Assembly (NCBI GenBank): GCA_001600635.1
Contig: BCKL01000003.1
Span: forward strand, 1,406,928-1,470,927
Length of the DNA stretch: 64,000 nt
Reading direction: 5' to 3'
Source of the DNA: Leucosporidium creatinivorum
Taxonomy: Eukaryota; Basidiomycota; Microbotryomycetes; Leucosporidiales; Leucosporidiaceae
The notes under the pieces are model-generated. The model worked only from the letters and a program-made list of their open reading frames with translations, searched no databases and was not told the origin of the DNA. A program made the translations under genes and the position numbers. Every line of letters starts with the position of its first letter. The stretch's first letter is position 1. Of the stretch, positions 1 through 64,000 are shown one piece after another.

Positions 1-3000
1 TGGCGACGTCGGTGAAGACGACTCGGTCGGCGACCTCCTGGCCCGCCCAGCGAAGAGCCGTCTCCTTGAGGTGCGCCTCTCCTGGTGCAGGGAAGCGAAG
101 AAGCCACAAAATCGAGTTGGGAATCTTTATGAGGATGTTGAGCCAGATGCGGAAAATGAAGGGGTCGATCTGAGGGACAGCGAAAGATCAGCTCGGCGCG
201 GCAAGGCGTCGGATGAAGGAGCCCACCTTGTAGAGCTGGTTCCAGTTGGCGAAGATGACGGTGTCGTCGCGCATGTTGGGGAAGATCTGCTTGCGCATCT
301 TCCATCGCTTGTCCTCCTCGATAGCCCATGCTCGAGCGGGCGTTCCATCGTCGCGGATCGGCACCTCGCCTGGTGAAAGGCCGACGGTAGGATCCTCACG
401 CCATGCCTGCTTGTGGTCGGTGACGAAGTACGAGTGGGGCATGTACATGACTGCGAGAGAAGAAGATTGGCAATCATCGACGAGCAGCGAGAACGGCTCA
501 GACTCACGCTTCTCGGTGTAGACAAAGTCCTCTCGAGACGCCTCGGGGTCGGGATCGCCCTCAAAGTCGGTAGGCTTGTCCGCTCCTTGGATCTGATCGG
601 GCTGGTTGCCTCCGCTGAGACCGGTGGTGAAGCGCCATTGGTTGCCCGAGACGAGCGTTGGAGGGCAGACGATGGGATCTGCGAGTTTGAGAGCGACGGG
701 TCAGCGGCGAGCGAGAAGCATGAAGCGAGCTAGGACTCACCGACGATAAAGTAGTCGCACCATCCAGCCGACAGTGTGCCCGCGAAGCCCATGTAGCTCA
801 TCTGCACCGGCGCCGGCCTCGCCGCAAAGACCTCGTTCCTCGCTCCCTTGGTGTAGCCGGACAAGTTGATGAGGATGTGAATCTCATCGTGAACGACTCG
901 ATCCACAATCTGCTGCGTCGAAGCCGCCGAGACGTCGACAAAGTTCTGCGCCTCGGCCTCAATCTTGAGACGGTACGGTGACTTATCGCTCGGCGAAGTG
1001 GCGTAGATGAAGACGTTGTACCTGGACGAGTCGTGGAAGCCGAAGACGGACTGCATGAGGTGCGAGAGAGGGTGGTTGCCGAGGTCGCTCGAGACGTAGC
1101 CGATGTTGAGCTTGCCGGCGAGAGGAGGGCGAGGAGGAGGGTAGACGATGGGAGGGAGCCAGGGCTGGTTGAGCGTCGAGTGAGAGATGCGAAGACCGGT
1201 GCGGTGGGAGATGAGACGAGTCTCGCGAGCGGAGGCGGAGAGGGTGAAGCAATGGAAGGGGAGGACCGTCTGCGAGAGAAGAGACGTCAGCGCCGAGCAG
1301 CTTGCGCCGAGTGAGATCAGCTAACGGGGACCGCGATGGGAGGGAGAGAAGGAGGCAGTGGTGGCCTCCTGTAGGTCACGAGATCGGTTGAGGTCGGTAC
1401 AATCCTGGCCAGCGGGATCGACATGGACTCGACCCTCGTGCCGAAGACGGAGAGATACCAACGGCGCTGGATCCGCCTCGTCAATCGCTCGACGAGACGA
1501 ATGAGGAAGCCTCCCTCGTTGATGCAGTAGTCCTTGCGCTCCTGCTCCGAGATATCGGAGAGGATGAACTGCAATCGCGCAACCCACGCCTGCGCCGCAT
1601 CGCCGACGGCCGCTGGCGGCTGGTCGTAGATCGCCTGAGTGATGATGGCGAGCCATTCCTCGAGCGTGCCGAGACTCCGCATCGAGCCGATGCCGTAGGC
1701 GAGTCCGTCCCGAAGCTGTTTGTCGACGAGGTCGTTGATCTGGCCCATGTAGCCGGTTTTCGAGGCCACGCCGGCAACGATGGGGACGAGGCTGCCGGTA
1801 GGGACGAGGACATTGTTGTTGTCGACGACGAAGTCCTCCTGTAGATTGGGTAAGTTTCGGTGTCTCGGGCAAGGCGAGAGAGCAAGCAACTCACGCCGAC
1901 TCCTCCTCGGCCCTGCCAATCGCAGACTCCTCCCAGAGCGTTGACGAGACCGCAAATGGCCTCGGGGAACTGAGGGTTAAGCATGACAGCGCGGCGGTAG
2001 AAAGGGATGGACTCCTGGATCTGTCCTGTGTCCTTGACGGCGTTGGCGAGGTTGGCGAGAGCGACGTCCTGTCGAGGCGAGGGGATCAGCTCGTGCGAAG
2101 AAGATGAGAAACGAGAGCAGCTTACAAAGGTAGGGTTGAAGTCGACGGCCTTCTTGTACATCGCTACCGCTTGAGGAAGCTGACCCATGTCCTTGAGAAG
2201 CGAGCCGAGGTTGGTGTAGAGGTGAGGGTGCTTCGGGTCGAGCTTGAGGCCGGCCTCGTAGTACTGCAGAGCGAGTTGCTGTAGCCGAGTGAACGAATGG
2301 TCAGCATCTCGTCTCGATTAATCGCATCGCCCGACTCACCTGTCCACTGAGAAGCACTGGAGGTTGTGCCTTGCCGGGGCTAACGAGAGTGGTAGCGTTC
2401 ATCGTCGACAAAAGGATGCCGAGGTTGTTGCAGGTCGACGGCGAGGGGTAGAGCGCGAGAGCGACGTAGTAGAGAGGAAGAAGGAGCGACTGCGACGAAG
2501 TGATGCCGCCGAGGGTGAGCCTCGTTGCCGAGTTGGCGCCCGAAGCGTCCTGGAAGATCTTGGCGAGGGTGAGGAGCATCGTGCTGGTCGTTTGGTTTGT
2601 CGAGTTGATGGCTGCTTTGCGAGAGGGGTCGATCTCGGGCTGAGTGAGGGGCGAGTTGGCGGGGGAGGAGGTAGGGTCGAAGAGGGAGGGAAGGGCGCCA
2701 TGGGTCTCGGGGAAGAGCATGGTCGGGAGTTGATGGAGATGATCCGGTTGAAGGAGTACAGTAGGAAGGACTCCGCCTCCCATCGCCAGAAGCTTCGAGA
2801 CGTAACCGTCTCCCCCCTCCTTGACCACTCGGAACAACCTCTCAAACGCCAACTTGCCCGTCTTATCCCCCACTCCCAACTGCCTCACCATCTCAACCAA
2901 CGCCGTCTTCTCCTGCTCATTCGACCCTCCCTGTGCATACGCCGCCAGAACATTGCCGAGCACAATCGCGACGACGACCAAGTCCCTCGTCGTAAGCCCA

Positions 3001-5874
3001 TCCATCGGGTACTGAAAGCCCGTCGCCTGCTCCTTGACCCAATGCGGCATACTCAGCGCCACTTCGATGGCCTTCTCGTACTCGTCTTGCGCGCCCGCCG
3101 CATCGCCGAGGGCCATGCGCAAGTTGCCCTTGGCGTAGAAGAGGTTCTGCACTCGATGAACGTGGTTGATGGGCACGACGGCGGGGAGGGATCGCGGTCG
3201 AGGAAGGTGGCCGAGAGGGTTGACGAAGGTAGTCGAAGAGGGAGGTTTCGGCGCCCCCGAGGAGGAGGAGGAGGGGTCGTGAGCGAAGATTTGGGATTCG
3301 ACATAATCGCAAAGAGCCAGGGCTTCTTGGTAGCGAGGTGTGGTGGGTGGTGGGTCGTTCATCGCTAGTGGAGCGGCGGCGGCGGAGACGGAGGTGGAGG
3401 GGTTGCAGAGTACGCCGAGGAGGTTCTCGGTCGCGTCCCAGTAACTGTCGAAGGGCGCGTCAACGAGTGCTCGAGGAGAGGCAGAAAGAAGAACTCACGT
3501 CGGCCGTAGTCGAATCGCTTTGAACCACCACGTCTCGGCATCTCTCCACTTGCCCATCGCCCTCAAGGTCGTCCCAATATTGCTCATCGCCTCGACCTGC
3601 GCCGAGCGGAGAGGGTCAGTTCCCTCTTCCTCCTTCCTCCCTCCAGCATCAACGACAAGCACTCACATAATTCGGATCCTTACTCAACAGCTTCTTGTTG
3701 TAGTAGAAGCTGCTCTCCAACTCGCCCCTCGTGTAATAGACGCAGCTCATCAACAAGAGGGTCGGTAGATGATCCTCATGCATCTGTTCGAGGGTGTGAA
3801 GGAGAGGAAGGAGGTCGGAGGAGGAGGCGTCTTTGGTGTAGAGGGCGTGGGCGTAGGAGAGGAGGTAGTCGCGCTTCTCGGGGGTGCAGGCGGCGGAGGA
3901 GGTGGTTGAGGAATGGAGGAAGGCTGCGATTTCGGCGGGTTGGGAGGTGGAAGTGGAAGGTGGAGGTGGTCGAGGAGGAGGCGCACCACCGGCTGTAGTC
4001 GAAGGAGGAGGGGCGGCCGCGCTCGAGCTGCTCGGCGTCGTCACGGCGATCGCTTCCGGCCTAACCTCCAGACTCTTCAACCCTCCTCCAGTCCTCTCCG
4101 GCAGTAGCGCCTCCAACTGTACTCCCATATCCTGCAGCGCACTGCCCGCAACACTCGCCATCTCGTTGGCAGCCATCACGTTGGCAGCGACAGCAGCTGC
4201 TGCTGCCGCTTGAACATGCATCGCTTCGGCTTGAGGACGACCCGTTTTGGAAGAGAGGGAGGGGAGTGTGTGGGAGGGAAGGGTGGAGGATTCGAGGGGA
4301 GGGTTGGCGGGCGAGCTGGTGCGGGAGGTTGGAGCTGAGGCAGAGGGGTCGGCGTTGCTAGTGGTGAGGCCAGAAGGAGGAGTATCGGAGGCGTAAGCGA
4401 TGCGTTTGAGCGCCTCGCGATGGAGTTGAGCAAAGTAGCCGGAAGCGAGGGCGTCGAGTTGGCGCTTGTAGCTCTCGGCGTACGAGCTGAGATCCATATC
4501 CTGCACCGCATTCTCGACCGCCTGGCCCGCTTGAGGACCTCCCGAAATGACGATAGAGGCGGCCTGTACGTCCGCCTGACTCATCCCTGGTGGTAGTTGG
4601 CCCACAGCGCTCGACTGCGAAGCTGAGGAGACGGCAGTCGTAGCGGCGTTGACGACAGCATGACGAGCTGCTACCTGAGCTGCGAGGATCACGGCGTTCT
4701 CCTTGGAAGAGATGACCTGCTGCTGCACCTGCTTCTCCTGCTCCTGAATCGCCCAGCGCGCCATCTGCTCGGCGATGGTCGTAATCTCGCGCTCGTTGAA
4801 CGAGTGCGAGTGAGGCAACGCGGGCCGTCCTCCGACTCCGCCGTTCGATCCTGCAGAGGTCGCCAAGGCCTTCTTCTGCCCGACCTGATCCCTCGCGGCT
4901 TCGTAGCTCCAGTCCTCGACCGAAGCGTAGATTGGCTCGAAGCCTTTCGAGGTGTCGTTGGCGGAGACGACGATGCCTGGTGTGGGAGGGGAGAAGACTT
5001 GGCCGAGGAGGATGGGAATGGCGGGATGATCGCCGATGCTGGTGATGGCAACTGGTGTCGAGGTGAGGCCCGAACCGTTCGGCGCTCCGGCGAGGAGGGA
5101 GCCCGTGAGCTCGGTGGGGGAGGGAGGAGGGAGGGACATGGAGGAGAGGTAGGATGTCGCTTGGGCTTTCTGGGCGATGGCTTGTTGCTCGGAGGGGGAG
5201 GTTGTTCGGGCGAGGTTGAGGAGAAGCGAGGGTGGGAGTGAGAGGATCGAGGCGACTTGGGTAGGGGTCTGGAAGGCTTGATTCGGAAGAGGTTGGGAAG
5301 CAGGGAGCACGGGGAAGTGTAGGCGAGAGGCGGAGGAGGTCGAGAGGGATCGTCCTAGCGAGGCCGACGAGCTGCTGCTCGCGACGAGTTGTCCGACTTG
5401 CGATGAAGCGGGAGCTGTCGCAGCACCGGCGAAAGCTCCTGCTGGTCCTACTGCTCCACTCAACGCTACGACCTGACCCCCCACGGCGCCTAAAGAAGCC
5501 TGAGCTCCATTCGTCGCGTCCCCCGCTCCTCCTTCGGCGGAAGGGAAACCCTCGCCCAAGCTTCCCAATCGCGGTGAAGTTCCACCTCTTCCATCCTGTC
5601 CAGCGAACCCAGCGAGCGAACTGTTGGCCAAGGGGTTGGCTGCAGCCGCTAGAGCAGGCGATCGTCTCGCCGGCGGGTGCCCTGCGCTCCCTCCGCTGCT
5701 CCTTCGTCGCATGCTGACGCTCGAGGCGCCGAGCGAGCCGGGAGTGGAGCTAGTGATACCGGGGAAGGCTTCCACTGCTGTTGCTGCTGCTGTAGAGCTG
5801 CTCGTCGTCGCGGGAAGCGGTGGTGCCGTCAGAGGGGGAGGAGACGACATTGTCGTGTCTTCGAGGGGTGCCAT
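1..5874 (-). CDS. OGT: O-GlcNAc transferase (OGT/SPINDLY type), 3' end outside window
   Basis: This enzyme transfers GlcNAc (or fucose in SPY-type relatives) from a nucleotide sugar to Ser/Thr of nuclear and cytosolic proteins. Ten exons can be read: 5874-3667, 3596-3499, 3444-2340, 2278-2126, 2068-1895, 1838-1326, 1269-741, 678-508, 450-227 and 169 to the window edge; the phases close at every junction. The first ~650 residues are Ser/Ala/Gln-rich and probably disordered. TPR-like helices follow (for example YWDATENLLGVLC, then LYTNLGSLLKDMGQ and ALANLANAVKDTGQ). The catalytic half shows PEAICGLVNALGGVCDWQGR, VLPFHCFTLS, and NIGYVSSDLGNHPLSHLMQS with the family's catalytic His. It continues with LSGYTKGARNEVFA and NQLYK/IDPF, whose Lys matches the UDP-binding Lys of human OGT. 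The last visible residues run into the nucleotide-binding lobe, so roughly the final 150-250 residues are missing. It diverges from SNF1. Identity is secure; sugar specificity is not visible. Confidence 0.93.
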
Positions 5875-6536
5875 CGCGGCCGATTAGAGCTGGGGTGCCC
5901 TGTAGTCGAGTAATGATCAGCTACAGCTTCGACACACGCTGGACAGCTGAGCCGAGCCACCTGTGCAAGCTTGCAGAGAGAGGAACGCACCCTAAGCTTG
6001 TTCGCTCGAAAAGAAGCGGAAGCGGGTGAGCGACGAGAGCGGGCTGTAGGTGTACAGGCGAGTGATGTACGGCGAGAGAAGAGGAACGCGGGTATCACAG
6101 CGCAGGCGGGGAGCGCTGCAGCTGAGCAGGCAGGCAGGCGAGAAGTCGAAGGGAGAGAAGCTGGGCCGGGCGAACGTCACTGCTTTCGAAACTCTGTAAC
6201 GTCCTACATTTCTCGTTATAATGAGGTTTCAAGCGTCTAGTTTCGTACGAGCCAGCTCGCCGCAGACTCTCTCGTCCAATCTGCACCGAAGCAGCCCTCG
6301 GCCGAGAAGCCCCCTCTCGGTCTCGGCGGATCTTGTAAAGCTGTAGGAAAATCGCAAAGATGCTGAACTACACTACAAATCAATCTAAAGTCCCACAGAA
6401 CTTTCTCGGACTTACACTTGAGAGGATGACCTGGTCCCGAGCACGCGCTTCTCAACCTCTCCCTCTCCCGCTCCGCTCGTCCGCTTCGTCTCGCCTCTCT
6501 CTCGTCGTCGTCTCTCGGCTTCTACCGTCTTACAGA
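5875..6536. promoter_or_regulatory. Divergent promoter region, OGT / SNF1
   Basis: These 662 bases separate the OGT and SNF1 start codons and must hold both promoters. No convincing ORF or TATA box is seen. A TTACAG just before the SNF1 ATG (6531-6536) looks like a splice acceptor, so a leader intron in SNF1 is possible. Confidence 0.5.
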
Positions 6537-9493
<2,957 letters not shown>

Positions 9494-9880
9494 CAGGAGG
9501 CGCCGAGTCGAGCGATATAGAGCGGTGGGATAGGAACGACGCACAACGACGACGACGACGCATAGATCTGTTGATATGACCCCCTTCTTTACTTTCCCTT
9601 GACTCGCTAGCTCGTCGTCTCGGCGCAGGAGCATCGAGGTCAGTTTGGTATTCGGCCTTCTCCTTCTTTTTTTTTGTTAGTGCCCCCTTCATTTTGCTGT
9701 AGTAGTTCTTTGATACAGAGGCTCTCATTCATTATCTACCCTAGCTCGCGTCTGAGAGAGCTGCCGTCGAGCAGAAGAGAATGAGAGCTACTGTCGACCG
9801 AGCTCACCAAGTGTCGAGCTGCTCGCGAACTTGATCAGAGACAGCGAGGAGCCGCGATGTGATGGCACAGCCATACGTAC
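9494..9880. other. Convergent 3' intergenic region, SNF1 / MYND gene
   Basis: These 387 bases between two stop codons hold the 3' UTRs of both genes. A short T-run lies near 9666-9675. No ORF, RNA gene or repeat is seen. Confidence 0.5.
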
Positions 9881-12062
9881 TTACATCATGCTCATCATCT
9901 CGCAGTGGGTACACCCTTCAGCCCTCGGCCGGCCGTGGTCGTAGATGTGCTTGCCGTAGAAGTCGGATGCCGTCTCGTCGTCCAGCTCGTCGAAGAAGAC
10001 GCCATAGCGAATTGAGTCGCCTGACTGATCCTGATGTGCGGAGGACGAGAGGGTGAGGGAGGGAGAGGAAGGGTGTATGAAAGAGACAGGCGGAGAAGAC
10101 GATCAGCAGCCGAACACATGCCGGAGCGGGCCCATGAAGCACTCACCAAGTAGCACCCTGGTAAATCCTCGTTCCACAAGTACCGTCCAAACTCATGCAT
10201 GATCTGACCGTTTACGGGCATCAAGCTGAAAGCGTAGATGGCCAAGATCTGCTCCTTCTTCGGGGGAAAGTTGGGCCTGTCGAGAGCCCGCTGCTTCCTC
10301 GCCTTCTTCTTGGCGTTGGCGACCTTCTTCCTCTCGGCGGCGAGAGCAACCTGATCTTGCTCGGAGAAGGTCTTCTCAAGCACCGACATCGCTTCCGTCT
10401 CGGTTCGAGCTGGCGGGGAACAAGGAGCGAACCGTGACGAGGGAGGAGGGAGAAGGGAGCGAGGGAGAGAGGATGTTGGAGATGAGGCGAGAAATCGGGG
10501 TTGTGGGCGAAGGAGCGGGAGACAGAAAGCGGAGCAGACGAGGTCAGCTTCTGCTCGGCGCGCAGCGGACCTTTGAGTGAAGAGGGTAGCTCACCATACG
10601 GGAAACGTTGCTGCACCAACCTCTTCTGATCCGAGCGCATCCTCGGTGTCCAATGAGGCTCACACTCCCCCGTCCTCGCCTGAGTATCTCTAACGTCGCA
10701 ATAGTAGCGGAAGAACTCGTCCACTCCTCCCAGCATACGAGAGCCGAAGACAATTTCGGCGTCCACCCTCGACCTGGGTTGCGGGCGAGCGAGCGAAGTG
10801 CGAAGAAGCATCTCCCAGTCCTTGTCCGAGGTCTCGGTGCGCGGCGGCCGGACGAGGTTGATGGTCTCGGAAGGGGTGAGGATCATGCCACCGGTGAGGA
10901 CAGCGATGATGCCTTCGTGCGTGTCGTTGCCATGCTTGTGCGTACCGAGGACTTGGATGGTAGTGACAGTGGCTGCAGACGCGGGAAGCAACGACGGTCA
11001 GCTCAGTCGACCAAGCAACGAGCCAAAGTCGAAGCTCACCATGAGGGGTCGGCGTAGGGATACCATGGTTCACTCCTTCTAGTAAAACCTCTTGTCGGAA
11101 GTTGCGTTCGATGCTGTCGACGTCGCGCATGCTCGGATGGACCAGCGTACAAAGCCTGTCGATGCCGTCGGCGATGGGCTCGAGGCCACCTCGAACGAAG
11201 GTGAATTGCTTGCGAAGCTGCGTCTCGTTCTCGTTGTAGCGGAACACAAGGTAGGCGCTGTGAGTGAGGTGCAGGGCGTCCGGGTAGCCTGAAGACGAAA
11301 GCGAAGCGAGGGGAGAGGAGAGGGCCAGGGAGGTCAGCGAGCCGTGTGATAGTATTGACGACAGGGAGAAAGCTGAGCTACTCGTCGAGCGCAGATGGAG
11401 TTGAGCTCACCAACGCGCAGGGCAAACGCGAGTGCCAAGTCGAGCTCATCCTCGACGAGAGACTTGTACGCCTTCATCTGGTCGAAGGCTGTCGTCCTCT
11501 GAGGGTACTGCATGGCGATCTCCTCCTTGAATCCCGACTGCTTGCGGTGCTGCTCGCACTGCACCTTGTGCGTTGGCCAGTGTTCCTTCTGTGCTCGAGA
11601 ACGAGGTCAGCGATCATCGCCGAAGGGTCTCGCTGCCAATCAGCGCGCACCTGGCAAGTCGTCGAGCAGTAGTCGGCCATCTAGTGAGTGCAGGAGTGGT
11701 TAGTATTGCTCTAGGATGTAGTAAGGGCGCCCTGGACCGTCCTATGGTCCAGCCAACCTCGGCGGCGAGCTTCGACTCACCTGACAGCCGTTGCAGGCCG
11801 ACAGCTTAATCCCCTTCTCTATCCGACTTCTACCGCAGTTATCACAGCTTCCAGCAATTCGTTTTAGCTTGGACATGGCTGCAGGATCGGCCTCCTCGAC
11901 AGCGAGTCGCTGGAACTGCTCTTCAAGGCGCTGCCGAATCAGCTCAGCGAGCTTGGCATGAGGGAGAGAGGGCTCACCGTGAAGCTTGTTGACGGACGCA
12001 TCATGTCGATCCGTTTGCTCCTTGGTCCGGCTTCTGTAGTCGTATTCGGCTTTGGCAGCCAT
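9881..12062 (-). CDS. MYND zinc-finger protein
   Basis: Seven exons (12062-11781, 11680-11651, 11588-11411, 11288-11040, 10972-10595, 10409-10147, 10030-9881) sum to 510 codons including stop. A MYND finger is assembled across exons 1-3 at about residues 74-120: CDNCGRSRIEKG, then LSACNGCQ, YCSTTCQ and KEHWPTHKVQC, giving the C-x2-C / C-x2-C / C-x3-C / H-x3-C zinc ligands. MYND fingers bind Pro-rich peptides. The ~390 residues after it show no SET or other catalytic domain that I recognise. They include a conserved-looking block (VTTIQVLGTHKHGNDTHEG), a basic stretch (AAERKKVANAKKKARKQ) and a C-terminus ending CTHCEMMSMM with a CxxC. A protein-interaction or transcription role is inferred from the finger alone. 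The start ATG is the first in the open exon; a short leader intron just upstream is possible. Confidence 0.8.
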
Positions 12063-12990
12063 GGCCTGTGAGCTGGTGAGCGAGAAGTGGGGAGACTATT
12101 GGAAGTGCAGTGAACGTAGGAGGCGGCGTGTGCCGTAGTCTAGTGTCACCAGAGCGCTCGTATGAGCTCAAGCTGGACAGAGAAGCTCACAGAGGGAGCA
12201 CTCACCTGCTCGAAGAGCGCGCGTCGGATTTGGAGCAAACGCTGGGCGCGAGAGAGCAGCAGGAGATAAAATGGCTGAGCGCAGTGGGTGCTGGTCGACT
12301 TGAGGACTTGCCGTGCGAGACGATGTGGACGAGTAGAGGAAGAAGAGCGGAGATCTCGCTGGCCAACGTTGAACTTCGTCGCGCCCCTTCTCTCCTCCCT
12401 TCTTTGCATCTCTTCCCCTCGGCTACTATCTTCCTACGCTAGCAGTCATCCTCACCGTGCTCCTGGGCATCAGCGTATGCACTTGACAATGCTCGGCGAG
12501 CTAGGCCAGTCGGCGGTCCTCTCGGCGTCGCCAGTTCCAACCTCCTCGCAGCTCAGCCGAGTTCAGGCGCAGGGCTTATACTCCGAACCTGCTGTAAGTT
12601 CTGATTGCTACGCTCCTGCTCCCCACGGTCCGCTTCACTCCCGAGCGAGACGCCAGCGCCGAGCGAGCGCCGAGCTAGGGGTGATGCGACAGCCAGGCTA
12701 CAAGAGCTTTTGCACGGCGATTCCAGAGCTCAGATGAGCTTTGATCGCCAAGTGAACCAATTACACGCCGGACTAGCGCGCTACAGGGCCTACAAATTGC
12801 AGCGTTCCGGTCTCGCTTCTCCTTCTCTTCCTCCTCCCTTGTCCTCTTGTCCTCGCTCATTCGGCACACTACGCCTCGTTGCAGAGAGTCCGACCTACCC
12901 GCTACCTACTCTCCTCCTACACCCCCCTTCAACTCATCTCGCGGCCGTCTCCACTCGAGCATCCTCTCGCTTCGGCGCTCCCCGCTCACC
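12063..12990. promoter_or_regulatory. Divergent promoter and leader region
   Basis: These 928 bases lie between the MYND start and the best start of the next plus-strand gene. A GTAAGT at 12594 and a TTGCAG near 12880-12890 could mark a leader intron. An upstream ATG at 12483 opens 38 codons before that donor and could be a uORF or a missed first coding exon. Tandem GCGCCGAGC words lie near 12656-12676. Confidence 0.35.
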
Positions 12991-14364
12991 ATGCACGCTC
13001 TCCTCCCTCAACTCGCCACCAGCTACTCCAAGTGGTCGGAGTACGCTTGTATGCGCATCTTCAGCACCAGTAAGCCCTGCACTGAACTCGTCGACGTCGC
13101 CATCACGCCTGTAAGTTTCTTCACGTTCTCGGAACTCGGCGCGAGTCTCGATCATGTCCAGCCACCTTCCGCGCCCATGCTGACGCGTCTCGCCCCTCCT
13201 CGTCTACAGGCGTCAGACTGTGCTACCCCTACACCACCCTCCACCATCCTATCACCCAGTCAGCCTAGCACTGCCAGCCCCTGCGCTTGGACTGTCGCTG
13301 CCGGCTCGGTCGTCTCGCCATCCTTCAAGCTCATTCGGCTGCAGGCCAAGCTCGGCCATCTCGCAGGATCGTACAAACGATCGAAGAAGGTGGAAGAGAG
13401 GGTAGAAGGAGCGTGGGAGTGGGAAGAGAGCCTCCTCCTCGGCGAAGAGGAGGACGACTTCGGCGGTTCGGACTCAGGCTTTTCGGACGACAGCCCTCGC
13501 TCTTCACCTCCCTCACCCATTTTCGACTCGCCAACCCCCGCCACTCCCATCTATATCGCTGGAGACAGCTACCTCGAGGCACATCAGGGAGCTCAGGTTG
13601 CCCACGAGTACAGCTTCGCTCGGGTGCTCTTCGGCGCGGAGGAGGAAGTGAAGCGTGAGGAGACGGACTCCCTTTCGGGCATGGGATCGGAGAGCGAGGA
13701 GGAGGAGGAGCAGGAGGAGCAGAAGATGAGCTATATCTTGCAGGCGTGCAGCTACACCGAGCTGTACCCTGGAGAGGAGGACGACGATTCCTACTTCGCC
13801 GAACCACTCACTTTCGGCGATTTTCCACCGGCTCCCGCTTCCATCGCATTCAGCTGCCTCCACACCTCTCCCACCCTCATCAACGTCCTGGAAGATCTAG
13901 CATCGACATCTCAGGCCGACCTCGATGACTCGCCCAGCCCCTTTCTTCTCTCGCCGCCACCCCTCGCTTCGGCTCTCCACCTCAAGCCCGAGTCGCTGGC
14001 AGTGCCCCAAGGCTTCGCTCTCGACTACGTGGTGGTAGACGATGAGTTGGAGGAGCAAGACTGGGAGGCCGGCGACGAGGATGATGACAGCTCAGACGAC
14101 GGCGAGCCCCCTTGCTTCCTTTCTCCCGCTCCCCTTCCCTCCCCTTCGCACCTCGCCTATTTGTTGTCTGAGATTGAGGTCGAGGCGGACGACGATGAGG
14201 CATGCGAGTATCTTTCCGAGTCCTTTGTTCACCTCCCTTCCCTCCGCGTCGTTCCCCTTCTTGCTCGCGAGCGCGGCGTTCCCGACTGGCGAGACTGGCT
14301 TCGGCGCGATGCGATTGTTCGGTCGGCTTACAAGCAGCAGTTGCCTTGCTGGATTCCTTTCTAG
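12991..14364 (+). CDS. Acidic Ser-rich protein of unknown function
   Basis: I do not recognise this gene. Two exons are proposed, 12991-13110 and 13210-14364, around a 99-nt intron with GTAAGT donor and CTACAG acceptor. The intron length is a multiple of three, so the frame also stays open through it. The product of about 424 aa starts MHALLPQLATSYSKWSEYA. Its only compact-looking region is at residues ~65-110 (CAWTVAAGSVVSPSFKLIRL, then KLGHLAGSYKRSKKVEERVE). The rest is low complexity, with runs of Glu/Asp alternating with Pro/Ser, for example SESEEEEEQEEQ and AGDEDDDSSDD. No signal peptide or membrane segment is seen. The start has a good CACCATG context. An ATG at 12847 would add 48 residues in frame, and further upstream exons cannot be excluded. 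Confidence 0.55.
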   Translation: MHALLPQLATSYSKWSEYACMRIFSTSKPCTELVDVAITPVSFFTFSELGASLDHVQPPSAPMLTRLAPPRLQASDCATPTPPSTILSPSQPSTASPCAWTVAAGSVVSPSFKLIRLQAKLGHLAGSYKRSKKVEERVEGAWEWEESLLLGEEEDDFGGSDSGFSDDSPRSSPPSPIFDSPTPATPIYIAGDSYLEAHQGAQVAHEYSFARVLFGAEEEVKREETDSLSGMGSESEEEEEQEEQKMSYILQACSYTELYPGEEDDDSYFAEPLTFGDFPPAPASIAFSCLHTSPTLINVLEDLASTSQADLDDSPSPFLLSPPPLASALHLKPESLAVPQGFALDYVVVDDELEEQDWEAGDEDDDSSDDGEPPCFLSPAPLPSPSHLAYLLSEIEVEADDDEACEYLSESFVHLPSLRVVPLLARERGVPDWRDWLRRDAIVRSAYKQQLPCWIPF

Positions 14365-14536
14365 GTACAGCTTGTCATAGATCTTAGTAGTCGTGCAATG
14401 TCGCTCTATTCCCTCCTTGACTTCTCGAACCGAGAGATCAACGCCGAGCTCAGGCCAAGTCTGCACTCGCTCACGACCACTGAACGAGAAGTGTATCGGA
14501 AAGTGGAGGCTGCTCACGTTTTAATGCTATGCTGCT

Positions 14537-16276
14537 CTACGCCAACACCTCCAACATCTCCTTCACCTCGGTCATCTTCTCCCTCAGCTTGCCCTTCTCC
14601 TGCCCTCTCTTCCTCTCCTCCCGGTCGAGCTTCTCCCAGTCCTCCCAGCTCACGATCTGCCTGTCGCCCCTCAGCCGTTCAGTTGGTAGTTCCGGCCGCG
14701 TTTCTGATGGTGATGTGGCGGCGAGGTCGGCGGCGAGGAGGTCGGCGGTGGCGAAGGCGTCGAACATGGTGGTGGCGATGACGCCGTTGGGCCCGCGCGC
14801 TAGCCAGCCTGATGTGTAGAGACCGAGGAGCTGAATGGGAGTGAACAAACGGTCAGCAATGACGCGAATCGGCAGTAGAGAAGCGACCTCACCGCTTTCC
14901 CAGCCTCGTCCATCACTCGTCCCTCCTCATTCCGAACGATCCCTCTCCGCTCATCGAATGGTAGACCAGGCAGGCCAATGGAGCGGTAGCCGACGGATTT
15001 GAGGACCATGTCGGTGGAGGAGGTGATCGACTGCCCTGTTGAGCGAGCAGAGAGGCGAGAAGGATCGCCCGAGCCGACGAGCTCGTTCATGCCGTAGCGG
15101 ACGGCTGTTACGCGAGCTGGCGGGGCCAGAAGGTCCAGAACGTCCGTTGACTGCAATGTTGCTGCAGGGCCGGCCCCCATGAGCTCCAATGGCGACTTGA
15201 GGAACTCGAAGGACCAGCTCCGCTCGGCGTTCGACATCTTCGTCTTGCTGCCCTTGTCCAGCAGTCCCAAGGCCCGCTTCCTCATCCGCGCCATGTCCAT
15301 TCCCGGGTTCTCTTCCACCTGCACCATCGCTTCCTTCAGCAACGCAGCGTCCGTCTCGAACCCAACACCGGGGAGGTTCATCAGCTCCCTGACCTCCTTA
15401 GTCGTGCAGGCGAGTTGCAACGGTCCTCGTCGACCGACGATCTCCACCCGCTTGACTCGACTCCTTCTCAACTCGTTCAGCACTCCTTCCGGCACGTCAA
15501 ACTCCTCCAGCGCTGCTGGATCCTTGAGGAGGATTCGGGCGACGTCGAGAGCGACGTTGCCTTGGCCGACGACGGTGACGTGCTCCAGCTTGCTGAGGTC
15601 GATGAGTGGGGCGAGGAGAGCCGAGTGGTAAGGGTGGCCATTGTACCAGTTGACGAATGAGCGAGCCGACAGGACGTTGGAGAGGGTGTCCTCGCCAGGG
15701 ATGCCGAGCGGTCGGTCGAGCGAAGCGCCGTAGGTGAGGATGATGGCGTCGTAGTGAGGTTGGAGGTCGGAGAGGGTGATCTGTGCTGCTAGTGGTGAAG
15801 GCGAGAGGTTGGGCACGACGGTCGAAGTCGAAGAAGAAGGAGAGGAAGGGGAAGGGACGACGCCGCCGATCTGTACGTTGCCAAAGAAGCGGAACCGAGG
15901 ATCCCGAGCTGTCTCCTCAAACTTGTGCTCGCAGTTCTATACAGCCCAATGCTCGTTAACTGAAGTCCAGCAGCGACAAGGAAGCTGCTCTCACCTTGAC
16001 CTCTGGATGATCTGGCGCTACGCCGAAACGGGCCAATCCGAACGGTGTAGGTAGCAGCTCAAACAAGTCGACCTTTGTCTTCTCCGACCCTGGTAGACCT
16101 AGTATCCGAGATGCAGCATAGAAGCCAGCAGGACCTCCTCCGATGATGCCGACGCGGAAAGGGCGATTTCCTAGAGTCAGAGCTGGGGCTGCGCTGGAGC
16201 GAGCTGTAGCAGAGGTGGAGAGCTGTCGTCCTGCTCCCGGTGCTGCTCGGAGCTGCCGCCGAGTCGTTGAAAGCAT
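14537..16276 (-). CDS. ARH1: Mitochondrial ferredoxin/adrenodoxin-NADP+ reductase
   Basis: This FAD enzyme passes electrons from NADPH to mitochondrial ferredoxin for Fe-S cluster, heme A and related synthesis. Three exons (16276-15995, 15936-14893, 14830-14537) give 539 aa with closing phases. The first ~40 residues are Arg/Ser/Ala-rich without acids (MLSTTRRQLRAAPGAGRQLS), a typical mitochondrial targeting peptide. The FAD dinucleotide fold begins at about residue 42: FRVGIIGGGPAGFYAA, then GLARFGVAPDHPEVK. The NADPH-binding fold shows VTVVGQGNVALDVARIL and VEIVGRRGPLQLACT. The C-terminal FAD-binding signature is LLGLYTSGWLARGPNGVIAT. Length and motif order match the adrenodoxin reductase family. 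The start lies only 218 bp past the MCD4 stop on the same strand, so the promoter must be short or overlap the MCD4 3' UTR. Confidence 0.95.
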
Positions 16277-16494
16277 TCTCGAGGGGAACGAGCGGAGGGA
16301 GACCGGCGAGCGCGTCTCTCGCCGACAAGTCGGCCGTCCTGAAAGAGCTTTAAAGCTGACGAACGTCTCGCAAAAAGGTGCACACCTGCTTTTGTAGCTT
16401 GTTACAGACTTTGCGAGATATCTCGAGCAGGTCTCTGATGGGAAACAGCGTTCTAGCGATCTCGATTCTATTTCTCGGCGTTCGTTCCCTCCCT

Positions 16495-19400
16495 TCATAC
16501 CTGACAATGAGCCAACACGGCTTCTCCGCCCAAGTATAGCACGGTGTTGAAGATGCCCAATAGCGAGCAGATAGCATAGTTGGTGATGGTGCTGCCAATC
16601 TCGAGCCAGCTTCCTTCGTCGGTGACGAGGAAGAAGAAGTTGAGGGCGAGATAGTCGGAGAGGGTGGAGGCGATGATGAAGAGGGAGAAGGGAGGAAGAT
16701 GGAGGCGGTGGTTGAGGACCGAGGTGACCGCCGAGAGTGCGACGAAGGGGGTGAGGAGCTTGAAGAGGAGGAGAGCGGCCTGTGGGAGAGTAGAGTCAGC
16801 ATTGTATGCGAATCGGGGAGATGAACAGTAGCACTTGCCATGGGGAAAGGCGCAAAGACGGGGATGAGGCGATAGACGGGCTCGAGGTAGAACTGCTCGG
16901 CGATGACGAGGTCAGCCAGGCTCGAGGCCAGTAGCCACGGACGACTCACCGAGCTGATCGAAGCGACGTTACCGACTCCGAAGAAGCAGACATGTAGGAA
17001 AGCGAGGAAGAAGAGCGCAATCCTCGCGTGCTCGGCGTTGAGCTGGGTCGTTCCCTCCTCGGTAGAAGCCTTGCCTTCTACCAGCTTGAGCTCGAGCACC
17101 ATCCAGATCACGAGTGTCGTACATAGAGTGGCGAAGAAGAGCGCCTCGTACGAGAGCGAGAGGATGATGAAGGTTGGTGCGAAGGCGAAGAGGAGGACGA
17201 GGAGGCGCTCGAAGTAGGGTTGAGCTCGTGGGCGACCGTGGATGACAACGACGGCGAAGGAGACGACTGCACATACAGGCAAAGTTAGCGGCCGTTTCTC
17301 ATGGCGAAGAAAGGCGACGTACCGAGATTGAGCCATCCTCCGATCTGGTTGAGCAGCGGCAATCCTTGCTTGAGCTGCAGGCTGCGAGCTGAGCTGGCCG
17401 TGATCAGCATGCAGGCGGTGGTGAGGGGGATCTGAGAACGGAAGGAGACGGGAGGTCAGCTTGACGGCCTCTCCTAAAGAGAGTAAGGGGGCTGGAGCTC
17501 ACCTCGGCGATGATGGTCATGCGAGCTTTGGCGAGCGTTGACAACGCCGTTTGACCAGGCGTCGGAAAGGTGTTCTTGCCGAGTAGGCGCAAAGCGTACC
17601 ACGCGAGGGCGAGGAAACTCACACCACCCGCCATGCTATGGAGTGAAGCAGTCCAGTCAGCTCGAGCACTCGCTCCGCTCTACGCCTTCGGACTCACATT
17701 AGAGGAATACTCTCGCCCTTCTCCACCGGAAGCAGAGGGAACACGGCCAAGACCGTGCAGCTTGCTCCCCACGCTCCCACCAGCTTCTTCTCCCTCCTCA
17801 AGAAAGCGCCGTCTATCCCGACCGCCGGCCACACGATGCCCATGCCCAACAGCAGCACGCTGAACACCTCCCTCGCGCTGTAGCCCCAGACCATCGTCTG
17901 TAACGCAGCGACGACGACGATGACACCTCCGACGACCTTGCCGACCGAGGCATGGGCTCTGAGGTCTCTGCCGAGCTGAACGAACGGCCAAGGATCGCTA
18001 AGCACCGAGGAGAAAAAGAAGGCGGGGAACAGGGCGTAGAGGTAGTAGGATGGCGGTGCTTGTTCGATGAGAAATTTGGTGGAGAGTCCTGTGAAGGCGA
18101 AGACGCCGAGCATGGGCGCGACGACGTTCGGCGTGGATTGGCGACGGAGGGGGGAGGAGGGGTAGACGTGTCGACGGAGGAGGAACGAGGTGTTGTAGAG
18201 GATGAAGCCGAGGTATCCGAGCGTGACGATGGAGCGAAGGATCAACCAGTCGTAGCTATTTGAGAGCTTGTGTCAGCAAGCGCCGAGTGAAGAGGTTAGA
18301 GCAAACGCACGTCTGGAAGTACCGCAATCCTCTCAAGCCAATCCGCACGAGCTCCATGCTCATGCTCTGAGCCTCCTCGTACCGCTCGCCGTCGATCATG
18401 GCTTTGATGGCAGCCTTCCTCGACTCGACCGAGTGAGTCCCAGCGGCGTGAGAATCGACGAGCTCAGGGAAGGGGGAGAAGGAGAGGGCGTGCTTGCGCT
18501 TGAAGTCTGAGGTAGGATGGGGTAGATCAGATTCAGAAAAATGGGCGGGAAGAGAGAGAAGACTCACCACTCTTGACCGTGAACTCGGCGAGGATCTGAT
18601 TGGCGTTGGCGAGAGCTGCTCGGGCTTTGAAGGAAGGGGAGGCGTCGAGGTACTCGAGAGGGACGCGACCAGCCGAGTTGGCGGGGATGTTGAGACCGCC
18701 GAGGATAGACTGTTGCAGCTCAAGGGAGTCAGGTCTCGCTCTGCTGAAAAGGAATCGCTCAACTCACCATCAGGACGGCGACGTCCGCCTGCTCGACATC
18801 CCTCCTCACTCCCTCCAATCCCCAATCAGCCGAGTACTCGTCATGCCTCTTATCGACCTCCTTCCTTCCACCTACACCCTTGCCCCACACGACCAGCGGC
18901 GTCCTCGTATTCTCGGGCGCGCCATCGCCGTGGTTGCCCTTGCTCGACATGCCATGGTCGGCAGTAAAGACGTAGGCCGTCTCGTCATCGCCATAGAACT
19001 CGTCCATCGACCGCACCGTCTCCTGCACGACATGATCGACGACGCGGATGTTGCGATGGTACTCGGCGCCGTGAGGTCGGTAAGAATGGCCCGTCGTGTC
19101 GAGCCCGAGGAGATGGAGGAAGAAGACAGTGCCGTCGCCATTCAGCTGCTTTTTCAAGTCGGCGTCTCGAGTCGAGTTGTGCAGCAGCATTTTCAGCTGC
19201 TCCAAGCACCACAGGTCGAGGTGAACAGCGTCGGCCGAGAAGTCCTCGTACTCCTCGCCGTAGCTCCAGGCATCAACGCGAGTGGGGTCCGAGGCTCCTT
19301 GTTGGAACATGGGAAGAATGTCGGGAGAGCCGAAGGAGTAGGTGTGCGAGGATTGGTTGAAGACGGAATCGAAGGCGACGGGGTTAGTCGTCCAGCCGCG

Positions 19401-20088
19401 AGTGACGGCGCTGACGTCCTGTTTGGTCAAGCCGAGGTTCAGCGACAATAGCAAGGACGCGGAACACATTCGACTCACCTCGTGCATGCCTCCAATGAGG
19501 GCGACATGCCCTGGTCGACTCTCGGTCGGCACCCTCGTGTGCGAAACTCCCCACTCGGCCTGTCCGCTCTGAATCAACCCTCGGATGAACGGCGCCGGCG
19601 TAGTAGCTTGCTCTTGTACTCCTCCGTGACTGGCAGTAGAGACGAGCGCGTGCGGTCGTCCAGTGAGAGGCATAGGGAGAGGATCCGAGAAGGCGAACGG
19701 CGGGGAAGGGTAGGTTTGGAAGAGCTTGTCGGCTCGAAGGCCATCACCTGTAGTACGGTAGACACACCATTAGCTCCCTGACGCTGTGTGAAGGCTCTGC
19801 TAAGGTATCGAGCGGCTCACCGACGATCAACACGACCCGCTTGGCCAGTCCTTCCTGCTGCACCTCGCTAGCAGCTCCTTCCCCGCTCGTCAAAGCATCT
19901 ACGCCATACCGTTGCCCTACTCCTTTGGTAACCGGACTCTTGAAGTAGATGTCAAAGATGCTGCCGAGATACACGAGGTGGAACGCGATGGAGAGCAGGA
20001 GCAGACCCGCTGAGCCTCCAAAGCGGCTGCTGGGCCGCGATGGCGGTGTTGCGGATGGTGACGCCTCGACGGCGAGTTTTAGTGGCAT
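16495..20088 (-). CDS. MCD4: GPI ethanolamine phosphate transferase 1
   Basis: This multi-pass ER enzyme (PIG-N in animals) adds phosphoethanolamine to the first mannose of GPI precursors. The gene has about ten exons; the first three are 20088-19821, 19747-19479 and 19418-18768. After a short cytosolic N-terminus and one membrane anchor (LLLLSIAFHLVYLGSIFDI) comes the lumenal alkaline-phosphatase-fold domain. It shows VVLIVGDGLRADKLFQTYP, RVPTESRPGHVALIGGMHED with the likely Thr nucleophile, FLHLLGLDTTGHSYRPHG and VFTADHGMSSKGNHGDG with metal ligands. The C-terminal half holds many membrane helices, for example LGYLGFILYNTSFLL, GVIVVVAALQTMVWGYSA and LLGIFNTVLYLGG, and ends VLAHCQV. All domains of the family are present and nothing looks broken. 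Confidence 0.95.
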
Positions 20089-20231
20089 ACTGGCCGGGCT
20101 GAAGTGACGAGGTGAACGGCGAGAGGGAGAGCAGTCACCCGGCGGACTTCAAGGTCGTCGCGTCGAGGGTGTCAATTCGCAGAACTCGCAAATATTCGTG
20201 CGTGTATCTCAGTAGCAGAGTTTGCATTGCG

Positions 20232-23102
20232 CTACCCCTGCAAACCCGGCTGGTCGACTTCTACTCGAATCTCGGCGCCCCTTTCGGCGCGCTCTTCCTC
20301 CACTTCCTCGTCCCTCGCCTCCAAGCTGCGAGGACTGGGCAGCATCCCCTCCTCTTCGGCGAGCACTTTCTTGACTACATCCGCCAATGCGGGGACGTCG
20401 ACCTGCATCTCCATCGATGACGGCGCCGTCGCAGACTCGGGAAGGAGAAGCGGCTCGACGCCTTCTTCCAGCTTGACGGTGATGAGGGGGACGTCGGGAG
20501 TAGGAGTGGGTGCAGGTGTTGGCGGCGATGGCTTGAGTTGCGCCGTGGGGGGGAGAGGGGCGGGCGGCTGAGCTGCGATGGCGGGTGGGAGTGCTGGAAG
20601 AGTTGACGCCGAGGTGTCGGTTGGCGCGACGGGAGGAGGAAGAGGAGCGGGGAGATACATCTCGATGTGCTGATCGGCGTACTTGGTGGCCAGTGCTCGA
20701 TCGATGGGTTGGACCTTGTAGGTGTCGCGCTGATAACGGGGGAGAAGGGTTAGCTCGGCGTTCTTGATTGAGCATCGAACGAGCTCAAGACAAGGGGGAG
20801 TAGAGAGGCGGACGGGCAGAGAGAACGTACAAGAGCAAACTGCACGCCTTTCCTGCACATGCTGAAGACGTCTCGGAACTGCTCGTCGTCTCGAGTCAGG
20901 TTGCGGAGGGTGAGCCGAGCGAGGATGATCTTGCGGATGGTCTGCAGGCGAGTAGGCAGTCAGCTAGAGCTCCAACTCGTCTGTAGGAAAGAGCAAAAGC
21001 TGCGACGAGCCAACTCACCCCCTTGTTACGACCCTCTACTGTCTCGACCACGACGCTGTGCTCCCTCTCTCCTCGGTGACCTCCTACGCCCACACTCTGC
21101 TCCCTGCTCGTCCTCAGCCCTCCGAGGGCAGCTGCCGTCAGACTGACTCCCGGTCCCACACTCTGCTCCCTCCTACTCCGCCCGCCTCCAACCTCACTCG
21201 GCGCCTCGGTCGCTTCCCTCCTCCTCTCCGCTACATCTCTCAGTGGCCCCTTATCCGACTCAAACACTCCCACTGGCTCACTCGTACTCCTCTTACTCAG
21301 CGTGCCTCTCCTCTTTCCCCCAACTCCGCCGAACAGAGGCTTCATCTCGAGCAACCCATCCTGGCCCTCGTCTGCACCCGGGCCCAGCTCCTCCTCGTCG
21401 TCCCAGCCGCCGAAAGTGGTGGCCAGCGAGGGTGTAGGCGATCCTGGGACGCGAGAACGACCTCGATGTCTCTCTTCTTCGCCATCTGAGGATACTGGCG
21501 ATTCGAGCAGAGCCGAGCGACTGCGTTTGAGGGAGCCGCGACGAGTGGAGGGGTCAGAAGGAGGGTTCGACTGGAGGGGAGCAGCGCTGGGGCGACGACC
21601 CGAGGAAGATGTGGAGAGGGAGGAGTTGGCGGAGGCGGCCTGCGAAGGGTTCAAGAGCTCGCGAGAGGAGGTCGTGCGTGAGAGAGTACGCTTCTTGCGT
21701 GGAGGTGCTGTAGAGGAAGCGGAAGTGGTGGCAGATGGGAGTGGTGGTGGAGGAAGGGAAGCCGAGGAGGAGGTGGACCGCCGAGGGAGAGTCGTCGACT
21801 TCCTAGTCGCCTCGTCGCCCATCAAGCTCATCAAGGTTCGACTACTGCTTCCACGCTTCAACTTCCTCGCTGGTTTGACGTCGCCCGCCGACGTGGAAAG
21901 GCCGGCCGAGGAGGCAGAGGTCGACTCGGCGATGGCGCCGAGAGAGCTGCCTGCTCGGCTTCCTCGGGCGAGGCTTGGTCTGGGTGGCGCTGAAGGTGCG
22001 CCGAGACCGAGGACGGGTAGGGAGTTGGTGCGGCGCAGTTTAGTGGCGAAGAGGTTCTCTGTTCAGAGCGGATGATTGGACAAGTGTGAGCGGATGCGCG
22101 AGCCGAAAAAACGAGCATGCAAGACAAACCGCGAGGTAGTGGGTCATCAGGACGAGGTGCGCGTACTGGTCGTTTGATGGCTCGACCGAGGAGGAGAGAC
22201 AGAGCTGGACGAGGAGGCGCAGTGGATGTCGAGCCTTCGGCCGAGCTGGGGGCGGAGGCTGAGGGCGGCGACGGGGGCAGGTTGGCAAATATGATGACTT
22301 CCTCGCCTGTAGTCATAGAGCGATCAGCTTCGACAATTTGACGGCGAAAGAAGAGTAGACCACTTACCACCAACGTCGACTCGGACTCCCCTTCCCTCGC
22401 TCCCCTCCCGACAAAACCAATCCTCGAACCAGCCGACCGTCTCTGGGCACCTTGGATCCACGTATACCCGTACTTCAGTCGGTGTCTCGACCTGTACCGT
22501 CTCCCTCTCCTTGCCCTTGCCCTTTCCTCGCCTCTGATTCTGCTCCAGCTCCTGCGCCTCCGCCGAGCTGGCAACCCAAACCTCGCCCAGCACCTTCAAA
22601 TCGCCTCCGCGCATCATCTCGAGACCGAGACACATATCTGCTCCCGACGACGACGATCCTGGAGCAGCGAAAGGGTCATCGAATGGAGAGGTCGAAGCCG
22701 TCACTTGCTTGGGCGAGGGGAACGGGAGGGTGGAGGTACTCGAGGAGGGGAAGGAAAAGAGGTGGGCGATGATGGCGATTCCTGTCGAGTTGCAGAAGAC
22801 CTCTGCTCAGCTACAGCGCGCTATATACGAGAGCCAGCGAGCTCACCGAACAAAGGCTTGTTGTGAGGTGAAGGGGTGATGAGCCTCCCTCGCCAGAGAA
22901 GACGACATCCGGCAGCGGCACTCGAGGGGGCTACAGAGGGTATTGCTGCGCCTGTAGCCGGTTCAAGCGGCGCAGAGGCTGGTAGCGAGCTGGTCGAAGC
23001 GACGGCGACGCGTGATGTCGTCGCGTCGAGCGTAGAGGCTTCCAAGGGTGCAGAGGATGGTAGTATGGTTGTGTCAGGAGCCAGAGATGTGAGCGTGGTC
23101 AT
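20232..23102 (-). CDS. Sld7-like DNA replication initiation factor (putative)
   Basis: This is a multi-exon gene with a long disordered centre. The N-terminal ~40 residues are Thr/Ser/Ala-rich. A compact block follows: CRLLWRGRLITP, then LFG joined by splicing to IAIIAHLFSFP. It resembles the N-terminal Sld7 fold ('LLYRG...' then a hydrophobic strand). The centre (about 21030-22070) is Ser/Arg/Pro-rich with basic patches (RKLKRGSSSRTLMSLMGD). A conserved-looking helical block sits near the end: TIRKIILARLTLRNL, FRDVFSMCRKGVQFALRDT, PIDRALATKYADQHIEMYL. This resembles the Sld7 C-terminal domain. A Pro-rich then acidic tail ends the protein. Sld7 partners Sld3 when origins fire. The assignment comes from pattern memory of fungal Sld7-C proteins, not a search. 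The alternative is an unrelated nuclear protein. Start: first ATG (23102) of the open first exon. Confidence 0.5.
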
Positions 23103-23595
23103 CCCTCCACTGCTGCACGACGAGTCGAGATGAACCGAGCGAAGAGACGGAGGGCAAGGAGCTCAGCGCCGCGAGCTCGCCTGGTCGACCCGAGCGAATT
23201 CTTGTTAATGTTCTTGTACAGGCTGAGGGGAGTACGATGACAAGTTCTTCTGTGCCGAAAGACCTCTCTAGGGTTATAGGGCGATACTGATGCCCCCGAG
23301 CTCAATCTCGGCGTTCACTCACCGCTCATTCCTCCTTGCCTTTGTCCGGCCATCCTGGAGGCCTATTCATGCTCGCTCTGCAGATGAGGCATGCAAGAAA
23401 GTCTGCTTGGAATTGTTGTCGTTGCCCTCTCCGAGCGAGCCTGTCGCAGCTAGTACGAGCAGCGCCGAGCTGGGTCATATGGCTCTCGAAGGGGATGCGG
23501 ACGCGATGATACTGCAGTTGCAGTCAGGCCTTGACTCCGAAAGATCACCTGATGACGTGACAGGTCAGCGACATCCCTCGCATGCGATGAACGAT
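23103..23595. other. Intergenic region, BTB 3' end / Sld7-like 5' end
   Basis: These 493 bases hold the Sld7-like promoter and the BTB gene 3' UTR. A plus-strand open frame from 23290 runs across here into the BTB gene, but it is antisense to the clear coding frame and is not called. Nothing else is seen. Confidence 0.4.
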
Positions 23596-24780
23596 CTAGC
23601 AAACGCAACACTTCCCATCGTGTCTCTCGGCGAGCAACAGCAGACGCGCCTCGAGTTCACGGACCTCGCTTTGCAAGGCAAGCAAGCAATCTGCACAATC
23701 TTGCGCCGAGCTCAAGACTGGTGCAAGTTTGTCGTAACGAGATCCGAGCCCAGGCCCTGTGAAGTAGTTGAGGTGGTCCCAGATGTCCGAAGCAAGCTGT
23801 GTGCGGCCATGATGCGCATGCTGCCGGCTCTTCCTCGAAAACTCGATTCTTGAGGCTGCTTGTAGCTTCCGTGCGTCATGTACATGCGTGAGAAGGCGCA
23901 GCGCCTGCAGCAAGAGTCCGAGTGATCAGCAAGCCGCTCTCGTCGCAGATATAAAGGCTCACAAGCATTGCGCAATCGAGCGATGCTCCCAAGGAGCCGA
24001 GGTCAATCCGAGCTAGCCGATCCTCGAGATCTCCTTCGTGCTCAGCCGTTTCGAGGAGCGCCAGCTTGGCGTTGTCGCGAAGGTCGTCGTAGTGAAAGGC
24101 TTTGGCGAAGGCGTAAGCGAAGGCAGCGGTTTGCAACCCTGGCCATAACTCCCGTGGAAAGTCGAAGAAGTCCGACCCCTGATGTAGGCTTGTACCAGGG
24201 TCAGCCCGAGCTTGCAGCGCCGAAGCCGAACCTGAGCTCACTGGAAGGCTGCGGCGAAGGCCGAGCTGTACGCCTCCAGACCGCGCCAGACCTGTAAGTC
24301 CAAGGCTCGAGAAGTAATTCGATGAGGTGTGATACGCAGACTGTACCTCGTACTTGTCAAACGCGCCGATCAAAGCGACGTCATCCTCCATCTCGCCGAG
24401 CTCCAGCCGAGGGATCTTCTTTGGGTAGAAGTACGCCAGCATTTGCTCCAGAAGTGCTCCCGATTCCTCTAGCGGGACAATAGGGACCTTGGCGTCGGGT
24501 GCAGGGACCAGCTCGAACATGCCAGCGAGCATTGTGGAGGAAGCGAGGAGGTTGGCTCGATGGACGAGAAATCGGACTCCACTGCGGGAGAGAGGGGTCA
24601 GCGATGAGTTGCAGGGTTCTATACAGCTACTCACTCCTTTGACCGTAGCTCTACATCAGCATCGGCAGCGTTGTAGGTCGACGAGAGGGTGAGCTTCGGA
24701 GGCTGCCGCTCCCCAGCTTCGCCGAGGCCGGCTTCTTCGGCGTTGCGGCTCATCTGCTCGAGACAAGAACGTTCAGCCAT
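23596..24780 (-). CDS. BTB/POZ-domain protein
   Basis: BTB proteins dimerise and often act as adaptors for cullin-3 ligases or in transcription. Five exons are proposed: 24780-24635, 24581-24347, 24291-24242, about 24188/24178-23963, and 23904-23596. The BTB domain covers about residues 25-130: LTLSSTYNAADADVELRSK, GVRFLVHRANLLASSTMLAG, VPLEESGALLEQMLAYFYP and DDVALIGAFDKYE. A helical region follows (ELWPGLQTAAFAYAFAKAF, DDLRDNAKLALLETAEHEGD). It is like the BACK-like tail of the many small BTB proteins in basidiomycetes. The C-terminus contains a Leu-rich helix (CLLALQSEVRELEARLLLLA). At the exon 3/4 junction the usual CAG acceptor (just before 24178) puts the downstream exon out of frame. 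An AAG acceptor 10 nt earlier keeps the frame and gives about 321 aa. The start is the ATG giving MAERSCLEQ; a longer in-frame form from 25014 is possible. Confidence 0.75.
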
Positions 24781-26449
24781 CTCATCTCGCTCAGCGTCGA
24801 GCCCATTGCGCAGGCTAGACGGAGGGCTCACCTTGCAACTCGAGCGGAGAGATCCGTCGCGACCCTGAGAGCTTGCACTGACTGAGAGCGAAAGCGAGAG
24901 GCAAAACAGCAGTCGTAGTATCTTTCCGGTTCGAAAGCGAGGTTGAAGTTTGGACGAGTAAGATGCAGGAAGCCAAGCCAGCGCCGACGCTCTCTCGCGC
25001 TCGAAGTTCGGCAAAATGGCGGTGTCGGGGGTGAGGCGGAGCCGAACTAATTACAACTAAAGGAAGGGAGAAAAAAAAAAGAAAAAAAAGAAAAGGAAAG
25101 GGAGGAAGCTCGGCTCTCCTGCGCGCCCTTCTCATCGCCGAACGGCTGCCGCAGCTGCCTGGCGTTTGTTTTGAGCCTTACAAGGCTCTGAGAGTAGGCT
25201 GAAAGCGTTCGGAATGCTCTTGGGTGCAGCGGTGTTCTGCAGAGCGTCGTTTCTTCCGCTCGGCCGCCGCCTCGGCGTATGGTTCTCGCACGTCGAGCTT
25301 CATGCAACTGCTCAGCGTGCACTGCAGCAGAAGAGAAAGGGTGGAAGTACTTGATGTTGCCTTTGAGTACCGTGCCAGAGCGTACTGGCGACCCTGGCGC
25401 CCTGTGAATGAAGCATGCGGCGACACTTCTCGGCGAAGCAGAAGCTGCGCGCGGGATCGCAAGACGGCCTTGAACGTGCACGTCGGCTTGACAGTAACTT
25501 TTTAATTCGATTTTCAAGCTCTGGGTAGGCCTCTGGGGTCGATTAGAGGCCAAATGGACGGAGATGAGGCAACCTCCTCAGCGCCGAGTTGAGCTCGCAT
25601 GTGGCCGGCAGCGCCGAGCCTCGCTCTGCAGAGCTCAGTAGACAACCTGAACCGCCTTTTAATCCTGTGCGAGCTATCAAAGCTTTGAATATACACGGAA
25701 TTAGACGGGAAAGTAGGCGATTCAACGGCCGAGGCGTGCACCGAGGAGGCTTCGCTGGCTTAGGGAAGCACTGAGCCTGAGAGATCGGCCGTGTCAAGCT
25801 GAATCAGGCGGTACAGATCTTTTCTTGCTGCTGTGCGCGCCTCAGAGCGATCCGGCTGCCGAATGGTACCAAGCCGGGACTGCCAGCACCGAGCATCGGA
25901 GGGTCGCTTTTGTCAGTCGACGGCCTGAAGGAAGGGCTGAAAGGCCCCAAGCCATCAATATGCATAGCGATCTTTGACTCGAGGTATTAAAGCTTGCGCT
26001 GGCTGCCTGGCGTAGCCATCAAATCCCAGCGAGCAGAGCTCGCTCGGCGAGGGCTTTGTTCCGCCGAGAACACACTTTTAAGCTTCAATCAGGGCTCGCG
26101 TCGCTGACTGAAGCTATGATAGGCGCATACCATGCTCCTCGGCTCTTTGCGAGGCCTTAGAAGCCTCACCCCCTTGAACTCGCCCTTCGCAGCCGCTCCT
26201 TCGAGGTCTTGATTGACCTACATTTCCGAGGTCGGGGAGAGCAGGGACAGGAAGACAGATTTATTTCGCCAGTCTGTGCAGAATCTGGTAGCCTGGTGAG
26301 GGCTCCTTCGCCTACAGAAAGCGAACTTCTCTGATGCATGCATTAGAGCTCTAATGCACCCCTGGCATCGCCGCCCTCCCCGCGAAGTTCAGCGAGGCAA
26401 CGGGCTCGGCCGGCTCTCCTTCCTACATTTCACCTCGTCTCTTACATCG
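24781..26449. other. Large gene-free divergent region, BTB / EFG1
   Basis: This 1,669-base stretch separates two divergent start codons and is the longest non-coding span in the window. It holds a poly-purine tract at 25061-25102, several GCGCCGAG words (for example 25578 and 25609) and slightly more A/T than neighbouring coding DNA. Short open frames in it have no recognisable product, no codon bias and no splice-linked partners. No tRNA, repeat or transposon ends are seen. Confidence 0.45.
25061..25102. repeat. Poly(A)/poly-purine tract
   Basis: A tract of A-runs interrupted by single G's (ten A's at 25071-25080, then eight at 25082-25089) lies 280 bp upstream of the BTB start. Read on the BTB coding strand it is a T-rich polypyrimidine tract. 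Such poly(dA:dT) tracts commonly exclude nucleosomes in fungal promoters; that role here is inferred. Confidence 0.6.
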
Positions 26450-27915
26450 ATGCATCCCGATCGTCAAGCGCACGTACTGAACCCTCGGGAGCCGTCTACC
26501 AGAGGCTCTGCTCGCGGGCGCGGACGAGGAGGCAGCAGGGGCGGCAGGGGAGCTTCAAACGCTTCGCAAGGGCTCCCCAGCGAGATTCCTTCGGGTGAGT
26601 AGCTTGCTGAAGCTCTGAGATACAGCTAGTTTACCCTGCTCTGCTACACACAGGCTCCATCAGCAAACTCAAGGCTCAGCTTCGACAAACGAAGCGACTG
26701 CTCGCAAGGGTGCGTTTTGCTGCTTTCCTTGCGCCGAGCTGCTGCTACTTTGTACAAGCCGCCGTGGCCTGACTCGGATTATATCTGCTGCTACAGGAGG
26801 ACCTCACTCCCGATGTTCGTACCACTTCAGAACGGCGGCAAAATACTTTGGAGCAGGAGTTGGTCAAGGCGGAGCAGAGTGCGCTGGAGGTGAAGATGGT
26901 GACCAAGTATCGTGGTATCAAGTTCTTTGGTATGTTCTCCCTCTGCTCTGCTGCCCCTTTTAGGGATGAGAGAGCGTCGCTGACCTTTCCTTTGCTCGCA
27001 GAACGCCAAAAGCTCCTTCGCAAGATCAAGCAGGCCAAGAAGGCGCTCGAGGCTAGTCCAGAGGACGCAGGGCAGAAGTTGGCTCTGCTGGAATCTCGTG
27101 TAGACCTCTACTACGTCCTCGTCCGTCGCCGCTCCCGTTCCATCGCTCGTCTCGGCGTTCGCTGACCGTCGCTTTCTCCTTGCTTCCGCTTTCTCTCGTT
27201 GCTCCTCGCTCCCCTCAACATTCACCAGCGCTACCCCAAAACCCAAAAGTATATCGCTCTCTTCCCCTCGGGCACCTACATCCCCTTCACCCCCGCCCCT
27301 CCCGCCGACACTCCCCCGACCGACGCCCTCTCGAAGCGCTACGCCCTTCGCTCCGGCATTCGCATCAAGGTGGAGAGTGGGGAACTGCCTGCTGAGCCTG
27401 AGAGTGGAGAGTTGGGGATCGAGGGGGAGGAGGACGTTCCCGCGGGAAGTGCGGATGTGGAGGGAGAGGACGAGGGCGAGGGGAAGGGGAAGGGGAAGAG
27501 GAAGAGGGAGGAGGAGGGGGAGAGGCCGGGCAAGAAGAGCAAAGCTGCTGCGACTGCTGCGGCACCACCGAAGGTCGTCGCTTCCGCTCCTACAGCCAAG
27601 CCGACGCCGAAACCCACTCCCGTCGTCGCCGCTCCTACTCCCACCGCCGTCGCTCCTACTCCCACCGCCGCTCCCTCAGCCGAATCACCCGCTCCTCGGC
27701 CCTCGGGAGTCCTCAGCAAGAAGGAGAAGAAAGATAAGAAGGACGCCAAACGCCGCGCCAACAAGGAAGCTGCCGAGGCGAAGAAGGCCGGTGGAGCTGT
27801 TGCTGGAGAGGAGGGAGGAGCCGAGGAGACCGCAGAGGCTGCTGAGGCTGTCGAGGAGAAGGCTGGAGGAGAGGACAAGGAAGGATGGGCGGAAGAGGAT
27901 GATTTCTTCGCTTGA
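26450..27915 (+). CDS. EFG1: rRNA-processing protein Efg1
   Basis: This nucleolar factor acts in 18S rRNA maturation and the 40S pathway. Five exons (26450-26594, 26654-26709, 26797-26929, 27002-27120, 27229-27915) give 379 aa with closing phases. An Arg/Gly-rich N-terminus (TRGSARGRGRGGSRGGRG) precedes the Efg1 coiled-coil domain at about residues 49-185. Its blocks are SISKLKAQLRQTKRLLAR, TTSERRQNTLEQELVKAEQ, MVTKYRGIKFFERQKLLRK, LALLESRVDLYYVL and RYPKTQKYIALFPSGTYI. The last exon encodes a low-complexity Glu/Lys/Pro/Ala tail with nuclear-localisation-like basic runs (KGKGKRKREEEGERPGKKSK) and ends GWAEEDDFFA. The fourth donor is GTCCGT rather than GTGAGT. It shares a very short convergent spacer with the transporter gene. 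Confidence 0.93.
27631..27672 (+). repeat. Two-copy 21-nt tandem repeat inside EFG1
   Basis: Two nearly identical 21-nt units beginning gctcctactcccaccgccg lie head to tail within the EFG1 tail and encode the repeated peptide APTPTAV/APTPTAA. The repeat keeps the reading frame, so it is a slippage-type expansion in a disordered region. Confidence 0.7.
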
Positions 27916-28026
27916 TCAGGGAGGCCGAGTCTCGGAGCAGACGTAATACTCCCTTGGCGCTTGTACCATCTGACTGCAGCAGCGAGTACACGAGAGAGAG
28001 AGCGCAGTAGTTCAATCAGTGTCAGT

Positions 28027-30422
28027 TCAGTCTACCCCGACTACCTCCCTCTCAAGCCCTCCCCGCCTCCTCGCCAGGACCACCGCTCCCTCCGCCGCCC
28101 CCGCGACCCCAAGCATAACTCCCACCACAACAATCAGACTCCCGAACCTCCCCTGCGCGATGCCGTACCCCGTGTGCCCGCTAGCAGAAGGAAGGGGATG
28201 CGCGAACAGCGCCGAAGAGATGGGAGCTGTGAGGAGCGACCCAAGCCCTCGGGTGAAGGAGAGGAGGGCGAAGAGGTGAGAGGTAGAGTTGGGGTCGTCC
28301 TCTGTGGATGAGTAGAGGGGAGAAGGGAGGGAAGGAGGAAAGGGCGAGGACGGAGGTCAGCGCCTCGGTCGAGGCAGAGGAGAGGAATGGAGAGCTTACT
28401 AGCAGCTTCTTTGATCACACTCGAATACAAAGAGGTCCATCCTCCCGCTGCGAGCCCCAACATGAGCGAGAAGATCAACAAGGGCGCCAGGGAAGTAGCT
28501 GCTCGAGGAAGCGGGCCGGGGGAGGTCAGCTTCCTCTGCTCGAGAGGAGTAGGATTCGAGAGGCCGCTCACCAGTCACTCCCCATAGGACTACTACACTG
28601 ATACTCGCTGCCGCCATGGTGATTGCGCCGAGGATGTGAGGAGAGAGGCGGTCGGAGAGGACGCCGAGGCCGATTCGAGAGACGACGGCGGAGGCTGTTG
28701 GGTGGTCAATGTGAGATGAGGTGCGAATTGAGAAAAATAAAGAATGGGAGGAGGGCGGGGTGAGAAGGCAGGGGATGTTGAAGAAAGACGAGGAAGTGCC
28801 AGCGCCGAGCAGAAAAGAACTCGATGCAAGAAGCTCACCATTGACGCAAGCGAGCATGGCGGATCCAGCAGCTCCCGAAAGCCCAAGGGACTGTAAGTTG
28901 AACCGAACTGATCAGCTTCCGACCCACGTCCTCTCGCTATCTCCCACCTCGGCACATCCTTGCTCCCTCCCGATGTCGACGCCAACTCACAGCAGCGAAT
29001 GTAGGAAGGTACAGACTCGGCAAGAAATATCCAATCGCTTGCGCCGTATTAGCGAGCATGAAGATCCACAACCTCTGATTGCGCCAGAGGACGAAGCGCT
29101 GCTTCTTCGGTACTGAGTCGGCGGCGGCGGCATGGGTCCGAGTGTTGGCGGAGGGGTGGCGAGGTGGGAGAGGGAGGCGAGGGCGGAGGAGGGGGAGTGC
29201 AAGGAGGAGGAGGAGAAAGGTGGTTGCTGCCTGTGGTGGGGAGCGGAGGACGAGGGTCAGACCCGAGAAGGAGGGAGCACAGAGAATGACAACGAGACGT
29301 ACGAGCGCTTGTAAAGTCACTGCTGCTCCGTAGCGTGAGAGAAGAGCTTCGAGAACGAAAGGGTAGACGAGGCCACCGGCTGTGCGCGATGGAGAGGACA
29401 GGTCAGCCAAGCTGGGCTCGGTGCAGCTAAAATCGCCCCGCGTCGAGATCAGAGAGCCAGAACTCACCTGCCGTCCCAGCGAAACACATCCCATTGGCGA
29501 ACCCTCGTCGAGCGACGAACCACTCGGAGAGAAAGGAGAAGGTGGGGTAGTCTGCGAGTTGGCCGAAGGCATGAGCGCTCAGCGAAGGGGCTGAGTCGCT
29601 TAAGCGAGCGAGGACATACAGACAATGCTACCACCAAGCGAATACAGCACTCCTTGAGTCAAGAGTAGCTGCCATGGCTGCGCGAAGTCCCACCGCTTAG
29701 CCTCCAAGTCTCCTCAGCTCATCGCCGAACCCTCCAGACTCACCGTCTTAGCGAAACTACTAGCCAACAACGCCGCCACAGTCAAGACCGCTCCGGTCCT
29801 TATCGCTGGTAGTCTCCATCTTGGCTTGGGATTGAGGAGGAGAGCGACTGGTGGGCCCAGAAGGTACATCATCCCGCTCGACAGGACTCCGACGAGGGGC
29901 AGGAGGGAGGAACTTTGGTGGGAGTAGAGGGGACCGATGCCGTGCGTTTGGTAGTAGGTTAGGAAAACGCCGTAGCTGGGGGTGTCGAGCAGTTAGCGGG
30001 AGAACGGGAGAAAGAGGAAGGAATGAGAGCGAACGCCGAGGGGACGCCCCAGATGACGGTCTCGACGACGAAGGCTCCCTGTTGGCAATGTAGGGTATCA
30101 ATATCCTTCCTTCGACGTCTCGAGCTAGCCGGTGACCCACCAGCAGGAACAGGTAAGCCGCCTTGCCTCGATCCGGCTCCGGAAGGGGCTTCAACTCGCG
30201 CTCTGTCGCAGTTGAGGCAGCAGCGGAAGCCAGCGAAGGCGGATATGTAGCTTCATCGACTGATGGCGTAGCGAGCTCTGTATCGAGGTCGTCTGGCTGA
30301 GCGATAGAAGCTGAAGAAGCGATCCGCGGGGAAGGCGGATCGGCGTTGGTGAGAGTGCTGGGAAGGGTGGTAGTGCTGCTGAGAGCAGAGCGGGATCGTG
30401 TCTTGTATGGCGAGTCTGACAT
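28027..30422 (-). CDS. MFS transporter, monocarboxylate-transporter (MCT) type
   Basis: This is a predicted plasma-membrane or organelle carrier of the fungal MCT-like MFS family. The substrate cannot be told from sequence. The gene has many small exons. The N-terminal ~90 residues are a hydrophilic Ser/Thr-rich cytosolic tail (MSDSPYKTRSRSALSS...). TM1 carries the MCT-type signature GAFVVETVIWGVPSAFG, followed by SSSLLPLVGVLSSGMMYLLG. TM4-6 contain LLLTQGVLYSLGGSIV, SEWFVARRGFANGMCFAGT, AGGLVYPFVLEALLSRYG. After the central loop come RNQRLWIFMLANTAQAIGYF, VVSRIGLGVLSDRLSPHILG and the final FTRGLGSLLTAPISSALF / FGSLIVVVGVMLGVAGAAEG. The protein ends with a basic tail. About 12 hydrophobic segments are present. 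The stop codon was placed by reading the last exon from the DDPNSTSHLFALLSF segment to TGA at 28027-28029. Divergent from the LOA1-type gene. Confidence 0.88.
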
Positions 30423-30532
30423 GGCTGATGAGGTACAGCGAGAAGAGCAGTGAACGGCCGGAGCTCAAGATTGGAGCGCCGGCCGAACTACGGCTTGTCT
30501 CTTGACTCGCTTGATCACGTTACTCGCTGAGG
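30423..30532. promoter_or_regulatory. Compact divergent promoter, MCT transporter / acyltransferase
   Basis: Only 110 bases separate the two start codons, so both leaders and both promoters must fit here or overlap coding sequence. A cttgactcgcttgatcacg block (30500-30518) stands out as an AT-richer stretch, but no TATA box is clear. Confidence 0.55.
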
Positions 30533-31915
30533 ATGGAAAAGTACAGCAATTGGCGTGTACGTAGCTGCCTAGACGCTCTACCAGGCTACACCACTCACTC
30601 GCCCTCTCTCGCGCAGGATCCCGCTACAGGCGTAGCTCCCTTTCTCGTCCCTCTGCCCCCTTCGACCGAATCGCTCCCTCCCATCGTCCAATTCATCGCT
30701 CTCCCGCTCGCTTGGACCCTCGGAGCCGTCAGGACTGGCTTGATCGGCTTCTGCTTGCTGCTTCAGGCCGTGCTCGTCGAGGGGCTGCTTTCAGTCTGTG
30801 TGAGTGAGCGGGGAGGGCTGTGGCAGCAGGGAAGGGCGCAGCTGATCTAGTGTCGTACAGCTCGTCATACCACCACTACACGCTGTACTCAGTAGAGCCC
30901 TCACGGCCATCCTCTCGCGTGTCGTCCTCTTCCTGCTCGGCTTCGTCTGGATTCAAACCGAGACGGTCTCGCTCAAACGGACTGCGTGAGCTCTCTTACA
31001 TACTCTACCGACCTCCGGCTGCTCTCGCTGACCCACAGCTCGCTTCTCGACCCACCCAGTCGCTCCCCTCCTGCGATCCCCTTCGCTCCGGCACAAGGCG
31101 ACGTCCTCATCGCCAACTCGTCTTCCTACATCGACGTCCTGTACCTCGCCTTCCGGTTCGTCCTCTTTCCCTGCCTACCCTGCTGGCCGGCTCCGCTAAC
31201 GGCCCTCGCTCTCGCTTCGCAGCTACAACCCCACCTTCCTCCTTCCCATCTCCTCCACCGGCTCTTCCTCACCCGCTAAAATCACCTCATGGCGTCGTGT
31301 GGGACTTATCGGAGCGCTGCTGAAGAGCGGGCGCTTGCCGGAGAGGAGTGAGAGGGGAGAGAGCTTCGCCGAGGCGGTGAGGAAGGCGAGAGGGCCTGTG
31401 GTGGTGTTCCCTGAGGTGCGCGAGGGCTTGAGTCGACATGCAGGAAGCTATGCTGACGCGGAGAACGGTTTACAGGGCACCACGAGCAACAATCGCGCGA
31501 TTCTGAGGTTCGCCGAGCTGCTCGCTCCTGCAACAGCCACCAAATCGACGCCTCTCAAGACCTTTGTGCTTTCCTTCAAGTGAGCCGATTCACCTTTCGT
31601 TGCTTCCCCCTCCTCGCTGACGCTCAGTTACACAGATACCCCCTCCCCACCCGCCTCACTCCCTCCCCAACCTACCCCATCCCCACCTCCCTCCTCTCGC
31701 ACATCTTCTCCCTAACGACCTCTCCCTCACCCCTCTCCCTCACCATCCGTCAACTGCACCCCTCCGAGTCGCCCAAGCTCTCGACCGGCTTGAAAAAGGA
31801 TGAGTGGGAGGCCTTGGCTGAGAGCCTGGCAGCGACGGGGAGGTGGAAGAGGTGTAATGGGTTGGATTGGGAGAAGAAGGCGGGCTTTTTGGAGTTTAGG
31901 AAGAAGAGGGTGTAG
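30533..31915 (+). CDS. LOA1: LOA1/VPS66-type lysophosphatidic acid acyltransferase
   Basis: This is a PlsC-family ER or lipid-droplet acyltransferase that makes phosphatidic acid for storage lipids. Exons include 30533-30556 (eight codons), 30617-30799, 30861-30985 and one from 31039; later junctions join at FPE/GTTSNNRAIL and SFK/YPLPTRL. Two hydrophobic segments near the N-terminus (IVQFIALPLAWTLGAV, IGFCLLLQAVLVEGLL) and a third (LVIPPLHAVLSRAL... VVLFLLGFVW) anchor the membrane. Acyltransferase motif I reads NSSSYIDVLYLAFRYNPTF, so the Asp is kept but the usual His of NHxxxxD is Ser. Motif III is clear: VVVFPEGTTSNNRAIL. The C-terminal part (LTIRQLHPSESPKL) matches the layout of Loa1/Vps66 proteins. 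The first exon is very short and rests on the GTACGT donor. Confidence 0.82.
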
Positions 31916-32214
31916 TGGTGGGGTAGGATGGAATGGAGTGGTGGTCGAGATTCAAGCGCTCGGTGAGGTGAGCTCGGGTTCTCGGTCGAGTTTGTTCCGA
32001 GTCGAGAGCTGCTCCTACGAAGATACAGGTCGTTCTGCATCAAAGGAGGTGCTCCGACAGTCTCGATATCGCCTGGTTCTACTTCGCTACATACACGAAA
32101 CGGACCGTCTCCTCAACCCCTCGGAGAACGACACAGCGCGCTCCAGCCCCTTTCGCCTTCAGCGTCCTCCCAGATTCCACCTCTTCCTCGCCCTCATCTC
32201 CACGACAAGACAAC

Positions 32215-34507
32215 ATGCCCCCAGCAGTCATCCCCTACGACCCACCTCCTCGCTCGCGCGCCCGCTCCCGCTCGCGCACCCGCCTCTCCTCGGGGTTCGA
32301 GGCAGTCGAGCACTTGGCCCAGGACGCGAAAGGAATGGCCGCTGAGGTCGAGCGAGCAGCCAGGTTTGGGGAGACGATGGCGGAGGATTATCGGCAAGCA
32401 TACCCTGGGGGCTGGTTGAATGAGGAGGTGGGGACGGCGCCGAGGAAGGGGAGCAACAGGCGGAGGCAGGAGGAGCAGACGACGACGGATGAGGAGGTCG
32501 AGCAGTGGGAGGATCCGCCGAGCCCGAAGGAGAAGCAGAGAAAGGGCAGTAGGAGGACGATGGTCAGTGAGGGCAGTCAGGCGAGGAAGGGGAGCTTGAA
32601 GGGGAGGGTGAGTTTACTCGGCGAGGTTTGGCTTCGAGGAGGGCAGAGCTGACCCCTTCATGCTCGACAGTCACCACCTTGGATCCAATCCGATGACGGC
32701 TACCAATCTCTGGACACTTTCAAAGCAGCTGTACGTCTCTCATCTTGCCCAGCCGCGCCGAGCCTGACCCCTCCTCGGCGTGCGTCTACACAGCTCGCCG
32801 ACGCCCAATCCTTCGTCGACACCCTCCATTCCACCCTCCAAGAAATCGCGACCTACCGTTCCCGCCTCACCGGCTCGACCTACAGCACCAAGAAGTCCCT
32901 CCGCCGCTCTCGGCTCGCCGCCGAGCCCCTCACTCTGGTCGACGAGGAGCATCTCGCCTCTCTCACCACTAAAGCCCGGAAGGAGACCCTCCTCACCTAC
33001 CACACGATTCAAGCGCTCAAAGCCGAGTACCCCCTCTTCACCAAATCCTTCTCTTCCTCGCCTCAACTCCTCCCCTCCTCGGCCGAGTATAAGAAGTTGA
33101 CGAAGGGTCTCAACAAGTTGTATGGGGCTTTTGCGGATGTGTTGAACTTTGTAGAGGATAGGAAGGAGGAGGAAGTGCGGGATGGGGAGAATGGGAGTGC
33201 GGATCAGAGGTTGATGGCGTATGTGAGGGACGTCGAGCCGGCGTTGCAGGAGGAAGAGGTCTTGAGTGAGTTGAAGGCGGCGAAGAGGGAGGCGGCCAAG
33301 AAGGGGGTGGAGGAGCTCAAGGTGTGTATTCCACCTCACTCTTACATCGAGCTACATCTAGCTGACCCGACTTGAACGACTCGACAGCCCGAATCCTTCG
33401 CTCGGCGATGGGCGCTCGAACACCCCTTCACCGAGATCGACCACTCGCTGCAAGCTATCGATCTGCTCGAGCATGGGTTGTTCATGAAGCCTTCAGACAT
33501 CAAGAAGGGCACTCTGGGCGTCTGGGACAAGATCGGAGGGCTGTTGGTGAGTTTGTCTCTCTCTCGCCTGCTCGGCGCTCGCTAATCTCTCCTCGAACAG
33601 CACCCGTCGACCAAGATACCCGCTCCCAAACGCTCCTCCAAGCCCAAGAAGAAAGGCAAGAAGCCCAAGCAGCGTTACTTTGAGCTCGGCAAGGCGGGCA
33701 AGGGCGCCGAGAGTAGCGATGATTCGGATGCGAGTCTGCTCGGTCCTGACGGGCAGCTGCCCTATGCGTGAGTGCTTATGACTGCTCCTTGTTATTTGAG
33801 TACGTGAGCTGATCTCTCGCCTCCGTGCAGCGTGCCATCTGATGATCCCAACGCGTGAGCTCGGCGTTCTTCCAGTCTCCTTCACTCGCCGAGTTGCCCT
33901 CTCCCACGGACCCGTTCCGCTACAGAGTAATGATGTTAACTGACTGTCTTCCCACATCCATCAGCGTCGTCACAGTCGAGGATCAGCTTGACGATCTACG
34001 GCGCAAGAAGCGGCTAGAGCGGTGAGTCGCCTCGGGTCCTCCTCAGCCCTCGCCGAGCTGACTCCTCTTCGCGCGCAGGACCGCCCTCCCTTTCATCGTC
34101 CTCGAATGGTGCTTTTCTTTGCCCCTCTTATCTCCCTCTACCCTCGCTGACCCCCATCGAAACGACACAGGATCCTCATCGTCGCCCTCTACATCTACTG
34201 GTTCGTCGCCCGCCAGCTCGGCAACCCCAACCCACTCGGGAACGTCGATTTGGGTTCTCACTTCGGTGATGATGCATGGGGTGATACGACGGATGGACTT
34301 ATTCAGACGACGCTGATCGCTTCGGCGTCGGGAAGTGGGAATGGGACGGCCTCGGCGATGATGACCAGCGCGGGTGGCAGTTTGAGTGAGATAGGAGGAA
34401 CCGCTACAGCGACGGCGGAGGAAGGAGCGGCAGTGACGGCGATTCCTACCTCGACTGAGGCTTCCGAGGCGTCGAGTACGAGTTCGGCGAGCTCGACGGA
34501 TCCCTAG
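32215..34507 (+). CDS. Single-pass membrane protein, PFTE-motif family member A
   Basis: This gene is not recognised from any named family. Nine exons (32215-32607, 32671-32730, 32794-33321, 33388-33546, 33601-33767, 33831-33854, 33965-34021, 34079-34108, 34171-34507) give 584 aa with closing phases. The N-terminal ~130 residues are Arg/Ser-rich and disordered. Helical, coiled-coil-like sequence follows (FKAALADAQSFVDTLHSTL, KLTKGLNKLYGAFADVLNF, ALQEEEVLSELKAAKREAAK). Exon 4 then opens with PESFARRWALEHPFTEIDHS. A Lys-rich segment (RSSKPKKKGKKPKQRYFELG) and a short acidic part lead to one membrane segment assembled from exons 8-9: ALPFIVLEWILIVALYIYWF. A Ser/Thr/Ala-rich tail of ~95 residues ends the protein. 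Topology is probably N-terminus cytosolic with the tail lumenal or outside. It shares the PFTE block with the next gene and with the gene at 55774-58235. A role in membrane traffic is only a guess from the layout. Confidence 0.75.
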
Positions 34508-34879
34508 CTCGGCGAGGGGAGTTCGGTCAGTCGGTTTCACCGGCTTGCTTGGGGCTGAGCTGACCTTCTAAGTCGCAGGATGGCGTCTAAAGCTTATGAA
34601 GAGATTCAGAATAGATGATGGACTGTATTGCATCGCGTGAGCCAGCATTTTGAGAACGCCGAGCGAGCAGAGAGAATGAAGAGCCGCTTTCGTCGATCTT
34701 CAAGGCTTCGCTACAAGACAGCAGCAACAGAGATGGATTCCCGCTGCAGCACAATACATAAAGGTCGGAATCCCTTATTACACAGACTCGAGCAGGGGCC
34801 ACTCCGAGGAATTTGGACTGAGCTGTCTCTCTCAATGCGTCCCTTGTCTCCCACCACAACTTGACGACACTTCGACACC
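34508..34879 (+). other. Spacer between PFTE-family genes A and B
   Basis: These 372 bases hold the 3' UTR of gene A and the promoter of gene B. No ORF, repeat or RNA gene is seen. Confidence 0.4.
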
Positions 34880-36256
34880 ATGGAGTCTCTCCCTCCTCCT
34901 CCGACTGCTCCCAACACTGTAGCACCCCTCTCGTTCCCTCCTCCGCCTCCGCCCCCCGCCGCGGCTCAGCGACACTCGTCCATGTCCACCTCGATTCGCT
35001 CGTGGGAGAGCGTCGAGCCCAGCATCGACGACATCTCCCACGAGATCGCACAAGTCAAAGAAGAGCTCGCAGCCATCACTGACTCTGTAGAAGAGATCGA
35101 GCTCCTCCGCGACCAAGTCCGGGATTCGCCCCTCCCCTCGGCACAGCTCTTGCACCCTCTCAAGCAGCTCCAATCGTCGGTCACCTCCACCGGTTCGAGG
35201 ATCCTCTCCATCTCCTCCCCTCTCACCGCCGTCACCACCCGCGTCGCGTCCCTCTCCTCCCTCGCCGCCGAGGGCCGAGCAGCCGCTACTTCTCTCGAGA
35301 TTGCTCACGCGGAGGAGGAATTGGAGGTGGTCAGAATTGGCATTAAAGATGCGGTGGAGACTATCAAAGCTAGGGCGTTTGAGGAGGTCAAAGGGAGGGA
35401 AGAGGCGAGGGTGAGGTGGGAACAGAGGATGAGGGAGGAGAACCCTGGGATGGGGAAGGATTTGGTGCAGGGGAGTGTGAGGCAGGCGATGGAGAACGGG
35501 TCGAATAAGAAGGTGGCCCAGCTGGATGTGAGTTGTCTCGTTCTGCTGGCGAGATGAGAAGCAGAAGGCTGACCCAGCCGAACGCCGAAACAGCTGTCTT
35601 CCTACGCCGGTCGTTTCGCCGCCGAGAACCCTTTCACCGAGCTCGCCCATCTCGTCGATAACGCGCAAGATGTTCACCGTAGCAACACCATCTCTAGCAT
35701 CGGTAGCGAGGGTAGTATTGTGAGCCTTCTTCTCTCGTTCTCGAGCTCGGCCGAAGCTGATCGTCCTTCTTCGCCTGCCTGCAGCCCTTTAGCAAGCTCC
35801 TCAGCCGCGCCGGTTCACAGACCACACTCGTCGGCTCCATGCACACGGCCGATCGCTACGGCAAGCTCGAATCCGAAGTCGACCTCGAGAGTCAACCGCT
35901 CCAAGGTCTCGGCGGAAATGTGGGAGGAAATCAGGAGCATGTCGGGCCGCTCATGAGGAAGTGGGTCTATTTTAGGAAGAACTGGAGGGATGTGCTGGTG
36001 AGGACGGCAGTGGTGGTGGGCGTGGTGGGGACTGTGGTCACTATCATCGTTTGTGAGTTGGCTCGGTCATGACTGCTCGGCGTTGACGCGCGAGGGCTAG
36101 GGCAAGGGCTAGGGCGAGAAGCTGGAGCCCTCTGTCCTGCTACATGCACTGACCTGTTTTTGATGCCCAGGGGAGAGCATTCACCAAGGAGACAAGGACA
36201 AGGATTCGGCTCTTTCCTCCTCGGCGGCCATCGCGAAGCCTACTACAGTTTTCTAG
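34880..36256 (+). CDS. Single-pass membrane protein, PFTE-motif family member B
   Basis: Four exons (34880-35527, 35594-35719, 35785-36052, 36171-36256) give 375 aa with closing phases. A Pro-rich start (SFPPPPPPPAAAQ) leads into a long helical region: SIDDISHEIAQVKEELAAI, VEEIELLRDQVRDSPLPSAQ, TSLEIAHAEEELEVVRIGIK. Exon 2 begins LSSYAGRFAAENPFTELAHL, the motif shared with genes A and C. A juxtamembrane stretch (MRKWVYFRKNWRDVLVR) precedes one membrane segment (TAVVVGVVGTVVTIIVW) and a 29-residue polar tail ending AKPTTVF. Reading through the last donor would instead stop at 36072, but the intron 36053-36170 has GTGAGT, an ACTGACC branch site and CAG, so the four-exon form is preferred. The layout recalls a syntaxin, but I see no SNARE heptad core with its central Gln. 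Function unknown. Confidence 0.75.
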
Positions 36257-37439
36257 GTTCGATGGGCGATTCCGCAGACTGGGTGCAGCGTTGGACAGAA
36301 GTATCGAATCAAGCCGCTCTTGCTGCAGCAAGCGCCGGCCGAAGACAGGTGCAGAGAAAGGGCGAGCTGACGATCAGCGGGGAAGGGTGCCGAGCACATG
36401 GCAAGCGAGCGTGTCGTTTCGTCTCTTGCCTTGCCAGGGTTGTGGATGTCGCTGTTTGAGCAGGTGTTGTTCGAACATGGTGCAAAACCGTCCGCGAGCG
36501 GTCTACAGCTCATTGACCGAGCAGGCTGGCATCTCCCTGCTCATCAGCCTCGGCACGGCCAACAAGGGCAATCGTGAAAGCTGCGAGCGGTAAGCGTGAG
36601 CGAAAGGGTTAGCCCTCCCGAGCGAGCTTCTGTGCATCGTAGGCGGCTCGGCGAGCACGGCTGCTTCTCGGCGAAAGCTCGGGGTGGCCCCTTTGAGCTG
36701 CCTGCGAGCGTGATGAGGTGCAGCCGACGCGATGGCTGCTGTGCGAAGGAAAGCACTTGTGCTGCTGGCCGCCTGAGACCCGGGGAGCGAAAGTGTCGAT
36801 TGAGCAGAAGCATGGCAGAGAGTTCGAGGCCTCGCCGAATGAGCGGGGGAGGGCAAGCTTGATCGCGCTCCTTCACTTGCAGAGCACCCGCGGCCGCCTA
36901 TCGAGCTACATCTGTGTGCTGAGCTACACCTCAGCACTCCCTAGTACACCGCTACACCTTCGGCCCAACGGCACACCGACACTCTCGCTCGACGACCAGC
37001 GCTAGGTGCCCTGGAGAGCGAGCTAAAGCAAGTGCGGCCAGCTTCGACGCTCTGCTTTCGTCTACAACCTCTTTGCACAAACCTCTCGACGCTCGTATCA
37101 AATCGCCTACAGGAATCAGCACCGCCGTCGTCTTCTTCGGCTACAGCTCTTCGGCCCCTCCCACTGTTCAAGTTAGCTCGCCGAGTCGAGGAGAGCGAGC
37201 TTGGAGCGCGCACGAGTACCGCCTACTGAGGCTAGCTATACCACTAGGTGAGCAGGCTCGTTTCTGATCTCCTACAGCTTCCCTTTCGACTGCTAACTCG
37301 CTTTCCCTCCTTCCCCTTCTTTCCCCCGACTCGCTCACCGCTGGCTGCTGCTGCTCCGTTCGCTCTCATCGCCTTCGCCTTCCTTCGGCTTCGCTCTCGT
37401 ATCTCGGGCGCGTCTGGCTCGCTGTAGTGGACTCGCTAC
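36257..37439. other. Intergenic region upstream of MAK kinase
   Basis: These 1,183 bases contain no supportable gene. Small open frames on both strands lack recognisable domains and splice partners. Pyrimidine-rich sequence at 37270-37440 and a CTACAG at 37274-37279 suggest a 5' leader, perhaps with a leader intron, for the kinase gene. Confidence 0.4.
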
Positions 37440-40400
37440 ATGGTCCCGGCCGTAGCTACCAGCAGCTCATCCCTCGGCGGGCTCTTGAATCGTGTCTCCA
37501 TAGGAGGAGGAACAGGCGGAGGAGCTAGTTGGGACGCGTTTCGACACCGGCGAGGGAGCGACGGTCCTCCAGCTGCAGCGGCAGCTCCGCCTGTACCACA
37601 ACCGCAACCTCCCGTCAACGGGATCCCTTCAGGCGTCACCACTCCCGCCAGCGCCGAGTCGACGGGCGCCGTCGCCGCTCCTCACCGCGGAGACTCGGCG
37701 GCGACGATGGCAGCTCCACCTTCGGCCTCCGTAGCCAGCAATCCAGGTCGCGCCTTTCCTCCGCCATTGGAACCGAGGAGCTACACCATTCTCAAGGAAG
37801 TCGGCGATGGATCGTTTGGCACCGTCTGGCTCGCCGACTGGCATTCGCCCTTGCAGCTGCCGCCGGGCACGCTCCCTCCGGGGCCGAGCAGTCGACCAGA
37901 GTACAAGGGCAAGAAGCTGGTGGCGGTCAAGAGGATGAAGAAGCCGTTTGAGGGAGGTTGGGCCGAGTGTCTGCAGCTCAAGGAGCTCAAGGTGCGTTTT
38001 CCCGTTCGCAGGCCGAGCAGCCGATGCTAAGGGCGTGGAGCTGCTCTTCACGCGAGGAGCACGAGAGGCTGATCGACATCTCTCTTCGATACAACAGTCG
38101 CTTCAACAGATCCCGATGCACAGCAACATCATCCCCCTCTACGACGCCTTCCTCCTCCCCTCCACCAAAGAGCTCTACTTTGTGTTCGAATGTATGGAAG
38201 GCAACCTCTTTCAGCTCACCAAATCGCGCAAAGGACGACCCCTCGCCTCGGGCCTCATCGCCTCCATCTTTTACCAAATCCTCGCCGGCTTGGACCACAT
38301 CCACTCGGCCGGCTACTTTCACCGCGACATGAAGCCCGAGAACCTCCTCATCACCACCACCGGCCTCGCCGACTACCCTGCCTCCTCACTCTACGCCCTC
38401 CCCGGTACACCACCGGAAAAGGACGTCGTCGTGACCGTCAAGCTCGCCGATTTCGGCCTCGCTCGCGAGACGAACAGTCGGCCGCCCTACACCGAATACG
38501 TCTCGACTCGCTGGTATCGCGCGCCCGAGGTGCTGTTGAGGTCGCGGGAGTACTCGAATCCGGTGGACATGTGGGCGCTAGGGACGATCATGGTCGAGAT
38601 CCTCACCCTCAAGCCGCTGTTCCCCGGCGAGAACGAGGTGGAGCAGGTGTTCAAGATCTGTGAGGTGTTGGGCGATCCTTGTGCGGATTATGGGGTCGAT
38701 AGTCGAGGGAGGATACGAGGGGGAGGAGATTGGCCCAAGGGCATTAGGATGGCGAGGGCCGTTGGTTTTGCCTTTCCCAAGGTTCGTCGTTTCGCTCTCT
38801 TCTCGTCTCGGAGTCTCGCTGACCCTCTCTCGCTTACGCAGATCCCACCAAAAACATTCCAAACCATGTTCGACCAAAATACGGTCCCCATCCAGCTCAT
38901 CGACTGCATCGCCGACTGCCTCCGCTACAACCCTCGAGATCGCCTCACGCCGAAGGAGTGCCTCGACTCTGCCTATTTCCGCGAGGTCGCCTACCGCTAC
39001 GCACCTTATCGTCCTGCATCTGTTCGCACCACTCCTTCCACTTCCTCCTCCTCCTCACCGCACGGCACCCATCGCAACAGCTTGGCCCTCTCCATCAGCA
39101 CCGCCGCCTCCTCCCACGCACCGCCGATGCCTTCTCCTCGCGAGGTCCCTCCGTCGCACAGCAACCGCGATTCAGGTCATGTCCAACCTCCCTTCCGCCC
39201 TCAACTCCCCGGCCAGCAACTTCCTCCCGCCAACGGCTTCCCCTACCCCGACTCGGCCTCTGCCTCGCCAGCCAACCCTCGACAAAACTCAGACACCTCT
39301 ATGGTCTCGGGCATGTCGGGCTACGCCATGCACGTCAACCCACCACCAGGAGAGGACGGCTCGTACGACTCGCCGATGGCTTCGTTCCCCGAGAGCGTCA
39401 GCCAGTCGACCTCGCCCACGCCGAGCTCGGTTTGGAACGGTCAGGTCGATCCTTCGTGGGGCGCTCAGCAGCCGAGAGCACCACCAGTCTTTGGTGCTCC
39501 GGTCGGAGGAGGTCGTCGTGGATCGTTCAGTGGATCTATCGCCCCTTCCCTCGCGCCTTCGACCTTCTACGACGGCTCGGTCTACGAGGGAGTTCCGTCG
39601 AACCGAGCTCCGTCGGTCATGTCCTTCCCCTTCGGCAACCTCGACAACGGCTCTCCCACCTTCGACGAGTCGCCTACGATGGGCAACACCGGAGGCTTCG
39701 ATCCGCAAGCTTCGTCGAGTCAGCAGCAACTCCCTCCCGCCAGTCTCGCTCCTCCGGCGCCATCCGTCAAGTCGGGTCGATGGGGAGGATTCGGCAAGGC
39801 CTTCTCTTCCAACAATTCGCACGCTCCCGTCGCCTCAACCAGCGCCTCGCCGATGCTCCCTCAGACGAGCCAGAACCCTCTCAAGCGGACGCCTTCCAAC
39901 GCTTCGCAGAGGGAGCAGCAGCAGCAGCAGCAGCAACCGGCCGACGTCGAGATGCCTCGAGCTCCCCTCGATCCGAAGAAGGCCAAGAAGGAGGCCAAGG
40001 AAGCCGAGAAGGCCAGGCGCGATGCCCTGCAGCAGGCGCAGAGGGAGCGCGCTCGTGCCGTCATGAAGAAGAAGAACCAGCTCGCCGAGGCGGCCGACCC
40101 GCTCAACAACTTCAGCAACCAGACGAGGCAGGCGCCGGTGGACAAAGGCAAGCATCGCGCGGCGGATCAGCGGTCGTTAGCGCCCTCCTCGGCGTCGATC
40201 GTCAATGCGCAGATGCCGAGGATCGTGGAGGATACGTCGAGGCTGCATGTGTCGGACATGCGACACAAGGCGCGTCGCAGGGATGTGGACGACGATGTGC
40301 ACTCGGTCTCGAGCAACGAGACGGGTCATTCGTCCCATCGCGGTCGGCCGTTTTCCGTCTCGGGCATCTCCATCTCCTCGGTCGCTACTTCGGCGTCCGA

Positions 40401-41007
40401 CCCCGAACGTCGCTCGCAACATACCTACGACGTTACGCCTCAGCGCGTACCCTCTCTCTCGTCCATCACGTCCTCCTCCTCTCGGCCTTATCACCACCAA
40501 AGCGGCTTCCGACACCACGTCCCTCCTCCCTCCACCGGTCACTCCTCACTCGACCACTCCCTCATCGCCAACATGCAAGGTCTCGCCACCTCCAACGACG
40601 GTCTACGCTCCCCCTCCGCTCGTTCCGAGCGCTCCGACTCGCGAGGAGCCCGAGCTTCCTCCCCCCGAGACTCGCATTCACATCACGAGCAACAGCGCTA
40701 CTCGCCCTACCCCTTCCCCAACGGCACATCTTCCTCCTCAAACCGTTCGCCCGGCCCCCAACTCCCCCCAATCACCAATTTCGACCCCAGCCAGTACCGA
40801 ACGAAATCGAGCGCCGCGAGCGTCGCTTCCTTCCGTTCGACGCCTTCGACCCTCCCCTCCTACCTCGGCAGACCGTCGATGGAGAACCCTGCGGCGGCGA
40901 TTGGGGGACAGCTGCCGCCGGGGAGGCAGTATGCGTTGAATGACTCGGTCGGCAAGCTGTCGGGAGGGTCGACGTTCCCTTCGCCACCGCCGCCGCCCAA
41001 CTCGTAG
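37440..41007 (+). CDS. MAK/RCK-family Ser/Thr kinase (Ime2/Crk1-like)
   Basis: Kinases of this CMGC branch act in meiosis entry, mating and morphogenesis (yeast Ime2, Ustilago Crk1). Three exons (37440-37991, 38098-38781, 38842-41007) give 1,133 aa. An Ala/Pro-rich N-terminus of ~117 residues precedes the kinase domain at about 118-470. Its motifs are YTILKEVGDGSFGTVWLA, VAVKRMKKPF, SNIIPLYDAFLLPSTKELYF, FHRDMKPENLLIT, VKLADFGLARE and the MAP-kinase-like activation motif TEYVSTRWYRAPEVLL. The final ~660 residues are Ser/Pro/Gln-rich and disordered, with a Gln run and a Lys/Ala-rich coiled coil (KKAKKEAKEAEKARRDAL). The Thr-x-Tyr loop implies dual phosphorylation by an upstream CDK-activating-type kinase, as known for the family. 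The insertions around the ATP-binding lobe (HSPLQLPPGTLPPGPSS) lengthen the domain. Confidence 0.9.
39916..39939 (+). repeat. CAG repeat encoding polyGln in MAK kinase tail
   Basis: Seven CAG codons followed by CAA encode eight consecutive Gln residues. The array is in frame and lies in the disordered tail, so it is a typical slippage microsatellite. Confidence 0.9.
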
Positions 41008-41379
41008 GGTTGGGATGAACCATAGCTCGGGCTCTCTATTCGCTTGTTCTCTCCCTCCTCTCTCATTATCCTCCTCTACATTAGAACTCTTCCACCCTCC
41101 CTTCTTCGTTCCCTCCTCCGCCCATTTTCAGTGTACCCTCATTACCCCCAACACTTCTCTTCGCGGTGACTCTCGTTCACTCGCCTAGCAGCTGCAACTT
41201 CATTGTCGTTACAAACAGATCCTAGTGAGAGCCAACAGCCGAGCAGAGCCCAGCGCCGAGAGAGCTTCAATTCGAAGTAAGAAAAGAATTGCGAGTAAGA
41301 ACCGAGTAACAAACTTGGTCGCGCCCTCCAGCGCCCGAGGTCTCTCTCCTCCAACCCGCTCCGCCTCTTTCGCTCGAAG
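41008..41379 (+). other. Spacer between MAK kinase and NUP192
   Basis: These 372 bases hold the kinase 3' UTR and the NUP192 promoter. The sequence near 41270-41310 is AT-richer (aagtaagaaaagaattgcg). No gene is seen. Confidence 0.4.
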
Positions 41380-44300
41380 ATGGCGCTGGCGATGGATCGC
41401 TTTGAGCGACTACACTCGTTCTTGGAGGACATTCTCGCCAACCCTCAGGACGACCCTGCGACCGTCTCGAAACTGCAGCTCAAGCTAGAGCGAGCTCGAC
41501 CTCTCTTCCTCGCCTTGCTCGACACTCCACCAAAAGATCCTAAAGAACGGCAGCAGCTCGAAAAGGGTGAGTTGTAGCTTCATATCACGACTAGCAGCTT
41601 CTGTCGAGCTGCAGTACAGAGCCCAGAGCTGAATCGTCACTTCTCTCTCGCCCGCTTGTTGTGTGAGCAGGCAGCTTCACCTACGTCGTCACGGGCACGA
41701 CCTACTCGGCTGGCCCAGCGCTCGCCAAAGAGATCCTCTTCCTCTCGGATGCCATCAACGCCTCGGAGGACTTCTCCGCCTCGCTGGTCTCGTACGGCAT
41801 CAACGCCAAACCTCGCAGCGGCCTAGGGCGCGCAGAGAGCGGCCTCGTCGTCTTCCTCGACGAGCGGGCGGCTCTCATTCAGAGTCTGCAGGCCATTTGG
41901 CGGGGAGCGCTCTCGGCCGACGAGCGACTGGCTGCCTCGGGCATTCAGCGCGTGTTGGAGAAGGAGACGGAGGAGCTCACGAGGGGCAAGGGCGCCGAGG
42001 TGGTCATCGACCCTGCTACCAAGCGTAAGGGAACGTGGATCGAAAAGATTATCGACTCGTTGGACAAGTGCAAGAAGCAGGCCGACTCGCTTCGCAGCTC
42101 GTTGCGCCAACCGGTTCCTTCCAACGCGCTCGCGACGACCGCTTCCCTCCACGGCGCCTCCTTCTCCGATGAGACGACACAGATGCGCATCCAACGCTTC
42201 GAGGAGGAGCGCCGCTCGTTGGGCCAATTGCTCTTCCTCATCGGCGCAGGACGACACATGGCCAAGAGCGACATTCAACTCCTCCTTCGCCAGCTCAGCC
42301 AGGCTCCCTCCACCGACAGCGCCGTCGTCTACATCCTCATCTCCCTCCTCGCCGCCCTCGATGTCTCGGACCCCGCCGCCGCTCAGCAGCTCTACCCTCT
42401 CTTCTCCGACTCCTCCTTCGTCAACACGGTCACGCAAACTCTCGCCGGCAACTGGACCGTACCGCACCTCAAGGCCACCATTCAACTCCAATGGGCTACC
42501 TTCCTCGATACCGCCGCCAAGTACGTCGCCAACTTTGAAACGGATGGCGGAGAGCTGGTTGATACGCTCGTCGGCGAGGCCATCGACGCTGGAGTCTTTG
42601 CCTTCCTCGGCAAGGCGGTACTTCGGTACAAGTGGGACGCGGAGCTCGAAGGCGTGTGGAAGAGCCTCGGAGGCGAGATCGCACCGCTGGGAGGAGAGGT
42701 GCCCGTCGACGCCTGGTTCCAGGAGTACGTGACCGAGCAGCTCGAGATCCTCGTCCTGGACGTCATTACGAGCAAGTTCACCGCTCTGCGCAAGCTGAGG
42801 AATAGGGAGGAGGACGTCGTTGCCAGCTCGCATCGTGGAGGAGGGCACCGAGCTGCCAGGGGAGCGCAGGACGACCGGCCGCTCGAGGTCAGGCATGATC
42901 TCGAGGCCTTCTTCATCCTCATCGCCACCATCTACCGCGGCGCCCCCGACAATGGCCTCAAGTTTTGGGAGGAGGTCGTGATCGACGACCACTCGACTTC
43001 GCCGCCCAACCCCATCACCGCCAAGCTCTCCTCCTTCCTTCGCTGGGGCGCCGAGTGCCGCTCGTCGGGCATGAAGCGCGCCTACTACGAGATGGTCGCT
43101 TCCCTCGCCTCGGGACCTCGCAGCGCAACATACGCTCATGAGCTCCTCGCTGCCTCGAGCGGATCCCTCGACCACAACGGCGCTTCCGCTGCCGCCTTCT
43201 CCTGGTCCACCCTCTTCGGCGCCCTCCGCTACTACCTCGACAACCTTCCCACCGTTGAGGCTGTCCTCGAGAGTGGGCTTGACTCGGCATCAGCGCAAGG
43301 AGGCATTCCGCCCGAGGAGAGCCCCCTCCTCCAATCCTTCGTCCGAGTCCTTCGCCAAGTCGTCGCCTTCTCCGACGTCGCTCGCGCCACTCTGTACGAC
43401 AACCAGACCCACCGACCTGTAGCCGTCCTCTTCGGTCTGCTCGGTCGCAACATCGACCTCGACCTCAAGGCGACTCTGCTCGGCACTATCGCTGCCTTCT
43501 CGCGCCCAGGAGGAACGACTGGAGTCGACGTCGCGAGGAGGACTTGGACTGCTCTCGAGCTGAGTCAGATCCTGCCGACGCATGCGCCGATGGACTCAAG
43601 GAATGGAGCAGGACTCGCCACCAGCCACGGCATCTTCAGCGGACCAGGACAACTCGCCGTGCAGGGAGGCATCCTCACCGAGCTCGTGCAGGTGGAAGGA
43701 CCGGGAGGAAGGTACCCTCAGTCGACCGCCTTCGTCGAGCTCCTCAACACCCTCATCCACGTCCCTTCGACCATCGAGCCCATCCGGCGCGGCATCGAGA
43801 TCGACACTCAGACGATTCCCGACAATCTCGGCGCGCCTCAGCGTGCTCCCGGCGTCGACCCCTACGTCAAGTTCGTCATCGAAGACGTGCTCCTCAAGGC
43901 TGGAGAGAGGGACTACCATGACCCTAGGGAGCGATGGGCCGTCACCGACGTCTGCCTCGAGTTTGTCGAGAAGTCGCTCGTCAGCTTCGACCTGGGCCCC
44001 TTCCTCGCTTGGGCAGCCGTCGGAGGCCAACGCGCCGCCAGCGCACCCACGTCGCCTCTCACCCAACTCCTCCTCCACCCCGGCTTCGACCTCCTCGCTC
44101 GCATCCTCAGCGCCTCCCCTCTCCTCGAGAACGTCTTCACCATCATCACCGCCGGCCTCGAGTCGATTCGCAACAACCTCGCTGGCACTCCCCTCTTCAC
44201 CAGCTGCATGCTCCGCTGCATGCGCATCCTCCGCCGCACGTTCGAGCTCCAGGCTCCCTTCCTCGAGGTCGTCCTTCCCTCTCTCGCCGAGAGCACCCTC

Positions 44301-47300
44301 CCCATCCCCCAGGACAAGCTCAACCGCCTCAAGAGCGTCGTTCCCGTCGACCAGTCGCTCCTCTACCATTCGGAGGCCGTCGTCCAGATCGCGCTGCTCA
44401 TCAGCTGCACCGAGGAGGACGAAATCGCCCTCCTCGCCGTCCAAATCCTCGCCGTCATCGCCGAATCGCCCTTCTTCGATGTCGTCCAGAAGTTCCCCGA
44501 GCAGTCGCGCGTCAAGCTCAACCGTCTCGTAGGACTCCTCCAGGCTTCGTCCGAGACGCTGAGGATCCTCGACGGCGTCACTATGCGCTTGGAGGAGGAC
44601 GTCCCCGAGTCGGATCTCGATCTCGGCGAGTGGGATGGCCCTCACGGCGAGGCGTCGGGAAGCATTCGCCAGGCGATCAAGTCGGCCATCCTCGATTTGC
44701 TGCTGCAGAGCACTCAGCCTGGACGCCCAGGACCCAATATCGCCCATCTCCTGCTCGGCTTCAACGTCCAAGGACGCCCCGACGACATGGAGATTGAGGA
44801 TCCCGAGGCCGCCGACACGCAGAAGACCAGTCTGCACGCCATCCTCGATTTGCTCGCTGAGAACGTCTCCTCGAGCGCGGACGTTGACGTTCAGGTGAGC
44901 TTCGCCCGCTCTTGCCCTTCGCGCTCTCCGCTGACCTCTGTTCTCTCACAGCTCTCCATCCTCGCTCGTCACCCCACCTTTGCCGCCAAGTGCTACCGAC
45001 TCGTTCGCCAGCTTTGCCTGCACAAGTACACTTCGGCCGTCCTCTCCCGCTACCTCCGCAACCGCGAGAAGTTCTTCCTCACCCAAACTCTCGCCCTGCC
45101 CTTTTCCGTCCCCGCCGCTTCGCAAGGAGCGCTCGGCGCCGTTCAGTACTCGGATCGTCGACAGGTCGTCACCTCCAGCTCGGCCGTCTGTGCCATCCTC
45201 CAGTCCGAGGCATGGCTCCTCGAGTCCACCGCCCTCGAGCTCAACGTCCTCGCTGCTGGCAACGACACTCGCCGCGAGGTCGAGCTCGTCGGTGCGCTGT
45301 TCGAAAACCCTACGATGGCAACGGCCGAGGACGTACCCGCCTACTTCGACCAGGGTGGGCTCGAACAGGCTCTCCCTCGAATGCTCGAGATCTTCCATTC
45401 GTTCGACTTTGCCTGGGAGGACTCCATCCAGCCCAACGACTACCGCCTTGACTTCTTCGCCGAGCTCAAGTTTGACTCGTGCCTCAAGACCGACACCACC
45501 GGCTGCGAGGTCTACGACTTTGGCGCCCTCCTTTCGCTTCTCGGCGCCGCACGTCGCGAGCTGCAGAACCGCGGGGTGCTCAACACTCAGGCGCAGCAGG
45601 AGGAGGCCAAGAAGGAGACTCGCGCCATCGTCGAGACGCTCGTCATCGAGAACCACCGTCGGGAGATCCAGTTCGCTCGCTTCCACGCTCTCCGCGCCTG
45701 GCGCAGCCTCCTCGACATTACCCTCACCAAGGCGTTCCACCTCCTCCCCGCCGAAGGTCGCCACTCTCTCCTCCTCGACCTCATGTCGTCCATCCTCCCT
45801 CCCCTCGCCGCTCAAGAGACCGACCAGGCCATCAGCGAGCTGCTCAGCGGCGCCGCCGTCCTCCTCATGACCAAGCTCCGTGACGAAGGCATTCGCGTCG
45901 TCTTCCTTGAGTCGGCCGACTCGGTGCAGTCTGTCTCCCCCGAGCGTCTACACGCCGTCCTCCGCGCCATTCTCCAAGCCATCCTCCAGCCTGGCGTCTC
46001 CCCCGTCGTTCGCGGCAACCTCTACGCCGTCCTCCTCAACTACATCCAGTACTCGTCCAAGATGGCTTCCCTCTCTCCCGCCCTCGCTCGTAACCTCCCC
46101 GCTGGATCGACTACCGGAGACGACTCGATGTCGGTGGCCGGCGACGACCTCATCTCCCTCGACGGCGCCTCCACCGTCGGCGGCACTCGTCGCTCGTCGA
46201 GGAAGAATGCGCTCGAGTCGGGCAACTTCGCCGTCTTACAATCGGCCATCGATCGTCTACTCCCAGTGATCTGCAGGGATGCAGCGGTCGGCCACGAGGT
46301 GTGGAGGACAGTCGCCTTCACCGCGCTTGACGCTCTCGTCATGGTCGCCGAACAAGGAAGGGCCGTCGGCAAGGTCCTCAGCATCCTCACCAAGCAGGGC
46401 TACCTCCAGAGCTTTGTCGCATCGCTCAAGGACGCCGAGGCGGATCTGCAAGAGGCGCTCAAGCCCGATCCTGGTGAGTTCCGAGCCGGCTCGGCTTCAT
46501 TGCGCGCTCGCTGACCTTACGCCTCCTCCGTAGAATCGCTCAACGCTCTCTACATTTACGAGGCGCAGATGTCGTTCCTCACAAGGCTGGCGTCGACTCG
46601 CGAGGGAGCCGAGAAGCTCATGAACGTCGAGCTGCTGAGTCGGCTGGCAGAGTGTGACTACCTCGGCGCAAGGCCGTTGGAAGAGGCTGCACCAATGGGT
46701 GAGCTATCAATGCTCTCTCCCTGCGTGCTGTTCGAGCTGACCTCTCGCACCTCCGCAGACTTCGACGGCTTCCTTCCGCCCGCTACTGAGCGTCATCACC
46801 AGCTCCTTCTTCCCGCGCTACAGCTCGTCGTCGGCGTTCTCGTCTCGTTCGGCTCAGACACTGCTGTCGCTACTCGCCAGGTATGTACCCTCTTTCGCTC
46901 CGACTTGACCCACGCTGACTCGTCTCCTCCCAGGCCACCGCTTTCGTCGGAGGCCAGCGCGAGAACCTCCTCATCGCCCTCAAGGACTGCGCAACTACTC
47001 AGACCGTCTACTCGCTGCGGGAAGCGCACCTCATCGTGACCATGCTTGGCTTCATCCTGCCCTCGGTCGCCGAGGAGGACTTGGTGCGTTTACTTCTCCT
47101 TCGCCGAACGAACCCCGCTGACCTAATCTTACCGCAGACCACACTATCGTCCTTCGGCGGCCTGCATGCGGCTCTTCTCGGTCTCTCCGCTAAGATCTGC
47201 GGTCCTCAAGACTGGGTCGCCAAGGTTCTGCCATCAAGCGACGTCGAGCGGGAGGAGGATCAGACTCTAGTTCTCGGTGCGCTTGCTCACTCCGTCTTGT

Positions 47301-48362
47301 CTAAACGAAGCTGACTTCTTTCGTCCCACAGCCCTTCGCAACAACGGCACCATCTTCACCGAGAAGGTCGAGGGCCTCGTCGAATCGCTCGAGGCTGCCA
47401 TCCTCACCTACCAGACGGTCGCTACACGCAAGCAGGCTGCCAGCAACGCCTTCCGCCCGGTGCTCCTCCCTGCTCTCAAGATCCAGGAGAACTGTGAGTG
47501 TTCGTCCAGACTCTCATACAGATCTGGAAGCTGACGACTCGGCATCTAACAGCACCCACCCTCGGTTCGGCTGGCGCCTACCTGCGCGACACCGCCAAGG
47601 TGCTTGCATACAGGCTCTCGGATGCGACCAAGCTCGCTGGCTTCCTCGACAACTTTGAGGCGACGCCGTTGGAGGAGATTGAGGAGGTGAGCTCGCTTCC
47701 GTTCCGCCAGCTCGGCATGGAGAGCTCGCTGACTCGCTTCTCGTCTACAGGCCTTCGCTTTCCCCGAAGAGGATGGACTCGAGGCTGGCGATCGTCGGAA
47801 CCGCGTGCTGCAAGAGCTGCAGGCGCTGCACACCAAGTACCGCCTTCAGGTCACCTCATCCCTCCGTGCGTTGCTCTTCCTTCGTCCATCTCCTCCGCCT
47901 CTCTGACTTCTCACTACTCCAAATACAACAGACCTGCTCGAATTGTCCCTCCTCCTCTACTTCCGCCACATCGCCTTCTTCCTCGACCCCGAGCGCGCCG
48001 AGCAGGAAGCAACTTCGGCTCGCCCTGAGTTTGGCCTTGGCCTCGCCGAGAGTCTGCGTGCGACAACACGATCAAGTCATGGACTACATTCTGGTGGTAG
48101 CATCTCTGCGTTCGACCTACCGGCGTTGCGCGAGGGATTGGCCAACGATTTCGAGTCGGTCGCCGAGAGGTTGGTCGAGCTGCCGATTGTGAGTCCTTGG
48201 TCGCCTGTCTCGGTCAAGATCTGGATAGTGGGATTTGTTTGCTAACCTTTCGCTTGACAACAGACCCAGAAGAGTGCAGGATCCAACTTTCGGGCGAGGG
48301 AGGCGTACATCGGACTGGTCGTTCGGAGGTTGCAGGAATTGCTACTGCTGGGGCAGGAGTAG
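41380..48362 (+). CDS. NUP192: Nucleoporin Nup192 (Nup205 family)
   Basis: This large alpha-solenoid scaffold belongs to the inner ring of the nuclear pore. Twelve exons (41380-41566, 41671-44894, 44952-46473, 46534-46698, 46759-46880, 46934-47083, 47138-47276, 47332-47493, 47553-47686, 47751-47865, 47932-48188, 48264-48362) sum to 2,092 codons including stop, with all phases closing. Length of 2,091 aa is near that of other Nup205-type proteins, longer than yeast Nup192. Diagnostic stretches are LVSYGINAKPRSGLGRAESG and VVFLDERAALIQSLQAIWRG near the N-terminus, AESGL-type loops, and CLEFVEKSLVSFDLGPFLAW. Then come DYRLDFFAELKFDS and QGYLQSFVASLKDAEADLQ. The rest is repeated amphipathic helices without catalytic motifs. 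Introns cluster in the 3' third, while exon 2 alone is 3.2 kb. Long antisense open frames inside it are codon-bias shadows. Confidence 0.95.
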
Positions 48363-48581
48363 GAGGTAGATGTCTAATTGCAAAACTAGCTGTTATATCC
48401 ACTCTTCGCTGCCAAGCTAGCAGATTAAATTGGCGAGATGGATTTCGCGCGTCGACGTCGAACGCGAAATGAGATTTCGTTGGCGTCTTTTGCCTTCCTC
48501 CTCATCGTTCTTCGTCGCCTCTCGACTCCCCGGCACCTCCTCTACACTTCTACATCACTACTCAGCCACCTACAGCTCACC

Positions 48582-49151
48582 ATGGTCCCCCAGCCTGTGT
48601 GGAACGAGCGCCCCGCCAATCCCCTTCTTACAGCGGATCCAGCGACGCACACCAACCCCGAGACACCGGCCCCGCCCCTCCCCTTCCTCAAGAACACCAG
48701 TGGTCGCTTCTGGAAGCAGCCTCACAACGCTACAGCCCGCGCCCACGCAGGGAAGAAGACCAAGGAGCAGGCGAGCAACGCATTCTCGAAGAGGGAGGAG
48801 ATCAGGAAGCGCGATGCTGCCGTCAAGCAACTTGAGAAGTGCGTATTGTCAGGCAGCAGGAGCATTGAGAGCTGTGCTGACGCCAATCGCCTCGCAGAGA
48901 CCTTAAGCTCGAGATTACGGAGGAGCGTGCTCGCAAGCGCACCATAACAGCAGAAAGGCAGCAGAAGCAAGCTGAGAAGTTGAGGCTCGAGGAGATGGCC
49001 AAGCGGGTGAGTCCCGGGCCGCTGTGGGAGACCTGCCCCGAGTCCCGAGCGCCGAGCTGACCGAATTATGTTCTCTCCTGCTTAGATGGGAGCCAAGAAG
49101 CTACAGCGCATGGCGAAGCGTCTGGGCCGCACGAAGAAGGTGGCACACTGA
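48582..49151 (+). CDS. CGR1: rRNA-processing protein Cgr1
   Basis: This small basic nucleolar protein acts in 60S subunit assembly and pre-rRNA processing. Three exons (48582-48838, 48898-49006, 49086-49151) give 143 aa with closing phases. The C-terminal two thirds are a charged helix typical of the Cgr1 family: SGRFWKQPHNATARAHAG, SNAFSKREEIRKRDAAVKQL, EITEERARKRTITAERQQKQ, EEMAKRMGAKKLQRMAKRLG and the ending RTKKVAH. The ATG has a good CACCATGG context and directly follows a CTACAG, so a leader intron acceptor is likely. It starts about 220 bp after the NUP192 stop on the same strand. Confidence 0.92.
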
Positions 49152-49377
49152 GGGAGCGTCTCGTCTTGTTGTAAGGTATCCTCGGTCGCGCCTGACCCTC
49201 GGCGACGTGAGACGAGAACGGCAAGTGGAGCTCCAGGTTCAGACCACTTTCTCTTTCTCCCTTCTACCACATTCTCTCCTCGTTACGCTTCATCAACTGC
49301 TATCTCACAACTTTCCTCGCCTCACTCTCCCGCCCCGTCCGCCGCCGCCGCCGACACCTCCCCTCCCCCCTCGAAGG

Positions 49378-51412
49378 ATGGCTTCACCTCCACCATCGAG
49401 CTCCAATATCGCCCAGCAGCTCATCAGGAAAGATTGGAGCAGACTCGACTATCTCCTCAAGTCAGCTCCACCTTGTGTCTTCCGCGTCGGGGCGCTACTG
49501 TATCCCGTCACGACGAAATGCCGTCCCCTCTGCCTCGTTCCCCCGCCCGAGCTGCAGCCTCGTCGCATCTATCTCCTTCCCGAGCTCGAGATGCTCAAGT
49601 TTGACCACTATCGCTCCCTTGTAGCTGACCGAGCAGCCAGGCTTGGGCTCGACTTGACTACCTCGGTCGAGCTCGACTCGAGGCTAAGTTGGCATTACGA
49701 CGACATGGAGCACAACTACTGGTCGTCAGAACATGATCAGAGGGATTGCACCCTTCGGTCGTCTCTCAATTCGCATCTAGACTTCATAGGATGGCAGCTG
49801 GGGAGCGAGCTCGGCTATACCAGAGAAAACGGGGAGGGCTTCAGGAAGTCCTGCGAAACTACCGTGCAGGCAGGTGATTTCCCAATGATCCAATCTATGC
49901 ACGAGATAGGCAGCCGGACTCGCCTCTTGCTCATTGAGCTCACCACCCTCGGCGCTGGGGAGCGCATCTTCGGGCCGCTTGAGGAGGATCTGAGAAAGGG
50001 TGGGGAGGACGGCGTTGGCATCCTCGACATCACTGGAGATGGTAGATGTCTGATCCATCGGGTGAGTACTCTACTTCGAGCAACAACAGGACCTCACTGA
50101 CCTCTCGGCGTTGGCGCAGGCTGTTCTCGCTCTCCTCGACAGCTCCACACCTCTGCGCTACGGCGTCATTACCGACGGCACTCGATGGATGACGATATAC
50201 AAGCACGATCTGGCACCAAGCTCGACCGCAGACCCCAACCCACCCTTCGTACTTTTCACCTCGCCTTTTCTGCCCTCCGATGCCGCCGAGCCGTCCTTCG
50301 TCACTTCCACCCTCTACGCTCTTATCAACAAGTTAGATCCTACTCCTCTCCCTCCTTCCCTCCTCGAGCGCATCAAGCTTTCGCTCTCAAAGCCCGCTTC
50401 GTCGCCGAGCACCGACAGGGCGTTCGGCGCTGCCACGGTTCGCAAAGCATTTCTCGCTCAGCCTTCGGGGAGTACAGGCGTGGAGCAACTACTCAAGGTG
50501 AGCTAGTTTTTTCTTGGGCTTGGAGACTTTGCGACTGACTCGTTCTTTTCGCAGGTCTCGGCGTTCGCCGTCTTCTTCGACGAGTCTCCTTCCTCGTTAC
50601 GCACCGCCATCGAGGACACTATCGACCCCGGCTTCCATGTTCTTCGACGTCTTCCCGCCTCCAATGACAGCGACGATGAGTACCTCGGGATGCTCTCCGA
50701 CATAGCTCCAACGACCGAGGTCCCCGCCGAGCCACTCTCCCTTCCCCTCCTCTGCGTGCTGCAACCTCTCCGCCTCAAACACTTCGACAGCCGCGTTACG
50801 ACCCACTTCACCACACTTGTTTCATCCTCCTCACCCGACCTTCAACCTCGCATCATGCTTCGTTACAGCAAGGTGAGGCACAACAAGGAGGGATTCGAAC
50901 TCGACCTGGAGGCCTACATCTACGAGCACCATGTCGAGGCAGCGAGGAAGGAGGACGGAGCGCGTGTACCGAGGTGGCTTGGAAACTTTCGAGGTAGTGT
51001 GTACAACCCCGAGTCTGAGAATGTCGTCGCGCTCGAGTGGTGGGGCGAGACCGAGCCATTGGAGAGCTGGGAGCAGCTCGAGACGTGGCAGAAGTGCGCC
51101 GAAATCCTTCCTCTTTTGTGTCTTCAAAACTGACCCGTTGCTCTCAACAGGGAAGACCTCTATGCCACCCTCGTCAAGGTCCACGCTCAAGACGTCTGGG
51201 GCTCGTTTCGCCCTCGCTACGTCTTCCTCCACAAGCTCAGCGGTCGACCGATCCTCACCCATTTTGTCTCAGCAAGCCCTTGGCACGAATGCCACGGAAA
51301 AACGCGCTGCCGCGCGCTCTACGAGGCGGCAGGGGAGTTGGGCTTGAATGCCTCGGTCGGGGCTTCGCAGGAGGAGGACGAAGAGGAGGGAGCAGAGGGA
51401 GACGGGGAGTAG
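49378..51412 (+). CDS. Unrecognised 620-aa protein
   Basis: Four exons (49378-50061, 50120-50497, 50555-51093, 51151-51412) give 620 aa with closing phases and canonical splice sites, so the gene is well supported though I cannot name it. The protein is not low-complexity for most of its length and has no signal peptide or membrane segment. Notable stretches are a Trp/Tyr-rich region (LSWHYDDMEHNYWSSEHDQ), LDITGDGRCLIHR/AVLALL, and LRYGVITDGTRWMTIYKHD followed by PPFVLFTSPFL. The C-terminal half has a block rich in aromatic residues (VYNPESENVVALEWWGE, VWGSFRPRYVFLHKLSGRP). The tail is acidic (EEDEEEGAEGDGE). The 'GVITDGTRW' strand-turn-strand resembles the nuclease-like N-terminal domains found in some host-defence and kinase-associated proteins, but this is only a resemblance. 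It converges with the 7TM-like gene. Confidence 0.72.
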
Positions 51413-51640
51413 AGTAAGACGAAGAGGACCCTGAAGATTCCGAGTAGGATTAGAGTGCGCAAACTGCAGGGCTTTCAATCGCCGAAACTTGCCTCGTCAT
51501 TTCGCTCGGCGAAGTCGAACTTCGGCGCTCTTGATTCGGGTTCGATGCGAGTCAGAGGCGTGTTGCAAGCGAATAAACGTCCAGCGTATACAGATGTAGA
51601 GAAAGAGCAATTTGACGTCCGTCACTTCGACCATCAAGGC

Positions 51641-54600
51641 CTACTCGTCGCTGCTGGACCCTCCCCCTCCGACGCGGCTCACCATCCTCGACACCAGACT
51701 TCTCGCTCCACCTCCTCCACTAGGCCTGTTTCCCGCCCTCCGATACCCCATCTCCCGTCGCGCTCTACCACTCGTCGTGTCCTCCCGGCTCTCGACACCC
51801 TCGCCCTCGCCCTGCTCGACCGAGCTGTTCCCTCGCTCGCGAATGACGGCAAGATCAGGCTTCCTCGGCGCCTGTGGAGGAGATCGAGGCTTCTCGAAAG
51901 GGTGAAGAGGGTCGTAGGTAGATCCGCTGGTAGCTGTCGCGTCCGAATCACTGCCTCCTTCGAGTTGCTGTCGGCGATGGCAGTCGAGTGGGGAGATGGA
52001 GGCGGTCGAGGCGGGGCTGGGAGAGGAAGTCGAGTCGCCGGAGGAGGGGAGAGGGCGGGTGTAGTAGGAAGGGATGATGGGACGAGGACGAGGTGCCCCA
52101 AGACGAAGGGCTCCAGGACGAGGGTTGAGAGGGAGGCCGCCGGTGAGGGAGCTGATGGAGCTGATGGAGCCGACTTGGCTTATCGCGTGGGCATTGCGAC
52201 GGCGATCCTCGTCCTGATCTGGTCGAGAAGGGATGAGTCGTCCAGGCTCGTCAACGCGAAGCTTGCTGTCCTGGCGAGTGAGCGTCGGCGGTGAGGCTTG
52301 AGGTGGCTCGGTGGTCGAGCCTCGGTCTTCGGCAGTCGGTGCCCTCCTCATCGCCATCTCCTCAAGGACTGCCTCCAGGGTGTCCTCCTCCCTCTCCGAG
52401 CTGCTGCCTGCCGCACCCGAGCCTCGCGATCCGACCGCCTGCGCCTGCTCGGCTGGAAGAGCTCGACCGGCGAGCTCCAGCCTCAGCCTCTCGGCGGCAG
52501 CCTCGCACTCTTTCGAGACGATGAGCGAGGTGACGTTAATTCCTTCCGCCTCGACTCCCAAGTCCTCCTTGTCTCCCTCATCGCCCGGCATAGCCATGCT
52601 GTCGAGGCTCGCCCTCTCCTCCGTTCTCGTCGACAATGAGCTCTCCCCCTCGCGCCTGTCCGAGAGCAGAGCTCGAGGCGGGAGAAGCTCAAACTCGAGT
52701 CCTTCCTGAGTAACGACTTGTCCATGAGAGCTGGTGGTCGTGCGATGGGAAGCTTGTCGAGAGGGGTCGGATTTCGCCGTCGGCGAGTAGGTCGAAGGCC
52801 GAGTGGAGCTGTGAGCGGGAGAGACGGGCGTAGGAGTCGACGATCCATGCTCAGACGATGAATGAGGCTCGGAGGCCTTTTGGAGAGGACAGGGAGGAGG
52901 AGGAGGGAACTCAGAGAGTGAGAGCGAGCTCGTGTTCGTCGCGAGAGAGGCGGAGGAGTGTCGTTCGAGAGGGCATGGAGAAGGGTCGCCGCTTCCATTG
53001 CGCGCCTCAATGCTGGTGAACGTGTTGACCGTATTATCGCTTCCGTCGACAGGCTGCATCCCGGGACGTTGCGAGTCGTGTTGAGGGACTACTCGGTCCT
53101 TCGGCGAGTGCTTCTCGCTGGCGACGAAGGGGTCGGGGTGGCCGTGCGGTGCCGGAGTAAAAGAGGGAAGCGAGTCCACCCTCCTGGGGAACGAGTCGTC
53201 GACCGGTACGACAGCAGGGCGAGGCTTGGTGATCCTGAGCGTGGCGTCGGAGACACCTCGTGAGTGAGCCGGCGTGAAGATGGGGAGAGGCGGCATGGGA
53301 GTGTCGTCAGAGGGAGGTGGGCGCTGGGGAGGGACGATCCTGGAGGAAGCTCGACTCGTGCGTCGACTGATGGCGTCGAGCTCGCGCTGTTGCTGCAGGA
53401 GATGGCGCTGGATGGCAAAGTCGAGGTCGAGATCCGCCGAGTCGAGGCGTGAGAAGCGAAGGTCGGTGAAGCCGAGTAATGCTGATGGTCTGGGAGAGTG
53501 GTGCGCGGAAGAGCGAGGTCGAGTAGTCCGATCGGAAGGAATGACGCCTGCGCCGAGTGATCTGACTCGGTCGTCCAGCTCGAGCTGCTCTTCCCCGCTC
53601 CTCTTACCTCCATCCCGGCGTCTATCCTCCACTGAAGCCACCTCCCTCAGAGTCTGCTTCTCTCCAAGAGGTGCAGCGCCTGCCGTGAGTGAATGGCGGG
53701 CGTCCTCATCCTCGGCGATGCCTCCTTCCTCCATCTCCCGCTCCCTCGCCTGTGCCGACCGACTCCTGAGCCACGAAGGCACCCTTGAGTCTCTTCTGAC
53801 TACGATGCCTTCCGATAGCGTGGGTGTACGCGGTAAAGGCTTGCCTTCGTACTCGGTCGTGAGACTGCCGCCGTCGACGCAATCGCCGAAGGAGGCGGAG
53901 GAGGTTCTGCGAGGAGGGTAGGAGCGTGATGCGGGCTTGTCGAAGGAGGCAGAGTTGTCGGTCGGTCTATGAAAGTCGCAGATGGCAGACTCAAGGAGGA
54001 AGATGTACTGCGAGCGGGGAAGGGAGAGCAGAGGGTAGGCGATCAGCTCCGGCGCTTCGACTGAGAGCAGCAAAGCAGCTCACCATCTCGCTGAGGAGGA
54101 AGAAGCGACCGAGAGGTGTCTCCGAGAAGAGAAGAAGAGAAGGGACCAGTGAGACGATGGCGACGATGATGGCGAGGAGGATGCCGAAGAGGAGAGGACC
54201 GAGTCTGTGTGTGTAGGGAGTCAAGCTGGGGCGAGTGTCTCGGACAGAAGACCGAGAAAGCAGAAGAGCAAGCGCGAGTCTGAGGTGAGTCCAACAGATC
54301 ACTCACGAGAGGAGATTGCGCCGACGAGGGAGCGAGTCGACCGCCGAGGTCGCGAGGATGGTTTTGAAGGCGAAGAAGACGAGTAGAACGAGCTGCAGCG
54401 CATTGGAAGCGTCGTAGACACCTCGGAATCCCCCAACACTGTCCTCGACGAAACAATCAGCCATTTCGTTCGGCCTACCAGACTGCGCCGAGCTCACCTC
54501 TCGCCCAACCTCGACCTCCAGACCGAGTCGGTCACCCCGATCACGAGGATAGCCGCCCAGGTCGCCACTTCCATGAACGCACCAAGCACTCCCCATTTAC

Positions 54601-55347
54601 CCCAGCTCCCACTCTGCAGGTATTCAGCTCGACCTCTCTTCGCAAGCCCAGGGCGAGCGAGCAACCACCAAGCGGCGCCTTCTGCCCGAAGATGATCTCG
54701 TGGGGCGGCCGTAGGGAGGGTCGAAAACGTGGGTGAGTCGTGAAAGGTGGCTCGAGTGCAGCGGCGGTAGAGGAAGATGAGCTTGAAGGTGAGGGACGAG
54801 GCGAGAGCGAGGCCTGCTGACACCAAGGATCAGCTCTCCTCGCTTGCTCGCCTCGGTCGACCTTCAGCGGCTTGTCGAGACGCACCTTGAGCAACACGGA
54901 TACTTCGGTCCATCTCCAGCTGTCCGAAGTACTCTGCACGAAGCGCGCCGAAGAGCTGAAGAATGCCGCCGAGCAGCGCGAAGCCACAAGCGACGAAGAG
55001 GTCGATGAAGGCGCTGTGGGAGATCCGTCGACAATTTATCAGCTCTCTGATCTTGTATCTGAAGCACCTCAGCTTCTCGCTCCCTCCACAGCACTCTCAG
55101 CACGCTTGCCGCTCCAATCCAGCTCGTCGCGCTCGGTCTCACGCTCGACTCACCGATTAACCCTCCCACTACTCAGCTGAATCGCCGCAATCGCAATCCC
55201 CACTAACCCCACCGCCAGCAACGGGAAACTCGCGAGGATCTCCTGCACCTCCGGAGCGGACGAGAAGAGAGTCGACCAAGGGAGGGCTGTAGTGCTTAAG
55301 TCGGAGGAGAAGTTGGAGGGGGCAGAAGAGTAAGATGAACGGGACAT
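51641..55347 (-). CDS. Orphan protein with about seven membrane segments and long Ser-rich tail
   Basis: Six exons (55347-55154, 55013-54886, 54816-54498, 54438-54307, 54204-54084, 54007-51641) give 1,086 aa with closing phases. Hydrophobic segments in order: FPLLAVGLVGIAIAAIQL, LFVACGFALLGGILQLFGAL, LALASSLTFKLIFLY, FMEVATWAAILVIGVTDSVW, LQLVLLVFFAFKTILATSAV, LFGILLAIIVAIVSLVPSLL, and FFLLSEM/YIFLLESAICDF. A ~780-residue Ser/Pro/Arg-rich hydrophilic tail follows. The introns all lie in the membrane part. Seven passes plus a large cytosolic tail is the layout of receptor-like sensors such as PalH/Rim21 and the basidiomycete pH sensor Rra1. I cannot confirm sequence similarity to either. The tail has many basic-Ser motifs that kinases could phosphorylate. 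Alternative: a fungus-specific eisosome or cell-wall membrane protein. Confidence 0.72.
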
Positions 55348-55773
55348 GCTGCAGTGGACTCCCTCGAGAGGCGACTAGCGCATCCCGAGCTTTGAGAGAC
55401 GACTTGAGATGAAAGAGCGACGAGATGAGACGAGAGAGGCGAGCTGTAGGGCAGTGCACGGCAGGTCAGCAGATGTCTGGCGAGCTACAGAGCTAGGTGT
55501 GCCTCACTTGAGGCAGAGCGACGCCGTCAAGGCGCTGTGGTCGAAGCAAAGGAGGATCAGGCGATTTGATCTCGACGCTGCAGCTCGGCCCACTCGCCTC
55601 GGGCGCTACTCGGCACTCGCAGTGCTCCGGACAGTAGCGCGATTTAAACAGTCCATAGTGATGTATAGCAGTCTAACCAGTGACCTGTCGCTCCTAACTC
55701 CCTTTCCCCTCCCGCTCTCTCTGCTTCTGCCGCCGCTCTGAGCTCAGCTCTTCTCTGCCAGCATCGAGCCACT
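55348..55773 (-). other. Spacer between PFTE-family gene C and the 7TM-like gene
   Basis: These 426 bases hold the promoter of the 7TM-like gene and the 3' UTR of gene C. No ORF with support, repeat or RNA gene is seen. Confidence 0.4.
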
Positions 55774-58235
55774 TCAAGAGGAGTGCTCCTCTACTCCCCA
55801 GCGCCAGCCTCCCGTCGTCGTCGTCGTCGCAGCTTGTCCGCCCTGGCTCGGACTCGTCGCCTGCGCCGAGTTCGCCGAAGGTGTCGATTCCCACCGCGCA
55901 GCGTCACTAGTGGTCAAGGTGCTGGTCGACTCGGTAGAAGGTGAGGAGGTGGACTTCGAGCCGGAAGAGGTGGAACTGGTGCTGGTCGATTGCGAGGTCG
56001 GCGAAGTGGATTCGGTCGAGCTGGTGCTGGCGCTGAAGGTAGTGAAACCGTCGTCGGAGAAGGGCACTGTTTCTCCAGTGGTAAGTGATTGGTGGTAGAG
56101 TCCATCGTCGAAGGAATTGCTCGACGAGCTGGAGGTCGAGTTGTCCAGGCCGAGGTGCGCCGAGTCGGAGAAGGAGGTGTTCTTGTGCATGGCGAGGATG
56201 ACGAAGAGGACGAGGGCGGCGATGATGACTATTGAAGGGCGAGGAGAAAAGGGAAGAGGGAAGAGGAGAAGCAAGTTAGCGACTGGCGGCTCGGCGAGCA
56301 GGATAATCAGCAACACGAACCGAGGAGGAGGGCAATGACCATCTTTTTGCGCTGTTGAGGGTGAGCGGAGAAGAACATGATGTATTAACAAGATGAGGAG
56401 CAAGAGAAGGAGCGAAACGTTAGCAACTGAACTCCATTGCCTCCGAGCTCGGCGCCGACCAAAACCAGACACTCACCGACCGAACCCTCTGCCCCTGCTG
56501 CATCTTCGCGTACCCATACTCGATATCCTTCTCCCGCATATAATCCTGCGCTCGAGCATACTTGAATTGCCCTTGCGAGACGGGCTGACCTCGCATCATG
56601 GCAGCCGAGGAGGCCGAGGTCTTGCCTCTGAACCCTCCCGAGGTGCGCACAAAGTCGTTCAGCGAGGCATGAGGTTTCTTGGAGCGGGTGGAGGAGCGGC
56701 GAGTGAACTGCGATGTGTTGGTGGATCAGCTCGGCGAGTTCGGAGGCAGAGGAGAAGTGAAAGACGTACGGCGTTGGGATCGTCCAGGACCTTGATTACA
56801 CGCTTCTTGGCCGACTTGCCGGTGACCGTATCGACGATCTCGCGGTCCAAGCCGTCGTGAAGGAAGTCCATGCCGTTTGTAAGCTCTGCGAGTTCGGTGA
56901 AGGGGTTGCGCAACGCCCACAGACCGGCGTAGGAGCTGTGCGAGGTCACATCGGTCAGCGAGGCCTCTTGAGCATGATCTCGGTCCGCAAGACCTCTCTA
57001 GCAGATCTCCAAACCCCAAAGGAAAGGTGTACAAGACCAGGCAACTCACGTAACATCGCTCTGCGCCACTCCATCCGCCGCGCCGAGCTCAGCCGCCTTG
57101 AGCAACTTGCGCACCTCCTCGTCCTCCATGTCCGGCTCGCGGCTCCTCATATGCCTAGCCATCCAAATACGCGTACGCTCGCGACGCTCCTCCTCCTTCC
57201 ACGCGCCTTCGCGGATTCGTTCCATCGCATCGGCGAAGTCCTGCCAGCGCCGAGGACGGGTCAGCAATGTGCGATGAGGAGGAGCGAAGAGAGCAAGGTA
57301 GATCTCACCATCTTAGCGCTCGCCAGCTGGTACTTGATCTCTCCGACCTCCTGCAGCGTAGCATGCACGCTTCCCTCCTTGATCCACTTCCTCAGCATCG
57401 AGCTCCACTGCTTCAACCTCGTCAACCAGACCTCGAGGGAGACGATGGTTCTCCCTGACTGAGTAGTGAGGGCCGAGAGAGCCTGCATATCGGCGCGTAG
57501 AGAGACTTGGCCGACATCCTCGGAGGGTTTGAGGGAGGCGATTTGGTTGCGGAGGGCGACGATTTGGTCGACGTCGTTCTCGAGAGCGTCGATTGAGTGT
57601 GTGAGGTCGTAGCACTGTTTATGGGAAGAGACGACGTCAGCGGTGTAGGCCGAGGAGCGCCAAAATCGGCAGCGCCGAGACGAACTTGGGCGAGGAATTG
57701 CTCCATGTCGGGGGTCTGTAGGTGGTCAGAGGTCAGCTCGAACGTACTCCGTACACACGCGTACACATGCCGAACTCACATGAGCAACAGCGGGCTCTTC
57801 CTGCCCCTTACTCTGCCTCCCCTCCCTCCTCGTCCTGCGATCCGCCTGCTCATCCTCCCTCATCTGCCCAGCAGGGCCGACTCCAACATCGCTCCCATTC
57901 CCATCATACACCACTCCATCCCTCGTACCCCTGCCGCCCTTGGCCTGGCGGTCCGCCTCCTCGTCGCTGTACGTCGAGCGGTCCAGATCGTCGTACAGCT
58001 TGACCAGCGGCGTCTGTAGCTGCCTCTCGCCATCCGTGAAGCATGCTCCGTCGTTGTAGGGAACGCCCTCGTTTTGGAAGCTGGTGCGCGAGGCGGAGAA
58101 TGATCCTCTACGGGGCAGCGACGACGAGCGAAAGACGGTGGGAGCGGAAGCTGAGGCCGAGAAAGAGCGGGAGCGTCCCCTCTTGACGATTGGAGGGTCG
58201 TAGAGGGTCGACTCCTCGTCGTCATGGTACGACAT
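55774..58235 (-). CDS. Single-pass membrane protein, PFTE-motif family member C
   Basis: Eight exons (58235-57780, 57715-57686, 57614-57309, 57240-57050, 56935-56770, 56707-56477, 56351-56321, 56228-55774) give 621 aa with closing phases. The N-terminal ~150 residues are polar and disordered. Helical sequence follows: DLTHSIDALENDVDQIVALR, LEVWLTRLKQWSSMLRKWIK, FADAMERIREGAWKEEERRE. Exon 5 then opens with the shared motif TSYAGLWALRNPFTELAELT, followed by GMDFLHDGLDREIVDTVTGK. A basic, Gln-containing stretch (RAQDYMREKDIEYGYAKMQQ) leads to one membrane segment built from exons 7-8: MVIALLLVIIAALVLFVILA. The tail of ~135 residues is extremely Ser/Thr-rich, as expected of an O-glycosylated lumenal or extracellular segment. 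It is related to genes A (32215) and B (34880) by the motif and by domain order. Function unknown; a membrane-traffic role is a guess. Confidence 0.75.
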
Positions 58236-58959
58236 GGTGTGGTGCAGACTTGGAAAGATGCAAACGAGCGCTCGAGCTGCGAACTCCGCCGAAAAGTGGT
58301 CCGCGGAGACTTCGAGGCCGAGACCGTTTCGGAGGAGGAGGCGGTGAGATGTAAGTGAGCAGAAGAAGAGGTTTGCTAGAGAGCTGTAAGACAACAGAGC
58401 TGCTGATTTGCACCAGCACAAGTTGCAGAAGAGGGAGAACTTGAAGCCGAGCTCGGCGATAGACTGCGAAGGGCGCTTTAAACGAAAGCAGACCTGTAAG
58501 GGTGCAGCAACAATTGTAGAGCGCTGTAGAAGGCTCAGCATGCTATCAGATCTCGACTCAGACATCCACCTCGGTAGGCTCTAAGAGGGCCCGAGCACCT
58601 CCCCCTTCTCTCCCAGCGCCCAAGTCCTCAGTCTCTCCCTTGTCCTCTCATCTCGTCCTCAGCTTCGGCGCTTCGAGGGCCGCTTTTCTGCTTTCTACTA
58701 CTACTTGGACCTGCTATCGACTCACCTACAGCTCTTTAGACAGGTACGTGCAGTGTCTCTCTGGCGTCTCTCTCGTCACATTCCCAGACTCACGCGCTTC
58801 TTCGCCGTCCTTTCCTCGTGAGCAGATTCAACGAGCTCGAATGCAGCAGTAACGACCTACAGACGACGCCTACACATCTCCCATCTCTTCCCCTGCGCCC
58901 TCGACATCACCACAACAACAGACGCTCGCGCCTCGTCTCTTCGACTCGCTCTCTTCGCC
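58236..58959. promoter_or_regulatory. Divergent promoter region, PFTE gene C / BFA1
   Basis: These 724 bases separate the two start codons. A probable BFA1 leader intron runs from the GTACGT at 58744 to the GTGAGCAG ending at 58825. A CTACAG (58723-58728) and another (58858-58863) also look like acceptor sites. No coding gene is seen. Confidence 0.45.
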
Positions 58960-61900
58960 ATGGCAGAATGCTGGGATTCAGACCCAGATCTTGACTTTGA
59001 TGATTCCGCCTTCGCTCTCTCCGCCCCCTCCGAGTCAAGTACAGAGGACCACCAAGCCGCGTCTCTCAAAAAGCGGGGGTCGAGCGCTGGATTGGAGGAC
59101 AACGACGACGAGGACGACTGGGGCGCCGACTTCGATGGCGAGGGCATCGAAAGATGGAAGGAGAATGCTACACCTGCTAGCGGTGGTGCCAACGAGGAGC
59201 GCGACCCCTTTGAGCGCACGGCCGAGAGCGACGCGTCTCAGCCTCGGACCAAGGAGGAGGAGGATCAATCGTCTACGTCCTCGTCGCGCAGTGGAACGCT
59301 CAAGGGACTACTCTCCTCCTTCTCCGGCCTGTCGCTCGACTCGCCTAGCAACGAACTCGGCTCCCCCAGCTTCCCCCGCTCCGACTCGACTTCGACCTTC
59401 TCCTCCTCCTCATCTTCCACCACCGCCGGCGTCAACTCGCACGACGATCACACGCAAACCCTCCCCGCGACTCTCCGCCCTTCTTCCCGCCGCGACTCTT
59501 CACCTCAGCGCACGCCCGGCCCAACTTCCACTCTTCGGCATTCGTCCCAGCTCTCCTCCCTTCTCGCTTCCGCTACCGCCGGCCCAGGACGAGTTCACCA
59601 CCTCGGCTCGACGCCTCAGGGTGCTGCCAAGAGCGTACTCGGCGACTGGGACGAGGATCTCGAGTTGGATGGGTTGGATGCGAGAGGGCTGCCGTTGGAG
59701 AGGGGCAAGAAGCTGAGGGCCAAGGCTAGCTTTGCTAGTCACATCTCGGATGACTTGGAGGGAGACGCTTTCCTCGAGGGCTCGCGAGGTCTCCCCACGC
59801 CGAGGAGTAGCAGGAAAGGAACGATCAAACCTTCGGCGCCGAATTCGACGGCGCCAGCTCCTCTACGCGGCAAGGCTTCCACCTCGGACTTCACGGACGA
59901 CGATGGCGACTTTGAGGCGGAGAGCGATTTCGAGCTGCCCGACGATATCGCGCAAATCACCCTCTCTCCCCTCCTTGCTCGGGCTTCCAACTCGTCGCTC
60001 AACTCCCACTCGCGCAACTCTTCTCAAGCGCTTCAACTCCCCACTACTCTTACCACGCCCTCACATCTTCCTCTTCCTCTCCCCGCTCCCACGCTCCTCG
60101 CCCGCGCTCCTTCTCGTCACTCGACTGCCTCTCCCGGCCTCTCGATGGGCGTGACGACCACCGACGACGAAGACGAGGACGACGAGGCTTTCTTCGAAGA
60201 GATCGTCCTGCCTCCCTACTTCCTCGGCGGACCGGGCGCGATGACGCCTCCCAGCGATGGCGAGGGTTTCGGCGGAGGGAGGATCGACTTGCAGGGCATG
60301 CTCAAGCGGAAGCTGGCGGCGAGGGGAGGGAAGGTCGAGGAGAAGGGCGTGATGGGCGATGGGAAGCTGGAGGGGTATAGGGAGAAGGAGGACGAGGAAG
60401 ATGAAGGTGGGGAGGCGGGCTTGGTGATTGAGGTGGGAGTCAAGCTCGGCGCGGAGAGAATGAGGACGAGGAGTGGACCCAAGCCGCCGGCGCTCAAGGG
60501 ACGAAGGACCTCGGGATCCAACATTCGCGCGTTGACCTCTACTCGCCCTTCTTCTCGACCTCCTCCACTCCCTCGCTCCTCGTCCTCGACCACGGCTCCT
60601 CGCGCTGTCAACCCACTCTCCCGCTCTGGATCCTCCACCTCCCTCTCCACTCTTCCCACCAACAATTCTCGCACTCCCCACTCTTCCAACAGCTCTCAGC
60701 CCTCTCCCGGTCGCCCCTCCTCAGCAGCTGGCCTCGTCGAACGTCTCCCACGCCCCGAGCGGCGAGGACCTCCTCCCGCTCCTTCCACCGCAGCGAGGGA
60801 TCGTGTTCGTACTCGGACTGCTAGTCTCCGGACGACAGCGAGTAACGGGGATCTGCGAGGAGCAGCGGCGGCGATGAGTACGCCTTCGGGAGCGAGGAGG
60901 CCGCCGAGACTCGACATGTCGAAGGATCCTCCGCAGGCGTCATCCACGGTGCTCAGTCCTGTGCCCATGACGCCGTCTACTCCTTCGGCGAGCACGAGGC
61001 CGCCAACGCTGAGGAGTCGGAGATCACAGGGCAACTTGCTCGCGACACCATCGACCACTGGAGGAGGAAGGACGATGGAGCGGAAACGCAGTCTCCAATC
61101 GCTGCCAAAGCTGGAGCTGACGCAAGGAACGCCGGTCGCTTCCACTTCCACCTCTACCGCCTCCCGAAGACCCCTTCGCTCGCCTACGCCCTCAACGCCG
61201 AGCAGCGCCAGCACCAGCTTCTTCTCCCCTTCCTCTTCTCCCACCCTCGGCCGGACTACTACTCCCTCTACCACCAGCCGCTTCGCCGCGCCCACCGCCT
61301 CCTCCATATCCCGCGTGCGCGAGCGCGTTTCTTCCAACCCCGTCCTCCCTCCCTCGCCTCTCACCTCCACTACCACCTCCTTCTCTCACCTCGCTCACCC
61401 ACCTCGACCCTCCTCCGCAGCTTCCGGTCGTTTACTGCAACCCACCGCCTCTTCCGCGGCCAAAGCCTCGCCACGCCTTCCTTCCTCAGGCTCCTTTTCC
61501 AACAGCCCCATCGCCGGCCTTCGCATCCCCTCCGCTGCGCTTCGATTGGCCAAGCCGAAGAAGCAGCGGGCCTACGGCGATGGAACCGAGTTGGATGGAT
61601 TTGATGATTTGCCGTTGACGAAGGGCGAGAGGGAGCGGGAGAGGACGGTCAGTCAGTCGATGAGGCGGAGCTCGGCGGGGACGCCTGCGAGGGGAGTGGG
61701 AGCGGGAGGCACGGTTAAGCCTAGTGCTGCTGAGAGGAGGGGGCAGAATCGCTCGAGTGGGAGTACGGGAACCGGCGGATCGAGGGAGAGCGGCGGTACA
61801 CTCAAGGTCAAGCCCTCGGCTTCGTCGCGCTCCACTTCGACGGGAGGTTCGACCATCAAGGCTTCCTCCAGGCTCGCTCCTCCTTCTCTCGCGGCGGGGA

Positions 61901-62959
61901 GTAAGCGGCCGAAGGCGGAGAGTGCGGAGGAAGGAGTCGAGAAGATGAGCAAGACGATGGGCGAGAAGGATAAGACGAGGAGGAAGAAGGAGCCTCAGCT
62001 CATTCGCAATCTGGGAGCGCCGGGGATGGCGAAGGGTGAGTCTCTCTGTTCGCGTCTCTTGCGACTCGAGAAGGGCTTTGGCTGACCTTCTCTCCTTCTC
62101 TCAGCTGTCGGCGAGATGACCTGGAACCCGCTCCTCCACCGCTGGGAGGGCAACGAGTCCGTTCTCCGCGACTTTGACAAAGCCCTCTCCTCCTCGACTC
62201 GACCGGCGCTCATCACTCAGCTCTCAAGCGGCCTCTCGCCCGCTCGCGTCGGCTTCCCCTCGCTCTCCAAAACTATCGTCACCTCTCCTTCCGAGTCTGC
62301 GTCGACATCAGCAGGCGACGACACCAGCGCCACCTCCCTTACGACGAGCCTCCTCGGCCTAACTCCCGCCTCCCACCCACTCCGCCACGGCTCGACCTCC
62401 TCGACCCTCTCAGCCCCGAACGTCAAAGTCGTCGGCTCGATGGTCTTCGACCCCATTCGCATGTCATGGCACTCCATCGCCCCGGAAGGAGAAGACGAGC
62501 TGGACCTCGCCTTCGAGGGTGGCGACTGGGCGGACGATGAAGGCGATGGAGCTGGGTCGGGTCGTGCTCCCTCGGCCTTGAGCGGAGTGATGGGAGAGGA
62601 TGGCGATGAGGATGGATGGGCGATGGGAGAGAAGGAGAGGATGTTGAAGAATAGGGCGAGCTTTGTGATGAGTGAGAGTGGCGACGGGGAGAGCGAGGCG
62701 GATGGGCCTGAGGGGGAGGCGAGGCGGAGGTTGAGGGAGAGTTGCGAGGAGGGCGAGCAGAAGTGTAGGGAAGAGTTTGAGCGATGGGGATGGATGAGGA
62801 CGGAGGGGGAAGGAGAGGAGGAACAGATGAGGAATGATCTGTGGAACATTCGGGAGGTGAGTCGCTTCTCTTCGCTCGACTTTCGCCGAGCTCACGCTGA
62901 TCTCGCTCTTCTCGCTATCACAGCTCATCATGGACAATCGGTCTCCGCCGCGCCGATAA
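58960..62959 (+). CDS. BFA1: Byr4/Bfa1 two-component GAP scaffold
   Basis: This spindle-pole-body scaffold binds the GAP Bub2/Cdc16 and the GTPase Tem1/Spg1. It restrains mitotic exit and septation until the spindle is placed. Three exons (58960-62035, 62105-62856, 62924-62959) give 1,287 aa. An acidic N-terminus (MAECWDSDPDLDFDDSAFAL, DEDDWGADFDGEGIERW) matches the 'WDxDFD'-type start of the family. A very long Ser/Thr/Pro-rich middle with basic patches is probably phosphoregulated. The conserved C-terminal domain spans the first intron: PQLIRNLGAPGMAKAVGEM, TWNPLLHRWEGNESVLRDFD, RPALITQLSS and VKVVGSMVFDPIRMSWHS. The last exon is only 11 codons plus stop (LIMDNRSPPRR), by the acceptor at 62921-62923. 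The start ATG follows a likely leader intron. The disordered middle makes the protein longer than yeast Bfa1. Confidence 0.9.
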
Positions 62960-63209
62960 CTTGTACTCTCTCTCCCTTCCGCACGACACCACGCACACGA
63001 CCTTAACGACCTCTCATGCCACGGTATCCCTCTGCTCGCCGAGCGGACCACGAACATTTGACGACCTCCCGCCGCACCTGCACAAGCGACCATGACTCTT
63101 TCTCTCTTCGTTGCCCTTCTTGTTGATTGTATATGTAACGAAGGGATCTCATTTGCTAGAAACTCGGCTCGCGCTTCGTCCGCTCTCTCTTGACTCCCTC
63201 GCGAGCAGG

Positions 63210-64000
63210 TCAATGTATATGGGCACAGAGATGTTGATTACTTGAGAGATCTACTGGATCGTCGTCTACCGAGCGAGTGGGCGTTGGTGTACTGCTCGCC
63301 GGGATCTGCCCGAGGGCGAATAAGGGAAGCGGTGAGGTCAGCACTGCATACATAGGGAGGTCGCTGAGCAGCGGAGTCGTACGAGAGGGTACTTGCGGTA
63401 CTCTGCGTTGAGTGAGGTCGTGGATGGAGCAGTGAATAGCGTGCGAAGAGGGTCAGCTATCGCGCACCGAATCACCCTTCGCCGACCCGAGACCGCGCGA
63501 ATTCACCAGGCATCTCCGGCAGCGAGTCGGGGCTCACACTCCGCTTCGAAAAGCTTGGCGACGTTTTCCGATTGGGTGGAAGGGGAGGTAGTTCCATCTG
63601 ACCTGCCGGCAGGGGTCTGCTTCTCGCTGCCGGCAACGGCGAAGAACCAACAGCCTTGCGATGCGAGGGATTGTACGTCGAAGGCTGGTAGAGAGAGTTC
63701 AGACGATTGGAGGAATGCGAAGGAGGTCGAGGTGGTCGCCAGTCGCCGGGGTACGATTGAGGGGACGTCGGCGAAGAGGCGCGAGGACCGTCGAGAGGTA
63801 GAGGGGGGCTGTAAGCTTTGTAGGGTGATTTCTCTTGTTGAGATGGGAGAGAGTTGATGGCATTCGGACGGTTATAGGCGGGAGAGGTCGATGCTCCCAA
63901 GGCCGAAGGAGTCGAGGATTGCGAGCGAGGAGGACGGCGCCAGTCGGGCTGATCTGGCCGACGAGCTGGGACGAGAGACGCTGGGTGATGCAAGGCAGAA
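63210..64000 (-). CDS. Pro/Ser-rich unknown protein, 5' end outside or at window edge
   Basis: An open minus-strand exon runs from at least 63993 down to about 63490 and encodes disordered Pro/Ser/Arg-rich sequence (PDQPDWRRPPRSQSSTPSA, SPQSYPGDWRPPRPPSH, MELPPLPPNRKTSPSFSKRS). Downstream, an intron ending CAACGCAG and another bounded by GTATGC and GGGCAG can be joined. One phase-consistent path gives STASTLSYDSAAQRPPY then IPASSTPTPTRSVDDDPVDL and a stop at 63210-63212. Another path stops at 63238-63240. The donor of the first of these introns is uncertain (GTGAGC near 63540 fits best). Such sequence resembles the tail of signalling or cytoskeletal proteins, but no domain is visible and the upstream part is missing. 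The first Met seen need not be the true start. Confidence 0.45.

Follow-up and report, generated by a model that had tools for sequence, protein, structure and literature searches.

Which protein family is encoded by three genes that share a conspicuous PFTE block in a 64,000-nucleotide stretch of the Leucosporidium creatinivorum genome (contig BCKL01000003.1; hereafter the window), and what may their products do? A first-pass annotation had read them as an undescribed family of single-pass membrane proteins and as candidates for a new system. The genes (A, B and C) lie where it put them and on the same strands, and the three blocks that it quoted read exactly as given. The gene models were spliced by hand, using GT-AG introns only, and give an uninterrupted reading frame from ATG through to the stop codon; their features are the following (positions within the window).

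32215..34507, + strand: gene A, 9 exons, 584 aa (from splicing and translation, hydropathy and branch sites; GC3 0.75), laid out as a charged N-terminus, a Habc-like region, the block, one transmembrane segment and a 98-aa Ser/Thr-rich tail
32794..33321, + strand: exon 3 of A, Habc-like region and post-Hc linker, 176 aa
33394..33444, + strand: block of A, SFARRWALEHPFTEIDH
34092..34210, + strand: predicted transmembrane segment of A, aa 468-486, KD19 2.28, interrupted by an intron
34880..36256, + strand: gene B, 4 exons, 375 aa, GC3 0.72
34880..35527, + strand: exon 1 of B, a proline-rich N-terminus followed by the entire Habc-like domain (AF2, Foldseek, phmmer)
35600..35650, + strand: block of B, SYAGRFAAENPFTELAH
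35995..36051, + strand: predicted transmembrane segment of B, aa 329-347, KD19 2.37
55774..58235, - strand: gene C, 8 exons, 621 aa, GC3 0.77, of the three the closest to syntaxin
57050..57715, - strand: exons 2-4 of C, Habc-like domain, with a phase-0 intron following MEQFLAQ
56884..56934, - strand: block of C, SYAGLWALRNPFTELAE, running into a putative SNARE stump, TELAELTNGMDFL
56194..56342, - strand: predicted transmembrane segment of C, aa 464-482, KD19 3.56, interrupted by an intron
55777..56193, - strand: Ser/Thr-rich tail of C, 139 aa, 48% Ser/Thr, two N-x-S/T sequons

All 21 exons are in frame and intact, and a CTRAY branch site stands at -19 to -30 nt from the acceptor in 16 of the 18 introns, the remaining two (both in gene C) having such sites at -72 and at -51/-82. 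The GC3 values (0.72-0.77) compare with 0.74 for the adjoining kinase gene.

Family likeness and membrane anchoring

The view of a three-member, locally clustered and strongly diverged family held up, the match of the block lying above chance. In the alignment of the three proteins the block is nearly identical, and a whole-genome six-frame search with 41 aa around the block of C (E<=10; only the best candidates being scored by the tool) returned three places, namely C itself, B (0.01) and A (0.055). By Smith-Waterman alignment the likeness reaches about 200 residues upstream of the block (z of 28 for B-C, 19 for A-C and 11 for A-B), each score being reached by none of 300 shuffles.

Hydropathy agrees with single-pass membrane proteins: one strong hydrophobic stretch was found in each (KD19 2.28-3.56; second-best 0.62-1.06), consistent with a C-terminal transmembrane anchor in A, B and C. 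The layout that the annotation had described as common to all three stood in part, in that block, one transmembrane segment and tail follow each other in every protein, whereas the helices are shown by AF2 for B only; likewise, a polar Ser/Thr tail is present in A (98 aa, 31% Ser/Thr) and C, but that of B has only 28 aa (25% Ser/Thr). The tail of C would be extracytosolic. Considering that one syntaxin of the same genome (S3, see below) apparently carries a Ser/Thr/Pro/Ala-rich tail of ~55 aa, the Ser/Thr-rich tail may have been inherited and then enlarged within the family. Wall sensors of the Wsc/Mid2 type have an N-terminal signal peptide ahead of an outer Ser/Thr-rich domain; A, B and C depart from this plan, as no second, signal-like hydrophobic stretch was found at their N-termini and their Ser/Thr-rich part is C-terminal to the sole transmembrane candidate.

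Relationship to the syntaxins

The likeness to syntaxins had been taken as one of layout only, and proved to go further: the helical part appears homologous to Habc in a syntaxin encoded elsewhere in this genome. As the comparison set we used four syntaxins (S1-S4) of the 27.7-Mb genome, which has no fewer than four PF00804-type syntaxin genes. A 214-aa region of C, searched against the whole genome in six frames, gave 7 matches, three of them C's own exons, with B at 6e-9, the S3 syntaxin exon (C33:19344-19811) at 2.2e-7 and the next unrelated place at 0.036. The same kind of search with exon 1 of B gave 12 matches (itself, C at 0.016, S3 at 0.021) and lends weak support, since an unrelated place with four stops follows at 0.028; the exon of A matched itself only.

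Profiles point in the same direction. Against 1337 targets (A, B, C, 431 window frames, 900 shuffles and 3 reversals) the profile of S1-S4 found C at 1e-9 and B at 2.3e-5 (best decoy 0.15), and the reverse profile of A/B/C, run against S1-S4, 431 window frames and 800 shuffles, found S3 at 1e-15 and S1 at 1.6e-4 (best decoy 0.029), with S4 (0.37) amid the decoys and S2 outside the top 8. Aligning A/B/C with S1-S4 by hhalign yielded a probability of 97.4 and an E-value of 1.6e-11 (S3 being 4 residues short and S4 1 short); the identity between C and S3 is 26%. When S3 was left out of the syntaxin profile, B scored 0.009 and C (0.56) fell amid the decoys, and S1 alone as query brought none of the three into the top 8. 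Outside the genome, the A/B/C profile retrieved coiled coils and no syntaxin among PDB sequences, and phmmer against the PDB matched B to syntaxin-1A at E 0.64 only, with nothing relevant for C or A.

Gene A was absent from the top 8 of every syntaxin profile run; its score against S1 is weak (z 3.9, reached by 2 of 500 shuffles), and against S3 and S4 z is 0.1 (225 and 221 of 500). A phase-0 intron at one ungapped Ha column is common to C, A, S1, S3 and S4 (not B, not S2), and in A it is the intron preceding exon 3. We reason that A would be tied to the syntaxins by B and C, by the weak S1 score and by this shared intron.

The AF2 model of residues 38-216 of B, whose input alignment consisted of window sequences only (pLDDT 76, pTM 0.62), contains helices of 34, 44, 50 and 14 residues. 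Among the best 50 of 582 Foldseek matches in the PDB (E<=10), 11 chains belong to syntaxin or Sso, and two further ones are scaffolds with 1EZ3 in the title; the best syntaxin ranks fifth, below designed bundles and MIC60, and no match reaches E 0.001 (E-values above 0.01). Three-helix bundles are common. An earlier, weaker model (pLDDT 65) had Sso2 at rank 9 and no significant fold match.

Taken by protein, a Habc three-helix domain is indicated in C and B by the profile and genome searches (in B also by AF2 and Foldseek), and in A by way of B and C together with the shared intron, Pfam Syntaxin being silent on all three. Support for syntaxin descent is good in B and C and reaches A by way of them; the three proteins are almost certainly diverged syntaxin paralogues, not an unrelated new family. 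In the tree, the A/B/C split is supported at 76/88 only and the branches are very long.

The SNARE region and the block

That a syntaxin-like layout comes here with no SNARE core was supported: comparison with the Pfam Syntaxin and SNARE families, which the annotation had itself suggested, gave no match in the spliced proteins at E<=10. (All Pfam matches of the full proteins were sub-threshold; among them, Sec8_N at E 0.16 and EXOC6 N-terminal at E 0.5, both on B, were taken as chance.) In a genome-wide six-frame SNARE search none of the 9 matches fell inside the window, a silence that is weak alone because the same search misses S2, in which an intron interrupts the motif. Likewise, no A, B or C came among the top 8 when profiles were built from the SNARE half and core of S1-S4, and in 12 comparisons with S1-S4 only C-S3 beat all 500 shuffles (z 5.4), the next, B-S3, being reached by 25 of 500. 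At the Gln column of the motif, which we take to be the zero layer, C and A have Leu and B shows a gap. Between block and membrane A, B and C have 98-125 aa with 14-22 Pro+Gly, versus 60-64 aa with 1-3 Pro+Gly in S1-S4. The SNARE motif (~53 residues, zero-layer Gln) would be missing from all three, with a short stump in C (TELAELTNGMDFL) that aligns with TELAQLFNDMAVL of S3, and A, B and C are very likely without SNARE function.

The block itself, proposed as the free-standing motif of a new system, lost that standing, as it lines up with the beginning of the SNARE motif: the TEL of PFTEL aligns with the TEL of TLTEL in S3, also after the S3 and S4 sequences were completed, and the block is, as aligned, the junction with the SNARE stump. 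A 13-residue deletion at this point was dropped as a firm explanation, the gap moving with the complete S3 and S4 sequences. The intron directly before the block (phase 2 in C, phase 0 in A and B) may be the one that follows F(S/A)(Q/E)A in S1-S4; we do not count it as proof, because the match depends on gap placement and the phases differ between C and A/B.

At the other end, S1, S2 and S3 have M(S/A)RDRL encoded upstream of their Habc exons, presumably as exon 1, and a DRL N-peptide, looked for in S4, A, B and C, was not found. N-terminal peptides of the DR type bind SM proteins and could recruit them. NPY motifs, which bind Sec3 according to the accessible part of PMC9427108, were looked for in A, B and C and are absent.

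Possible roles and known systems

As a whole explanation, we consider it probable that the three proteins are secretory-syntaxin paralogues acting as membrane-anchored, non-fusogenic Habc modules. The account draws on sequence for the homology, the intact genes, the negative SNARE tests and the one hydrophobic segment of each protein, and we infer its duplication order, topology, location, partners and regulatory role. An S3-like gene (of the Sso/syntaxin-1 type) would have been duplicated, and local duplication with strong divergence would have given rise to A, B and C. In these the Habc domain would have been retained, together with the post-Hc linker and the anchor in the membrane, and the SNARE motif would have been lost, cut after its first heptads and followed by a Pro/Gly-containing linker instead; they would also be without the N-terminal DRL peptide. 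With the SNARE motif lost, they should neither form a SNARE complex nor drive fusion. Located on secretory or plasma membranes, with Habc cytosolic and the Ser/Thr-rich tail outside, they may bind partners of the true syntaxins (a tether, an SM protein, cargo or the syntaxins themselves) and so tune or localise exocytosis, a regulatory role that, as worded, is tentative and that we would lean slightly against.

The orphan Habc could alternatively be an inhibitory decoy, binding in trans the free SNARE motif of S1-S4 or their opening factors, whereby the true syntaxins would be held closed and fusion lowered at chosen membrane sites. In Sso2, Habc goes by the name of inhibitory domain (PMC9427108, accessible part) and the genome offers the syntaxin genes to regulate, but the divergence is high, even between C and S3, perhaps only part of the bundle surface survives, and we find this unlikely. 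Somewhat less likely still is that the outer tail does the work, O-mannosylated and in the cell wall, with Habc serving chiefly to direct or tether the protein to exocytic sites: the tails of C and A, and the possible inheritance of the trait from an S3-like gene, would suit it, but the tail of B has only 28 aa, a signal-like stretch of the Wsc/Mid2 kind is lacking, tail composition is poorly specific and the topology is itself conjectural.

Decay of syntaxin duplicates without selected function would account for the strong divergence, the long branches and the loss of the fusion half; it is made quite improbable by 21 of 21 exons in frame with GT-AG splice sites, by a GC3 close to that of the kinase neighbour and by a block near-identical in A, B and C. 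Least probable by far are unrelated coiled-coil or three-helix proteins resembling syntaxins by composition only. No Pfam match above cut-off, Foldseek E-values above 0.01 and the lack of a clear likeness of A alone to any syntaxin would fit, but for C, S3 ranks first outside the family against composition-preserving shuffles, window frames and the whole genome, and syntaxins share an intron position and phase with C and A.

Read as non-fusogenic Habc modules, the proteins resemble the secretory syntaxins (Sso1/Sso2, syntaxin-1; PF00804 and PF05739) in the Habc region, the post-Hc linker, the start of the SNARE motif, the one C-terminal transmembrane segment and (C and A) the Ha intron position, S3 being seemingly tailed as well; they differ in having no SNARE motif past the first heptads, no zero-layer Gln, no detected DRL N-peptide, and 98-125 aa between block and membrane where syntaxins have the SNARE helix. 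Phytolongins, the non-SNARE longins of land plants, likewise retain an N-terminal regulatory domain and a transmembrane segment, with another region in place of the SNARE motif, but come from R-SNAREs with a longin domain, whereas A, B and C are fungal and would come from a Qa-SNARE with Habc (PMC2779197, in the text accessible). Unlike phytolongins, A and C carry a long Ser/Thr-rich tail, and Pfam found no longin family in A, B or C at E<=10, their domain being Habc-like. SEC22A and SEC22C are further longins without a SNARE motif. In the Lgl and Sro7/Sro77 proteins (tomosyn line) the SNARE motif is also lost or degenerated and a regulatory part kept, but these are beta-propeller proteins, not syntaxins, and tomosyn has no membrane anchor (PMC2639358, accessible part). 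Negative regulation of fusion was proposed for i-SNAREs too, which would act as SNAREs that join or bind SNARE complexes, whereas A, B and C have no SNARE motif (PMC3627133, as far as its text is open).

No described family of syntaxins without a SNARE motif appeared among the matches listed from the open literature, subscription journals lying mostly outside it. The fungal SNARE survey, in its accessible part, classifies by SNARE motif only (PMC2639358), and such an inventory is blind to relatives in which the motif was lost. Should syntaxins have yielded stable non-SNARE families, as longins did, a Habc role would be selectable apart from its own SNARE motif, and A, B and C, if rightly read, would make it possible to test this role on its own. 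A bolder and rather improbable idea is that a surface-anchored orphan Habc, with a mucin-like outer tail in two of the three, couples the state of the wall to syntaxin fusion sites; if true, such wall-coupled non-SNARE syntaxins would be the Qa-SNARE counterpart of phytolongins.

The Pfam matches of 19 further window frames suggested no pathway; they comprise a kinase, Nup192, PIG-N, an adenylate sensor, a BTB domain and a weak oxidoreductase match.

Gene models and mutual similarity of A, B and C

On contig C3 of the 27.7-Mb genome, the first-pass annotation had placed three genes for membrane proteins (A, B and C) that have in common a PFTE-type motif (S[FY]A..[WF]A...PFTE[LI], hereafter the block). 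These models hold up, as after hand splicing each reading frame runs uninterrupted from its ATG to the stop codon and the introns are all GT-AG:

32215-34507, + strand: gene A, 9 exons, 584 aa, hand-spliced
34880-36256, + strand: gene B, 4 exons, 375 aa, hand-spliced
58235-55774, - strand: gene C, 8 exons, 621 aa, hand-spliced

In 16 of the 18 introns, a CTRAY branch site precedes the acceptor by 19-30 nt, and GC3 amounts to 0.72-0.77; A, B and C are real and intact genes. The short introns, a GC content of about 60% and the presence of syntaxins of the Sso type suggest a fungal genome, probably that of a basidiomycete yeast. The single membrane segment ascribed to each protein was borne out by hydropathy (one transmembrane candidate each, with basic residues N-terminal of it), and the tails beyond it measure 98 aa in A, 28 aa in B and 139 aa in C.

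Searching the whole genome with the block of C and its surroundings (41 aa; E<=10, scoring limited to the best candidates) returned three places, namely C, B and A. Identities are 21-30% (B-C 30%, A-C 24%, A-B 21%). The likeness continues far upstream of the block, with Smith-Waterman scores over 214-231 residues of 211 for B-C (z 28), 141 for A-C (z 19) and 107 for A-B (z 11), and 0 of 300 shuffles as high for any pair. The N-termini of A (32236-32274, +, aa 8-20) and C (58202-58164, -, aa 12-24) have in common YDPP...R.RSRS, possibly a shared N-peptide that is absent from B; the alignment spans 13 residues, and a single shuffle in 1000 was equally good. Between the A/B pair and C sits a Nup192 nucleoporin gene in a single open frame (41667-46511, +, E 2e-224), and C is adjoined by a Ser-rich ORF of 1041 aa (58960-62085, +) with no Pfam match at E<=0.01.

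Relation to the syntaxins of the genome

Pfam Syntaxin (PF00804) was above cut-off at four places in the genome, the syntaxin genes S1 and S3 (contig C33), S2 (C5) and S4 (C12), which, as an impression, seems many for a yeast. S1 (locus L004) and S3 (L006) sit near each other, about 13 kb apart; S3 matched yeast Sso1 in the PDB at 1.3e-21. For Pfam SNARE, S1 and S3 scored above cut-off, S4 remained below it with 21.3 bits, and S2 was not among the genome-wide matches listed; for S2 and S4 the motif was taken from exon translations. By inferred exon joins, the 3' ends of S3 and S4 (L007) seem to encode a Ser/Thr/Pro/Ala-rich stretch of ~50 aa past the membrane segment.

The comparison with Pfam Syntaxin and SNARE proposed at first pass gave no family above cut-off in A, B or C, and it is the genome's own S1-S4 that provide the syntaxin link. 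In a six-frame genome search with the C region, the S3 exon (2.2e-7) ranked right behind the exons of C and B, the next unrelated place being at 0.036. B exon 1 found, after itself, C (0.016), S3 (0.021) and then an unrelated stop-containing place (0.028); the sole match of A exon 3 was itself. Against 1337 sequences (A, B and C plus window frames, shuffles and reversals), an S1-S4 profile recovered C (1e-9) and B (2.3e-5), with decoys from 0.15 and A outside the top 8. The reverse test with an A/B/C profile recovered S3 (1e-15) and S1 (1.6e-4), with decoys from 0.029, S4 ranking among them and S2 outside the top 8. As sole query S3 finds C (3e-10) and B (0.0014), and omitting it from the syntaxin profile weakens the link (B 0.009, C 0.56); therefore S3 is the bridge to the syntaxins. 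Aligning A/B/C to S1-S4 with hhalign gave 97.4% probability (S3 4 residues and S4 1 residue short), and in the tree the split between the two sets, on long branches, was supported at 76/88 only. We infer from sequence that A, B and C descend from a SNARE (a syntaxin), the membership of A resting on B, C and the common intron.

This phase-0 intron lies in Ha, the first helix of the N-terminal helical regulatory domain (Habc), after FFAE in S1, FFDE in S3 and FYDE in S4; the phase-0 introns of C (between FLAQ and CYD) and A (between FKAA and LAD) occupy the identical ungapped column, and B and S2 lack it. The gene structure agrees with syntaxin ancestry of A and C. AlphaFold2 modelled B 38-216, from an input alignment of window sequences only, as a bundle with helices of 34, 44, 50 and 14 residues (pLDDT 76, pTM 0.62). 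In Foldseek against the PDB, syntaxin/Sso made up 11 of 50 chains (best 50 of 582 matches at E<=10; best rank 5, probabilities 0.98-1.00); all E-values were at least 0.015, and designed bundles and MIC60 outrank the syntaxins. A first model that included the N-terminal extension (pLDDT 65) gave no significant Foldseek match, Sso2 ranking 9. The predicted fold of B thus fits syntaxin ancestry, as agreement rather than proof.

The SNARE motif region

That no SNARE core is visible, as noted at first pass, was confirmed: spliced A, B and C have no Pfam SNARE match at E<=10, and SNARE-half and SNARE-core profiles of S1-S4 left all three outside the top 8. The genome-wide SNARE search gave nine places, none in the window, and also missed S2, whose motif is intron-split. 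The block aligns to the SNARE motif start (C RNPFTELAELTNGM versus S3 ERTLTELAQLFNDM), and the C-S3 likeness continues ~20 residues into the motif (z 5.4, 0 of 500 shuffles), a continuation not clear in B (25 of 500 shuffles) or A. At the zero-layer Gln column of the SNARE motif, C and A have Leu and B a gap. From block to membrane, A, B and C hold 14-22 Pro+Gly in 98-125 residues, versus 1-3 in 60-64 residues in S1-S4. The M(S/A)RDRL peptide, encoded upstream of S1, S2 and S3, was not found for S4, nor within A, B and C. By the Pfam, profile, block alignment, Gln column, Pro+Gly and DRL evidence, A, B and C are predicted not to be SNAREs.

Proposed role and known counterparts

Habc and a membrane anchor do not by themselves allow a protein to serve as the Qa member of a SNARE complex, for which the SNARE motif is needed. 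The Habc domain of Sso2 is described as inhibitory, and its helical bundle and N-terminus as binding Sec3 (PMC9427108). Given such a Habc and the missing motif, the likeliest role for A, B and C would be non-fusogenic: at the membrane they would occupy or recruit proteins that partner the true syntaxins, and exocytosis would thereby be tuned or placed. The DRL and NPY peptides are missing from all three, which would be an argument against their binding an SM protein or Sec3 strongly via these routes.

Proteins that kept the regulatory domain but lost the SNARE motif are reported among R-SNAREs, namely the phytolongins (PMC2779197) and, in the tomosyn line, Lgl and Sro7 (PMC2639358); both have the motif loss in common with A, B and C, whereas the latter would be of syntaxin descent. 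According to the fungal SNARE survey, which sorts by SNARE motif alone, secretory syntaxins were duplicated recurrently, usually with small divergence (PMC2639358). No described syntaxin family without the SNARE motif was found in the open literature, at title and abstract level. The long Ser/Thr-rich tails of A and C may add a wall-facing function, and such a tail is perhaps foreshadowed in S3.
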